A DNA stretch of 36,207 nt, from contig JALOPS010000002.1 in assembly GCA_025453745.1 (NCBI GenBank), positions 1-36,207 of the forward strand, read 5' to 3'. Position numbers and translations under genes: made by a program. A model generated the notes under the pieces. It was not told where the DNA came from. It ran no database searches and saw only the letters and a program-made list of their open reading frames with translations. This DNA is from Gemmatimonadaceae bacterium (GTDB taxonomy: Bacteria > Gemmatimonadota > Gemmatimonadetes > Gemmatimonadales > Gemmatimonadaceae). Below, in pieces: positions 1 through 36,207 of the stretch. Position 1 is the first letter of the stretch. The number at the start of each line of letters is the position of its first letter.

Positions 1-2
1 CC

Positions 3-500
3 TCGGTACAGGTGACACCGCCCGCGGCGTCGCTCGCACTCGGCTCGGCGACGCAGCTCGCCGCAACGGCGCGCGCGGCCAACGGTGCGGAGCTGACCGG
101 GCGCGCGATCACCTGGGTGAGTGGCGCGCCCACCATCGTCACTGTGTCGCCCACCGGCCTCGTGAGCGCCGTGGCACCGGGTGTCGCACTGGTGCTCGCG
201 ACGATCGATGGCGTCAGTGGCAGTGCCACCATCACGGTGCGTCGGCCCGAAGTGGCCACCGTGACCGTGTCGCCCGACGCGCCCTCGCTCATCGTCGGGC
301 AATCGCAGCAGCTCTTCGCCTCCGCGCGCGACGCGGCAGGCACGACTCTGACCGATCGCGTTGCCACGTGGTCGTCCGCCGATGAGACCATCGCCTTTGT
401 CACGAGTGCCGGCGCGGTCATTGGTGTGCGCCCCGGTTCGGCGGTGATCACGGCTACCGTGGAGGGTGTGCGTGGGACCACAGTTGTCACCGTTCGCTGA
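3..500 (+). CDS. BIG2 (bacterial Ig-like) repeat protein, C-terminal part, 5' truncated
   Basis: The reading frame is open from the first bases of the window (TCG GTA CAG ahead of the first GTG), so the gene starts upstream and only its last ~165 residues are visible. They form two tandem repeats of about 80 residues. Each carries the BIG2 pattern: V..V.VTP....L..G...QL.A.A, then a central W (ITWVSG, ATWSSA), then a 'V...G.V..V.PG.A.I.AT..G..G...ITV' tail. BIG2 repeats are known as extracellular beta-sandwich stalks of surface or secreted proteins; the functional N-terminal part is missing here, so nothing can be said about the ligand. It ends at VTVR with no C-terminal anchor. The next gene starts inside it (29-nt overlap). 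The family call is firm, the role unknown. Confidence 0.85.
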   Translation, partial: SVQVTPPAASLALGSATQLAATARAANGAELTGRAITWVSGAPTIVTVSPTGLVSAVAPGVALVLATIDGVSGSATITVRRPEVATVTVSPDAPSLIVGQSQQLFASARDAAGTTLTDRVATWSSADETIAFVTSAGAVIGVRPGSAVITATVEGVRGTTVVTVR

Positions 501-1614
501 GGCGCGCGCGATCGCGCGCGCCGGCCGATGCGTCGCGACGCTCGTCGCCGTGTGCGTCGCCGCCTCGCCGCTCCGCGCGCAGTCGCTCGTGCCCAAGCGC
601 GCGATCTCCACCGGCGCCGCGCCCGGCTGCGAGGTCGCACCCGCCACACGCCTTGCCGACGGCAAGCGCGACAACGCCGAGGCCCGCCGACTCGCGGCCG
701 CCGGACAGGAAGCCGCGCTCGCGGGTGATCAGGCGGCCGCGCGTGACGCGTTCGCGAAGGCCGCCGAGCTCAATCCCACCGACGATCGCATCGCGTACGA
801 CCTCGGTCGCGCACACGAAGAGCTCGCCGACACACTCAAGGCGGTCGCCGAGTACTGTCGCTATCTCGTGTTGTCGCCGGCGGGACGCGAAGCCGGCGAT
901 GTGCGTGAACGGCTCCCGGGACTCGTACCGCGTGGCGCGGTGCAGCGCGCGCAGGAAGTGCAGGTCGCCTTTCAGCTCGGCAGCGCACTCCTGAACGACG
1001 GACGGTACGAACAGGCCGCACGCGAGTTCGACAAGGTCGTGCGCGATGCCCCGGGCTCTGCGGAGGGCTACTTCAATCGCGGCCTCGCGCGCGCGGCGAG
1101 CGGTCGACGGACCGACGCGATCCGCGACCTCGAGGTCTATCAGGCCGCAGCACCAACGGTCGAAGAGCGTGTGTCGGTGGCGCGCGCCATCGACGTGCTG
1201 CGGCGCCCGGTGTATTCCCCTGCGGCCGCGTTTCTGCGCGGCATACTGCCCGGCTTCGGCCAGCTCTACACCGGACGCCCCTTGCTGGGCGTGCTGGCAC
1301 TCGGGTTGGTGGGCGGATCGGCGGCGCTGGGCTTCGGCGAGCAGACCACCGAACGGCAGATCGCCTACACCGATCCCAACGGCGTGGCGGCGCCGTACAC
1401 CGAGCGCTCGACGTCGCGACCGAATGCGACCACCGCTGTCGCGGTGGCCGGTGGTGTCACGGCCGTCGCGATGCTCGAGGCGCTGTTTTATGCACGGCGA
1501 TCGCAGCGCGGTGCATCGATCGTCGCGCGACGCCCGGCGGCGAGTGGTGGGCTCGGGCTTCGTGTGCATCCCACGCGCGATGGGCGCGGCGTGGCGATTG
1601 GCGTGGCGTTCTGA
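472..1614 (+). CDS. Exported TPR-repeat protein with C-terminal hydrophobic segments
   Basis: A 380-residue protein if it starts at GTG 472, which has a GGAGG ribosome-binding sequence at 461-465 with 6-nt spacing; GTG 466 and TTG 484 are alternatives. The N-terminus has a basic stretch, a hydrophobic core (VATLVAVCVAA) and an LRAQ cleavage-like site, so export is likely. Residues ~65-240 contain TPR-like helix pairs, e.g. EAALAGDQAAARDAFAKAAE and ALLNDGRYEQAAREFDKVV followed by a GYFNRGLARAASG repeat. After residue ~245 there is PGFGQLYTGRPLLGVLAL, similar to the membrane segment seen in DUF5683-type proteins, and a second hydrophobic segment (AVAVAGGVTAVAML). It ends in GVAF. TPRs usually mediate protein contacts; no enzymatic motif is visible. 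Overlap with the BIG2 gene suggests co-translation, so the two may act together at the envelope (inference). Confidence 0.8.
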   Translation: MGPQLSPFAEARAIARAGRCVATLVAVCVAASPLRAQSLVPKRAISTGAAPGCEVAPATRLADGKRDNAEARRLAAAGQEAALAGDQAAARDAFAKAAELNPTDDRIAYDLGRAHEELADTLKAVAEYCRYLVLSPAGREAGDVRERLPGLVPRGAVQRAQEVQVAFQLGSALLNDGRYEQAAREFDKVVRDAPGSAEGYFNRGLARAASGRRTDAIRDLEVYQAAAPTVEERVSVARAIDVLRRPVYSPAAAFLRGILPGFGQLYTGRPLLGVLALGLVGGSAALGFGEQTTERQIAYTDPNGVAAPYTERSTSRPNATTAVAVAGGVTAVAMLEALFYARRSQRGASIVARRPAASGGLGLRVHPTRDGRGVAIGVAF

Positions 1615-1639
1615 GCGACGGGATCTGAGCGACGCGTGC

Positions 1640-2815
1640 TCAGGTCGCCACGGCGATCGCGGGTTGATCCGCTGTTGGTACCCGCACCGCACCGAGTGCG
1701 ACGATGAGTGACGCCACGATGAGCACGGCCATGCCGACGGTGAGCGTGGTGGCGTGGGCGATGCCGCCGATGAGGGGTGGCCCGATCATGAAGCCCACGT
1801 AGCCGATCGACGAGACCGACGCGATCGCCGCTGCACGCGACACACCGCGCACCCGCGTGGCCGCGTTGTAGAGAATCGGCACGATCGTCGCGAGTCCGGC
1901 GCCCACGAGGGCAAACCCTGCCAGTGCCGCCCACGGACGGGCGATCCAGAGCACCAGCGCCATCGCCACGGCGGCGAGCAGTGGGCCCGCGACGAGGATC
2001 GAGCGTTCGGCGAAGCGCGCGCGCAGCGCATCGCCCGCGAAACGCGTGGCCGCGGTGGCGCCTGCGAAGGCGACGTACGCCAATGCCGCCTGCTCCTGGG
2101 GCGTGCGCAGTTCCTGCGCGACGTAGAGCACGCTCCAGTTGTACATCACCCCTTCGGCCATCATCCCGCTCAGAATGAGTACGCCGAGCAGCAGCAGTGT
2201 GCCGCTCGGCCAGGCGAAGTGTGCGGCCTCGTCGCTCGCTGGCGTGCGATCGGTCAGCAGCCAGCGGGCACTTGCCGCCACGAGCAGCAGCACCATCGCG
2301 CCGATGGCCGCGAGCTGCACGCGCGGCGTGACATGCGCACGCAGCAGCACGGCTGCAAGCGCGGAGCCGATCATGGCTCCGACGCTGAACATGCCATGCA
2401 GCCCGCTGACGATCGGGCGGCCCGACATCACTTCGAGCGCCGTGCCCTCGGCATTGATGGCGACATCGTACACCGACTCGCCCGCACCAAAGACCACCAT
2501 GACCGGGAGCAGCGCCCATACGCCGGGCAGTGCGAGCGAGAGCGCCAACGCGCCCGTGAACGCGGTGGCCGCAAGCACCGACGCGCGTCGCGTTCCGAGC
2601 CCACCCACCACGCGCCCCGCGAAGAAGAGCGCGGAGACCGAGCCAAGGCTCGTCGCGAGGAGCACCAGCGCGAGCACGCGTTCGTCGAGCGCGTAGTGCG
2701 CCTTCACCGATGGGACGTGCACACCCCATGCGCCGCCGACGACGCCCAAGGCGAGGAACTGCGCGCGGGTGGCCCAGCGGGCGCGGCGGAGGGTGTCGGG
2801 GGTGTGCGGGATCAC
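1640..2815 (-). CDS. MFS transporter (YbjJ/FucP-like)
   Basis: A 391-residue polytopic protein with about 12 hydrophobic segments, typical of the major facilitator superfamily; the N-terminal part (RARWATRAQFLALGVVGGAWGVHVP...) and the loop 2-3 region GRVVGGLGTRRAS resemble the YbjJ/fucose-permease branch. It probably exports or imports a small polar molecule across the inner membrane; the substrate cannot be read from sequence. I chose the GTG at 2815 because the conserved hydrophobic part begins just after it; GTG 2836 is an alternative, and longer extensions read into an Arg-rich non-membrane stretch antisense to the next gene. Neither start has a clear ribosome-binding site. It is divergent from a DeoR-type regulator 90 bp away and shares the inverted repeat 2840-2867 with it, so control of this transporter by that regulator is likely (inference). 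Its 3' end converges on the TPR gene. Confidence 0.88.
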   Translation of the reverse strand: MIPHTPDTLRRARWATRAQFLALGVVGGAWGVHVPSVKAHYALDERVLALVLLATSLGSVSALFFAGRVVGGLGTRRASVLAATAFTGALALSLALPGVWALLPVMVVFGAGESVYDVAINAEGTALEVMSGRPIVSGLHGMFSVGAMIGSALAAVLLRAHVTPRVQLAAIGAMVLLLVAASARWLLTDRTPASDEAAHFAWPSGTLLLLGVLILSGMMAEGVMYNWSVLYVAQELRTPQEQAALAYVAFAGATAATRFAGDALRARFAERSILVAGPLLAAVAMALVLWIARPWAALAGFALVGAGLATIVPILYNAATRVRGVSRAAAIASVSSIGYVGFMIGPPLIGGIAHATTLTVGMAVLIVASLIVALGAVRVPTADQPAIAVAT

Positions 2816-2839
2816 GGGAGTAGAGTGCGGTGGCACAAT

Positions 2840-2867
2840 CTTGCACACTTCCGCATATTCGTGCAAG
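2840..2867. promoter_or_regulatory. Inverted repeat between MFS and deoR-type genes; candidate operator or overlapping divergent promoters
   Basis: CTTGCAC (2840-2846) and GTGCAAG (2861-2867) are perfect 7-bp arms around a 14-bp spacer, in the only gap between the divergent MFS and DeoR-family genes. Arm centres are 21 bp apart, two helical turns. The same bases can be read as two overlapping divergent promoters: TTGCAC-18 nt-AAGTTA on plus and TTGCAC-18 nt-AAGATT on minus. Either way this is the likely control point for both genes. Confidence 0.6.
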
Positions 2868-2904
2868 TTACCGCGCGCTGCTCCTTCATTTACCACCGCG
2901 CCAC

Positions 2905-3714
2905 ATGTCCTCCGCCGCCGACTCCGCGACCGCTGGCAGCCACCCCGGCGACGACGCACCGCGCTTCGCCGAGGAGCGCCAGGCACGCATCGCCGCCACG
3001 CTGCGCGAGCAGGGACGCGTCGAGGTCGCCGCGCTGGCCGCCGAGTACGGTTGCTCGGACGACACCATCCGGCGCGACCTCCGCGTGCTGGCCGCGCGCG
3101 GTCTCGTGCAGAAGACGCACGGCGGTGCCGTGGCCGTGCAGACGCTCGCCCTCCCCGTGGGCGCGCGCGTGGAAGTCCGCGCGGCGTCCAAGCGGGCGAT
3201 TGCGCGCGAGGCGGGCCGGCGCGTGCAGCCGCACGAGTCGCTCTTCATCGATGGGGGCAGCACTGCCCTCGCCCTCGCGCAGTGGCTCGCGGGTCCCGAT
3301 GCGCCGCGGCCGCTGACCGTCATCACGCCTGCGTTCGATGTTGCGGCGCTCTTCGTCGGCGCGCCCGACGTGCAGCTCGTCATTGCCGGCGGCACCTGGT
3401 CGCCGGAGAATCGCGAGTGTTTTGGCGAGCAGGCCGTCGCGACGATCCGCGCGCATCGTGCCGACTGGGCCTTTCTGGGTGCGTGCGCGGTGCATCGCCG
3501 CGCGGGGATCACCTCGACGTTCGCCGGCGATGCGCAGGTGAAGCGGGCGATGATCGACGCGGCGGCCACGCGTGTGGTCCTCGTCGATGCATCCAAGCAC
3601 GATGTCGTCGCACCGCATGCCGTCGCCGACCTCTCGGCGATCGATCTCGTCATCTCGGACGCGGCACCACGCTGGCTCGTAGAGGCGGTGGGCGAAGTGG
3701 TGCAGACCACGTAG
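2905..3714 (+). CDS. DeoR/GlpR-family transcriptional regulator
   Basis: A 269-residue protein with both DeoR-family domains. The N-terminal winged helix lies at about residues 20-75: ERQARIAATLREQGRVEV, then AALAAEYGCSDDTIRRDLRVL with the family's diagnostic recognition helix (DTIRRDL), then ARGLVQKTHGGAV. The C-terminal DeoRC sugar-phosphate sensing domain follows, with the DGGSTALALAQWL loop and later AGGTWSPENRECFGEQA. Such proteins usually repress a neighbouring sugar or nucleoside gene until a phosphorylated metabolite binds. ATG 2905 is chosen because the family begins close to the helix-turn-helix; a GTG at 2830 would add 25 residues translated from the operator region. The only obvious target is the divergent MFS gene, so it is probably a local repressor of that transporter (inference). 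The effector is unknown. Confidence 0.9.
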   Translation: MSSAADSATAGSHPGDDAPRFAEERQARIAATLREQGRVEVAALAAEYGCSDDTIRRDLRVLAARGLVQKTHGGAVAVQTLALPVGARVEVRAASKRAIAREAGRRVQPHESLFIDGGSTALALAQWLAGPDAPRPLTVITPAFDVAALFVGAPDVQLVIAGGTWSPENRECFGEQAVATIRAHRADWAFLGACAVHRRAGITSTFAGDAQVKRAMIDAAATRVVLVDASKHDVVAPHAVADLSAIDLVISDAAPRWLVEAVGEVVQTT

Positions 3715-3806
3715 CACGCGCGTGACGCGCATCACGACGCGTCGGCGTCGGATGCGCGATCATTCGGTTGTTCATGGGTTTGCTCGACCTCTCGACGCGT
3801 CTTCAC

Positions 3807-4526
3807 ATGCCGTACTTCCACTCTCGCGGCCGTCGCCGCGCTGTCGTCGCGGCATGCGCCGCGCTCATGATGGGTGCGTGCTCGCTGGCCGCGCAGTCCG
3901 CGCCGCCCGCCATCGAAGGCGTACTGCTCAAGCAGACGTACGGCACCGGCGTCGGCGGCGCGATGACGCTCGAGTACGCGCCGCATGTGCTCTTTGCCGA
4001 CGGATCGATCACGAGCGACCTGCGGGACGTGGCGACGACACCCGCAGAGTTCGCGGCGTGGCGCGGTCGCGATCCGTCGAAGTGGGGGACGGCGCGCATC
4101 ACCGGCGAAACGGTCGAGGTCCGGTGGCATGGTGGACCCACCGAGACGTGGAAGAAGATGTTTCGCGCACGTCCTGCCGACACGACGCTGCAGCTCGAGG
4201 GGCGCTATCGCGACATGGGCGGCACGGGCAACACGGCGCTCGGCGGCTCCGCAATGGTTGCGGTGTGGAGTGATTACACCTTCGGCAGCGGCAACAGCTA
4301 CGAGCGCGGCGGGGGCGCGGGCGCGACCACTTCGGGGGGCGGCGGCTCAGTGGTGACCTCGAGCCAACGCGGTGCGCAGCGCGGTACGTACTGTGTCGAT
4401 CGCTGGACGATCACCTTCACCGGCGCCGACGGCAGCACGCAGCGCGCCTGGTTCTATCGCTTTCCCGATGATGACCGCGTCATCGGGATTGGTGGGGGGA
4501 CGTACCTCAAGCGGCGGCAGCGGTAG
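3807..4526 (+). CDS. Exported protein of unknown function
   Basis: A 239-residue protein I do not recognise. The N-terminus is a convincing export signal: HSRGRRR followed by AVVAACAALMMGA and cleavage probably after LAAQ. An MGAC tetrapeptide could be a weak lipobox, so lipidation cannot be excluded. The mature part begins with PPAIEGVLLKQTYGTGVGGAMTLEY, has a WRGRDPSKWGTARITGETVEVRW segment rich in alternating polar/hydrophobic residues (probably beta-strands), a Gly/Ser-rich low-complexity stretch (GGGAGATTSGGGG) at ~170-190, and ends RVIGIGGGTYLKRRQR. A single TYCVDRW segment precedes the last strands. ATG 3774 is an upstream alternative start. It lies 92 bp after the DeoR gene on the same strand with no visible link to it. 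Confidence 0.7.
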   Translation: MPYFHSRGRRRAVVAACAALMMGACSLAAQSAPPAIEGVLLKQTYGTGVGGAMTLEYAPHVLFADGSITSDLRDVATTPAEFAAWRGRDPSKWGTARITGETVEVRWHGGPTETWKKMFRARPADTTLQLEGRYRDMGGTGNTALGGSAMVAVWSDYTFGSGNSYERGGGAGATTSGGGGSVVTSSQRGAQRGTYCVDRWTITFTGADGSTQRAWFYRFPDDDRVIGIGGGTYLKRRQR

Positions 4527-4767
4527 GGGCAACGCGAAGCGCCGCCGGAGTTGTGCGCGGGGGCGCGGTGCTCCCGTGGCGGCGCGCGTGGGTGTCGCTG
4601 CGTGTTGCACCCCCAATGGCAGGCTCCCAACCAGCGCCCTGTGACGGCCCGGTGCGCTGTGAGCCCCCCTCCAGGCCGTGGTGAGTGATCACTCGCGATC
4701 GCGCGAGGCGCGCCGGGACACGCCTCTGCCCATCCGCCCGTCTGCTTGCGGCCCCGCTGCTGGCTTG

Positions 4768-4813
4768 AGTTCCGTTTACCGAATAAACGGAACTACTGGC
4801 GCTCGGTAGTTCC
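4768..4813. promoter_or_regulatory. Three-half-site palindromic operator upstream of Fic gene 1
   Basis: AGTTCCGTTTA (4768-4778) and TAAACGGAACT (4784-4794) are perfect 11-bp inverted arms around 5 bp. The right arm overlaps a second perfect inverted repeat: GGAACTAC (4789-4796) pairs with GTAGTTCC (4806-4813) across 9 bp. So three GTTCC/GGAAC half-sites stand in a row, and two mutually exclusive hairpins are possible. The AT content is unusual for this GC-rich sequence. The remainder of the 318-bp gap 4527-4844 contains no gene; only a perfect 12-bp palindrome (4683-4694) stands out. Confidence 0.65.
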
Positions 4814-4844
4814 ACTTGGCGCCGGTCATGCATGGCGCCCGGCA

Positions 4845-6089
4845 GTGTCCCCGACGCTCCCCTCGAGCGTATCCAATGCCCGGCCGCACCTTCTCGCGCA
4901 TCTGGCCTCGGACCCCACCCGCAACGCCCCGCCGCGTCATCGACGGGCGTGCCGCTACGCCACCTACCTGCCGGACCTGCTCACCACCCTGCCACTTCAG
5001 CTCGACAGCGGACTCGCCGCATTGGTGTCTGAAGCCGAGCGATCGCTCAGGAACTTGAATGACGAGGGAGGACACGCGCGCGCGCCCCTCGCCCGGCTGC
5101 TGCTGCGGACCGAGTCCATCGCGTCATCCAAGCTGGAGGGACTGCAGGCCAGCGTGCGCGACCTCGCCCAGGCGGAAGCGAGCGCGCACTGGGGAATCAC
5201 GCCGGGACCCATCGCGCTTGAAGTGCTCGCAAACATCGAGGCGATGGTGCTGGCGGTGGAGACGACGGCGACGGCCAATCGGTTCGGCGAGATGGAGTTG
5301 CTGTCCATTCATCAACGACTCCTCGAACGCACACCATTGCGGCACATCGCGGATCGACTTCGTACGGGACAGAACTGGATCGGCCGGAACGACGACACAC
5401 CATGCGGCGCCGACTGTGTTCCGCCACCACCCGAGGACCTGCCGCGACTCCTCGTGGACCTCTTTGCGGCGATCAATGACGACGGCCATTCACCACTCGT
5501 GCAGGCAGCGTTGGTGCACGCGCAATTCGAGACGATTCACCCGTTTGATGACGGCAATGGACGCACCGGACGCGCCCTCGTGCATGTGCTGCTCCGGCGC
5601 CGCGGCCTGGCGCCGCGCTTCGTGCCGCCGATCAGCGTCGTCTTTGCCGGCGCACGCGACCAGTACATCTCGGCGCTGACACGTTTCCGGGAAGCAGGAT
5701 CCGACGGTGTGGCGCACTGGCTCGAGCATTTCGCCACGGCGACCCTGCGCGCCGCTCGTCTCGCGCACGACTACGTCCATGCCGTCCGCGCACTCCAGGA
5801 CCGCTGGCGTGTTCGCGTGCGCAATCAGGCACACGTACCGCGGTCGGATGCGGCCGCATGGGCGCTCATCGATCTGCTCCCTGCGCACCCGATGCTCTCT
5901 GCGCAGGTCGCCACGGCCATCACCGAGCGCGCGAAGAGCCGCGTCTACGAGGGGCTGGAACAGCTGGTGACCGCGGGCGTGCTGCTTCCGCTCTCGGCCG
6001 GACAGCGCAACCGGTGGTGGGAAGCAGAGGGGCTGCTCGATCTCATCGCGCGGCTCGAGATCGGGGAGTCTCCGGCAACGGAGGGGTGA
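4845..6089 (+). CDS. Fic-domain protein with C-terminal winged helix (likely AMP-transferase), copy 1
   Basis: A 414-residue Fic enzyme of the COG3177 type. The catalytic loop HPFDDGNGRTGR is complete, with the histidine at residue 232, so nucleotidyl (usually AMP) transfer to a hydroxyl side chain is predicted. The self-inhibitory helix [S/T]xxxE[G/N] is present N-terminal to the core as S94-S-K-L-E98-G, so this is a class II Fic that needs relief of inhibition. The N-terminal YATYLPDLLTTLPLQL segment matches the usual 'YxxFxPxxLP' entry of the family. Residues after ~320 (AWALIDLLPAHPMLSAQVATAI...VYEGLEQLVTAGVLLPL) form a C-terminal winged helix. Start: the frame is open from TTG 4746, but the strong palindrome 4768-4813 lies inside that extension, so GTG 4845 is preferred; no good ribosome-binding site marks either. 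No antitoxin gene is adjacent. The target is unknown; the winged helix may bind the upstream palindrome (inference). Confidence 0.88.
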   Translation: MSPTLPSSVSNARPHLLAHLASDPTRNAPPRHRRACRYATYLPDLLTTLPLQLDSGLAALVSEAERSLRNLNDEGGHARAPLARLLLRTESIASSKLEGLQASVRDLAQAEASAHWGITPGPIALEVLANIEAMVLAVETTATANRFGEMELLSIHQRLLERTPLRHIADRLRTGQNWIGRNDDTPCGADCVPPPPEDLPRLLVDLFAAINDDGHSPLVQAALVHAQFETIHPFDDGNGRTGRALVHVLLRRRGLAPRFVPPISVVFAGARDQYISALTRFREAGSDGVAHWLEHFATATLRAARLAHDYVHAVRALQDRWRVRVRNQAHVPRSDAAAWALIDLLPAHPMLSAQVATAITERAKSRVYEGLEQLVTAGVLLPLSAGQRNRWWEAEGLLDLIARLEIGESPATEG

Positions 6090-6135
6090 CCGCTCGGCCA
6101 CCTCACCGTCCGCGCGCCGGCACCGCCACAGCCAC

Positions 6136-6161
6136 TTAACGCGCCGGGCATCGCGGCGTCT
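6136..6161 (+). promoter_or_regulatory. Candidate ECF-sigma promoter (TTAAC-N16-CGTCT) of the 6221 gene
   Basis: TTAAC at 6136-6140, a 16-nt spacer, CGTCT at 6157-6161, then GCCGGGGAGA. This matches the known ECF layout (AAC-type -35, 16-17 nt, CGTC-type -10). The same elements with the same spacer recur at 7886-7911 ahead of another small exported protein. The coding start lies 60 nt downstream. Confidence 0.6.
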
Positions 6162-6220
6162 GCCGGGGAGAGCGATGCAGCACCTGCCTCGCCGACCGAC
6201 CACTTTCCGGAGTATTCCAC

Positions 6221-6610
6221 ATGCGACCCACGACCCTGCTCTGCGCGGCCCTGGCCGCGCTCTCCCTCGCCGCCACCGCGCAGGCACAGCCGCCGCGCGC
6301 CGGCCGCCCGATCGATCGCGAAGCCGCGCGCGAGCGCATCGCCGAGCGGCGCGCGCAGTGGCAGAACCTCACACCCGAGCAGCGCGAGGCCAAGAAGACG
6401 GAACTCAAGGCGCGCCGCGAAGCGCACCTCGAGAAGCTCGGACCGGCCATGCGCACGTGGGTCGACGCGCGCAACGCGCAGGTGCGGTCGACGGCCGAAC
6501 AGGTGAAGGCGGGCACCCTCACGCGGGAGCAGGCGCGCACCGCGCTGCGCGACTGGATGACCGCCAACCCGCGGCCGGCCAACGCGCGCGCGAACGACGG
6601 CACGCCGTAG
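6221..6610 (+). CDS. Small exported helical protein, Spy/CpxP-like in composition
   Basis: A 129-residue protein starting at an ATG with a GGAG ribosome-binding sequence at 6209-6212. The first ~22 residues are a clear signal peptide (LLCAALAALSLAATAQAQ). The mature part is highly charged and helical: DREAARERIAERRAQWQ, then an LTPEQREAKKTEL stretch, then LTREQARTALRDWM. The 'LTxEQ' start of an Arg/Glu-rich helix recalls LTxxQ-type periplasmic proteins such as Spy and CpxP, which are envelope-stress chaperones, but there is only a loose match and no second canonical motif. It is preceded by a candidate ECF-type promoter, which would suit an envelope-stress function (inference). Its stop codon overlaps the start of the next gene by one base, so the two are translationally coupled. 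Confidence 0.8.
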   Translation: MRPTTLLCAALAALSLAATAQAQPPRAGRPIDREAARERIAERRAQWQNLTPEQREAKKTELKARREAHLEKLGPAMRTWVDARNAQVRSTAEQVKAGTLTREQARTALRDWMTANPRPANARANDGTP

Positions 6611-7875
6611 TGCTGGCGCACGACTCGACGCATCACCGCACCGCGCGACGCTGGCGTCGTGCGGTGTTCGCGTGTGCAGGATTCGCGGCGTGGCCGGTCG
6701 TGACGCACGCCCAGCGCACGCCGCCGGCGACGCTGCGCGATAGCGCCGAGGCACTGCTCGCCGACAGTCTGCTCGATGCGGCACTCGATGGGACGCTGCT
6801 CCTGCCACGTCATCGCGTGAGCGCGCGGGCGACGCTCCGGCAGTACGACTTTGCCGGAGCCCGGGTACAAGAGCAGGCCGCGCCACTCACGTATGCGTTC
6901 GATGGTGCGCGGCTCGCCGTGCGCATCAGCGGCACTCCCGTCGCACTCTCTGCGCCCAGCGGATCATTGAGTGGCGCCTCGCCCGTGCGCGGTCGGATGT
7001 CGCTGCGCGTCGGCGTGGGCGACACCCTCGAGGTGTACGGTCAGACGGCGAGCGCACCGGGTGCGCTCTCGAGCAGCGAGACCGCCGCGCTCGGTGGCAT
7101 CACCACGAGTACGGTCGATCTCGAATCGATCCTCCTCGGCACCACCTCCGCGATGGGTGCGCGCGCCGTCGCCGGGCTGCCCCTCGGTACCACCACACTC
7201 GGCGTGTGGCTGGGCGCGGAAGTACAACCACGTCCGACGGGAGAGACGCCGGTGTTCTGGCGCGGGCGCACGCTCTCGGTCGGTACATCGCTCGCCGGTG
7301 ACCTGGGAGCAGCCCGCATGAGCGCACGCGCCGAATGGTCGCGCAGTTGGGCCGACTCACTCGACGGACGCAATCTCTTTCCCGGAGGCGGCGCCCTCTC
7401 GCTCTCGGCGATGCTCGACGGCCCGATCGGCGACGGCACCACGACCTCCGGGTCGCTCAGCGTGTTCTTCACGCGACCGTTTGCCAACGATCGCGCCGAT
7501 CAGCCCAATCGCCTCACGCCGCAGGGACAGTTCTGGGGCGCAAGCGGCGAGCTGTATGCGTCGCGCGGTCGCGTCGCGTTCATCCCGTCGGTGTCGCTGA
7601 TTCGCGAGTCCAGCACGGTCGCGATCGGCACGCCGCAGCTCCCGGTGCAACTGTCGTCGAGCGCCTGGACCGCGTCGGCCGGCGGCGCGGTGGATCTCTC
7701 GTTGGGGCGCCACCTGTCCGTCACACCCGAAGCGGGCGTCGCCTGGGGGTCGGTGGCGTCCAGCACATCGACCGTCGTGCGCACGCGACGGGGGCGTGCC
7801 GTCACGATTCCGCGAGGCGTCGACGATCCGCTGCGCGGCGCGTGGGTGGGCGTGACGATGACGACGCGCTGGTGA
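6610..7875 (+). CDS. Exported, probably outer-membrane beta-barrel protein
   Basis: A 421-residue protein starting at GTG 6610, whose G is the last base of the preceding TAG stop; this coupling decides the start over much longer open extensions. The N-terminus has a basic n-region (HHRTARRWRR), a hydrophobic core and a THAQ cleavage-like site. The mature region opens with ~40 residues of helical or linker sequence and then consists of alternating Gly/Ser/Thr-rich amphipathic segments (RMSLRVGVGDTLEVYGQT, GTTTLGVWLGAEVQ, GGAVDLSLGRHLSVTPEAGVAWG). It ends in TMTTRW; a C-terminal aromatic residue after alternating residues is the usual BAM recognition signature. I do not recognise a specific family. 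Together with the 6221 gene it forms a two-gene unit behind the candidate ECF promoter. Confidence 0.75.
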   Translation: MLAHDSTHHRTARRWRRAVFACAGFAAWPVVTHAQRTPPATLRDSAEALLADSLLDAALDGTLLLPRHRVSARATLRQYDFAGARVQEQAAPLTYAFDGARLAVRISGTPVALSAPSGSLSGASPVRGRMSLRVGVGDTLEVYGQTASAPGALSSSETAALGGITTSTVDLESILLGTTSAMGARAVAGLPLGTTTLGVWLGAEVQPRPTGETPVFWRGRTLSVGTSLAGDLGAARMSARAEWSRSWADSLDGRNLFPGGGALSLSAMLDGPIGDGTTTSGSLSVFFTRPFANDRADQPNRLTPQGQFWGASGELYASRGRVAFIPSVSLIRESSTVAIGTPQLPVQLSSSAWTASAGGAVDLSLGRHLSVTPEAGVAWGSVASSTSTVVRTRRGRAVTIPRGVDDPLRGAWVGVTMTTRW

Positions 7876-7885
7876 ACGCGCGCGG

Positions 7886-7911
7886 TTAACGCCGGCCGTG
7901 TTGGTGCGTCT
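7886..7911 (+). promoter_or_regulatory. Candidate ECF-sigma promoter (TTAAC-N16-CGTCT) of the 7959 gene
   Basis: TTAAC at 7886-7890, exactly 16 nt, CGTCT at 7907-7911, then GCCCGGGAGA. Both boxes, the spacer and most of the following ten bases match the site at 6136-6161. The next start codon is 48 nt downstream, with an AGGAG at 7948-7952. Confidence 0.6.
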
Positions 7912-7958
7912 GCCCGGGAGACACCGCACCACGTTCCAGCCTTTCACAGGAGTTGTTC

Positions 7959-8369
7959 ATGCGTCACCTCACGACAGCCCGACTTGCCGCACTGACCGCC
8001 CTCGTCTCGCTCGCGTCCACCACCGCGATGGCGCAGCCGGCCACCGGCGCACGCACGGTCGAGCGCTCCACCACCGGTCCGCGCGGCACCACGACCTCGA
8101 CGACCACGGCGCAGCGCACCGAGACCGGGGCGACCAGCACCACCGTGACGACCGGCGCGAAGGGGAAGGTCTACACGACCACGGGCACGATGACCAAGAC
8201 GGAGACGGGTCGCGAGCGGGCGTCGCAGACCACGAACGAGGCGGGCAAGACCGTGCGCGCCGTGAATGGCTCCGTCTCGCGCAGCGAGGGCGTCACCGAG
8301 CGCGCGCGCACGGTGCAGACACCGCGCGGCGAGACGCGCAAGCACACGAGCACCACGCGTCGCCCGTAG
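7959..8369 (+). CDS. Small exported threonine-rich low-complexity protein
   Basis: A 136-residue protein with a strong AGGAG ribosome-binding sequence at 7948-7952 placed 6 nt before ATG 7959; a TTG at 7953 would overlap it and is not preferred. The signal peptide is clear (LTALVSLASTTAMAQ). The mature part is dominated by Thr with Gly, Arg, Lys and Ser, in short phrases such as GPRGTTTSTTTAQRTETG and VYTTTGTMTKTETGRER, with no cysteine and few hydrophobics. It may be disordered or form a repetitive beta structure outside the cell; I recognise no family. It has its own candidate ECF-type promoter matching that of the 6221 gene, so the two probably belong to one regulon (inference). Confidence 0.75.
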   Translation: MRHLTTARLAALTALVSLASTTAMAQPATGARTVERSTTGPRGTTTSTTTAQRTETGATSTTVTTGAKGKVYTTTGTMTKTETGRERASQTTNEAGKTVRAVNGSVSRSEGVTERARTVQTPRGETRKHTSTTRRP

Positions 8370-8379
8370 TCGTACCGAT

Positions 8380-8830
8380 CCGCTCGCGGTGCGCCGTCAG
8401 CACATCGCGAGCGGCGAGCACGCGCGCCGTGTCCGATACCTCGGCAGAGACCAGGCACGCGCGCGGTGGAAGCGAACGGCATGCCGACGCTGCCGGCGTT
8501 CACGATGCGGCGTGAGCCAACCGTGCGATCGTACGCCATGTGCGTGTGGCCGCACACGACGGTGTCGGCGGCGCTGGACGCAAAGAGCGTCGCCATGCGA
8601 TCATCGGTCGTCACGCGCGTACAGATGCTGGTATCGCTGTCGGGCGTGGCGTGGCAGAACTCCACCGCGCCCAGGCCGTCGAGCATCAGTGTGCGGGTCA
8701 TCGGCCACGCGGCGATGGCCTCGCGATGTGCCGCGGAGAGCCGATCAGCCCCCCACTGCATCACCGGGAGGTACGCGGCCGGCAGACGGGACGGACCATG
8801 CGTTGGACGGCAGGTGTGACGTCGTCCGGA
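8380..8830 (-). pseudogene. Decayed metallophosphoesterase (YfcE/MJ0936-like), N-terminal half missing
   Basis: On the minus strand one frame reads LPAAYLPVMQWGADRLSAAH, then LDGLGAVEFCHATP, then ADTVVCGHTHMAYDRTVG and IVNAGSVGMPF. These are the C-terminal metal-binding blocks (FCHATP, CGHTH, NAGSVGMP) of the small calcineurin-like phosphoesterases, which hydrolyse phosphodiesters or phosphomonoesters. The N-terminal blocks that supply the first metal ligands (DxH, GDxx, GNxD) are absent: the region that should hold them is the neighbouring CPBP gene. After GMPFAST the frame loses coding character while the +1 frame continues with a plausible tail (CLVSAEVSDTARVLAARDVL), so a frameshift is likely near 8465. 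No start with a ribosome-binding site is visible. I read this as a truncated, frameshifted remnant filling the 478-bp gap; sequencing error could explain the frameshift but not the missing half. Confidence 0.6.
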
Positions 8831-8847
8831 ACACGGGTGCCTGAACG

Positions 8848-9564
8848 CTAACGCACCGACCCGAGCAGAAAGGCGGTGTTGCCGAGTCCGTGCGCCACCA
8901 TTGGCAGCCACACGGTGCCGCTGATCGCACGCAACCATCCGTACGCAACACCACCGATCAACGGAAAGAGCCCCGACATCACGTCGAACGTCAGTCGGCC
9001 CTGGTGCACACCCACCATGTGCCAGAGACCAAACGCCACGGCACACGTCGCAATCACGGTCCACGGCGTTGGGGAATCGGGCCCCTCTCGTTCGCCCCAT
9101 GCCGAGAGCAGCAACGCGGGAGCGATACCGCGAAACGCCAGCTCTTCGGTGATGCCGGGCATCGTGAGCTGAAAGAGCACTGTCTCGAGCGATGGTGCCG
9201 GTGGCGTGTAGACGAAGCCCAGGCCTGTGCTCGCGGCGGTGAGGACAGCGATCGTCCACCAGGCGGTGCGTGCGCGATGGGGAGGCCACGTCAGGCCCAC
9301 CGCGTGTCGCGAAAAGGAGAACAGCCGGATGGCTGCCAGACAGGCGATGAGGCTGCACGCCTTGCCCAGCCAGTTCCAGTCGCCACCGAGGGTGCGGACC
9401 GCGCCCGGGACGAACGGGAGCGTGGTGGTGAGATCGACGACGGCGAGAAAGCCGGCGCACGCGAGCGAGCCCACGAGCGTCAAGCGCGTGTCGACCGCCT
9501 TGAGCAGCAGCGCGAGGATGAGAGTCGCGACGGAGAGGAACGCGGTGACGAGCAGGAAGTCCAT
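8848..9564 (-). CDS. CPBP-family intramembrane metalloprotease
   Basis: A 238-residue membrane protein starting at ATG 9564 (MDFLLVTAFLSVATLILALLL), which begins directly with a transmembrane helix; the longer open frame upstream is Arg-rich and non-coding in character. It has about 6-7 hydrophobic segments and all three CPBP (Abi/CAAX protease) motifs: EExxxR as E140-E-L-A-F-R145, FxxxH as FGLWH, and HxxxN as HGLGN near the C-terminus. These residues coordinate the catalytic metal in the membrane. Known members cleave prenylated proteins or peptides, or act in bacteriocin self-immunity; the substrate here is unknown. The gene lies 240 bp downstream of the aminotransferase on the same strand with nothing recognisable between, and immediately upstream of the metallophosphoesterase remnant. 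Confidence 0.88.
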   Translation of the reverse strand: MDFLLVTAFLSVATLILALLLKAVDTRLTLVGSLACAGFLAVVDLTTTLPFVPGAVRTLGGDWNWLGKACSLIACLAAIRLFSFSRHAVGLTWPPHRARTAWWTIAVLTAASTGLGFVYTPPAPSLETVLFQLTMPGITEELAFRGIAPALLLSAWGEREGPDSPTPWTVIATCAVAFGLWHMVGVHQGRLTFDVMSGLFPLIGGVAYGWLRAISGTVWLPMVAHGLGNTAFLLGSVR

Positions 9565-9803
9565 GCAGGCTCTGTGAGGTGACGCGTGACGGCGCGCGAA
9601 CACCTGACGGCGTGCGCGAACGATCGGTTTCCTCGCGACCGGCGTGGGCGCAGCGCCTCGATCCCCGCCATGCACCGTATCCCGCGCTGCACTGTTGGCG
9701 ATCCCGCTGAGCCACGGCTGATCACATCGTCGCCGGCGGTAACTCGGGCTCGCGCCCGATCGCGGCGAGCGGGATCTGCGTGGTCGTGCGCGACGCGCCG
9801 GAC

Positions 9804-10979
9804 CTAGGCGCCCCCTCGCGCCGCGACCCACGCGTGCAACCGCGCAATGGCCTCGTCGAGCACCTCGTCCCGCTTCGCGACGGCAAAGCGCAACAGCGTG
9901 CGCGGTGGATCGGCACCCTGATAGAAGCTCGAACACGGGATGGTCGCCACGCGCGCTTCCTGGGTGAGCACGCGCGCCGCCGTCACGTCGTCCATGCCCA
10001 GGCCGAGCGGTGCGATATCACCGACCACGAAGTAGCTCCCGCGTGAGGGGAGCACGCCAAACCCGCACGCGGCGAGCCCGGTCGCGATGCGCGCGCGCTT
10101 TGCGGCCAGCGCGTCACGCATGCCGACGAAGTACGCATCGTCTTTCTGCAGCCCATGGGCGATGGCACGCTGCAGGTTGGGTGCAATACTGAAAATGAGG
10201 TTCTGGTGCGCCTTGCCGACCGTCGTGAAGAGCGCAGCGGTCGTCGACACGTAGCCGATCTTCCATCCCGTCACACTGAACGTCTTCCCCGCACTGCCGA
10301 CGCGCAGCGTGCGCTCGTGCATCCCCGGCATGGTCATCAGCGGGATATGCGGCGTCTCGGCGTCAGTGAGGTGCTCGTAGACTTCGTCGCAAATCGCATA
10401 GAGATCGTGCGCCACGCAGATGCGCGCCAACGCGGCGACTTCCTCGCGCGTGAGGACCGCGCCGGTCGGATTCATCGGCGAGTTGACGAGGATCGCCTTG
10501 GTCCGGGGTGTGATCGCCGCCTCGAGCGCGGCGATGTCGAGCCGCCAGTCGGGCGGGTGCAGGCGCACGATCTTCGGCACCGCACCGATGAGCTGGATGA
10601 TCGGCAGATAGATGTCGAAGAGCGGCTCGAAGAGCACACACTCGTCGCCAGGGTCGAGCAATGCCATCAGGCACGCCGTGATCCCTTCGGTCGCACCGCC
10701 CGTGATGAGCACATGCGCCGGGTCGATGTCGAGTCCGTACCAGCGACGATTGGCGTCGGCCACCGCGCGACGCAGTTCGGGGACGCCGTCACGCGGCGCG
10801 TACTGGTTGCGCCCGTCGCGCAGGGCAGCGGCGGCGACATCGATGACATCGGGTGGCCCGTCACCGTCGGGAAAGCCCTGGCCGAGGTTGATCGCGTCGT
10901 GCTCGGCGGCCAGGGCGGACATCACGGTGAAGATCGTGGTGCCAGCCGAGGCGAGGAGCGTGTTGTGGGGACGGGGCAT
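9804..10979 (-). CDS. PLP-dependent class I aminotransferase (kynurenine/methionine aminotransferase-like)
   Basis: A 391-residue fold-type I aminotransferase. ATG 10979 gives the expected ~390-residue length; an in-frame ATG at 11022-11024 would overlap the divergent start. Visible family blocks: INLGQGFPDGDGP near the N-terminus, NQYAPRDGVPELRRAV, LITGGATEGI (phosphate-binding turn), NSPMNPTGAVLT (Asn contacting PLP), ICDEVYEHL (Asp to the pyridine nitrogen), and SAGKTFSVTGWKIGY with the Schiff-base lysine at residue 232. The FPDGDGP / NQYAP signature fits the kynurenine aminotransferase / methionine aminotransferase (YbdL) branch more than aspartate aminotransferase. It would transfer amino groups in the cytoplasm between an aromatic or sulfur amino acid and a 2-oxo acid; substrate preference cannot be read here. 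It is divergent from the GH16 gene with only 43 bp between starts. Confidence 0.9.
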   Translation of the reverse strand: MPRPHNTLLASAGTTIFTVMSALAAEHDAINLGQGFPDGDGPPDVIDVAAAALRDGRNQYAPRDGVPELRRAVADANRRWYGLDIDPAHVLITGGATEGITACLMALLDPGDECVLFEPLFDIYLPIIQLIGAVPKIVRLHPPDWRLDIAALEAAITPRTKAILVNSPMNPTGAVLTREEVAALARICVAHDLYAICDEVYEHLTDAETPHIPLMTMPGMHERTLRVGSAGKTFSVTGWKIGYVSTTAALFTTVGKAHQNLIFSIAPNLQRAIAHGLQKDDAYFVGMRDALAAKRARIATGLAACGFGVLPSRGSYFVVGDIAPLGLGMDDVTAARVLTQEARVATIPCSSFYQGADPPRTLLRFAVAKRDEVLDEAIARLHAWVAARGGA

Positions 10980-11022
10980 GCCGGAGTCGCGGAGGGGGCG
11001 AACGCTCTGCAAGTTACCCGTC

Positions 11023-11955
11023 ATGCGCGCTGCTGGTGATCGGTGGTGGCTCGGGCTCGCGGCACTCGCGGCGATCGTCGCGTACCACGGTGAGGCGACC
11101 GACCGCGCGCGCGTGCACGCGGCGGTGGCGGCGCGCGCAGCCCCGAACTCAGCCGGGCAACCCGCCACGTCTGGGGCGCGCGCTTCGGACTCCACGTGGC
11201 GCGTCGTCTGGGCTGACGAGTTCGACGGCGCCGCCGGCGATCCGCCGAATCCGCGCACCTGGGTGGCCGACACCGGTGACGGCTGCGCGCGCGGCATTTG
11301 CGGCTGGGGCAACCAGGAGCGGCAGAGCTACACCGCGTCGCGCGAGAACGCCGCGCTCACGGGCACGGGGCAGCTCGCGATCACCGCGCGCGTGGCACCG
11401 GCCGGGCTGCGCTGTTGGTACGGCCCGTGTCGCTACACCTCGGCCAAGTTCATCACCAAGGGCACGGTCGAAGTCGGATATGGTCGCGTGGCGATTCGTG
11501 CGAAGGTGCCGTTGGGTCAGGGCGTGTGGCCAGCGTTCTGGATGCTGGGTGCGGGGTGGCCGACAACGTCGTGGCCGCAGTGCGGCGAGCTCGATGTGAT
11601 GGAGTACGGTGGCGGCAAGCCGACGATCAACTCCTCGTCCGTGCACGGGCCGGGATACTCGGGGCAGACGCCGTTCACCAATCGATACGCGCGCGCGGCA
11701 GGCACGTTTGCCGACGGCTACCATGTGTATGCGGTGGAGCGCGATGCGCGGGCGATCCGGTTTCTCGTCGATGACTCGGTGCACTACACGGCCACGCGCG
11801 AGGCGATCGAGCAGAAGGGCGCATGGGTGTTCGATGGGCCGATGTTTCTGCTGCTGAACCTGGCGATCGGTGGGATCTTCGACGGGGATCCGGCGAGCGA
11901 TGCCGTGTTGCCCGCGACGCTGCTGGTGGATTGGGTGCGGGTGTACACGCGCTAA
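11023..11955 (+). CDS. Exported GH16 glycoside hydrolase (laminarinase-type beta-glucanase)
   Basis: A 310-residue protein with an N-terminal hydrophobic segment (WWLGLAALAAIVAY) that serves as signal or anchor, a short linker, then a GH16 catalytic domain from about residue 65 (WRVVWADEFDG). The active-site motif ExDxxE is intact as E189-L-D-V-M-E194, with the first Glu the nucleophile and the last the acid/base. Other family blocks: GWGNQERQSYT, TKGTVEVGYGRVAIRAKVPLG, GVWPAFWMLG, SSVHGPGYSG, FHxY-equivalent YHVYAVE, and the closing FDGPMFLLLNLAIGG and LLVDWVRVY. The pattern fits endo-1,3-beta-glucanases (laminarinases), acting on extracellular beta-glucans. It shares a short divergent region with the aminotransferase, with no functional link apparent. 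Confidence 0.93.
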   Translation: MRAAGDRWWLGLAALAAIVAYHGEATDRARVHAAVAARAAPNSAGQPATSGARASDSTWRVVWADEFDGAAGDPPNPRTWVADTGDGCARGICGWGNQERQSYTASRENAALTGTGQLAITARVAPAGLRCWYGPCRYTSAKFITKGTVEVGYGRVAIRAKVPLGQGVWPAFWMLGAGWPTTSWPQCGELDVMEYGGGKPTINSSSVHGPGYSGQTPFTNRYARAAGTFADGYHVYAVERDARAIRFLVDDSVHYTATREAIEQKGAWVFDGPMFLLLNLAIGGIFDGDPASDAVLPATLLVDWVRVYTR

Positions 11956-11993
11956 CGGCGGCGAAGGGGGCTTCGCGCGCTCGGCGAACGACC

Positions 11994-12333
11994 GTGTGTT
12001 GAGCGGAGCGCGGCGTGTGTTGAGCGGAGCCCGCGCCGTGTGTTGAGCGGAGCGCGGCGCAGCCGCGCGGAGTCGAAACACCGCCGGACGCGCACGAAGT
12101 GCGCGTTCCGGGCAGTGGTCGCGGCACACGAACCACCGCGAAGGGCGCTCCGCGCGCTCAGCGCACGACGGTGTGTTGAGCGGAGCGCGGCGCAGCCGCG
12201 CGGAGTCGAAACACCGCCGGACGCGCACGAAGTGCGCGTTCCGGGCAGTGGTGGCGGTGCACGAACCACCGCGAAGGGCGCTCCGCGCCCTCGCGCGATC
12301 CTTCGACTTCGGCGCTGCGCGCCTTCGCTCAGG
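11994..12333. repeat. Intergenic repeat cluster: two 133-bp tandem units, two partial copies and an inverted diverged end
   Basis: GTGTGTTGAGCGGAGC occurs at 11994, 12015, 12038 and 12171. The last two head near-identical units (12038-12170 and 12171-~12303) that share the phrase GAGCGGAGCGCGGCGCAGCC, the ending GGAGTCGAAACACCGCCGG, and a perfect GCGCAC-GAA-GTGCGC hairpin; they differ at only a few positions around 12116-12121 and at the 3' end. At 12301-12332 CTTCGACTTCGGCGCTGCGC...CTTCGCTCAGG is a diverged inverted copy of the GAGCGGAGC...GAGTCGAA core. No real gene lies in 11956-12342. The GAGCGG...GTCGAA type is a common intergenic repeat class in environmental GC-rich genomes. Confidence 0.85.
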
Positions 12334-12342
12334 AAACGACCG

Positions 12343-12867
12343 TCACGGCACCGTGCGGCAGTACGCGCCGCCAGTACACCGCTCGGGCACGTACGTCTCG
12401 CTCTCCACATACCACTCGCCGCTGATCTCTCGCCACTTGGCGAAGTAATGCCCCACGAGCGCCACCCGACCATCGGTGTCCGTCCACGATCCCGTCCATC
12501 GCCCGCGTTCACTCGCCATGCGCCACGGCCCGTACACGAACACCGCCTCGGGCGTGCGCCGATAGATCACATCCGGTCGCGTGCGAAACTGCTCCGCAAA
12601 GCGCATCGCATTCGCATCGCGACCGCTGATGACCGTGGAATTCGAGCTCACCACGACAACCTGCGGCGCAAAGATCGTAGCCAGGCCTGCGGTGTCGTGC
12701 GCCGCAATCGCGCGATTCGACGCGGCTCGCCGTGCGCCGATGCGGGCCGCGTGGTCGCCACGCCCCTGTGCAGCGAGCGGCACGGCGCCCAACGCGGCCA
12801 TCACAAGCACGGTCGCTACCACCCGCGCGCGCCCCCCTTGCTCGCGCCACCGCACCGACCCCCTCAC
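12343..12867 (-). CDS. Exported SnoaL/DUF4440-like (NTF2-fold) protein
   Basis: A 174-residue protein starting at GTG 12867, whose last bases overlap the TGA of the upstream DUF5916 gene (GTGA), implying translational coupling; GTG 12855 is an alternative. The signal peptide is clear: RWREQGGRAR, hydrophobic VVATVLVMAALGAVPL, cleavage at AAQ. The mature domain (ARRAASNRAIAAHDTAGLATIFAPQVVVVSSNSTVISGRDANA...FVYGPWRMASERGRWTGSW...GHYFAKWREISGEWYVESETYV) follows the NTF2-fold DUF4440/SnoaL pattern: helix with HD, strand, 'G' turn, and a late W..G.W strand pair. These are small ligand-binding or enzymatic cone domains; no catalytic set can be named. A short CTGGAYC tail with two cysteines may form a disulphide. 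It is probably co-expressed with the DUF5916 protein. Confidence 0.82.
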   Translation of the reverse strand: MRGSVRWREQGGRARVVATVLVMAALGAVPLAAQGRGDHAARIGARRAASNRAIAAHDTAGLATIFAPQVVVVSSNSTVISGRDANAMRFAEQFRTRPDVIYRRTPEAVFVYGPWRMASERGRWTGSWTDTDGRVALVGHYFAKWREISGEWYVESETYVPERCTGGAYCRTVP

Positions 12868-15167
12868 CCGCTCGTCCCGAACTGCCGCGTGAACTTCACG
12901 AACACCGTGCGCTGCTGCGGACGCTCCCAGTTGAAGAACCCGTCCGCCACGCGCCCGTCGTTGAACACCACGAAGAGCCCGGTCCCCGCCGTATTCAACC
13001 ACCCGAAGCGCACATTCGCACTCCAGATGCGCTGTTGATTGTTGAACTGCGTGAGCGTCTGCACAAAAATGCGCGGCGTGAAGAAGTAGTTGAGCCTGAG
13101 CGCCGAGAGCGACCGGATGAAGTTCCCTTCGGGCAAGCGCACGTCGGTGTAGTCGAGCAGCAGCGATCCGGCGAATGTCGCGCCGCGTCGCACGGTGGCC
13201 GTGATCAAGCCGCCACTGCGCGTCCCGGTCCAGAACTGGCCGAAGTCGAGTCGACCAGTGGCCCAGAGATTCTCACTGGGATCCGTGGTGTAGTCGAAGC
13301 CGAGGGTGCCCCACTGATACTGGCCCGGCTGCAGCACCACACCCGGCGCGATCGTGAACGGCGCCTGCAATCCTTCCTGCGAGATGTTGTACTCCGGCCC
13401 GAACCGTGAGCCGTTGGCCAGCTCGATCTCGGTGAAGTCGATGTGGAAGTATCCCGTCTGCCGGAAGTTGTCCTGCAGACCGCGGAACTCGCGCCATGAG
13501 AAGTGCGGATTCCAATGGCGGAACCACGACCACTCGGGCTTGCGGAACCAGCGCAACAGATTGACTTCCGTCAATCGATATCCGGCCGGCCGGTTGAGGA
13601 ATCCCACTTCGGGATTGAAGTCGTCCCCGACCTGCAGCACGCGCACGCTGTGGTTCCAGTCGCGCGTCTGGTAGGCGCCGCGCACACTGTACCCGAGATC
13701 ATCGCCAGGACGCGCACGTGACTCGGTGCGCGCCCCCCACACGTCGATCGTCCAGGCCTGACCGATGCCGAGGCGCCCATCGACGGCGTAGGTGCGGTTG
13801 GCGTCTGACGCGTCTTCCGTGTTCATGCGCTGCACGAACATGCTGCCGATGCGCGAGCGCGCGCCGACCTCCTTGATGCCACGGGCGACGGTGAACGATT
13901 GCGCCGGATTCACCGCATCGGGCGCCTCGGTCACCATCTGCAACACGCCGATGGTGGTGCCGGCCACGCGCCCCGACAGGCGCCCACCGCCCAGAATCCG
14001 CTGCTGATTGCCGAGCGAGTCGATGCCGATGCGTCGCGTGAAGAAGAGATCGGCCGCCTGCGGCGTCCCCGCCGAAAACACCCCGGCGTTCTCGAGGAAG
14101 AACGGACGCTTCTCCGGGAAGAAGATCGGGAAGCGCGTGAGATTCACGCGCTGGTCGTCCACCTCGACCTGCGCGAAGTCGGTGTTGTACGTGAGGTCGA
14201 GCGTGAGCGCCGGTGTGACACCGTACTTCGCATCCACGCCGAACTCGTTCGGATACGTGGTGGTGCCTACGCGCTGCGCGTTCCACACGCCCTGCGAGGA
14301 ACCCAGCACGTACGGCGTCACCGTCTGGATGCGCCGCTTGGGCACCGTGATGCCGCGCAGCTCACCGGCCAGCGAGAGCCGGTAGAGGTTGAATTGCCGT
14401 GGAATGAAAGCCCAGTACAGCTCTTCGTTCTTGCGGCGAATGCTGCGCGAGAGGTTGAGCCCCCACGTCTGCGTGCCGCCGCCTTCGTAGCGAATGGTGA
14501 AGAAGGGAATGCGGAACTCCGCCGTCCAGCCGAGCGAGTCGATCTGTGTGGCGACGGTCCAGCTCGCGTCCCAGTTCACGTTGAAGCCGCCCATCGCCCC
14601 GGCTTGTTGCCGCGTCTGCCCCTGCACGAACGCCCCGCCCCCTTCGCCCTCGCGGATCACCTGCCCGTCGTACTCGACACCCGCCGGCGTGGTCGCGAAG
14701 ACGAAGCCGTTCTGGCGATCATGATAGGTGTCGATGATGAACGCGAAGTAGTCGCTGTTGGCCAACTGCACGTCGCGGATCTTCTCGCCGGGCACGATGA
14801 GCTGCGGCTCGCGATCGAACATGCGCGCGGCGACATACAGGTACTGTCCATCGCTCGCGATACGCACCTCGGTGCGCTCCGAGGCGGGTACACCTTCATT
14901 GAGTTCGCGCTGGATGAAGTCCGTCACCGGCGCGACCGCCTTCCACGCGGCGTCATCGAGCTTGCCGTCGATCACCGGCGTCGACGTCAGCACCGTCGCA
15001 TCGGCCGCCGGCTTGGCCCGTGCCCGCGCCGCCCGCGCAAAGGAGTCCGCAACTGCCGCATCGAGGGGCGTGGCGTTGCGGTTGGGCGCGTTCTGCGCGG
15101 CGGCGGCTGGCACCATCGCCAGGACGCCGAGCACGAGGGAGAGCGTCGGGCGGGAGAGAAGCGGCAC
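12864..15167 (-). CDS. DUF5916-domain protein with N-terminal CBM9-like domain
   Basis: A 767-residue exported protein. GTG 15167 opens a good signal peptide (LLSRPTLSLVLGVLAMVPAAAAQ); the longer frame adds Arg/Pro-rich sequence and is rejected. Residues ~55-220 are a CBM9-like fold, starting PVIDGKLDDAAWKAVAPVTDFIQ and containing YLYVAARMFDREP and the DYFAFIIDTYHDRQNGFVF block shared by DUF5916 proteins. From ~220 on the DUF5916 region continues with WTAEFRIPFFTIRYEGGGTQTWGLNLSRSIRRKNEELYW, LDLTYNTDFAQVEVDDQRVNLTRFPIFFPEKRPFFLENAGVF, and many alternating strands, suggesting an outer-membrane barrel-like C-terminal part. The family occurs in surface proteins of Bacteroidetes and Gemmatimonadota and its biochemical role is not established; glycan binding is plausible. 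It overlaps the downstream SnoaL-like gene by 4 nt. Confidence 0.9.
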   Translation of the reverse strand: MPLLSRPTLSLVLGVLAMVPAAAAQNAPNRNATPLDAAVADSFARAARARAKPAADATVLTSTPVIDGKLDDAAWKAVAPVTDFIQRELNEGVPASERTEVRIASDGQYLYVAARMFDREPQLIVPGEKIRDVQLANSDYFAFIIDTYHDRQNGFVFATTPAGVEYDGQVIREGEGGGAFVQGQTRQQAGAMGGFNVNWDASWTVATQIDSLGWTAEFRIPFFTIRYEGGGTQTWGLNLSRSIRRKNEELYWAFIPRQFNLYRLSLAGELRGITVPKRRIQTVTPYVLGSSQGVWNAQRVGTTTYPNEFGVDAKYGVTPALTLDLTYNTDFAQVEVDDQRVNLTRFPIFFPEKRPFFLENAGVFSAGTPQAADLFFTRRIGIDSLGNQQRILGGGRLSGRVAGTTIGVLQMVTEAPDAVNPAQSFTVARGIKEVGARSRIGSMFVQRMNTEDASDANRTYAVDGRLGIGQAWTIDVWGARTESRARPGDDLGYSVRGAYQTRDWNHSVRVLQVGDDFNPEVGFLNRPAGYRLTEVNLLRWFRKPEWSWFRHWNPHFSWREFRGLQDNFRQTGYFHIDFTEIELANGSRFGPEYNISQEGLQAPFTIAPGVVLQPGQYQWGTLGFDYTTDPSENLWATGRLDFGQFWTGTRSGGLITATVRRGATFAGSLLLDYTDVRLPEGNFIRSLSALRLNYFFTPRIFVQTLTQFNNQQRIWSANVRFGWLNTAGTGLFVVFNDGRVADGFFNWERPQQRTVFVKFTRQFGTSG

Positions 15168-15500
15168 GTACGGGGGACAGGAGGGTCGCGGAGCGAACGG
15201 CGGGCGCCCGAGGTGCCCGCGCGGGCATCTTCGTGCGGTCGGTGCCCAGACAACGCCCAAGGCCACCGGGAAGTTGACGGCGGGTGCGAATTCGCCGGTG
15301 ACACGCGACGGCCGGCCGACCCGCACCGGCGCACGCCCGCCGTATCACGCCACGCGCCGGAACGCGTTGTCCTGCTTGCCGATACGCGCGCACGCCCTCT
15401 ATGCTGCCGCTCCGGTCCGCCGAAAACACTCTGGCGATCAGACCGGACGGTGCAACCGGATCCCGACGGCGCGCAGGTCCCGCGCCGAGGACCGCCTTCG
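15168..15500. other. Divergent intergenic region, no gene seen
   Basis: The 333 bp between the divergent DUF5916 and outer-membrane barrel genes hold no convincing small gene. Promoters of both genes should lie here. I looked for TTAAC-N16-CGTCT boxes like those at 6136 and 7886 and found none. Confidence 0.5.
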
Positions 15501-16442
15501 ATGATGGTGATGACAGCAGAATGGACGCGCATCGCGCGGGCGCTCGTCGCCCCGCTCGCGGCGCTGATGGTCACGACGGCGGCCGCCGCGCAATCGGCAG
15601 ACGACGGATTTCCGGTGGAGCGTCGACAGCTCCGCGTCACACTTGATCACGGCGTCGATGCGTGGCGCACGTACTGGGAAGGCACGCGCCGCCGCGACAA
15701 CGAGAACATCGGGACGCTGCGCACTCGGCAGACGGTCGTCTCCGCCGGCTTCGGCGTGACCCGCTCGCTGGCCCTCTTCGCGGCGCTTCCGTACGTCGCC
15801 ACGAACGCGTCGCAGGGCGTCCTCGCCGGACAACAGGGCGCGCAGGATCTCTCGCTCACCGCGAAGCTCCGACTGCTCGAGACGCCGTTCACGCGCCGCG
15901 GCGCGATCAGTGCGTTCGTCTACGGCACGGGGAGCACCCCCATCACCGACTACACGCCCGACCTCCTCCCGTTGTCCATCGGCCTGGGAGCGCGTCGCGC
16001 CACCGCGCGCGCACTGCTGCACTATCAGGATCGCACAGGGCTCTTCGCCGATGCGGCGATCGCGCACACCTGGCGCAGTACCGTGACGCTCGATCGCCCC
16101 GCGTACTACACCAACGGCCGCCTCACACTCAGCAACGAAGTTGCCATGCCAAACGTCGCGGAGTACTCGGCGACGGTGGGGCTCGCGGCCGGGCCGCTCT
16201 GCCTGCCCATCACGTTCATCGATTCGCGCACGTTGGGTGGCGGCGACATCCGGCGACAGGACATGCCCTTTGTGTCCAACCGGATGAACGCGCAGCGGCT
16301 GCACGTGCAGGTGATGCTCGACCTTCCGAAGACGGGCAAGGCGGTGCGACTCAACGCCGGGATGATGCAGGTGCTCCACGGCCGGAATGTCGGGCTCTCG
16401 ACGATGTGGTCCGGTGGGTTCACGCTCGTGCGGGGATTCTGA
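15501..16442 (+). CDS. Exported outer-membrane beta-barrel protein (transporter-like)
   Basis: A 313-residue protein; ATG 15501 or ATG 15510 can start it, both just before the signal peptide (IARALVAPLAALMVTTAAAAQ). The mature protein is a run of amphipathic strands (RQLRVTLDHGVDAWRTYWEG, QTVVSAGFGVTRSLALFAALPYV, ARALLHYQDRTGLFADAAIAHTW, LHVQVMLDLPKTGKAVRLNAGMM) and ends TLVRGF with the C-terminal Phe typical of BAM substrates. The layout resembles MetA-type/'transporter' barrels of the Phenol_MetA_deg group but I cannot assign it firmly. Only one base separates it from the next gene, a haloperoxidase-like lipoprotein, so the two are co-transcribed and probably work on the same compound at the cell surface (inference). 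Confidence 0.82.
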   Translation: MMVMTAEWTRIARALVAPLAALMVTTAAAAQSADDGFPVERRQLRVTLDHGVDAWRTYWEGTRRRDNENIGTLRTRQTVVSAGFGVTRSLALFAALPYVATNASQGVLAGQQGAQDLSLTAKLRLLETPFTRRGAISAFVYGTGSTPITDYTPDLLPLSIGLGARRATARALLHYQDRTGLFADAAIAHTWRSTVTLDRPAYYTNGRLTLSNEVAMPNVAEYSATVGLAAGPLCLPITFIDSRTLGGGDIRRQDMPFVSNRMNAQRLHVQVMLDLPKTGKAVRLNAGMMQVLHGRNVGLSTMWSGGFTLVRGF

Positions 16443-16443
16443 G

Positions 16444-18000
16444 ATGCGCGCTCGCCCGACCTCGCGCGTACTGCGCACCCTGATCGCGCTGGGCACCATC
16501 GCCGCACTCGGTGCGTGTGATCGCACGGTGCAGCCTACCGAAGTGCTTCCTGCCCTCGAAGTCTCCAACGTCGACGCCGACGCCGGCAGTTGGCGTCCGA
16601 TCGTGCTCGCATCGCCGGAGCAGGTGCCCGTGCCTGCGCCGCTCGCGGTCACGAGCGCGGAGTATCGCGCCGAGCTGGAGGCCGTGGTCCGTGCGCAGCG
16701 CACCATGACACCGGCGCAGCGCGCGAACATGGAGTACTGGAGCAGCGGTGGCGTGTTGCGATGGAATCAGGTGATGCGCGAACTCGTCGCGCGCTACAAC
16801 CTGCCGCCGGCGCCGCGCGCGGACGGTACGTACGTCTTCCCCGACGCCGACAACCCCTTCGCCGATCCGAACTTCCCGTTTGCCAACCCGCCGTACGCCG
16901 CGCGGGCGTACGCGTACGTGAGCGTCGCGCAGTACGACGCGCTCAAGGCCGCGTGGTTCTGGAAGTACCGGCACAACCGCCCCGCGCCGTCGCGCACGAA
17001 TGCGACGATCAGCACGCGCGTCGCCGCGACAACGCTCCCATCGTATCCGTCAGAAGACGCAGTACTCTCTGCGGTCTCCGCGGAGATGCTGCGCCTGCTG
17101 TTCCCCGCATCGGTGGAGCAGATCACGCGTCTGGCCGCCGACCAGCGCGACGCCGCGCTCTTGTCCGGGCGTGCCACGGCGAGCGACATCGCCGCTGGTG
17201 TCGCACTCGGGCGCGCCGTTGCGGCCGCGGTCATCGCACGCGCCGGCGCCGATGGCATGCGCAACGCCGTGGGCAATGCGTCGCTGTGGGCATCACTGGC
17301 CGACTCCGTACGCGCGCGCGGCGAAACACCGTGGACGAGCCTCGAGTCGCCCGCACGCCCGCCGATGCTGCCGCTCTTCGGCCGCGTCGCCGCGTGGACG
17401 ATGACACCCGCGCAACTGCTCGCCGATGGGCCGCCCCCGCCCCCGTCCACGAACTCCGCACAGTTCCGCGACGAGCTCGCCGAAGTGCGACGCACCGTCG
17501 ATGGCCTGACGCGCGCACAATACGCCATCGCGCTCAAGTGGAATGACGGCGCGGGCACGTATACCCCGCCGGGACACTGGAACGACATCGCCGCCGAGCC
17601 CGTGCGCGATGCCCGCATGAGCGAAGTGCGGGCCGCGCGCACCTTTGCGTGGCTCAACATGGCCATGCACGACGCCGCGGTCGCGTGCTGGGGGGTGAAG
17701 TACCAGTACTTCAACCCGCGCCCGTCGCAGGTGGACCGTGCGATCCGGACGCCGATCGGGTTGCCCAACTTCCCCGCCTACCCGTCCGGGCACTCGACCT
17801 TCTCGGCGGCGGCGGCGACGGTGCTCGGGCACCTCTTCCCCGCGCGCGCCACGGAGTTTGCCCAGATGGCGGATGAGGCCGGCATCTCGCGGCTGTATGG
17901 CGGGATTCACTATCGGTCGGACATCACGGAAGGCAAGGCGCACGGCACGCGCATTGGTGCGATCGTCGTGCGTGCCGCCCAGACCGACGGGGCCCGGTAG
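16444..18000 (+). CDS. Lipoprotein vanadium-dependent haloperoxidase / PAP2 superfamily enzyme
   Basis: A 518-residue protein with a lipoprotein signal (ALGAC, Cys25). The C-terminal half carries the whole vanadate/phosphate-binding motif shared by vanadium haloperoxidases and PAP2 acid phosphatases: Kx6RP at K419 (KYQYFNPRP), PSGH at 447-450, and SRx5Hx3D at S482-R483...H489...D493. All contact residues are present. The N-terminal half looks like a degenerate duplicate: KYRHNRPAPS at K174, YPSED at 201-205 in place of YPSGH, LLFPASVEQ matching LFPARATE, and no second His. Family length and the two-bundle design fit bacterial haloperoxidases rather than the short phosphatases. The reaction would be peroxide-dependent halide oxidation or phosphoester cleavage; sequence alone does not separate these. 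It sits one base after an outer-membrane barrel gene and 64 bp before a flavoprotein gene. Confidence 0.9.
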   Translation: MRARPTSRVLRTLIALGTIAALGACDRTVQPTEVLPALEVSNVDADAGSWRPIVLASPEQVPVPAPLAVTSAEYRAELEAVVRAQRTMTPAQRANMEYWSSGGVLRWNQVMRELVARYNLPPAPRADGTYVFPDADNPFADPNFPFANPPYAARAYAYVSVAQYDALKAAWFWKYRHNRPAPSRTNATISTRVAATTLPSYPSEDAVLSAVSAEMLRLLFPASVEQITRLAADQRDAALLSGRATASDIAAGVALGRAVAAAVIARAGADGMRNAVGNASLWASLADSVRARGETPWTSLESPARPPMLPLFGRVAAWTMTPAQLLADGPPPPPSTNSAQFRDELAEVRRTVDGLTRAQYAIALKWNDGAGTYTPPGHWNDIAAEPVRDARMSEVRAARTFAWLNMAMHDAAVACWGVKYQYFNPRPSQVDRAIRTPIGLPNFPAYPSGHSTFSAAAATVLGHLFPARATEFAQMADEAGISRLYGGIHYRSDITEGKAHGTRIGAIVVRAAQTDGAR

Positions 18001-18064
18001 CGGTTCGGTCTCCGACGAGAGGGCACACCGTCGCCGGATCGTGCATTCGTGCGCAACTTCCGGC

Positions 18065-19948
18065 ATGGACGCGCCCGACCCGCCGCGCGACGGGATCTCC
18101 CGCCGCGACTTTCTCAATGGTGTCGCCGTCGGCGTCGGCGGCGCACTGCACCTGCCGCGCTGGCTCGACACCGCGCGTGCCCCTGACGCGCCCTACCCCC
18201 CGGCACAGACCGGGATGCGCGGTGCCCACGAGGGCGCCTTCGAAGCGCTGCACGCGCTGCGCGACGGGCAGTTCTGGCGCGCTGCCCCGCCCGTCACCGA
18301 GACCGGTGAACGCTACGATGTCGTCATCGTCGGTGCGGGGTTGAGCGGACTGGCGGCCGCGCACTACGTACGCGCGGCGCGACCGCGTGCGCGGATCCTG
18401 CTGCTCGACAACCACGACGACTTCGGCGGGCACGCCAAGCGCAACGAGTTCACCGTGGGCGATCGCACGCTCGTGACGTATGGCGGCACGCAGTCCATCG
18501 ACTCGCCGCGACGCTACAGTCGCGTCGCCATGGCCATGCTCGACACGCTCGGCGTGGATGTGTCGCGTTGGCCGCGCGATCACGATGCCGCCCTCTTCGA
18601 GCGGTACGGGCTGCGGCAGGCGACCTTCTTCGATCGTGCGACGTTCGGACGCGATGCGCTCATCGCGGGGCGGCGACGCACTCCCGATCGTGCATTTCTG
18701 GATGCCGCGCCGCTGAGCGCGACGGTGCGCCGCGATATCGAACGGCTCACCACCACCACGCAGGACCCGTGGCCCACACTCTCGCCGCAAGACGCGCGGG
18801 CCCGATTGGCGACGATGAGTTACCGCGACTTCCTGCTGCGGGTGCGCGAAGTCGACGACGGCGTGTTGCCGCTCTACCAGACCGCCACGCACGGGCTCTA
18901 TGGTGCGGGCATCGACGCCGTCCCGGCGCAGGACGCGCATGGGCTCGAATTGCCCGGCTTTGGCGGGATGCGGTTGGGTCCCGGACCCGGCCCAGGCCAG
19001 AATTACGACAGCATCCGCGATCCGGGCGCGGACGACTTCTACTACCACTTCCCCGATGGCAACGCGACGCTCGCGCGCCTGCTCGTGCGTCGCCTCATCC
19101 CCGCGGCGGTGCCGGGTACGACAGTCGCGGACAGCATCACCGCACGCGTGCGCTACGATCGGCTCGACCGCGCGAACGCCGCCGTGCGCCTGCGCCTCTC
19201 CGCCCCTGTGCTCCGCGTGCGACACGTGGGTGCGGAGCCCACGCGTCATGTCGAGGTGACCTACGCGCGCGGGTCGCGCCTCGAATCCGTGCGTGCGGAC
19301 CGCGTGGTGCTCGCCTGCTGGCACAGCGTGATTCCGTACATCTGTCCCGAACTCCCCGAGGCGCAGCGCACCGCGCTCGACTTCGCGACCAAGGTGCCGC
19401 TCGTCTACACAAACGTGCTGCTGCGCAACTGGAATGCGTTCGTGACGGCCGGCGTGCGCACGGTCATCGCGCCGTCGGGGTGGCACTCGTATCTCGCGCT
19501 CGATCAGCCCGTTTCGCGCGGTCGCTACACGTCGAGTGCGTCACCCGATGCGCCGATCGTCGTGTGCTGTTCGCGCTCGCCATGTCGACCCGGGCTGCCC
19601 ATTCGCGAGCAGCATCGCGTGGGGCGCGCGGAGCTGCTGGCGACGCCGTTTGCCACGATCGAGCGCACGCTGCGCGCGGAGTTCGACGCGATGTTCGGGC
19701 CGTCGGGTTTCGATGCATCGCGTGACATCCTGGCGATCACGGTCAATCGCTGGCCACACGGCTACAGCTATCAGTACAATTCGCTCTACGACGACTTCTG
19801 GCGTCGCGGCGAAACCACGCCGTGTGAGCGGGCGCGCGTCCCGTTCGGTCGCATCACGATCGCCAATGCCGATGCGGGAGCGTATGCGTATACCGACGGG
19901 GCGTTCGATCAGGCACGACGTGCCGTCGATGAGCTGCTGTCGGCCTGA
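18065..19948 (+). CDS. Tat-exported FAD-dependent oxidoreductase, spermidine dehydrogenase-like
   Basis: A 627-residue flavoprotein beginning at ATG 18065. The N-terminus has a twin-arginine motif (SRRDFLNG) and a hydrophobic stretch (VAVGVGGALHL), so it is exported folded with cofactor. A Rossmann FAD site follows at about residues 85-125: DVVIVGAGLSGLAAAHYV and LLLDNHDDFGGHAKRNEF, the latter phrase characteristic of the SpdH-type family as I know it. Other blocks are VTYGGTQSID, YYHFPDGNATLARLLVRRLIP, RVVLACWHSVIPYICPELP and a C-terminal ANADAGAYAYTDGAFDQARRAVDEL covering the second FAD-contact region. SpdH oxidises spermidine in the periplasm, but substrate assignment here is only by family resemblance. 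It follows the haloperoxidase gene by 64 bp and overlaps the facing permease gene by 40 bp at the 3' ends. Confidence 0.87.
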   Translation: MDAPDPPRDGISRRDFLNGVAVGVGGALHLPRWLDTARAPDAPYPPAQTGMRGAHEGAFEALHALRDGQFWRAAPPVTETGERYDVVIVGAGLSGLAAAHYVRAARPRARILLLDNHDDFGGHAKRNEFTVGDRTLVTYGGTQSIDSPRRYSRVAMAMLDTLGVDVSRWPRDHDAALFERYGLRQATFFDRATFGRDALIAGRRRTPDRAFLDAAPLSATVRRDIERLTTTTQDPWPTLSPQDARARLATMSYRDFLLRVREVDDGVLPLYQTATHGLYGAGIDAVPAQDAHGLELPGFGGMRLGPGPGPGQNYDSIRDPGADDFYYHFPDGNATLARLLVRRLIPAAVPGTTVADSITARVRYDRLDRANAAVRLRLSAPVLRVRHVGAEPTRHVEVTYARGSRLESVRADRVVLACWHSVIPYICPELPEAQRTALDFATKVPLVYTNVLLRNWNAFVTAGVRTVIAPSGWHSYLALDQPVSRGRYTSSASPDAPIVVCCSRSPCRPGLPIREQHRVGRAELLATPFATIERTLRAEFDAMFGPSGFDASRDILAITVNRWPHGYSYQYNSLYDDFWRRGETTPCERARVPFGRITIANADAGAYAYTDGAFDQARRAVDELLSA

Positions 19949-21267
19949 TCCGCGCGTCCGCGTGCGCCGCGCGTGCGCCACCAGTGGAGCGCTGCACACA
20001 CAATCACGACGCTGACCGACGCGGCCTCGCGCGCGCTCGTCTGGAGCAACACCCCGGCAATCAGCACACAGCCGAGCCCACCGACCACGGTGCCTGCCGG
20101 CACGCGCAGCAGCGCGCCGCGCACGCCGTCCGTGAACCGTCCGGCGCGCTCGCGCTGCCGAAAGCGCACCATCGCCGCACACACCACGCCGTACGCCAGC
20201 AACCGCGCCACGGCCGAGAGGCTCACGTTCTGCAGCAGCGATGCGGACAGTGCGAGCATCCACGAGAGCGCGGCAAAGAGCGCGATCGAGCGCACCGGCG
20301 TGCCGAACGTGGAGTGGCGACGCGCGAGGGCAGCGGGAAGCATGCCGTCGTGCGCCATCGCCACCGTCATGCGCGGCATGTTGAGCATCGACGCCGCCAT
20401 CCACCCCGTCACGGATGCCACCACGAGCAGCGTTGCACCGATCGCGCCGGGTGTTCCCGCCATCGTGCGCGCGGAGGAAGCGAGCGGACGTGGCGTCGCT
20501 CCCGGATCGGCCACCGTGGCGAGCACGGCCACCTGCACCAGCAGGTAGATGATGACAACGACGATGAAGCCCGTGATCAGCGCGAACGGTGCATCGCGTC
20601 GCGGGTCGCGCGCTTCACCGAGCGGAATCATCGCCCCTTCGAAGCCGCCGTACGCAAATGCAAGCAGCAGCATCGCCGAGAACCATCCACCGGGCGTGGC
20701 ATCGCTCGGCGGTACGAGCGTGACCGCAGCGCCACGTGTGAGCCACCAGCAGCCGGCAAGTCCGAGCAGGAGCAGCGCGCCGACCTTGATCATCGCAAAG
20801 AGTGAACTCGTGCGCGCTCCTCCACGCGTGCCACGCACATTCACGAACGCCAGCGGCACGATGAACAGCGTCGTGAGCGTGAGGGCGCCCGCGCGCGACG
20901 CGCTCCACGGCCAGAACTCCCCGAGCGCGGTGGTGAAGAGATTGGCCTGTGCCGCCGCGGAGAGCGTGCGGGCGAAGTACACGAGCCACGCGACTTCGAT
21001 GCCAATGAGCGGTCCGAACGCCGCGTGCGCGTATCGATAGGGCCCACCACCGCTCTCGAACCGTGAGGACACTTCGGCGAACGCCGCCACGCACAGCGCA
21101 ATGATGGCGGCACCGGCGATCCACGCCGGCACGGCGCCCCATCCCAGGCGTCCGCCGATGGTGCCCGGCAGGACGAAGACGCCGCTGCCGATGATGCTGT
21201 TGAGCACGAGCGCGACGAGGGCGCTGCGGCCGAGGATGCGGGGTGCGGCGGGGGCGGGGGAGGTCAC
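19909..21267 (-). CDS. APC-family amino acid permease
   Basis: A 452-residue inner-membrane transporter with about 12 hydrophobic segments. The first helix contains the APC hallmark IIGSGVFVLPG (unwound helix 1 binding the substrate backbone), and helix 2-3 carries the family's 'AEVSSRFESGGGPYRYAHAAFGP' sequence; FAYGGFEGAMIPLGEARDPRRDAPFAL is the helix 6 region that binds the amino group. It likely imports or exchanges an amino acid or amine; specificity is not readable. GTG 21267 is preferred (RILGRSALVALVLNS follows); GTG 21300 also fits. The last 40 bp overlap antisense to the 3' end of the spermidine-dehydrogenase-like gene, so transcription of the two genes collides there. A polyamine or amine substrate would fit that neighbour, but this is inference. 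Confidence 0.9.
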   Translation of the reverse strand: MTSPAPAAPRILGRSALVALVLNSIIGSGVFVLPGTIGGRLGWGAVPAWIAGAAIIALCVAAFAEVSSRFESGGGPYRYAHAAFGPLIGIEVAWLVYFARTLSAAAQANLFTTALGEFWPWSASRAGALTLTTLFIVPLAFVNVRGTRGGARTSSLFAMIKVGALLLLGLAGCWWLTRGAAVTLVPPSDATPGGWFSAMLLLAFAYGGFEGAMIPLGEARDPRRDAPFALITGFIVVVIIYLLVQVAVLATVADPGATPRPLASSARTMAGTPGAIGATLLVVASVTGWMAASMLNMPRMTVAMAHDGMLPAALARRHSTFGTPVRSIALFAALSWMLALSASLLQNVSLSAVARLLAYGVVCAAMVRFRQRERAGRFTDGVRGALLRVPAGTVVGGLGCVLIAGVLLQTSAREAASVSVVIVCAALHWWRTRGARGRADQADSSSSTARRA

Positions 21268-21324
21268 GCGGCAACCATGGTCGACGACGGCGCGTCGCAC
21301 CAGTGGCGTCGCATGGGAGTGGAC

Positions 21325-23331
21325 CTAGATCTCGGGGATGCCGAGGTCGCGCAGATAGCCGTAGGTCTGATCATAGAGCTGCGGCGATCGCGTACGATCC
21401 GTGGCCTCTCCGGGGGGCACAAAGACGACCATGCCCTGTCGCGCTCGGGTGAGCAGCACACGGTAGGCGTTCAGCAGATAGCGCTGCCGCTCGGGCTTGT
21501 GCATGCGCTCCCAGCGATCGCCGCGAAACGCATGCGGGTGCCACCGCCCGTCCGCGAGGCGCAGATCGGCGTCCCACGTGACGCACGCCCAATCCACCTC
21601 CAATCCCTGCACTTGAAACTCCGTTGCCGCATCCTCCAGGTACCAGGACGCGCGAGTGTCGTCGGGTGGCCCGAGAAACCACTGCACCGGATCGACCGAC
21701 ACGCGCACGTCGATGGCGTGCGGCTTGAGCCGCATCGCCTGCGATGACGCGATCAGTCCGTAGCGCTCGCTGCCGCGTGCGTGTGCGCGCACCCAGCGCT
21801 TCGCAGTGTCGAGGGAGCGGGTGATGGCCAGCGGGTATCGCTCGAGGACCGCGCGAAGATGCACACGCGCCGCATCGTGTTCCAGCGCGAGCACGGCGCG
21901 CACGAATTCGGCAACATGCTGCGCACGAAAGGACCGCATCGACGTCGCGAGATGGAGCGACGGGTCCGGATGACAACGCGCATCGTCGGCGAGTGCCTGC
22001 AGCTCGTCCTGCGCGGCGTACTCCGCGCCAGCCAGATGCGGCGAGAGATGCACCTGCCAGTGCGGGAAACGCTCGCGCATCGCCGTGAGCCACGCACCAA
22101 TGCCGGCCTCGCCGGTGTGGATCTCCTGCCCACCGCCCACCAGGCAGATCACCACGGCCCAGTCGGCGTGGCGATCCATGTAGGAGATGAGGAATTCCGG
22201 CTCGGACTCGTTGAAGTCCGGGCGACCTTTGCGCTGTCGCATGAACAGCGATGTCTTCTCGCGCGTCCACGCGCGTTGGGCCTCGTCGAAGATCACGACA
22301 CGATCGTGCGGTGGCGCGTCGCTCCGACGCAGTCCCTCGTCGCGGAAGTGATGCACGTTCTGGATGAACTGCTTGATGGGCTGCGCGACATCCCCCTTGC
22401 GTCGCTTGATCCCCGCCGCGCCGAGGCGCGAGAGCTCATCGCGCGTCAACGCCTCCCGCAGCACGGCAACGAGCGGTCCGTTGCCGGAGAGAAAGACGGC
22501 ATGCCCCGCGGCGGCGTGATCGCGGCGCGCGGTCGCGATGTCCAGACCAACCAACGTCTTGCCCGCGCCGGGAACACCGGTGACGAAGACGATCGCCTTC
22601 TCGTGTGCGTCGCGCGCGCGGTTGACGAGCTGCTGCACACGCCGCGCCGTGACCGCGAGGTTGGTCGCACCGGCCTCGCTCCGGGTGATGTCGTGCACCG
22701 TGTGTCGCGCATAGAGCGCACGCGCCGCCTGCACGATCGTCGGCGTGGGCTGGTACCCCGCACGTCCCCACGCATCTCCATCAATCGGGGCACCGCCCGC
22801 GCGGGAAGCGGCGGCACGTACCGCGTCGCCAAGCTGTGCCACCGTCACCGCGCGCGGTGGGCGAACGCCGTCTGCCGCCGGGGGCGGCCAGTCGGGTTCG
22901 CCGTCGACCGCACCGGTCGCCACCACCAGCGGGAAGATCGGGGCGTGATGGCTTGCCTGATGGAAATTGCGCAGATCGAGCGCGTAGTCCCACACCTGGT
23001 CGCGATGTGCCGGTGTGACGCGCATCTCCCCCACCTTGAACTCGATGGGGACGATGGCACCACCCGCGATCACCACGGCATCGATCCGCGAGCCCAGCCG
23101 CGGTACATCGAATTCGAAGAAGAGGTGGCCATCCAGCGCCACCAGTGCGTCGCGCAACAGGTCGATCGTCGTGCGCCACGCATCCCGCTGCTGCAACTCG
23201 ACGTCGAACGCGCTCTCCTTGACCAACACGCCGAGCGCCGCATCGCCGTCCGTCGCGAGGAAGCGCGAAATGGATGCCGCGAGGTAGGCGGACGGCCGCG
23301 TGCGGGATCCCTCGATGCGTGGCAAAGACAC
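21325..23331 (-). CDS. PD-(D/E)XK nuclease-like plus DUF2075 helicase-type ATPase
   Basis: A 668-residue two-part protein. GTG 23331 is chosen because the family's conserved N-terminus (AYLAASISRFLA...ALGVL..........QRDAWRTTIDLLRDAL) begins ~15 residues later. Residues ~70-115 look like a PD-(D/E)XK nuclease core: GSRID84AVVIAGGAIVPIE97FK99, followed by QVWDYALDLRNFH. The ATPase follows: Walker A GVPGAGKT at 252-259, Walker B VVIFDEAQ at D349-E350, a GGGQEIHTGEAG loop, and helicase motif VI-like AYRVLLTRARQGMVVFVP near the end, with FQVQGLEVDW ahead of it. DUF2075 (Schlafen group 3-related) ATPases act on nucleic acids; members are often found in phage-defence loci. Here there is no other defence gene nearby except possibly the Fic proteins, so that role is only a possibility. 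The gene ends 58 bp upstream of the permease start. Confidence 0.88.
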   Translation of the reverse strand: MSLPRIEGSRTRPSAYLAASISRFLATDGDAALGVLVKESAFDVELQQRDAWRTTIDLLRDALVALDGHLFFEFDVPRLGSRIDAVVIAGGAIVPIEFKVGEMRVTPAHRDQVWDYALDLRNFHQASHHAPIFPLVVATGAVDGEPDWPPPAADGVRPPRAVTVAQLGDAVRAAASRAGGAPIDGDAWGRAGYQPTPTIVQAARALYARHTVHDITRSEAGATNLAVTARRVQQLVNRARDAHEKAIVFVTGVPGAGKTLVGLDIATARRDHAAAGHAVFLSGNGPLVAVLREALTRDELSRLGAAGIKRRKGDVAQPIKQFIQNVHHFRDEGLRRSDAPPHDRVVIFDEAQRAWTREKTSLFMRQRKGRPDFNESEPEFLISYMDRHADWAVVICLVGGGQEIHTGEAGIGAWLTAMRERFPHWQVHLSPHLAGAEYAAQDELQALADDARCHPDPSLHLATSMRSFRAQHVAEFVRAVLALEHDAARVHLRAVLERYPLAITRSLDTAKRWVRAHARGSERYGLIASSQAMRLKPHAIDVRVSVDPVQWFLGPPDDTRASWYLEDAATEFQVQGLEVDWACVTWDADLRLADGRWHPHAFRGDRWERMHKPERQRYLLNAYRVLLTRARQGMVVFVPPGEATDRTRSPQLYDQTYGYLRDLGIPEI

Positions 23332-23406
23332 CCCGGCAGCTTGCGACCGCCGTGCCGTCCGCACCAGGGGCTCGGTGCCATCCGCTCCGCCCGCTACACT
23401 CCGTGC

Positions 23407-23895
23407 ATGCACCCGCGCGCCACCACGCTGATCGCACAGCTCGACCTCACGCCGCACCCCGAGGGCGGCCACTACCGCGAACTCTATCGCTCACCCGTCA
23501 TGCTCGACCCGGGCGACGGCCGATCGCCCCGCTCGGCGCTCACCGGCATCTATTTCCTGCTGGCCGCCGGTGAGTACAGCGCGTGGCACCGCGTGCGATC
23601 CGACGAGGTCTGGCATGTGTATGAGGGCGATGGCCTCGAACTGCTCATGGCCAGTCCGGATGGCCGGCGGGTGCAGCGGGTCGCCCTCGGCGCCGTCGGC
23701 GCGCAATCCGGCGGCCCGCAGCAACTCGTACCGGCGGGGTGGTGGCAGGCCGCGCGCCCGCTGGGCGGGTACGTCCTCGCCGGATGCAACGTCGCGCCCG
23801 GCTTCGATTTCGCCGACTTCTCCTTTCTTCGCGACGTGCCGGACATGGCCGCCATCATCACGCACCATTCGCCGCACCTCGCCAGCCTGCTCTGA
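23407..23895 (+). CDS. Cupin, DUF985 family
   Basis: A 162-residue protein matching the DUF985 cupin family (YML079w-like) over its full length. It opens with LIAQLDLTPHPEGGHYRELYRS, the family signature, then GIYFLLAAGEYSAWHRVRSDEVWHVYEGDGLELLM, which supplies the first cupin motif, then QQLVPAGWWQAARPLGGYVLAGCNVAPGFDFADFSF for the second. The known structures are double-stranded beta-helix dimers with a ligand pocket; the physiological ligand is unknown. It is cytoplasmic (no signal peptide). The start is ATG 23407, 75 bp from the divergent nuclease-helicase start. The next gene follows after 2 bp, so it forms a two-gene unit with the exported carboxylesterase, although no joint function is evident. 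Confidence 0.92.
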   Translation: MHPRATTLIAQLDLTPHPEGGHYRELYRSPVMLDPGDGRSPRSALTGIYFLLAAGEYSAWHRVRSDEVWHVYEGDGLELLMASPDGRRVQRVALGAVGAQSGGPQQLVPAGWWQAARPLGGYVLAGCNVAPGFDFADFSFLRDVPDMAAIITHHSPHLASLL

Positions 23896-23897
23896 CT

Positions 23898-25556
23898 GTG
23901 TCCACACGCATTCGCAGGACGCACGTCCCCGTATCGTTGACGTGCACGCTGCTGTTGCTGCGCGCACCCGCACTCGCCGCGCAGCCGACTCCCGTCGCGC
24001 ATCCTGCGGTCACCGTCGCCGGTGAACGGCTGATCGGTCGCGCCGGCGTTGCCGCTCCTGGCGGCGTGTTTCTCGGTGTGCCGTATGCTGAACCGCCGGT
24101 GGGCGACCGTCGCTGGACCCCGCCGGTCCCCTACCGCGCGCGGCACAGCGAGCGACAGGCCGATCGCTTTGGTCCTGCCTGTCCGCAGGGGCGCGGCATC
24201 GACGACTTCCTCAAGCGACTAGCGGACGCATTCGATGGCACCGCGCGACTCGTACCGTGGCCCACGGAGACGAGCGAGGACTGTCTCACGCTCAACATCT
24301 GGACACCAACGCTGACACCTGGCGCACGTCGACCGGTGATGGTGTGGATTCACGGTGGCTCGAACGTCACCGGCGGCACCTCGCAAGCGATCTACGACGG
24401 CGCCAGACTCGCGCAGCGCGGCGTTGTGGTGGTCTCGCTCAACTATCGCCTGGGTGTGCTCGGCTTCTTTGCGCACCCGGCGCTCACGGCGGCATCACCG
24501 CTCAAGACGAGCGGCAACTACGGCCTGCTCGATATCGTCGAAGCGCTGCGTTGGGTTCAGGCCAACGTCGCGTCATTCGGAGGCGATCCGGGTCAGGTGA
24601 CCGTCTTCGGCGAGTCCGCCGGCGCGATGAACATCGCGCACCTCCTCGGCTCACCACTCGCGCGCGGTCTCTTTCAGCGCGCCATCTTGCAGAGCGGTGC
24701 ACCGGTGGCCAAAGTGCAGTCGCGTGCGGAGGCGGAGTCGGTCGGTGTGACGATTGCCACCGCGCTGGGCGCTACTGATGGTGACGCGCTCACGCGGTTG
24801 CGCTCTGCTACGTCTGATCAACTGCTTGCTGCGTATGCAAAGGCCACACCGGCCGGTGGCAACGCACTCGCCGACGCGGCGATCGATCACTGGGTGATCC
24901 CCGACGCGACGGGACGCCGCTTCGCCACGGGTGGGGCCACGACCGTACCACTGCTCATCGGCAGCACTGCGGATGAGCTGACGAGTCTGACCATGCTGCT
25001 GCCGACGTTCGAGCGCACGCGCGGCGGATATCGCAGCCTCACCGACAGCCTCTTCGGTCGTGTGGGCGGCTTCGTCATTCGTCGACAGTATCGTGCGCCG
25101 AGCGATACGGCCGTGGAGTCGGCCGTCGTGCGGCTGGGCACGGATGTCGTGTTCACCTGTCCATCGCGCTTCATCGCCGAGCGGGTGGGCGCGGCGCAAC
25201 AGCCGGTGTATCGCTACCTGTTCACGCGTGTGGTGCCCGGCGGTGAAGAGCTGCGCGCGTATCACTCGATCGAGCTCGGCTACATGTTCGGCAACGTGGA
25301 GCCGTGGCTACCGCCGCTGCCGCCGACCGACCTGGCGCTGTCGGAGACGATGATGCGCTACTGGGTGAACTTCGCGGTCACGGGGAATCCGAATGGGGCC
25401 GGTCTTCCCGAGTGGCCTACCGCGGGCGCGGACGGCGACCGGTACCTCGAGCTGGGCGATCCGATCCGTGTGGGCAGCGGGCGGGGGAAGAAGTTCTGCG
25501 ATCTCTACGAGAAGGCGTTGCCGAAGCAGTGGCCCAGCGCGGACGAGGAGAGGTAG
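23898..25556 (+). CDS. Exported type B carboxylesterase
   Basis: A 552-residue alpha/beta hydrolase of the carboxylesterase type B (COesterase) family. GTG 23898 lies 2 bp after the preceding stop and opens a signal peptide (VSLTCTLLLLRAPALAAQ). Family blocks in order: FLGVPYAEPPVGDRRW, SEDCLTLNIWTP, the oxyanion hole WIHGGSN, VVVVSLNYRLGVLGF, NYGLLDIVEALRWVQANVASFGGDPGQVTVFGESAG with the nucleophile Ser240, a GSTADEL acidic residue, and the histidine in AYHSIELGYMFGN. Both partners of the triad are therefore visible. It should hydrolyse carboxylic esters in the periplasm or outside; the natural ester is unknown. A cysteine pair consistent with the family's first disulphide (ACPQG, DCLTLN) is present. 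The second Fic gene follows 77 bp later behind its own operator. Confidence 0.93.
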   Translation: MSTRIRRTHVPVSLTCTLLLLRAPALAAQPTPVAHPAVTVAGERLIGRAGVAAPGGVFLGVPYAEPPVGDRRWTPPVPYRARHSERQADRFGPACPQGRGIDDFLKRLADAFDGTARLVPWPTETSEDCLTLNIWTPTLTPGARRPVMVWIHGGSNVTGGTSQAIYDGARLAQRGVVVVSLNYRLGVLGFFAHPALTAASPLKTSGNYGLLDIVEALRWVQANVASFGGDPGQVTVFGESAGAMNIAHLLGSPLARGLFQRAILQSGAPVAKVQSRAEAESVGVTIATALGATDGDALTRLRSATSDQLLAAYAKATPAGGNALADAAIDHWVIPDATGRRFATGGATTVPLLIGSTADELTSLTMLLPTFERTRGGYRSLTDSLFGRVGGFVIRRQYRAPSDTAVESAVVRLGTDVVFTCPSRFIAERVGAAQQPVYRYLFTRVVPGGEELRAYHSIELGYMFGNVEPWLPPLPPTDLALSETMMRYWVNFAVTGNPNGAGLPEWPTAGADGDRYLELGDPIRVGSGRGKKFCDLYEKALPKQWPSADEER

Positions 25557-25586
25557 CGGGCGCGGGACATGCACAGGAATACAGGG

Positions 25587-25621
25587 AAATGTGTACACGA
25601 GCGCAGAACGTGTATACATTT
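25587..25621. promoter_or_regulatory. Double-palindrome operator upstream of Fic gene 2
   Basis: AAATGTGTACACG (25587-25599) and CGTGTATACATTT (25609-25621) form an inverted repeat with 12 of 13 positions matching around a 9-bp spacer. Each arm itself centres on a perfect 8-bp palindrome: GTGTACAC (25591-25598) and TGTATACA (25611-25618). Their centres are exactly 20 bp apart, two helical turns, so two dimers could bind the same DNA face. The AT-rich site lies 12 bp ahead of the Fic start codon. Confidence 0.7.
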
Positions 25622-25632
25622 GCGCATTTTCT

Positions 25633-26733
25633 ATGCATATGGCCATGACATCCCCGTTCCCTCCCCTCGAGCAGATCGATCCGTCACGATTCGACACTCC
25701 GAGTGTGCTCAAGCGACTCAGTGGAGCCAGCCGGCACTTGGCCGAACTCAAGGGGGTGGTGACGTCGATTCCCAATGAAGCGATGCTGATCAGCACGCTC
25801 ACGCTTCAGGAAGCGAAGGACAGCTCGGCGGTCGAGAACATCATCACCACGCACGACGAGCTGTTTCGCGACGATGCCTCGCCGTCGAGCCAAGTGTCCC
25901 CGGCCGGCAAAGAAGTACTTCGATACCGACAAGCGCTTCGTGTGGGGTGGGAGCAGGTTCGTACCACCGGGCTCATCACCAACAACCACCTGCAGCAGAT
26001 CCAGTCCGTCCTCGAGCTCAATCGCGCGGGGTTCCGCCGTGTGCCCGGCACTGCACTTCGAGAAGAAGGAACCGGCCGCGTCGTGTTCACCCCTCCACAG
26101 GACCACGCATCGATCGTTGCGGCCATGGGTGACCTGGAGCGATTCCTGAACGCCTCTCCAGCGTACCCGGTCGATGCGCTGATCCGCATGGCGCTGGCCC
26201 ACCATCGCTTCGAGACGATCCACCCGTTCTACGATGGCAACGGGCGCACCGGTCGCATTCTCAACGTGCTCTATCTGGTGAAGGAGGGGCTTCTCGATCT
26301 GCCCGTCCTCTACATGAGTCGGCACATCGTGCGTACCAAGAACCGATACTACGCGCTCCTGCAGCTCGTACGCGAAGAAGACCGGTGGGAAGAATGGGTT
26401 GACTACATCCTGGAGGCGGTAGAGGTGACCGCCCGGGAAGGGGTGACCGTGGTGACCGCCATCCGCACTGCGCTCTTCGAGGTGAAGCAACAGATCCGTG
26501 AGCGCCATTCGTTCTACAGCCAGGATCTGATCAACAACCTCTTCTCGCATCCGTACACGAAGGTGCAGTTCGTGCAGGAAGATCTCGGCGTCTCCCGCGT
26601 CACGGCCACCAAGTATCTGAATGCACTGGTCGCCGACGGAATCCTGTCCGTGCAACGGGTTGGCCGCGACAACTACTACTTGAACGTGCGCCTCGTCCAC
26701 ATTCTCACGGGTGACCGCACGCAGTCCGTGTGA
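25633..26733 (+). CDS. Fic-domain protein with C-terminal winged helix (likely AMP-transferase), copy 2
   Basis: A 366-residue Fic enzyme, better preserved than the first copy. The catalytic loop is HPFYDGNGRTGR with His197, preceded by RFETI, and the inhibitory helix is S64-S-A-V-E68-N, again class II. The N-terminal domain (FDTPSVLKRLSGASRHLAELKGVVTSIPN) and AHHRFETIHPF core match COG3177-type proteins. Residues ~300-355 (YTKVQFVQEDLGVSRVTATKYLNALVADGILSVQRVGRDNYYLN) form a canonical winged helix with a clear recognition helix (SRVTATKYLNAL). In-frame ATGs occur at 25633, 25639 and 25645; none has a clear ribosome-binding site. Expected activity is adenylylation of Ser/Thr/Tyr on a cell protein, possibly itself. 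The strong palindromes 12 bp upstream make DNA binding by its own winged helix, and so autoregulation, a reasonable inference. No separate antitoxin is present. Confidence 0.92.
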   Translation: MHMAMTSPFPPLEQIDPSRFDTPSVLKRLSGASRHLAELKGVVTSIPNEAMLISTLTLQEAKDSSAVENIITTHDELFRDDASPSSQVSPAGKEVLRYRQALRVGWEQVRTTGLITNNHLQQIQSVLELNRAGFRRVPGTALREEGTGRVVFTPPQDHASIVAAMGDLERFLNASPAYPVDALIRMALAHHRFETIHPFYDGNGRTGRILNVLYLVKEGLLDLPVLYMSRHIVRTKNRYYALLQLVREEDRWEEWVDYILEAVEVTAREGVTVVTAIRTALFEVKQQIRERHSFYSQDLINNLFSHPYTKVQFVQEDLGVSRVTATKYLNALVADGILSVQRVGRDNYYLNVRLVHILTGDRTQSV

Positions 26734-26744
26734 CCCCTCGGCAC

Positions 26745-28079
26745 CTATCGAGTGGTGCTACTGCGCTCGAGCGCCGCTGACTTCACCACCGCCCCGCCCT
26801 TCATCACGAACGCCGGCTTCGCCAGCACCCGCAGGTCGCGCAGCGGATCCCCCTGCACCGCCACCAGATCCGCAAAGTGCCCCGTCGCCACCACGCCGAT
26901 CTCCTCCGAGCCGATGAGCTGCGCGGCGTACTGCGTCCCCATGCGGATGACCTCCATCGGCGGCGCGCCCAACTGTTCGGCCATCAACTGGAACTCCTCG
27001 CCGTTGCGGCCGTGCAGGTCACCCGTCGCGTCGGTGCCAAGCGCGAACTTCACTCCCGCCGCATACGCCGCGCGCAGCCGTCGCCGGCGCTCGGGCTCGA
27101 CCTGTCGCCCCTTCGCAATCGCGTACGGCGGCACACCGCGCTCCGCCCCGCGCTTCACGATCTCATCGAGAATGAGCAGCGTGGGGACGATCACCGTCCC
27201 CTTCTCCTTCGCGAGCGCAATCCCCTCGTCGTCGATCAGCGAGCCATGCTCGATGCTCGCCACACCCGCCCGAATCGCCGCCTTGAGCCCGTCGGCACCA
27301 TGCGCGTGTGCCATCACCTTGCGACCGAGTCGCGTGGCTTCCTCCACCGCCGTGCGCAGTTCGATGTCTTCGAATTGTGATGCGGTTGCCGCGTCACCAA
27401 CGGAGAGAATGCCGCCCGTGGCCACGATCTTGACCTGGTCGGCGCCGTACTTGACGTTCGTGCGCACCGCTTTGCGGACTTCGTCCGGTCCATCGACAAT
27501 GATCCCGGTGCCGGGAATCATCAGCGTGGGGCTCCAGCCGTTCACATCGGCGTGGCCGCCGGTGATGCCGAGCGCCGGTCCTGACGCGAAGATGCGCGGT
27601 CCGGGCACGACACGCTTGGCGATCAGCTCGCGGAGCGCGACCTCGGCGTAGTAGTTCGCGCCGGCATCGCGGACCGTGGTGAAGCCCGCGTCGAGCGTCT
27701 TGCGCGCGTTGGCCACACCATAGATGCCCGCGTGCGCGGCCGTCTCGCGCAGCACCGCCATGTCGCCACCGTCGTTGTCGCCCGAGGTGAGGTGTACGTG
27801 GGCGTCGATGAAGCCGGGGAGCAGCGTGTGTCCCGGCAGGTCGATGATGCGCGCGCCCGGGGGGATCGACGTAGTTGCGCGCGGACCGACCGCGACAACG
27901 CGATCACCACGCACGACGATGACCGGATCATCGACCGTGGTGCCGTCGCCGACGATGAGCCGAGCCGCACGCAGCGCGGTGACAGGGGGCGCACTCCCCT
28001 GCGCGGCGGCCGATACCGCGGTCCCCATCAACCCCGCGGCCATCAGGACGACTCGCAGACACAGCCAGACACCGGACAT
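26745..28079 (-). CDS. Exported metal-dependent amidohydrolase (imidazolonepropionase/prolidase-like)
   Basis: A 444-residue amidohydrolase with a signal peptide (LCLRVVLMAAGLMGTAVSAAAQ) starting at ATG 28079. The metal-binding residues of the two-metal family are all visible: HxH at His94/His96 (IDAHVHL), the candidate carboxylated lysine 217 (VKIVATGG), His258/His260 (MAHAHG), EHGS with His278, and the catalytic Asp350 (LGTDATG). The N-terminal beta-sandwich (ARLIVGDGTTVDDPVIVVRGDRVVAVGP) and the C-terminal GVVATGHFADLVAVQGDPL segment close the usual composite domain. The COG1228 branch includes periplasmic Xaa-Pro dipeptidase-like and imidazolonepropionase-like enzymes; the exported form most often acts on peptides or lactones, so an amide or peptide substrate is the best guess. 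It follows the CHRD gene on the same strand after an 84-bp gap and may belong to the SusCD operon. Confidence 0.9.
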   Translation of the reverse strand: MSGVWLCLRVVLMAAGLMGTAVSAAAQGSAPPVTALRAARLIVGDGTTVDDPVIVVRGDRVVAVGPRATTSIPPGARIIDLPGHTLLPGFIDAHVHLTSGDNDGGDMAVLRETAAHAGIYGVANARKTLDAGFTTVRDAGANYYAEVALRELIAKRVVPGPRIFASGPALGITGGHADVNGWSPTLMIPGTGIIVDGPDEVRKAVRTNVKYGADQVKIVATGGILSVGDAATASQFEDIELRTAVEEATRLGRKVMAHAHGADGLKAAIRAGVASIEHGSLIDDEGIALAKEKGTVIVPTLLILDEIVKRGAERGVPPYAIAKGRQVEPERRRRLRAAYAAGVKFALGTDATGDLHGRNGEEFQLMAEQLGAPPMEVIRMGTQYAAQLIGSEEIGVVATGHFADLVAVQGDPLRDLRVLAKPAFVMKGGAVVKSAALERSSTTR

Positions 28080-28163
28080 ACACGGAACGGGTGAGAGGTG
28101 AAGACGCGTTGCGAACCTCGCAATGTGCGCCCACCTCGCACCGTTCGCCATGCGCGTAGCGGA

Positions 28164-28718
28164 CTACTCGCGCCGTCCGCTTACGATCTGCCCGCGCACC
28201 TCGCCCCCCGGATTCCGCCGCGTGTGCACGTTGAGATACACCGTCCCCGCAGCCATGCGCGTCACCAGCGAGTCCCACGTGAACGGCGCCACCATCGCCA
28301 GCGATGCGCGCGACACACGGTTCTGTCGCAGAATCCCGCCCGCCGCAGGCACCGAGATCGATCCCGTCCCCGGTGCGCGCGCTGCGTCCGTGGGCACGAA
28401 CCACGCCATGATCGGTCCGTTCTGTCCCGCTGGCGCCGCATGAAAGTGCGCCATCGTGATCGAATCGATGCCAGCCACAAAGAGCTCGTACTGAATCGTG
28501 TTCGCATCCTCGAGCACCCACGTCGCCCACCCGCTCGCGGTCGTCGTCACCGCGGGCACCTCCGCTCCACCGGTCAACGTGGCGACGTAGTTGACCTTCC
28601 GCGGTGCCGCGTCCGACAGCACCGCATACGACTCGCTGCACGCCGTCACGGCAATACCACCCATCACGGCGGCCGCGGCCCCACGGCACCAGCGCCGCGC
28701 ATTCATGAAATCACGCAT
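28164..28718 (-). CDS. CHRD-domain lipoprotein
   Basis: A 184-residue protein. ATG 28718 overlaps the SusD stop by 8 nt, indicating translational coupling; ATG 28706 is an alternative. The signal peptide ends in a lipobox (AVTAC), so it is a lipoprotein. The mature part is one CHRD (chordin) domain: YVATLTGGAEVPAVTTTASGWATW, then YELFVAGIDSITMAHFHAAPAGQNGPIMAWF, then TVYLNVHTRRNPGGEVRGQI, the three hallmarks of the fold (the 'GG.E.P', 'A.HiH' and 'YvNvHT..nP.GEiRGq' blocks). CHRD domains occur in many bacterial surface proteins, where their function is mostly undefined. Its place directly after SusC and SusD suggests an accessory surface component of that transport system. Confidence 0.9.
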   Translation of the reverse strand: MRDFMNARRWCRGAAAAVMGGIAVTACSESYAVLSDAAPRKVNYVATLTGGAEVPAVTTTASGWATWVLEDANTIQYELFVAGIDSITMAHFHAAPAGQNGPIMAWFVPTDAARAPGTGSISVPAAGGILRQNRVSRASLAMVAPFTWDSLVTRMAAGTVYLNVHTRRNPGGEVRGQIVSGRRE

Positions 28719-30138
28719 TGCGATCAATGCACCCCGTGAACTTCGGGTTGTTGGTCTCGAGGAAGGACACCGGATAGTTCACATCGGTGCCGTACGTCCC
28801 GCCCTTGTGAAACGCCCCGGTCGGAAACACCGACTCCGCGTCACGGCCGTACTGCCGCACCAGCCGCCGCAGATCCCCCAGGCGATGACCGGTGAGGAAC
28901 ATCCAGTACGCGCGCTCCTTGAAGAGCTGATCCACCTCCCCCGCAGTCGACGCCGGTCGCGCAAGGGCGGGCAACGGCGCGATCGCGGGCGGATTGAAGC
29001 GCGACGGCAAGGCGGGATTGAACAGCAGCGTCGGCAGATTCGCCCGCAGCGTGTTGAGGACGGCGAGGTAGTCGCCGCCCGTGCGCTGTGCCTGCTCCGC
29101 TTCGATGAGGCGTGCCTCCACGCCGTCGGCGAGTACGATGCTCGCCGAGCGTGACGGGTACTTGGTCTGCACGAACATCGGCGTGAGGTTGTCGAGGCCG
29201 ACCGCCGGAAACGCGCCCACGTTGTCGCCACGCGGTGAGAAGACGCGCGGATCGCTCGCCCCGTCGCTCACGTATGGCAACCCGTTGGTCCCTTCCCGAT
29301 TGGCCACCGAGAAGCGCGCGGCGACGCCGGTCGGAATGAACACCCCGTTGTTCTGGCGCCCGGTGTTCTCCGAGTGGATGAGCAGGAAGCGGAAGCCTGT
29401 TGGCACCGCAGTGACGGCGGCCGCTGCCTCCGCAAAGCGACCGAGATCGACGAGCGCGCGTCCCTTCCCCACGCGCGCGAGATTGAGCACGCGTGCCTGG
29501 TCCGCCGACGGCGTCGCCGGCGCGCCCACGAGCGCCAGCGCCGAGTCGAACTTCACAACCGCACGCTGGAAGATCTGTGCGTTGGTGAGCGGCTCGCCCA
29601 GCTCCGAGGTGCCCGCATCGGCATCGAAGCGCGAGAGGGGAATGCCGTTGCAGTACGTCTCGGCGAGCAGCACGTACGTGTAGGCCGCGATCGCCTGGAC
29701 CTCCGCGCGCGCGAGATTCGTCGGCTGCAACGCGGCGTAGCGCTGCTCGACGCGCTCGGCCGTCACTCGCGCGCGCTGCAGCGATTGGTACACGCCGTCG
29801 AGCGTGACGTTGATCGGATTGGTGCTCCGCACGTCCATCTCGAAACGCGTCGGAAAGGTCTCTGCCCAGATGAACTCGTCGGCCAGCAGGCCACCGTTGG
29901 TGATGACGCCGTTTTCGAGCCCGGCGCCCATCGCCACCTGCAGGTCGGAGACTACGGACGCGCGCAGCGTCGGCAGCACGGCCGGATCGTTGAGCGACGA
30001 CGGCGTGGCGACGTCGATGTCGGTCACGGAGAGCAAATCGTCCTTGGTACACGCGGTGGCGGCCAGCAGTGCGACAAGTGCGGCCGCCCGGACGAGTGGG
30101 CGCACGCCGGCGCCCACCACGGGCAAAGTCTGTGTCAT
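28711..30138 (-). CDS. SusD/RagB-family outer-membrane lipoprotein
   Basis: A 475-residue lipoprotein starting at ATG 30138, 14 bp after the SusC stop. The signal peptide (PLVRAAALVALLAATAC) ends in a lipobox with cysteine at about residue 30. The body is helical with TPR-like pairs (RARVTAERVEQRYAALQPTNLARAEVQAIAAYTYVLLAETYCN, VLNLARVGKGRALVDLGRFAEAAAAV), as in SusD, and the C-terminal part has the family's FKERAYWMFLTGHRLGDLRRLVRQYG sequence. SusD proteins cap the SusC barrel and bind the incoming ligand. The nutrient cannot be inferred: there is no polysaccharide-degrading enzyme in this operon, unlike a typical polysaccharide utilisation locus. Together with SusC it forms the ligand-binding half of an outer-membrane importer. 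Confidence 0.9.
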   Translation of the reverse strand: MTQTLPVVGAGVRPLVRAAALVALLAATACTKDDLLSVTDIDVATPSSLNDPAVLPTLRASVVSDLQVAMGAGLENGVITNGGLLADEFIWAETFPTRFEMDVRSTNPINVTLDGVYQSLQRARVTAERVEQRYAALQPTNLARAEVQAIAAYTYVLLAETYCNGIPLSRFDADAGTSELGEPLTNAQIFQRAVVKFDSALALVGAPATPSADQARVLNLARVGKGRALVDLGRFAEAAAAVTAVPTGFRFLLIHSENTGRQNNGVFIPTGVAARFSVANREGTNGLPYVSDGASDPRVFSPRGDNVGAFPAVGLDNLTPMFVQTKYPSRSASIVLADGVEARLIEAEQAQRTGGDYLAVLNTLRANLPTLLFNPALPSRFNPPAIAPLPALARPASTAGEVDQLFKERAYWMFLTGHRLGDLRRLVRQYGRDAESVFPTGAFHKGGTYGTDVNYPVSFLETNNPKFTGCIDRNA

Positions 30139-30152
30139 GATGGCGATCTCGC

Positions 30153-33100
30153 TCAGAAGGTCAGCGTCAGACGCGTGGTCACGCGTCGCACCGGCGGATT
30201 GGTCAGGAAGTCCTGCGTGAGGAAGTTGGCGCCCGTCGCCGTCAGCACTTCGGGATCGAACCCCGTGTAGTTGGTCCAGAGCGCGAGGTTGCGCGCACCC
30301 ACCGTGAACGACGCACCGGCGGCCTTGAGCCGCTGCGCCCAGCGCACGGGCAACGTGTACGTCACTGCCACCTCGGAGAGCCGCACGAAGCTCGCGTCTT
30401 CCGTGTAGCCGTCGCTCGATCCCATCGCACGCGCGGTCGACTTGACCTGCTCGGCGAGCGGCGCATTGCGATCCCAGAAGTCGGGCCCATTCGCAAAACC
30501 GCCGTTGTTCCGGAACTCGCGCGTGTTGTTGTAGATCGTGTTGCCGCCGCGGTAGTTCACCAGCGCGGTGAGCTGCACGCTCTTGAACAGCGTCAGGTTG
30601 CTCGTGAACGCCAGCTCCCGTGTCGGCAACGGCTGCCCGATGTAGTCGAGCGAGTCGGAGAGCACCACTTCGCACCGCGGGCCGCCGACGAGCTGCGGAT
30701 TGGCCAGTCCACCGTACGACGGGCAATTCACGCGCGAGATGATGCCGTCACCGTTGTGATCGGCGTACGACAGGATGCGCCGCTGGAAATACGCGCCCGC
30801 CGGATAGCCCGCGCGGTGGAACTGGTTGCCACCGATGGGGATCGGGGCGATGAGCTGTCCGTCGGCCGAGCCCAGATCCACGATCCGGTTGGTGAACGAC
30901 GTGAAGGTGACGTTCTGCTCGAAGCGGATGCGCGCGTGATCGATGGGCCGGATGGTCAGTGCGCCTTCGAGCCCACGCGTGCGCATGAGCGAGAGATTGA
31001 CGAACTGCGTGCCGGTATTCACGCCCGCCAGCGGACCGGACGTGCCCAGCGACGGCGGCAGTGTGCGCTGGACCAGGAGGTCTCGCGTGTCGCGGTTGAA
31101 TGCGGTGAGCTCGCCGGAGAGCCGCGTGTTGAATGCGGAGAACTCGAACCCACCCTCCGTCTCCGCCGTGATCTCGGGCGCGAGCCGTGCATTGCCCACC
31201 GGACCGCCGATCGAGACGGCGGGCACGTTGGTGGTCTGATCGACGACATTGACCGAGACGGGCGTGAAGAAGGTCTCCGACTGCCGGAAGCCCGGTCGCT
31301 GCCCTGCACGTCCATACGCGGCGCGCATGCGGAACGAGTTGAGCCAGCTCCACTGCGGGAACCACCGCTCCTCGCTCATCACGTACGAGGCAGTGACACT
31401 CGGGTAGTAGGTCCACCCCGCCGCCGAGTTGCCGAATACCGATGCATCGTCGAAGCGCAGCGCGCCGGTGACGAACAGCCGGTCATTGAGTTCGAAGCGC
31501 TGCTCCATGAAGCCGGCCACCGTCACGATCTTCTGGTTCTGCTCGAAGACGGCGAATCGCGCGTTGGCGCCGTTGAGCGAGCTCGTGCCCGGAAGCAGCA
31601 CCGCGCCAGTGGCATCCGAGCGCTGGATGCGCGTGTCCTGATACTGGCCGCCCACGGTCGTGATGGCGCGCACGCGGTCCGTCAGACTGAACGTGCCCGT
31701 CAGCGAGCCGGTCACGGAGAACGTCGGCAGATACGACTTGCCCTGGAAGCGCTGCCCTTCGACGGACGCCTGATTGAGGAACACGCGATTCGGCGGCGTG
31801 AGCGTTTCGTCATCGCGCTGCAGCAGGTCGGCGCCCGTGCGCAGCGACCCCTTGAGCCACGTCGACGGTGTCCAGTTGAGCGTGTTGGCCAGGACGAGAC
31901 GTCGGATGTTCTGGCGCTGCTGCTGCGCGAAGTACTGCGTCACCGGCACGTTGGAGGTCACGTACCCTCGCGAGAGGGAGTCGTTGTTCACCGCGCACTC
32001 GGCGATGACGGCGCGCGTGGCGGGATTGCAGTCGAACGCTCCGCCGAGCAACCCCGCCGAGAGCGTGCCGGCAAAGAGGTTGTCGTTCAGTGGGAGCGCG
32101 CCGTTCGAGTTGAGATAGCCGACATTGACGATGGTCTGCAACGTCGGGAGCAGGGTGGCGCTCAGATTCGCGCGCAGGTTGCGGCGCCGGAGCAGGTTGG
32201 GCGCGAAGATGCCGCGGTCCTGCTCGATGTCGGTGGAGAAGTAGTACTGCACATCCTGACTCCCGCCCGACACGGAGAGTCCATAGCTCTCGTTGCCGCC
32301 GGTGCGGAACGGACTTTCGTTGAGAAACGGCGAATTGCGATAGAGCGTGTCGGGCGTGATGCACGTGCGCAGGACCTGCGCCTCGCGCGAACAGGCGACG
32401 CGCTGCCCCGCCGCGTTGCGCCCGATCTGGCGAACGTTGACGAGGTTGAGCGCGTCGTTCGACAGCCGCCCATCGCTGCTAGAGAGGTCGAGCGGCGTGC
32501 GCTGCTGTCCGAGTTCGCCATAACTCGTCCACCGCGCGCGCCCTGCCTTGCCGCGCTTGGTGGTGATCTGGATGACGCCATTGGCCGCGCCCGTCCCGTA
32601 CAGCGCCGTCGCCGCCGGCCCCTTGATGACCTGGATGTCCTCGATGTCTTCCGGATTCACATCGTCGAAGCGCGAGGTCTGCGCGCCGCCGATGCCGAAC
32701 GTCAGCGACGCCGTGGCGTTGTTGGCAAACACGCCGTCGATGACGAGCAGCGGATCGTTGGCCAGGTTGATCGACGTCACGCCGCGCAGCCGGATGCGGC
32801 TGCCCACGCCGCTCGTCCCCGCGCCCTGCTGCACCACGATGCCCGGCGTTCGTGCCGCCAGCACCTGCGAGAGGTTGGTGACGGTGGCCGCGTTGAACGA
32901 TGTCGAGTCGATGCGGCTGATCGACGCGCCGATCTCACGCTTGCGCTGCTGCTCGCCCGTCGCGGAGACGGTGACTTCGTCGAGATTGGTGGCGGTGGCC
33001 CCGAGCGCGAAGTCGGCGGACGCGCTCCCGCCCGCCGTGATCGTCACCTGTGCGACACCTTGCGTGTAGCCGAGTCGCAGCGCGCGCACCGTGTAGGTGC

Positions 33101-33329
33101 CGGCCGGCACGTTGGTGACGCGGTACGTCCCGTCCGCACCGGAGCGCGCCCCACGGACCGTGCCGACGACCTGTACCTGCACGTCGGCGAGCGCCGCGTT
33201 GCTGCTGCGATCGCGAATCCGACCGCTGATCGTCCCACTCGCACTCTGCGCCTGTACACCGGACATCACCGTACTCACCAGCGCGATGCCCAGTGCACAC
33301 GCGCGACGTGCCGTGCGCATTGCCTGCAT
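30153..33329 (-). CDS. SusC/RagA-family TonB-dependent outer-membrane transporter
   Basis: A 1058-residue outer-membrane receptor. Signal peptide: CALGIALVSTVMSGVQAQ; an in-frame ATG three codons later is an alternative start. Residues ~30-105 form the carboxypeptidase-regulatory-like domain (GTISGRIRDRSSNAALADVQVQVVGT). The plug follows at ~125-240 with the SusC hallmark DVNPEDIEDIQVIKGPAATALYG and NGVIQITTKRGK. The rest is a 22-strand barrel, ending in RVTTRLTLTF with the C-terminal Phe expected by BAM. It imports a ligand delivered by the SusD protein, powered by TonB. No plug motif shows which ligand. It heads the SusC-SusD-CHRD operon and lies 173 bp downstream of the kinase gene. Confidence 0.95.
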   Translation of the reverse strand: MQAMRTARRACALGIALVSTVMSGVQAQSASGTISGRIRDRSSNAALADVQVQVVGTVRGARSGADGTYRVTNVPAGTYTVRALRLGYTQGVAQVTITAGGSASADFALGATATNLDEVTVSATGEQQRKREIGASISRIDSTSFNAATVTNLSQVLAARTPGIVVQQGAGTSGVGSRIRLRGVTSINLANDPLLVIDGVFANNATASLTFGIGGAQTSRFDDVNPEDIEDIQVIKGPAATALYGTGAANGVIQITTKRGKAGRARWTSYGELGQQRTPLDLSSSDGRLSNDALNLVNVRQIGRNAAGQRVACSREAQVLRTCITPDTLYRNSPFLNESPFRTGGNESYGLSVSGGSQDVQYYFSTDIEQDRGIFAPNLLRRRNLRANLSATLLPTLQTIVNVGYLNSNGALPLNDNLFAGTLSAGLLGGAFDCNPATRAVIAECAVNNDSLSRGYVTSNVPVTQYFAQQQRQNIRRLVLANTLNWTPSTWLKGSLRTGADLLQRDDETLTPPNRVFLNQASVEGQRFQGKSYLPTFSVTGSLTGTFSLTDRVRAITTVGGQYQDTRIQRSDATGAVLLPGTSSLNGANARFAVFEQNQKIVTVAGFMEQRFELNDRLFVTGALRFDDASVFGNSAAGWTYYPSVTASYVMSEERWFPQWSWLNSFRMRAAYGRAGQRPGFRQSETFFTPVSVNVVDQTTNVPAVSIGGPVGNARLAPEITAETEGGFEFSAFNTRLSGELTAFNRDTRDLLVQRTLPPSLGTSGPLAGVNTGTQFVNLSLMRTRGLEGALTIRPIDHARIRFEQNVTFTSFTNRIVDLGSADGQLIAPIPIGGNQFHRAGYPAGAYFQRRILSYADHNGDGIISRVNCPSYGGLANPQLVGGPRCEVVLSDSLDYIGQPLPTRELAFTSNLTLFKSVQLTALVNYRGGNTIYNNTREFRNNGGFANGPDFWDRNAPLAEQVKSTARAMGSSDGYTEDASFVRLSEVAVTYTLPVRWAQRLKAAGASFTVGARNLALWTNYTGFDPEVLTATGANFLTQDFLTNPPVRRVTTRLTLTF

Positions 33330-33417
33330 GTCTGCCTCTCACCCGAAGCGTGTGTCGAACGCGACGACCCGGAAGCGGGCCGTGCGCTCGTAGGACGGGT
33401 GGGACCGACTGCGCCCT

Positions 33418-33494
33418 GATCACGGTGTGTCAGAGCGCATCACGGCTGGATCAGCGGCAGCGCGGTGAGATCAGGTGTCCAGTGCTCGTGATCA
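33418..33494. promoter_or_regulatory. Five helically phased GATCA-type repeats upstream of susC
   Basis: GATCA or the variant CATCA begins at 33418, 33438, 33449, 33469 and 33490: steps of 20, 11, 20 and 21 bp. Every copy thus falls on one DNA face. The only gene-free sequence between the kinase stop (33503) and susC (33329) holds all five. A CCGTTCGTC follows directly at 33496-33504. The pattern suggests a multi-site regulator binding region ahead of susC. Confidence 0.55.
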
Positions 33495-33495
33495 A

Positions 33496-33504
33496 CCGTT
33501 CGTC
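33496..33504 (+). promoter_or_regulatory. AlgR/LytTR-type core site CCGTTCGTC
   Basis: CCGTTCGTC is exactly the core box known for the LytTR regulator AlgR of Pseudomonas. It ends at the stop end of the kinase gene and abuts the phased repeats. A copy with one mismatch, CGGTTCGTC, lies at 35041-35049; both copies continue with AC, giving the shared string GTTCGTCAC. Chance occurrence of a nine-mer is not negligible. Confidence 0.4.
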
Positions 33505-35026
33505 ACGCCGCGAGCGCTGGCGCCACCTCGCGCGCGGGAAAATCCACCTCCACCGTGAACCGCTCCGCGTCGTGCACGACGCGCAGCGCGCCATCGCGGC
33601 CGAAGACGGCCTGCACGCGATCGCGCAGATTCGCGAGCCCGACCCCCGTCCCGGCCGTGGGTGCGACCTGCGCGGCGATATCGTTGCTCACGCGCAGTGT
33701 GAGGTGCTCGCGCGTCCGACGCGCGGTGATGGTCACGCGACAGGGCCGCACGCCATGCTTGAGTGCGTTCTCCACCAGCGGCTGCAGCGTCCACGGCAGC
33801 ACACCGGTCTCGCGCAGTGCAGCCGGAACATCCACCTGCACGTCGAGTGCGGCGCCAAAGCGCTCTCGCTCGACGGCGAGATACGCGTCGAGCAGCGCCA
33901 GCTCGCGCGCAAGCGGCACCACCGCCGTGGGCGCAAGCGCGAGACTCTCGCGCAGCAGCTCGCTCAGGCGCAGTGTCGCCGCTTCGGCTCGCGCCGGTGC
34001 GGTGTGCGCGAGTTCGCCGATCGCCGTCAGCGCATTGAACAGGAAGTGTGGGCGCAGATGCTGCTGCAGCGCCTCGAGCCGCGCGGAGAGCAGCGCCGTC
34101 TCCAGCTCGTGCGTGCGCCGCTCGCGCGCCCCGGCCACGAGCGCGGCCACGCCGACGATGCCCAGCAGCAGCGCGATGCCAAGATCGCGCGCCAGGCGAA
34201 GTCGCAACGTCCGCACCGCCGACGCCAGATTGAGCACGCGGAGCGCCACCATCGACGTGCCACTGACGACGGCGCGGGCGCCGATCACTTCGGTACCATC
34301 GAGCGCCGGACCGTACCCCGGCATGTCCTGCCCGTCGACGGCATACGCGACGATCCGCGGCAGCGCCCCGCGTGCAAACGACTGCCCCTGCGTGAAGTAG
34401 CGACCGCCCGGCGCGGTGAGCACATGCACGGAGTCCCGCTCGAGCACGAAGAGCGACGTCTGCGCCACGTCGCCCTGCGAGTTGGGGACGATCATGATGC
34501 GCCCCATCAATCGATCGGACGGCTGAATCCATGCCACGATCTCGCGACCCGCCGATGCCGGATCGGCTGCACCAACCACGAGCAGACACGCCGTATCCGT
34601 CGACACCGTCGTGGTGCCACCCGGTTGCACGCCACCATCGGGCAAGTCGCGCGCATCGACGTCGAGCAGCAGGCGACCACGCGCGTCCCGCACCCGCAAT
34701 GCGACGAACTCGCTCTCCGCGAGCAGTCGCGCGCGTTCCGTACTGTCGACCATGCGGCCGATCAGGAGAGTGCCAAGCCACGCCGCGTCGCGCCGCGCCA
34801 GCGCCAGTCGGGCCTCCACCATCCCCGCCTGCGTGCGCACCGTCGACGCGACCGGACGCGCGTAGAACTCTGCCGTCTCCGCCGACACCCCGGCCAGCCG
34901 CCAGAGAATGAAGGCGATGACTGCGGCAATGAGGACCCACGGGAGCAGCCGCCCCGCACGCGCGAAGGGGTGCTCGCGCACGCCCTGCCCCCGTGCTCCT
35001 CCCGTTACCCGCGCTGCAAACGACAT
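33503..35026 (-). CDS. LytS-type sensor histidine kinase (His_kinase family)
   Basis: A 507-residue membrane kinase. ATG 35026 is preferred because a GAGGAG ribosome-binding sequence lies just upstream. Architecture: a first transmembrane helix at ~28-45 (LLPWVLIAAVIAFILW), a large extracytoplasmic sensor region (~46-265), a second transmembrane segment (LARDLGIALLLGIVGVAALVAGA), then the catalytic part. The phospho-acceptor block LRPHFLFNAL has its His at residue 327, characteristic of the His_kinase (LytS/YehU) family, and the ATP-binding part contains LQPLVENALKHG (N box) and GTGVGLANLRDR (G box). It should autophosphorylate on sensing an envelope signal and pass the phosphate to the divergent LytTR regulator; the ligand is unknown. 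Downstream on the same strand lies the SusCD operon. Confidence 0.93.
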   Translation of the reverse strand: MSFAARVTGGARGQGVREHPFARAGRLLPWVLIAAVIAFILWRLAGVSAETAEFYARPVASTVRTQAGMVEARLALARRDAAWLGTLLIGRMVDSTERARLLAESEFVALRVRDARGRLLLDVDARDLPDGGVQPGGTTTVSTDTACLLVVGAADPASAGREIVAWIQPSDRLMGRIMIVPNSQGDVAQTSLFVLERDSVHVLTAPGGRYFTQGQSFARGALPRIVAYAVDGQDMPGYGPALDGTEVIGARAVVSGTSMVALRVLNLASAVRTLRLRLARDLGIALLLGIVGVAALVAGARERRTHELETALLSARLEALQQHLRPHFLFNALTAIGELAHTAPARAEAATLRLSELLRESLALAPTAVVPLARELALLDAYLAVERERFGAALDVQVDVPAALRETGVLPWTLQPLVENALKHGVRPCRVTITARRTREHLTLRVSNDIAAQVAPTAGTGVGLANLRDRVQAVFGRDGALRVVHDAERFTVEVDFPAREVAPALAA

Positions 35027-35040
35027 ATCACTCCTCACTG

Positions 35041-35049
35041 CGGTTCGTC
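35041..35049 (+). promoter_or_regulatory. LytTR-type site CGGTTCGTC in the kinase/regulator intergenic region
   Basis: CGGTTCGTC differs at one base from the AlgR-type core and from the site at 33496, and like it continues AC. It lies in the 117-bp gap between the divergent kinase and regulator genes, so autoregulation is possible. A weaker resemblance (CGACTCGTC) occurs at 35067-35075. Confidence 0.35.
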
Positions 35050-35143
35050 ACTGGCCCCCATGACGACGACTCGTCCCTGCGCCAGCATTCGCCTCGGCGA
35101 TGTCGTGACTACGACCCGCCGCGCGCATCCTAACGTGTCACTC

Positions 35144-35971
35144 ATGACCACTGCAGAGGCCGAACTCCCCGTCGCGACGCCCGTCGCCAGCGCTGCCGAC
35201 ACCGGCGCCGCGTCGACGCGGCCGCTCCGCGCCCTCCTCGTCGACGACGAGGAAGCCGCCCTGCGCCGGCTGCGGCGCCTGCTCGGCACCGATCCCCGGG
35301 TGACGATCGTGGGCGAAGCCAGTGACGGGCCGTCCGCGCTCGCGCGGCTCGAGGCGGGCGACGTCGATGTGCTCTTCCTCGACATCCAGATGCCGGGCAT
35401 GTCCGGGCTCGATGTCGCGCGCCAGCTCCCGCGCGAGCGGGCGGTGCGCATCGTCTTCGTGACCGCACACGACGAGCACGCCATCAATGCATTCGAGCTC
35501 TCCGCGCTCGACTACCTGCTCAAGCCGGTCAACCCCGAACGCCTGGCCGACTCGGTTCGTCGGCTCGCCGAGTCGCTCGATCGTCTGCAGCCCGCCGCAC
35601 GTCTGACTGCCGCCCTCGACACCGCTGCCGCCGCACCACTGCAGCGCGTCCTCGTCCCCGATGGCAAGGGCCAGCGCCTGGTCGACATGACACAGGTGCA
35701 CCTCATCTCGGCGTACGGCAACTATGTGAAGCTGCACGTCGGAGCGGACACGCTGCTCTATCGCCAGACCATGCAGCGCATGGAAGCGGCCCTCGACCGG
35801 CGGGACTTCGCGCGCATCCATCGCGGCGCGATCGTGAACGTGCGATTCATCGCCAACGTCGCACCGTACGTGGCGGGAGATCACATCGTGACGCTCAAGG
35901 GTGGCGCGCGCGTGCGGTTGTCCCGGCACTATCGCGACGCGTTCTTCGATCGGTTCAGCCCGAATAGCTGA
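35144..35971 (+). CDS. LytTR-family response regulator
   Basis: A 275-residue two-domain regulator starting at ATG 35144 (ATG 35060 in frame is possible). The receiver domain (~25-145) has the acidic pair in LLVDDEEAALRRL, the phospho-acceptor Asp80 in LFLDIQMPG, Thr in FVTAHDEHAI, and Lys in LLKPVNPERL. A Gln/Ala-rich linker precedes the LytTR DNA-binding domain (~170-272: VDMTQVHLISAYGNYVKLHVG, LYRQTMQRMEAALDRRDFARIHRGAIVNVRFI, LKGGARVRLSRHYRDAFFDRF). LytTR domains bind ~9-bp direct repeats usually about two turns apart. It is the partner of the divergent LytS-type kinase. Candidate targets are the GTTCGTCAC sites at 33496 and 35041 and the phased repeats ahead of susC (inference). Confidence 0.95.
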   Translation: MTTAEAELPVATPVASAADTGAASTRPLRALLVDDEEAALRRLRRLLGTDPRVTIVGEASDGPSALARLEAGDVDVLFLDIQMPGMSGLDVARQLPRERAVRIVFVTAHDEHAINAFELSALDYLLKPVNPERLADSVRRLAESLDRLQPAARLTAALDTAAAAPLQRVLVPDGKGQRLVDMTQVHLISAYGNYVKLHVGADTLLYRQTMQRMEAALDRRDFARIHRGAIVNVRFIANVAPYVAGDHIVTLKGGARVRLSRHYRDAFFDRFSPNS

Positions 35972-35996
35972 CCCCAGGCTCCGCTCCTCGGCGCGC

Positions 35997-36207
35997 GTGT
36001 CCACCCCCGTAGGCCTGCACACGCTGGCCGAACAGCGACGATCACACCGCGTGCCGTGGCCGTCGCTCCCGCACGCACTGCTCCTGCTTCGCGTCACGGT
36101 GGCGGGGCTCTTTCTCGCGCACGCCGTCGTGCGCGTGTTGCACGGGACCATTCCGCAATTCGGTGCGTTCCTCTCGCGTGCCGGGCTCCCGGCCGCGGTG
36201 CCACTCG
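35997..36207 (+). CDS. DoxX-family membrane protein, 3' truncated by the window end
   Basis: From GTG 35997 the frame is open to the last base, giving 70 residues. After a polar start (LHTLAEQRRSHRVPWPSL) comes PHALLLLRVTVAGLFLAHAVVRVLHGTIPQFGAFLSRAGLPAAVPL. The 'LLR...GLFLAHAV...HG....F..FL...GLP' pattern is the first transmembrane helix and following loop of DoxX proteins, small four-helix membrane proteins linked in other bacteria to thiol or quinone redox processes. It starts 26 bp after the LytTR regulator stop on the same strand, so it may be co-transcribed with it. The call rests on one helix and a loop only. Confidence 0.7.
   Translation, partial: MSTPVGLHTLAEQRRSHRVPWPSLPHALLLLRVTVAGLFLAHAVVRVLHGTIPQFGAFLSRAGLPAAVPL

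Follow-up and report, generated by a model that had tools for sequence, protein, structure and literature searches.

Two Fic proteins of a Gemmatimonadaceae bacterium have conserved candidate operators that covary with their recognition helices

The analysed window spans an entire contig (C56), 36,207 nucleotides long, from a draft genome (4.7 Mb, 521 contigs) of a Gemmatimonadaceae bacterium, in which a genome search found five Fic-domain matches. Two Fic genes of the window were analysed, both on the plus strand. Fic1 (4845–6089, 414 amino acids) has the domain order Fic_N–Fic–winged helix and is related to the Fic protein 7CB8 of M. marinum, and Fic2 (25633–26733, 366 amino acids) has the order Fic_N–Fic–SoFic-like_C and falls into the SoFic family. 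The start of Fic1 (GTG, 4845) is uncertain, as residues 1–22 have a pLDDT below 50 and alignments to the closest relatives begin near residue 21. By sequence and alignment, both proteins have the intact loop HPFx[D/E]GN[G/K]R of class II Fic proteins, namely HPFDDGNGRTGR in Fic1 (residues 232–243, 5538–5573) and HPFYDGNGRTGR in Fic2 (residues 197–208, 26221–26256), and, ahead of the Fic core, an inhibitory helix of the form [S/T]xxxE[G/N], which aligns as SSKLEG in Fic1 (residues 94–99, 5124–5141) and SSAVEN in Fic2 (residues 64–69, 25822–25839). Relatives keep the inhibitory motif, and S94, S95, and E98 of Fic1 are invariant in a 33-row alignment.

The C-terminal winged helix of Fic1 was predicted by AlphaFold (pLDDT 87) and consists of helices 337–347, 353–360, and 364–376 and wing strands 380–382 and 392–394; the last helix is the recognition helix KSRVYEGLEQLVT (5934–5972). 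Pfam matched the Fic_N and Fic domains of Fic1 but no HTH domain, and the SoFic-like C-terminal domain PF21248 gave no match up to an E-value of 0.1. Foldseek placed Fic1 with both M. marinum Fic 7CB8 and SoFic, and 7CB8, which was solved with CDP, is the closest solved structure (phmmer 6.5e-50; Foldseek E 2.2e-21, TM 0.81/0.84). We assign Fic1 to a separate 7CB8-like branch, because PF21248 does not match it though the structure gives the SoFic fold. In Fic2 the winged helix is the Pfam domain SoFic-like_C (PF21248; 3.6e-20, 72.4 bits, cut-off 27), with a recognition helix that, by comparison with relatives, begins as SRVTATKYLNAL from residue 321 (26593–26628). Fic2 matched the PADLOC SoFic model (2e-110), has 3EQX/9TC4 as relatives in the PDB, and stayed below the NCBIfam SoFic equivalog cut-off (344 vs 550 bits), so that from its sequence it is classed as a SoFic relative and not as an equivalog by NCBI's rule. 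The intact loop, inhibitory helix, and C-terminal winged helix of the original prediction were thus recovered in both proteins.

Neither gene is adjoined by an antitoxin gene, again as predicted, at least locally. A convergent amidohydrolase gene at 26745 lies 11 bp beyond the stop of Fic2, which leaves no room for a small gene of the AS1 type found downstream of EcSofic, and none of the listed window ORFs of at least 80 amino acids falls wholly within the short stretch that separates Fic1 from the overlapping ORFs at 6175 and beyond. A gene for a Schlafen group 3 helicase-domain protein (21325–23472, minus strand, Pfam E 4e-78) lies about 2 kb from Fic2, a possible defence association.

Upstream of Fic1 lies the palindrome AGTTCCGTTTA-ccgaa-TAAACGGAACT (4768–4794, 11 of 11 pairs matched), with an additional GTAGTTCC at 4806–4813, and upstream of Fic2 the palindrome AAATGTGTACACG-n9-CGTGTATACATTT (25587–25621, 12 of 13 pairs). 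Against shuffled upstream regions these had p-values of at most 0.005 and of 0.013, respectively. Both palindromes are present where they had been predicted, but what had been taken for a single palindrome at each gene is a set of three half-sites, and the Fic2 palindrome is the outward-facing pair of such an array. At Fic1 the half-sites are 4769–4774 (plus strand, the GTTCCG core of AGTTCCGTTTA), its inward partner 4788–4793 (minus strand, 19 bp start to start), and 4809–4814 (plus strand, GTTCCA), which is 21 bp from the second half-site, an everted spacing common in the family. At Fic2 they are 25591–25596 (GTACAC on the minus strand, assigned by spacing and relatives), 25612–25617 (plus strand, GTATAC), and 25631–25636 (minus strand, GCATAG), the last being the inward partner of the second across an n13 gap and overlapping the start codon at 25633. 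The start-to-start distances are thus 19 and then 21 bp at Fic1, and 21 and then 19 bp at Fic2. All three Fic2 half-sites depart from the group consensus GTATAG, and one TGYATAG match was counted at the third. In a pattern search allowing up to three mismatches, neither full site recurs elsewhere in the genome. No sigma-70-like promoter was recognised at either operator, although the promoters of this organism may differ from that model.

The operators are conserved upstream of related genes. We scanned 122 non-redundant Fic1 homologues, drawn from this phylum and others, many of them in genomes titled Gemmatimonadota or Gemmatimonadaceae. By complementarity only, with no sequence prior, 74 had significant sites; with a weak inner-TA prior, sites were found in 94 at p ≤ 0.05 and in 76 at p ≤ 0.01, compared to 21 and 10, respectively, among 200 control gene starts in the same scan, and 28 homologues lacked a significant site. 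Non-conservation, which the original prediction had named as a refuting outcome, is thereby contradicted. The half-site of the Fic1 family is TTAGTTCAGTTTA, read toward a centre of 5 bases, and sites usually lie just upstream of the gene, some tens of bases at most from the first in-frame start codon. At least three half-sites were present in 55 of the 94 promoters, and 52 everted gaps measured 23–24 bp from 8-base core start to core start; the corresponding inward spacing, 17, follows largely from how a site was defined and is not independent evidence. Read with six-base cores, the spacings are 19 (inward) and 21–22 (everted). One homologue (L169) is on a contig titled Klebsiella pneumoniae MAG, which is probably misnamed, and its operator TAAGCGCAGG matches those on contigs with Deltaproteobacteria titles.

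Sequence variation among these operators follows the recognition helix. Background-corrected mutual information was calculated over 94 homologues (effective number 78) for all pairings of a protein column with an operator position, and the four strongest of about 5,000 pairs all involve residues 364–366, the first three of the recognition helix in the AlphaFold model: R366–d8 (z 18.6), S365–d9 (11.7), K364–d12 (6.7), and S365–d10 (5.9). Columns outside the winged helix reached z-scores of at most about 4.8. The resulting code table is nearly categorical: at residue 366, arginine goes with C at d8 in 22/22 half-sites, alanine with A in 117/126, glutamine with G in 18/18, and serine with G in 10/10, and at residue 365 proline and glutamine go with A at d9 in 58/58 and 16/16, these counts not being independent events because half-sites were counted per arm. 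It is well supported that the operator core can be predicted from a few recognition-helix residues. Since the sites are conserved, change with the recognition helix, and are unique in the genome as full sites, the proposal that each Fic protein has its own operator is strongly supported.

SoFic loci were taken from relatives within the phylum, plasmids of Pseudomonadota, and viral contigs, with the listed Salmonella plasmid matches set aside. Their sites share the geometry GTATAG-n13-CTATAC or GTATAG-n14-CTATAC. Complementarity alone was weak here (14 of 47 upstream regions significant), and we therefore counted motifs with swapped motifs as the test; the SoFic case rests on these counts, for which helix classes and motifs were set after inspection of the sequences. 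The 18 loci with a [ST]RxTA helix had 31 TGYATAG (0.8 expected) and 6 TGTCGA (1.8 expected), and the 19 loci with an xRQ[TSA]A helix had 67 TGTCGA (2.9 expected) and 0 TGYATAG (0.6 expected). Two SRPTA loci had TGTAAAG four times, with 0.2 expected for the SRxTA group taken together. The proline rule transfers to a third, distant group (about 30% identical, on viral contigs), where 44 loci with proline at the 365-equivalent had 92 AAAGG (27.9 expected) and alanine types had 9 (7.4 expected); near-duplicates were removed by exact match only, so that independent cases in this viral set are fewer than counted. In five loci (L206, L227, L241, L252, and L264) an asparagine at the 365-equivalent goes with upstream TTTCAT (12 vs 1.9 expected), which in this group of about 30% identity may be a further code entry. 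Among the plasmid loci, an Azotobacter chroococcum plasmid (L185, 1–5062) has a SoFic-type gene flanked by genes for a class I SAM-dependent DNA methyltransferase and for a restriction subunit S, and a second Fic gene comes directly after. On plasmids of Methylosinus and Agrobacterium (L189, L190), the gene that follows SoFic overlaps it, is of the recombinase family, and lies next to repC.

Several characterised systems resemble the two window genes. One is CccR of Yersinia pseudotuberculosis, a Fic-HTH protein that is both toxin and autorepressor; EMSA, footprint, ITC, and reporter experiments established that it represses its own promoter through palindromes, in a manner that needs dimerisation (PMC9755527). 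Like CccR, which is a dimer with proven negative autoregulation, Fic1 and Fic2 combine a Fic domain with a C-terminal HTH (here predicted by AlphaFold and Pfam) and have a palindromic operator at their own promoter that is conserved in relatives. The CccR operator, however, is AGATAATCAT-N26-ATGATAATCT, with 10-bp boxes, instead of the n13 inward gap and 19/21-bp array of the window genes, and CccR differs further in being a secreted type VI effector; the accessible portion of the paper reports neither a recognition code nor family-wide conservation. The anti-phage SoFic (Sofic) family, known from Shewanella SO_4266 and EcSofic of E. coli H397 (PMC12249575, PMC3667792), includes Fic2 by its SoFic-like_C domain, PADLOC match, and 3EQX/9TC4 relatedness, and DNA binding by SoFic was undemonstrated as of 2023 (PMC10628234). 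EcSofic has its AS1 small gene downstream, whereas Fic2 is without an AS1-like gene. CbFic2 of Coxiella burnetii shares the architecture of the window proteins, being a class II Fic protein with a C-terminal winged HTH that binds DNA, but it was tested with random DNA and has no known specific operator (PMC10628234). For 7CB8, the literature searched yielded no report of an operator or of DNA binding. Autoregulated expression of a Fic-fold toxin is also known from Phd-Doc, a conceptual parallel drawn in 2009 (PMC2686095), but there the antitoxin binds DNA, while here toxin, inhibitor helix, and predicted DNA-binding domain are in one protein.

Based on these results, the product of each gene is very likely an AMP-transferase under auto-inhibition and probably doubles as a sequence-specific repressor acting on its own promoter. 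Autorepression by the enzyme is the best reading because the full operators are unique in the genome and lie at their own genes, and because CccR is a proven case; as the initial recognition-helix residues track the letters of the adjoining site across hundreds of relatives, the enzymes very probably regulate their own genes. We infer a dimer as the reading unit; its C-terminal winged helices would read two half-sites (GTxxxx-n13-xxxxAC), with the first recognition-helix residues (364, 365, and 366 in Fic1) specifying the variable operator bases. Further half-sites at alternating distances of 19 and 21 bp would allow several dimers to line up in a repeat of about 40 bp over promoter and start codon, and such an array may keep a potentially toxic enzyme scarce. 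Because each protein would read a different operator, neighbouring Fic modules could coexist without cross-regulation.

A different emphasis would be that these sites do bind Fic but serve chiefly to control the enzyme: the operator would hold the Fic protein, or activate it, as an AMPylase, with transcriptional repression secondary, a role already suggested for CbFic2. DNA, and the dimerisation that it induces, stimulate (de)AMPylation by CbFic2 (PMC10628234), which lends this some weight, but we consider it unlikely: genome-unique sites just upstream of the gene are the layout of an autorepressor, and repression by CccR was shown experimentally, its regulatory and toxic functions being separable by mutation. 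Moreover, the Fic homologue L060 (1501–2484), which has a degenerate catalytic loop (APFERAPGRVGR) and an SRPTA helix, keeps an upstream GGAAAG-n13-CTTTCT that fits the proline rule, and a code-compatible site despite such a loop argues that DNA binding is no by-product of catalysis. Two other Fic homologues, L030 and L010, also have altered catalytic loops (HPFADGSGRAGR and HPFDGGNGRTGR); DNA binding may outlive catalysis, as both L060 and L030 keep palindromic operators.

Shared ancestry, by which related proteins simply have related promoters, is a highly improbable cause of the coupling. Donors with less than 60% Fic identity that share residues 365/366 predicted the four-base core more accurately than did the relative closest in the Fic domain (0.79 vs 0.55, Wilcoxon p 2.5e-9), and the partial correlation net of similarity in Fic and the rest of the winged helix was 0.50, which 0 of 999 permutations reached. 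In path-disjoint contrasts on a tree built from the Fic domain alone, with all branches of the best tree, alanine at 366 and d8 switched together in the same direction in 16 of 16 cases (sign p 3e-5), and proline or glutamine at 365 and d9 did so in 11 of 15, with none opposite. In favour of ancestry, only two to three contrasts survive on strongly supported branches; these are same-direction or undiffering with none opposite and are not significant alone. Against ancestry, the rules also recur in SoFic and in the third group. The covariation of palindromes and recognition helix that had been proposed as a check was therefore found, both in the top four couplings and in the co-switching contrasts. 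That the palindromes are instead bound by an unrelated regulator, or act as RNA hairpins or terminators with a positional link to Fic only, is barely credible and already contradicted by the covariation: inverted repeats are common upstream of genes, and 10% of the control starts also reach that threshold, but coupling is with the first three recognition-helix residues and far weaker with other columns, and no terminator-like site or Rfam family was found at either operator.

The view that these proteins are enzyme-repressors rather than toxins is not supported, as toxic proteins of abortive infection occur in the SoFic family (PMC12249575) and CccR combines the roles of toxin and autorepressor (PMC9755527); because EcSofic is toxic, the two roles probably coexist. 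The predicted coupling of ATP or AMPylation to DNA binding is plausible, as the position of the C-terminal domain differs between apo EcSofic and ATP-bound SoFic and CbFic2 is stimulated by DNA. We tentatively suggest, as something that may well prove wrong, that such genes are one-protein modules resembling toxin–antitoxin systems, diversified by the code (364–366 vs d12, d10/d9, d8) and thereby insulated, in which loss of the array would release a burst of toxin; the ATP state, AMPylation, or competing DNA during phage attack could be the trigger.

Fusions of Fic and HTH domains were noted in 2009, when the HTH was suggested to regulate fic (PMC2686095), and self-repression by a Fic-HTH protein is already known from one case, CccR. 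In the open literature that was searched, we found no recognition code, conserved operator array, or SoFic operator; priority for the code and the array is not certain. The analysis provides specific candidate operators across a large set of Fic proteins, SoFic relatives included, with the operator core predicted from few residues, and the control of a Fic toxin that has no antitoxin becomes a directly testable question.

Follow-up and report, generated by a model that had tools for sequence, protein, structure and literature searches.

A LytTR response regulator and a PF06580-class histidine kinase are encoded beside a SusCD operon in a Gemmatimonadaceae genome. Near-perfect matches to a LytTR operator motif of this family stand in both of the short gaps that flank the kinase gene. 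Judging by its position, one of these matches (box B) probably serves autoregulation by the LytTR regulator, and control of susC through the other (box A) is plausible. We rate the reading as a whole, a sensor–regulator pair that governs itself and also acts on susC through box A, at roughly even chances. The operator motif, derived from LytTR loci elsewhere in the family, is a by-product of the analysis and of more use.

The kinase, the regulator and the susC operon

On the minus strand of the window (the whole stretch of DNA analysed, 36,207 nucleotides), the histidine kinase gene is followed by a 173-bp gap, susC, a susD-like gene and a CHRD gene. The LytTR regulator gene lies on the plus strand, divergent from the kinase gene.

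28164..28727, minus strand: gene for a CHRD-domain protein (PF07452, 96 bits; synteny)
28711..30138, minus strand: susD-like lipoprotein gene, named from homology and position
30153..33329, minus strand: susC, SusC/RagA TonB-linked outer-membrane protein (TIGR04056, 433 bits, cut-off 368)
33330..33502, minus strand: gap between the kinase stop and the susC start, 173 bp
33503..35026, minus strand: histidine kinase, PF06580 class (66.9 bits), with two transmembrane-like stretches
35144..35971, plus strand: response regulator of 275 aa with a receiver domain (PF00072, 91.7 bits) and a LytTR DNA-binding domain (PF04397, 62.3 bits), both above cut-off

The regulator was positioned in part by its Pfam matches, the codon-based gene caller having put the gene on the opposite strand. 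The kinase start was set at the ATG at 35026, behind GAGGAG, and not at the GTG at 35038. The source genome is incomplete (4.70 Mb in 521 contigs, completeness 81%), and the 179 genomes searched in the family include no second genome of its genus. Plasmid matches to Gemmatirosa point to the Gemmatimonas family. Elsewhere in the window lie two Fic/DOC-family genes (4746–6089 and 25639–26733, both on the plus strand; PF02661, 71 and 60 bits), the latter with a SoFic-like C-terminal domain, and a gene for a Schlafen group 3 helicase-domain protein (21325–23472, minus strand; PF09848, 264 bits).

By passing both the receiver and the LytTR cut-offs, the regulator shows the domain layout of a LytTR response regulator. 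It is about 38–44% identical to the regulators of its own family, and profile searches of solved structures returned receiver domains plus one LytTR-domain chain. The best NCBIfam matches are BtsR/YehT (144 bits) and LytR (112.6 bits), which have the same domain layout; neither score reaches its curated cut-off (246 and 375), which excludes the regulator from both families. In the alignment its LytTR domain carries FARIHRG, where glycine replaces the last serine of FhRhHRS, a motif of the LytTR domain given in PMC4227749.

The kinase had been labeled LytS in the initial annotation. The PF06580 domain bears out the class. The 5TM-Lyt sensor domain, which is the mark of LytS sensor kinases proper, was not found in a Pfam search, in which only PF06580 passes its cut-off. 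‘LytS’ is therefore an imprecise name here and a mere class label. Hydropathy peaks at residues 27–45 and 282–300, and the structure model is poor (mean pLDDT 47, sensor domain below 50). A kinase of this class with a LytTR regulator recalls AlgZ/FimS–AlgR of Pseudomonas aeruginosa, AlgZ belonging to the PF06580 class. The likeness is one of box and class: the AlgR core CCGTTCGTC equals the first nine bases of box A. Unlike in that system, the proposed target in the window is a SusCD operon.

SusC passes both TIGR04056 and the signature model TIGR04057 (50.8 against a cut-off of 46.2). The product of the following gene has no match to the SusD Pfam model at E ≤ 1 and no other Pfam match above cut-off; it is about 47% identical to a neighbor in another LytTR locus (L153) that passes PF07980 (26.8 against 23.1), and it is SusD-like by homology only. 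A SusC/RagA receptor gene followed by a SusD-like gene is also the arrangement of Bacteroidota SusCD operons. Those operons are usually under ECF/anti-sigma, hybrid or SusR-type regulators, whereas a LytTR two-component pair adjoins the operon in the window.

SusC orthologues about 78% identical occur in three genomes. The susC–susD–CHRD order is kept in two of them (G056 and G063), and susC stands alone within the available piece of the third (G053). The source genome holds a second susC–susD–CHRD copy, again about 78% identical, split across the ends of contigs C223 and C430 (L073/L192, 1–1568, and L074); the contig break inside this susC copy suggests near-repeats in the assembly. The kinase and regulator are absent from the DNA examined around the three orthologues and the second copy, and the TGATC array described below is absent from the 450–600 bp before susC in all of them. 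The upstream region is thus private to the window locus. SusC residues 110–500 are 77–90% identical to these copies and residues 1–33 just 27–30%. A private upstream region fits a regulator-specific operator, and it equally fits neutral difference.

No orthologue of the kinase–regulator pair was found beside susC in the 179 family genomes. Absence of the repeats at orthologous loci, which the initial annotation named as a refutation, does not strictly apply here: the susC orthologues without the repeats are without the pair as well. The only near-full-length kinase relative outside the source genome (G033, 32% identity over residues 21–494) adjoins a regulator, and susC was not seen within 9 kb around it. 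The genome-contig scan also returned two distant loci from other phyla, which were left out.

The LytTR operator motif and its matches in the window

The motif C[CG][GA]TTCGTC[CA], as direct repeats 20–22 bp apart, comes from 39 groups of LytTR loci elsewhere in the family. The training set comprised the noncoding DNA around the 40 best regulator matches, together with source-genome loci and a few others. Segments within 2.6 kb of a regulator were classed as near and those beyond as far. The window was excluded from training and rates, and one further locus (L169) from the first repeated-pair training; segments shorter than 45 bp were dropped in the motif work and those shorter than 25 bp in the enrichment table. 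The repeated-pair model used a spacing of 20–22 bp and had a maximum single-site score of 14.80.

In fivefold cross-validation, held-out pairs scoring at least 16 were found in 13 of 152 near and 0 of 183 far noncoding segments; five other spacing classes gave 0–3 of 152 and 0–2 of 183. With the motif fixed, 40 new loci yielded such pairs in 7 of 124 near segments and 1 of 162 far ones (Fisher p 0.023), and other spacings gave 0–3 near and also 0–3 far. This replication, weaker than the training result, is genuine but modest. The seed was picked with knowledge of the AlgR box, thresholds were set after the training scores, and the gene calls were home-made. From 60 random starts, 13 of the 14 best distinct motifs hold a shifted or variant TTCGTC or TCGTC; of four typed seeds, the TGATC-like ACCTGATCAC failed to converge on the motif.

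TTCGTC occurs 47 times near (35.6 kb) and 25 times far (37.2 kb) with regulator genes masked. TTCGTC-type words are not among the top enriched single k-mers of length 6–9, and neither CGTTCGTC (8 near, 6 far) nor GTTCGTCA (2 near, 5 far) is enriched alone; the signal lies in pairs and spacing. Near LytTR genes, 21-bp direct repeats are overrepresented regardless of sequence, and multiples of three are raised in both sets, reflecting residual coding DNA. Another word, TTCGTCAC, was dropped as a near-LytTR signal: its matches are coding sequence of the receiver motif FVTA. Codon-based gene calling lowered the enrichment near LytTR genes and left it in place for TTCGTC. Exact TTCGTC pairs occur at nine places in the source genome, eight in called genes and the ninth in an open reading frame, so genome-wide counts of them are uninformative.

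Spacing of this order is known from other LytTR proteins. According to PMC11347149, the LytTR operators of RcoM1 and CoxC consist of three direct repeats about two turns (18–21 bp) apart. Triples in three family loci (L144, L153 and L165) and sites 1–3 of the array in the window have this geometry. RcoM1 and CoxC differ in being one-component sensors, with the repeat TTCNNGCA or TTNNNGCN.

Four sites in or beside the two gaps concern us here.

33353..33362, minus strand: box D, GCGTTCGACA, weak, sense to susC, score 7.92
33496..33505, plus strand: box A, CCGTTCGTCA, antisense to susC and overlapping the kinase stop codon (33503–33505), score 14.44 of 14.80
35041..35050, plus strand: box B, CGGTTCGTCA, between the divergent kinase and regulator genes and sense to the latter, score 13.73
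35067..35076, plus strand: box C, CGACTCGTCC, score 10.65

AlgR-like boxes had been reported here from the letters alone, and they are borne out: the exact CCGTTCGTC lies beside the array at 33496–33504 and a one-mismatch copy, CGGTTCGTC, in the kinase/regulator gap at 35041–35049. The motif learned without the window is nearly the same sequence, and boxes A and B match it almost perfectly. The exact 9-mer occurs twice in the window against 0.76 expected, and with at most one mismatch 25 times against 21.3, one of them inside the regulator gene (35553), so the 9-mer is not enriched. Four sites in the 36 kb score at least 13.5 (at 9408, 31803 inside susC, 33496 and 35041), and one of these falls in each of the gaps beside the kinase gene. 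Finding two of them within 0.29 kb has a p of about 3e-5 by the distant noncoding rate and 5e-4 by the window’s own rate.

Boxes A and B both lack a good partner at 20–22 bp. The best pairs score 10.6 in the susC gap, below every threshold used, and 5.9; box C lies 26 bp from box B, against the usual 20–22. The usual LytTR operator has at least two direct repeats of about 9 bp spaced about 20–22 bp apart, and the strong boxes here are single. According to PMC4064291, AlgR boxes are not necessarily paired and occur in either orientation, so single boxes in the window are not fatal to the reading. Box A is 166 bp before susC, at the far end of the kinase gene. It forms a 90% inverted pair with box D (inverted repeat I1), and CGTTCGTCAC (33352–33361, minus strand) and CGTTCGACAC (33497–33506, plus strand) are an inverted pair spanning the susC gap. 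The same two variants, TTCGTCACT and TTCGACACT, make up a 21-bp direct repeat before susC in L144 (2745–2775). In two of the new loci (L202 and L206), CCGTTCGTCA, the exact sequence of box A, shortly precedes the regulator gene in sense orientation.

From the computed genes, boxes, family motif and spacing we infer the following mechanism. The PF06580-class membrane kinase would signal by phosphotransfer to the LytTR response regulator, which would bind C[CG][GA]TTCGTC[CA]-type boxes. Box B, with box C, in the divergent gap would provide autoregulation, and through box A the same regulator would act on the susC–susD–CHRD operon. The phased TGATC sites might assist box A, in which case they would be diverged LytTR sites. 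Activation is the usual LytTR mode and would be the expected direction. The initial annotation held that the regulator controls both its own kinase and susC. With a family-type box in the divergent gap, the first half is likely; the second is plausible and would depend on one antisense box without a partner.

susC genes beside LytTR regulators in other genomes

The family has many SusC/SusD uptake genes and many LytTR regulators. Among the 40 best regulator matches taken with their flanks, susC adjoins regulator–kinase genes in three (L144, L153 and L161). Two further LytTR–susC cases, L189 and L190, come from loci chosen because both matches lay close. A LytTR profile run on 42 susC loci found the domain in the flanks of two, L061 (the same place as L153) and L065. 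In five genomes (G000, G043, G044, G045 and G149), a SusC match lies within 3 kb for 2 of 31 LytTR domains, against about 1.0 expected, the expectation being a hand estimate from SusC counts. The association is recurrent and, on present counts, about at the chance level; it is uncommon, not unique. Calling LytTR an unusual regulator type for such operons, as had been done, is upheld only mildly, as LytTR genes adjoin susC in several other family genomes. A listing-level search of the literature on LytTR with Gemmatimonas, SusCD and TonB-dependent receptors found no paper on LytTR control in the Gemmatimonas family.

Six upstream regions of LytTR-adjacent susC genes were scored for operator pairs. 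L144 and L189 have them, L190 scores 15.4 (a second pair, farther from susC, scores 20.8 if the penalty term is left off), and L153 (7.8), L161 (4.3) and the susC upstream region in the window are without. L144 has three boxes, at 177, 157 and 136 bp before susC, and L189 two, at 171 and 150 bp. In L153 a further LytTR-domain gene lies between the kinase–regulator pair and susCD (5831–6949, 7177–7357), and a three-box operator with spacings of 20 and 21 bp precedes that gene.

The wider scoring of susC upstream DNA covered 28 of 30 loci (L052 and L068 had no upstream DNA), 27 of them with more than 200 bp. Pairs scoring at least 16 were present in 2 of these 27, L057 (G116, 23.1) and L069 (G157, 21.1). 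Both have these strong pairs though no LytTR domain lies in the flanks examined, and regulation in trans is possible there.

These comparisons bear on the main reading in both directions. The pairs in L144 and L189, 21 bp apart and about 136–177 bp before susC, count for it, as do array sites 1–3 at 118–159 bp. Counting against it are the unpaired boxes A and B, the missing pairs in L153 and L161, the pairs without LytTR in L057 and L069, and proximity at the chance level. A narrower account limits the regulator to autoregulation: box B (and C) would be its own operator, box A a chance match in the kinase end, and susC would have a different promoter or be reached by transcripts reading through from the kinase gene. 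Box A runs antisense to susC, is unpaired and overlaps the kinase coding region; sites resembling the boxes recur ahead of the regulator gene, in its sense orientation, in L202 and L206; and LytTR–susC proximity in the five genomes is about what chance would give. Yet two of the four high-scoring window sites sit in the two short gaps, and L144, L189 and L190 have operator pairs between LytTR genes and susC. We regard autoregulation alone as a serious, if clearly less probable, explanation.

The phased TGATC array

The kinase–susC gap and its edge also hold a series of short repeats.

33489..33498, minus strand: array site 1, CGGTTGATCA, core GATCA on the plus strand at 33490–33494, motif score 6.89
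33468..33477, minus strand: array site 2, CACCTGATCT, motif score -4.2
33448..33457, minus strand: array site 3, CCGCTGATCC, motif score 4.15
33438..33442, plus strand: array site 4, CATCA (TGATG on the minus strand), motif score below 0
33418..33422, plus strand: array site 5, GATCA, motif score below 0
33411..33438, minus strand: potential RNA stem GCGCTCTGA-N10-TCAGGGCGC from folding the gap RNA; it overlaps sites 4 and 5 of the array

Five phased repeats between kinase and susC had been noted, and the coordinates hold, with four GATCA and one CATCA. On the plus strand GATCA starts at 33418, 33449, 33469 and 33490 and CATCA at 33438. The spacings of 20, 11, 20 and 21 bp place all of them near one helical face. 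A direct repeat of ATCACGG, 20 bp apart, joins sites 4 and 5. None of 2000 dinucleotide shuffles matched the phased chain. Of 2000 real 173-bp tiles taken from 46 further loci of the family, 18 did; among 295 noncoding tiles the count was 6 raw and 3 with k-mer rarity weighting (tiles from segments below 120 bp were left out). The phasing is unusual, not extreme.

The proposal that these repeats are the regulator’s sites lacks support in that form. The spacing is right; the core is wrong and the motif scores are low. On the LytTR motif, 64 of 1000 shuffles equal the best array triple, as do 18 of 294 far strand-tiles, so the triple is not significant, and TGATC is no denser near LytTR genes (1.82 per kb) than elsewhere (1.75). 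The TGATC pair pattern occurs at 109 places in the source genome, so it is uninformative. What the array shares with LytTR operators is spacing and place: sites 1–3 lie 159, 138 and 118 bp before susC, 21 and 20 bp apart. TCATC, one step from TGATC, is present in the L144 boxes. It is possible, though nothing in the data demands it, that the array is a part of the operator that has diverged.

Chance, with the array non-functional, has a minority share of our belief. Equal or better chains turn up in the real tiles, mixed and noncoding, and the array is known from one locus; against this, no shuffle was as good, and the spacing is that of LytTR operators elsewhere in the family. It is improbable that a different, unlinked transcription factor binds the array on one DNA face as its operator, with the kinase–regulator pair a chance neighbor of susC. 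TGATC departs from the core of the LytTR motif and shows no enrichment near LytTR genes, and the phasing beats all but 3–6 of the 295 noncoding tiles. The array is missing, however, from the susC orthologues and the second source-genome copy, so that if it serves susC it came with the window locus, and no further regulator is encoded between kinase and susC. Least probable of all is that the repeats form RNA hairpins in one kinase–susC transcript, affecting mRNA stability or translation: the 173-nt gap RNA folds better than shuffles (z = -2.66; 3 of 200 as good) and one stem uses sites 4 and 5, but a terminator scan gave no match, no Rfam family is found in the window, and the 20–21 bp spacing is left unexplained. 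A scan for sigma-70 promoters also gave no match.

Returning to the sensor–regulator reading, a broader extension of it is possible, and we hold it only tentatively. Gemmatimonas-type bacteria might use one common LytTR operator code, C[CG][GA]TTCGTC[CA] repeats 20–21 bp apart, at the regulators’ own promoters and at some SusCD operons. Here susCD would be under such a pair, its operator composed of a strong box and of sites in which the core TCGTC had drifted to TGATC. Because the predicted operator has a defined sequence and a fixed spacing, the regulons of the family’s LytTR proteins can be tested directly.
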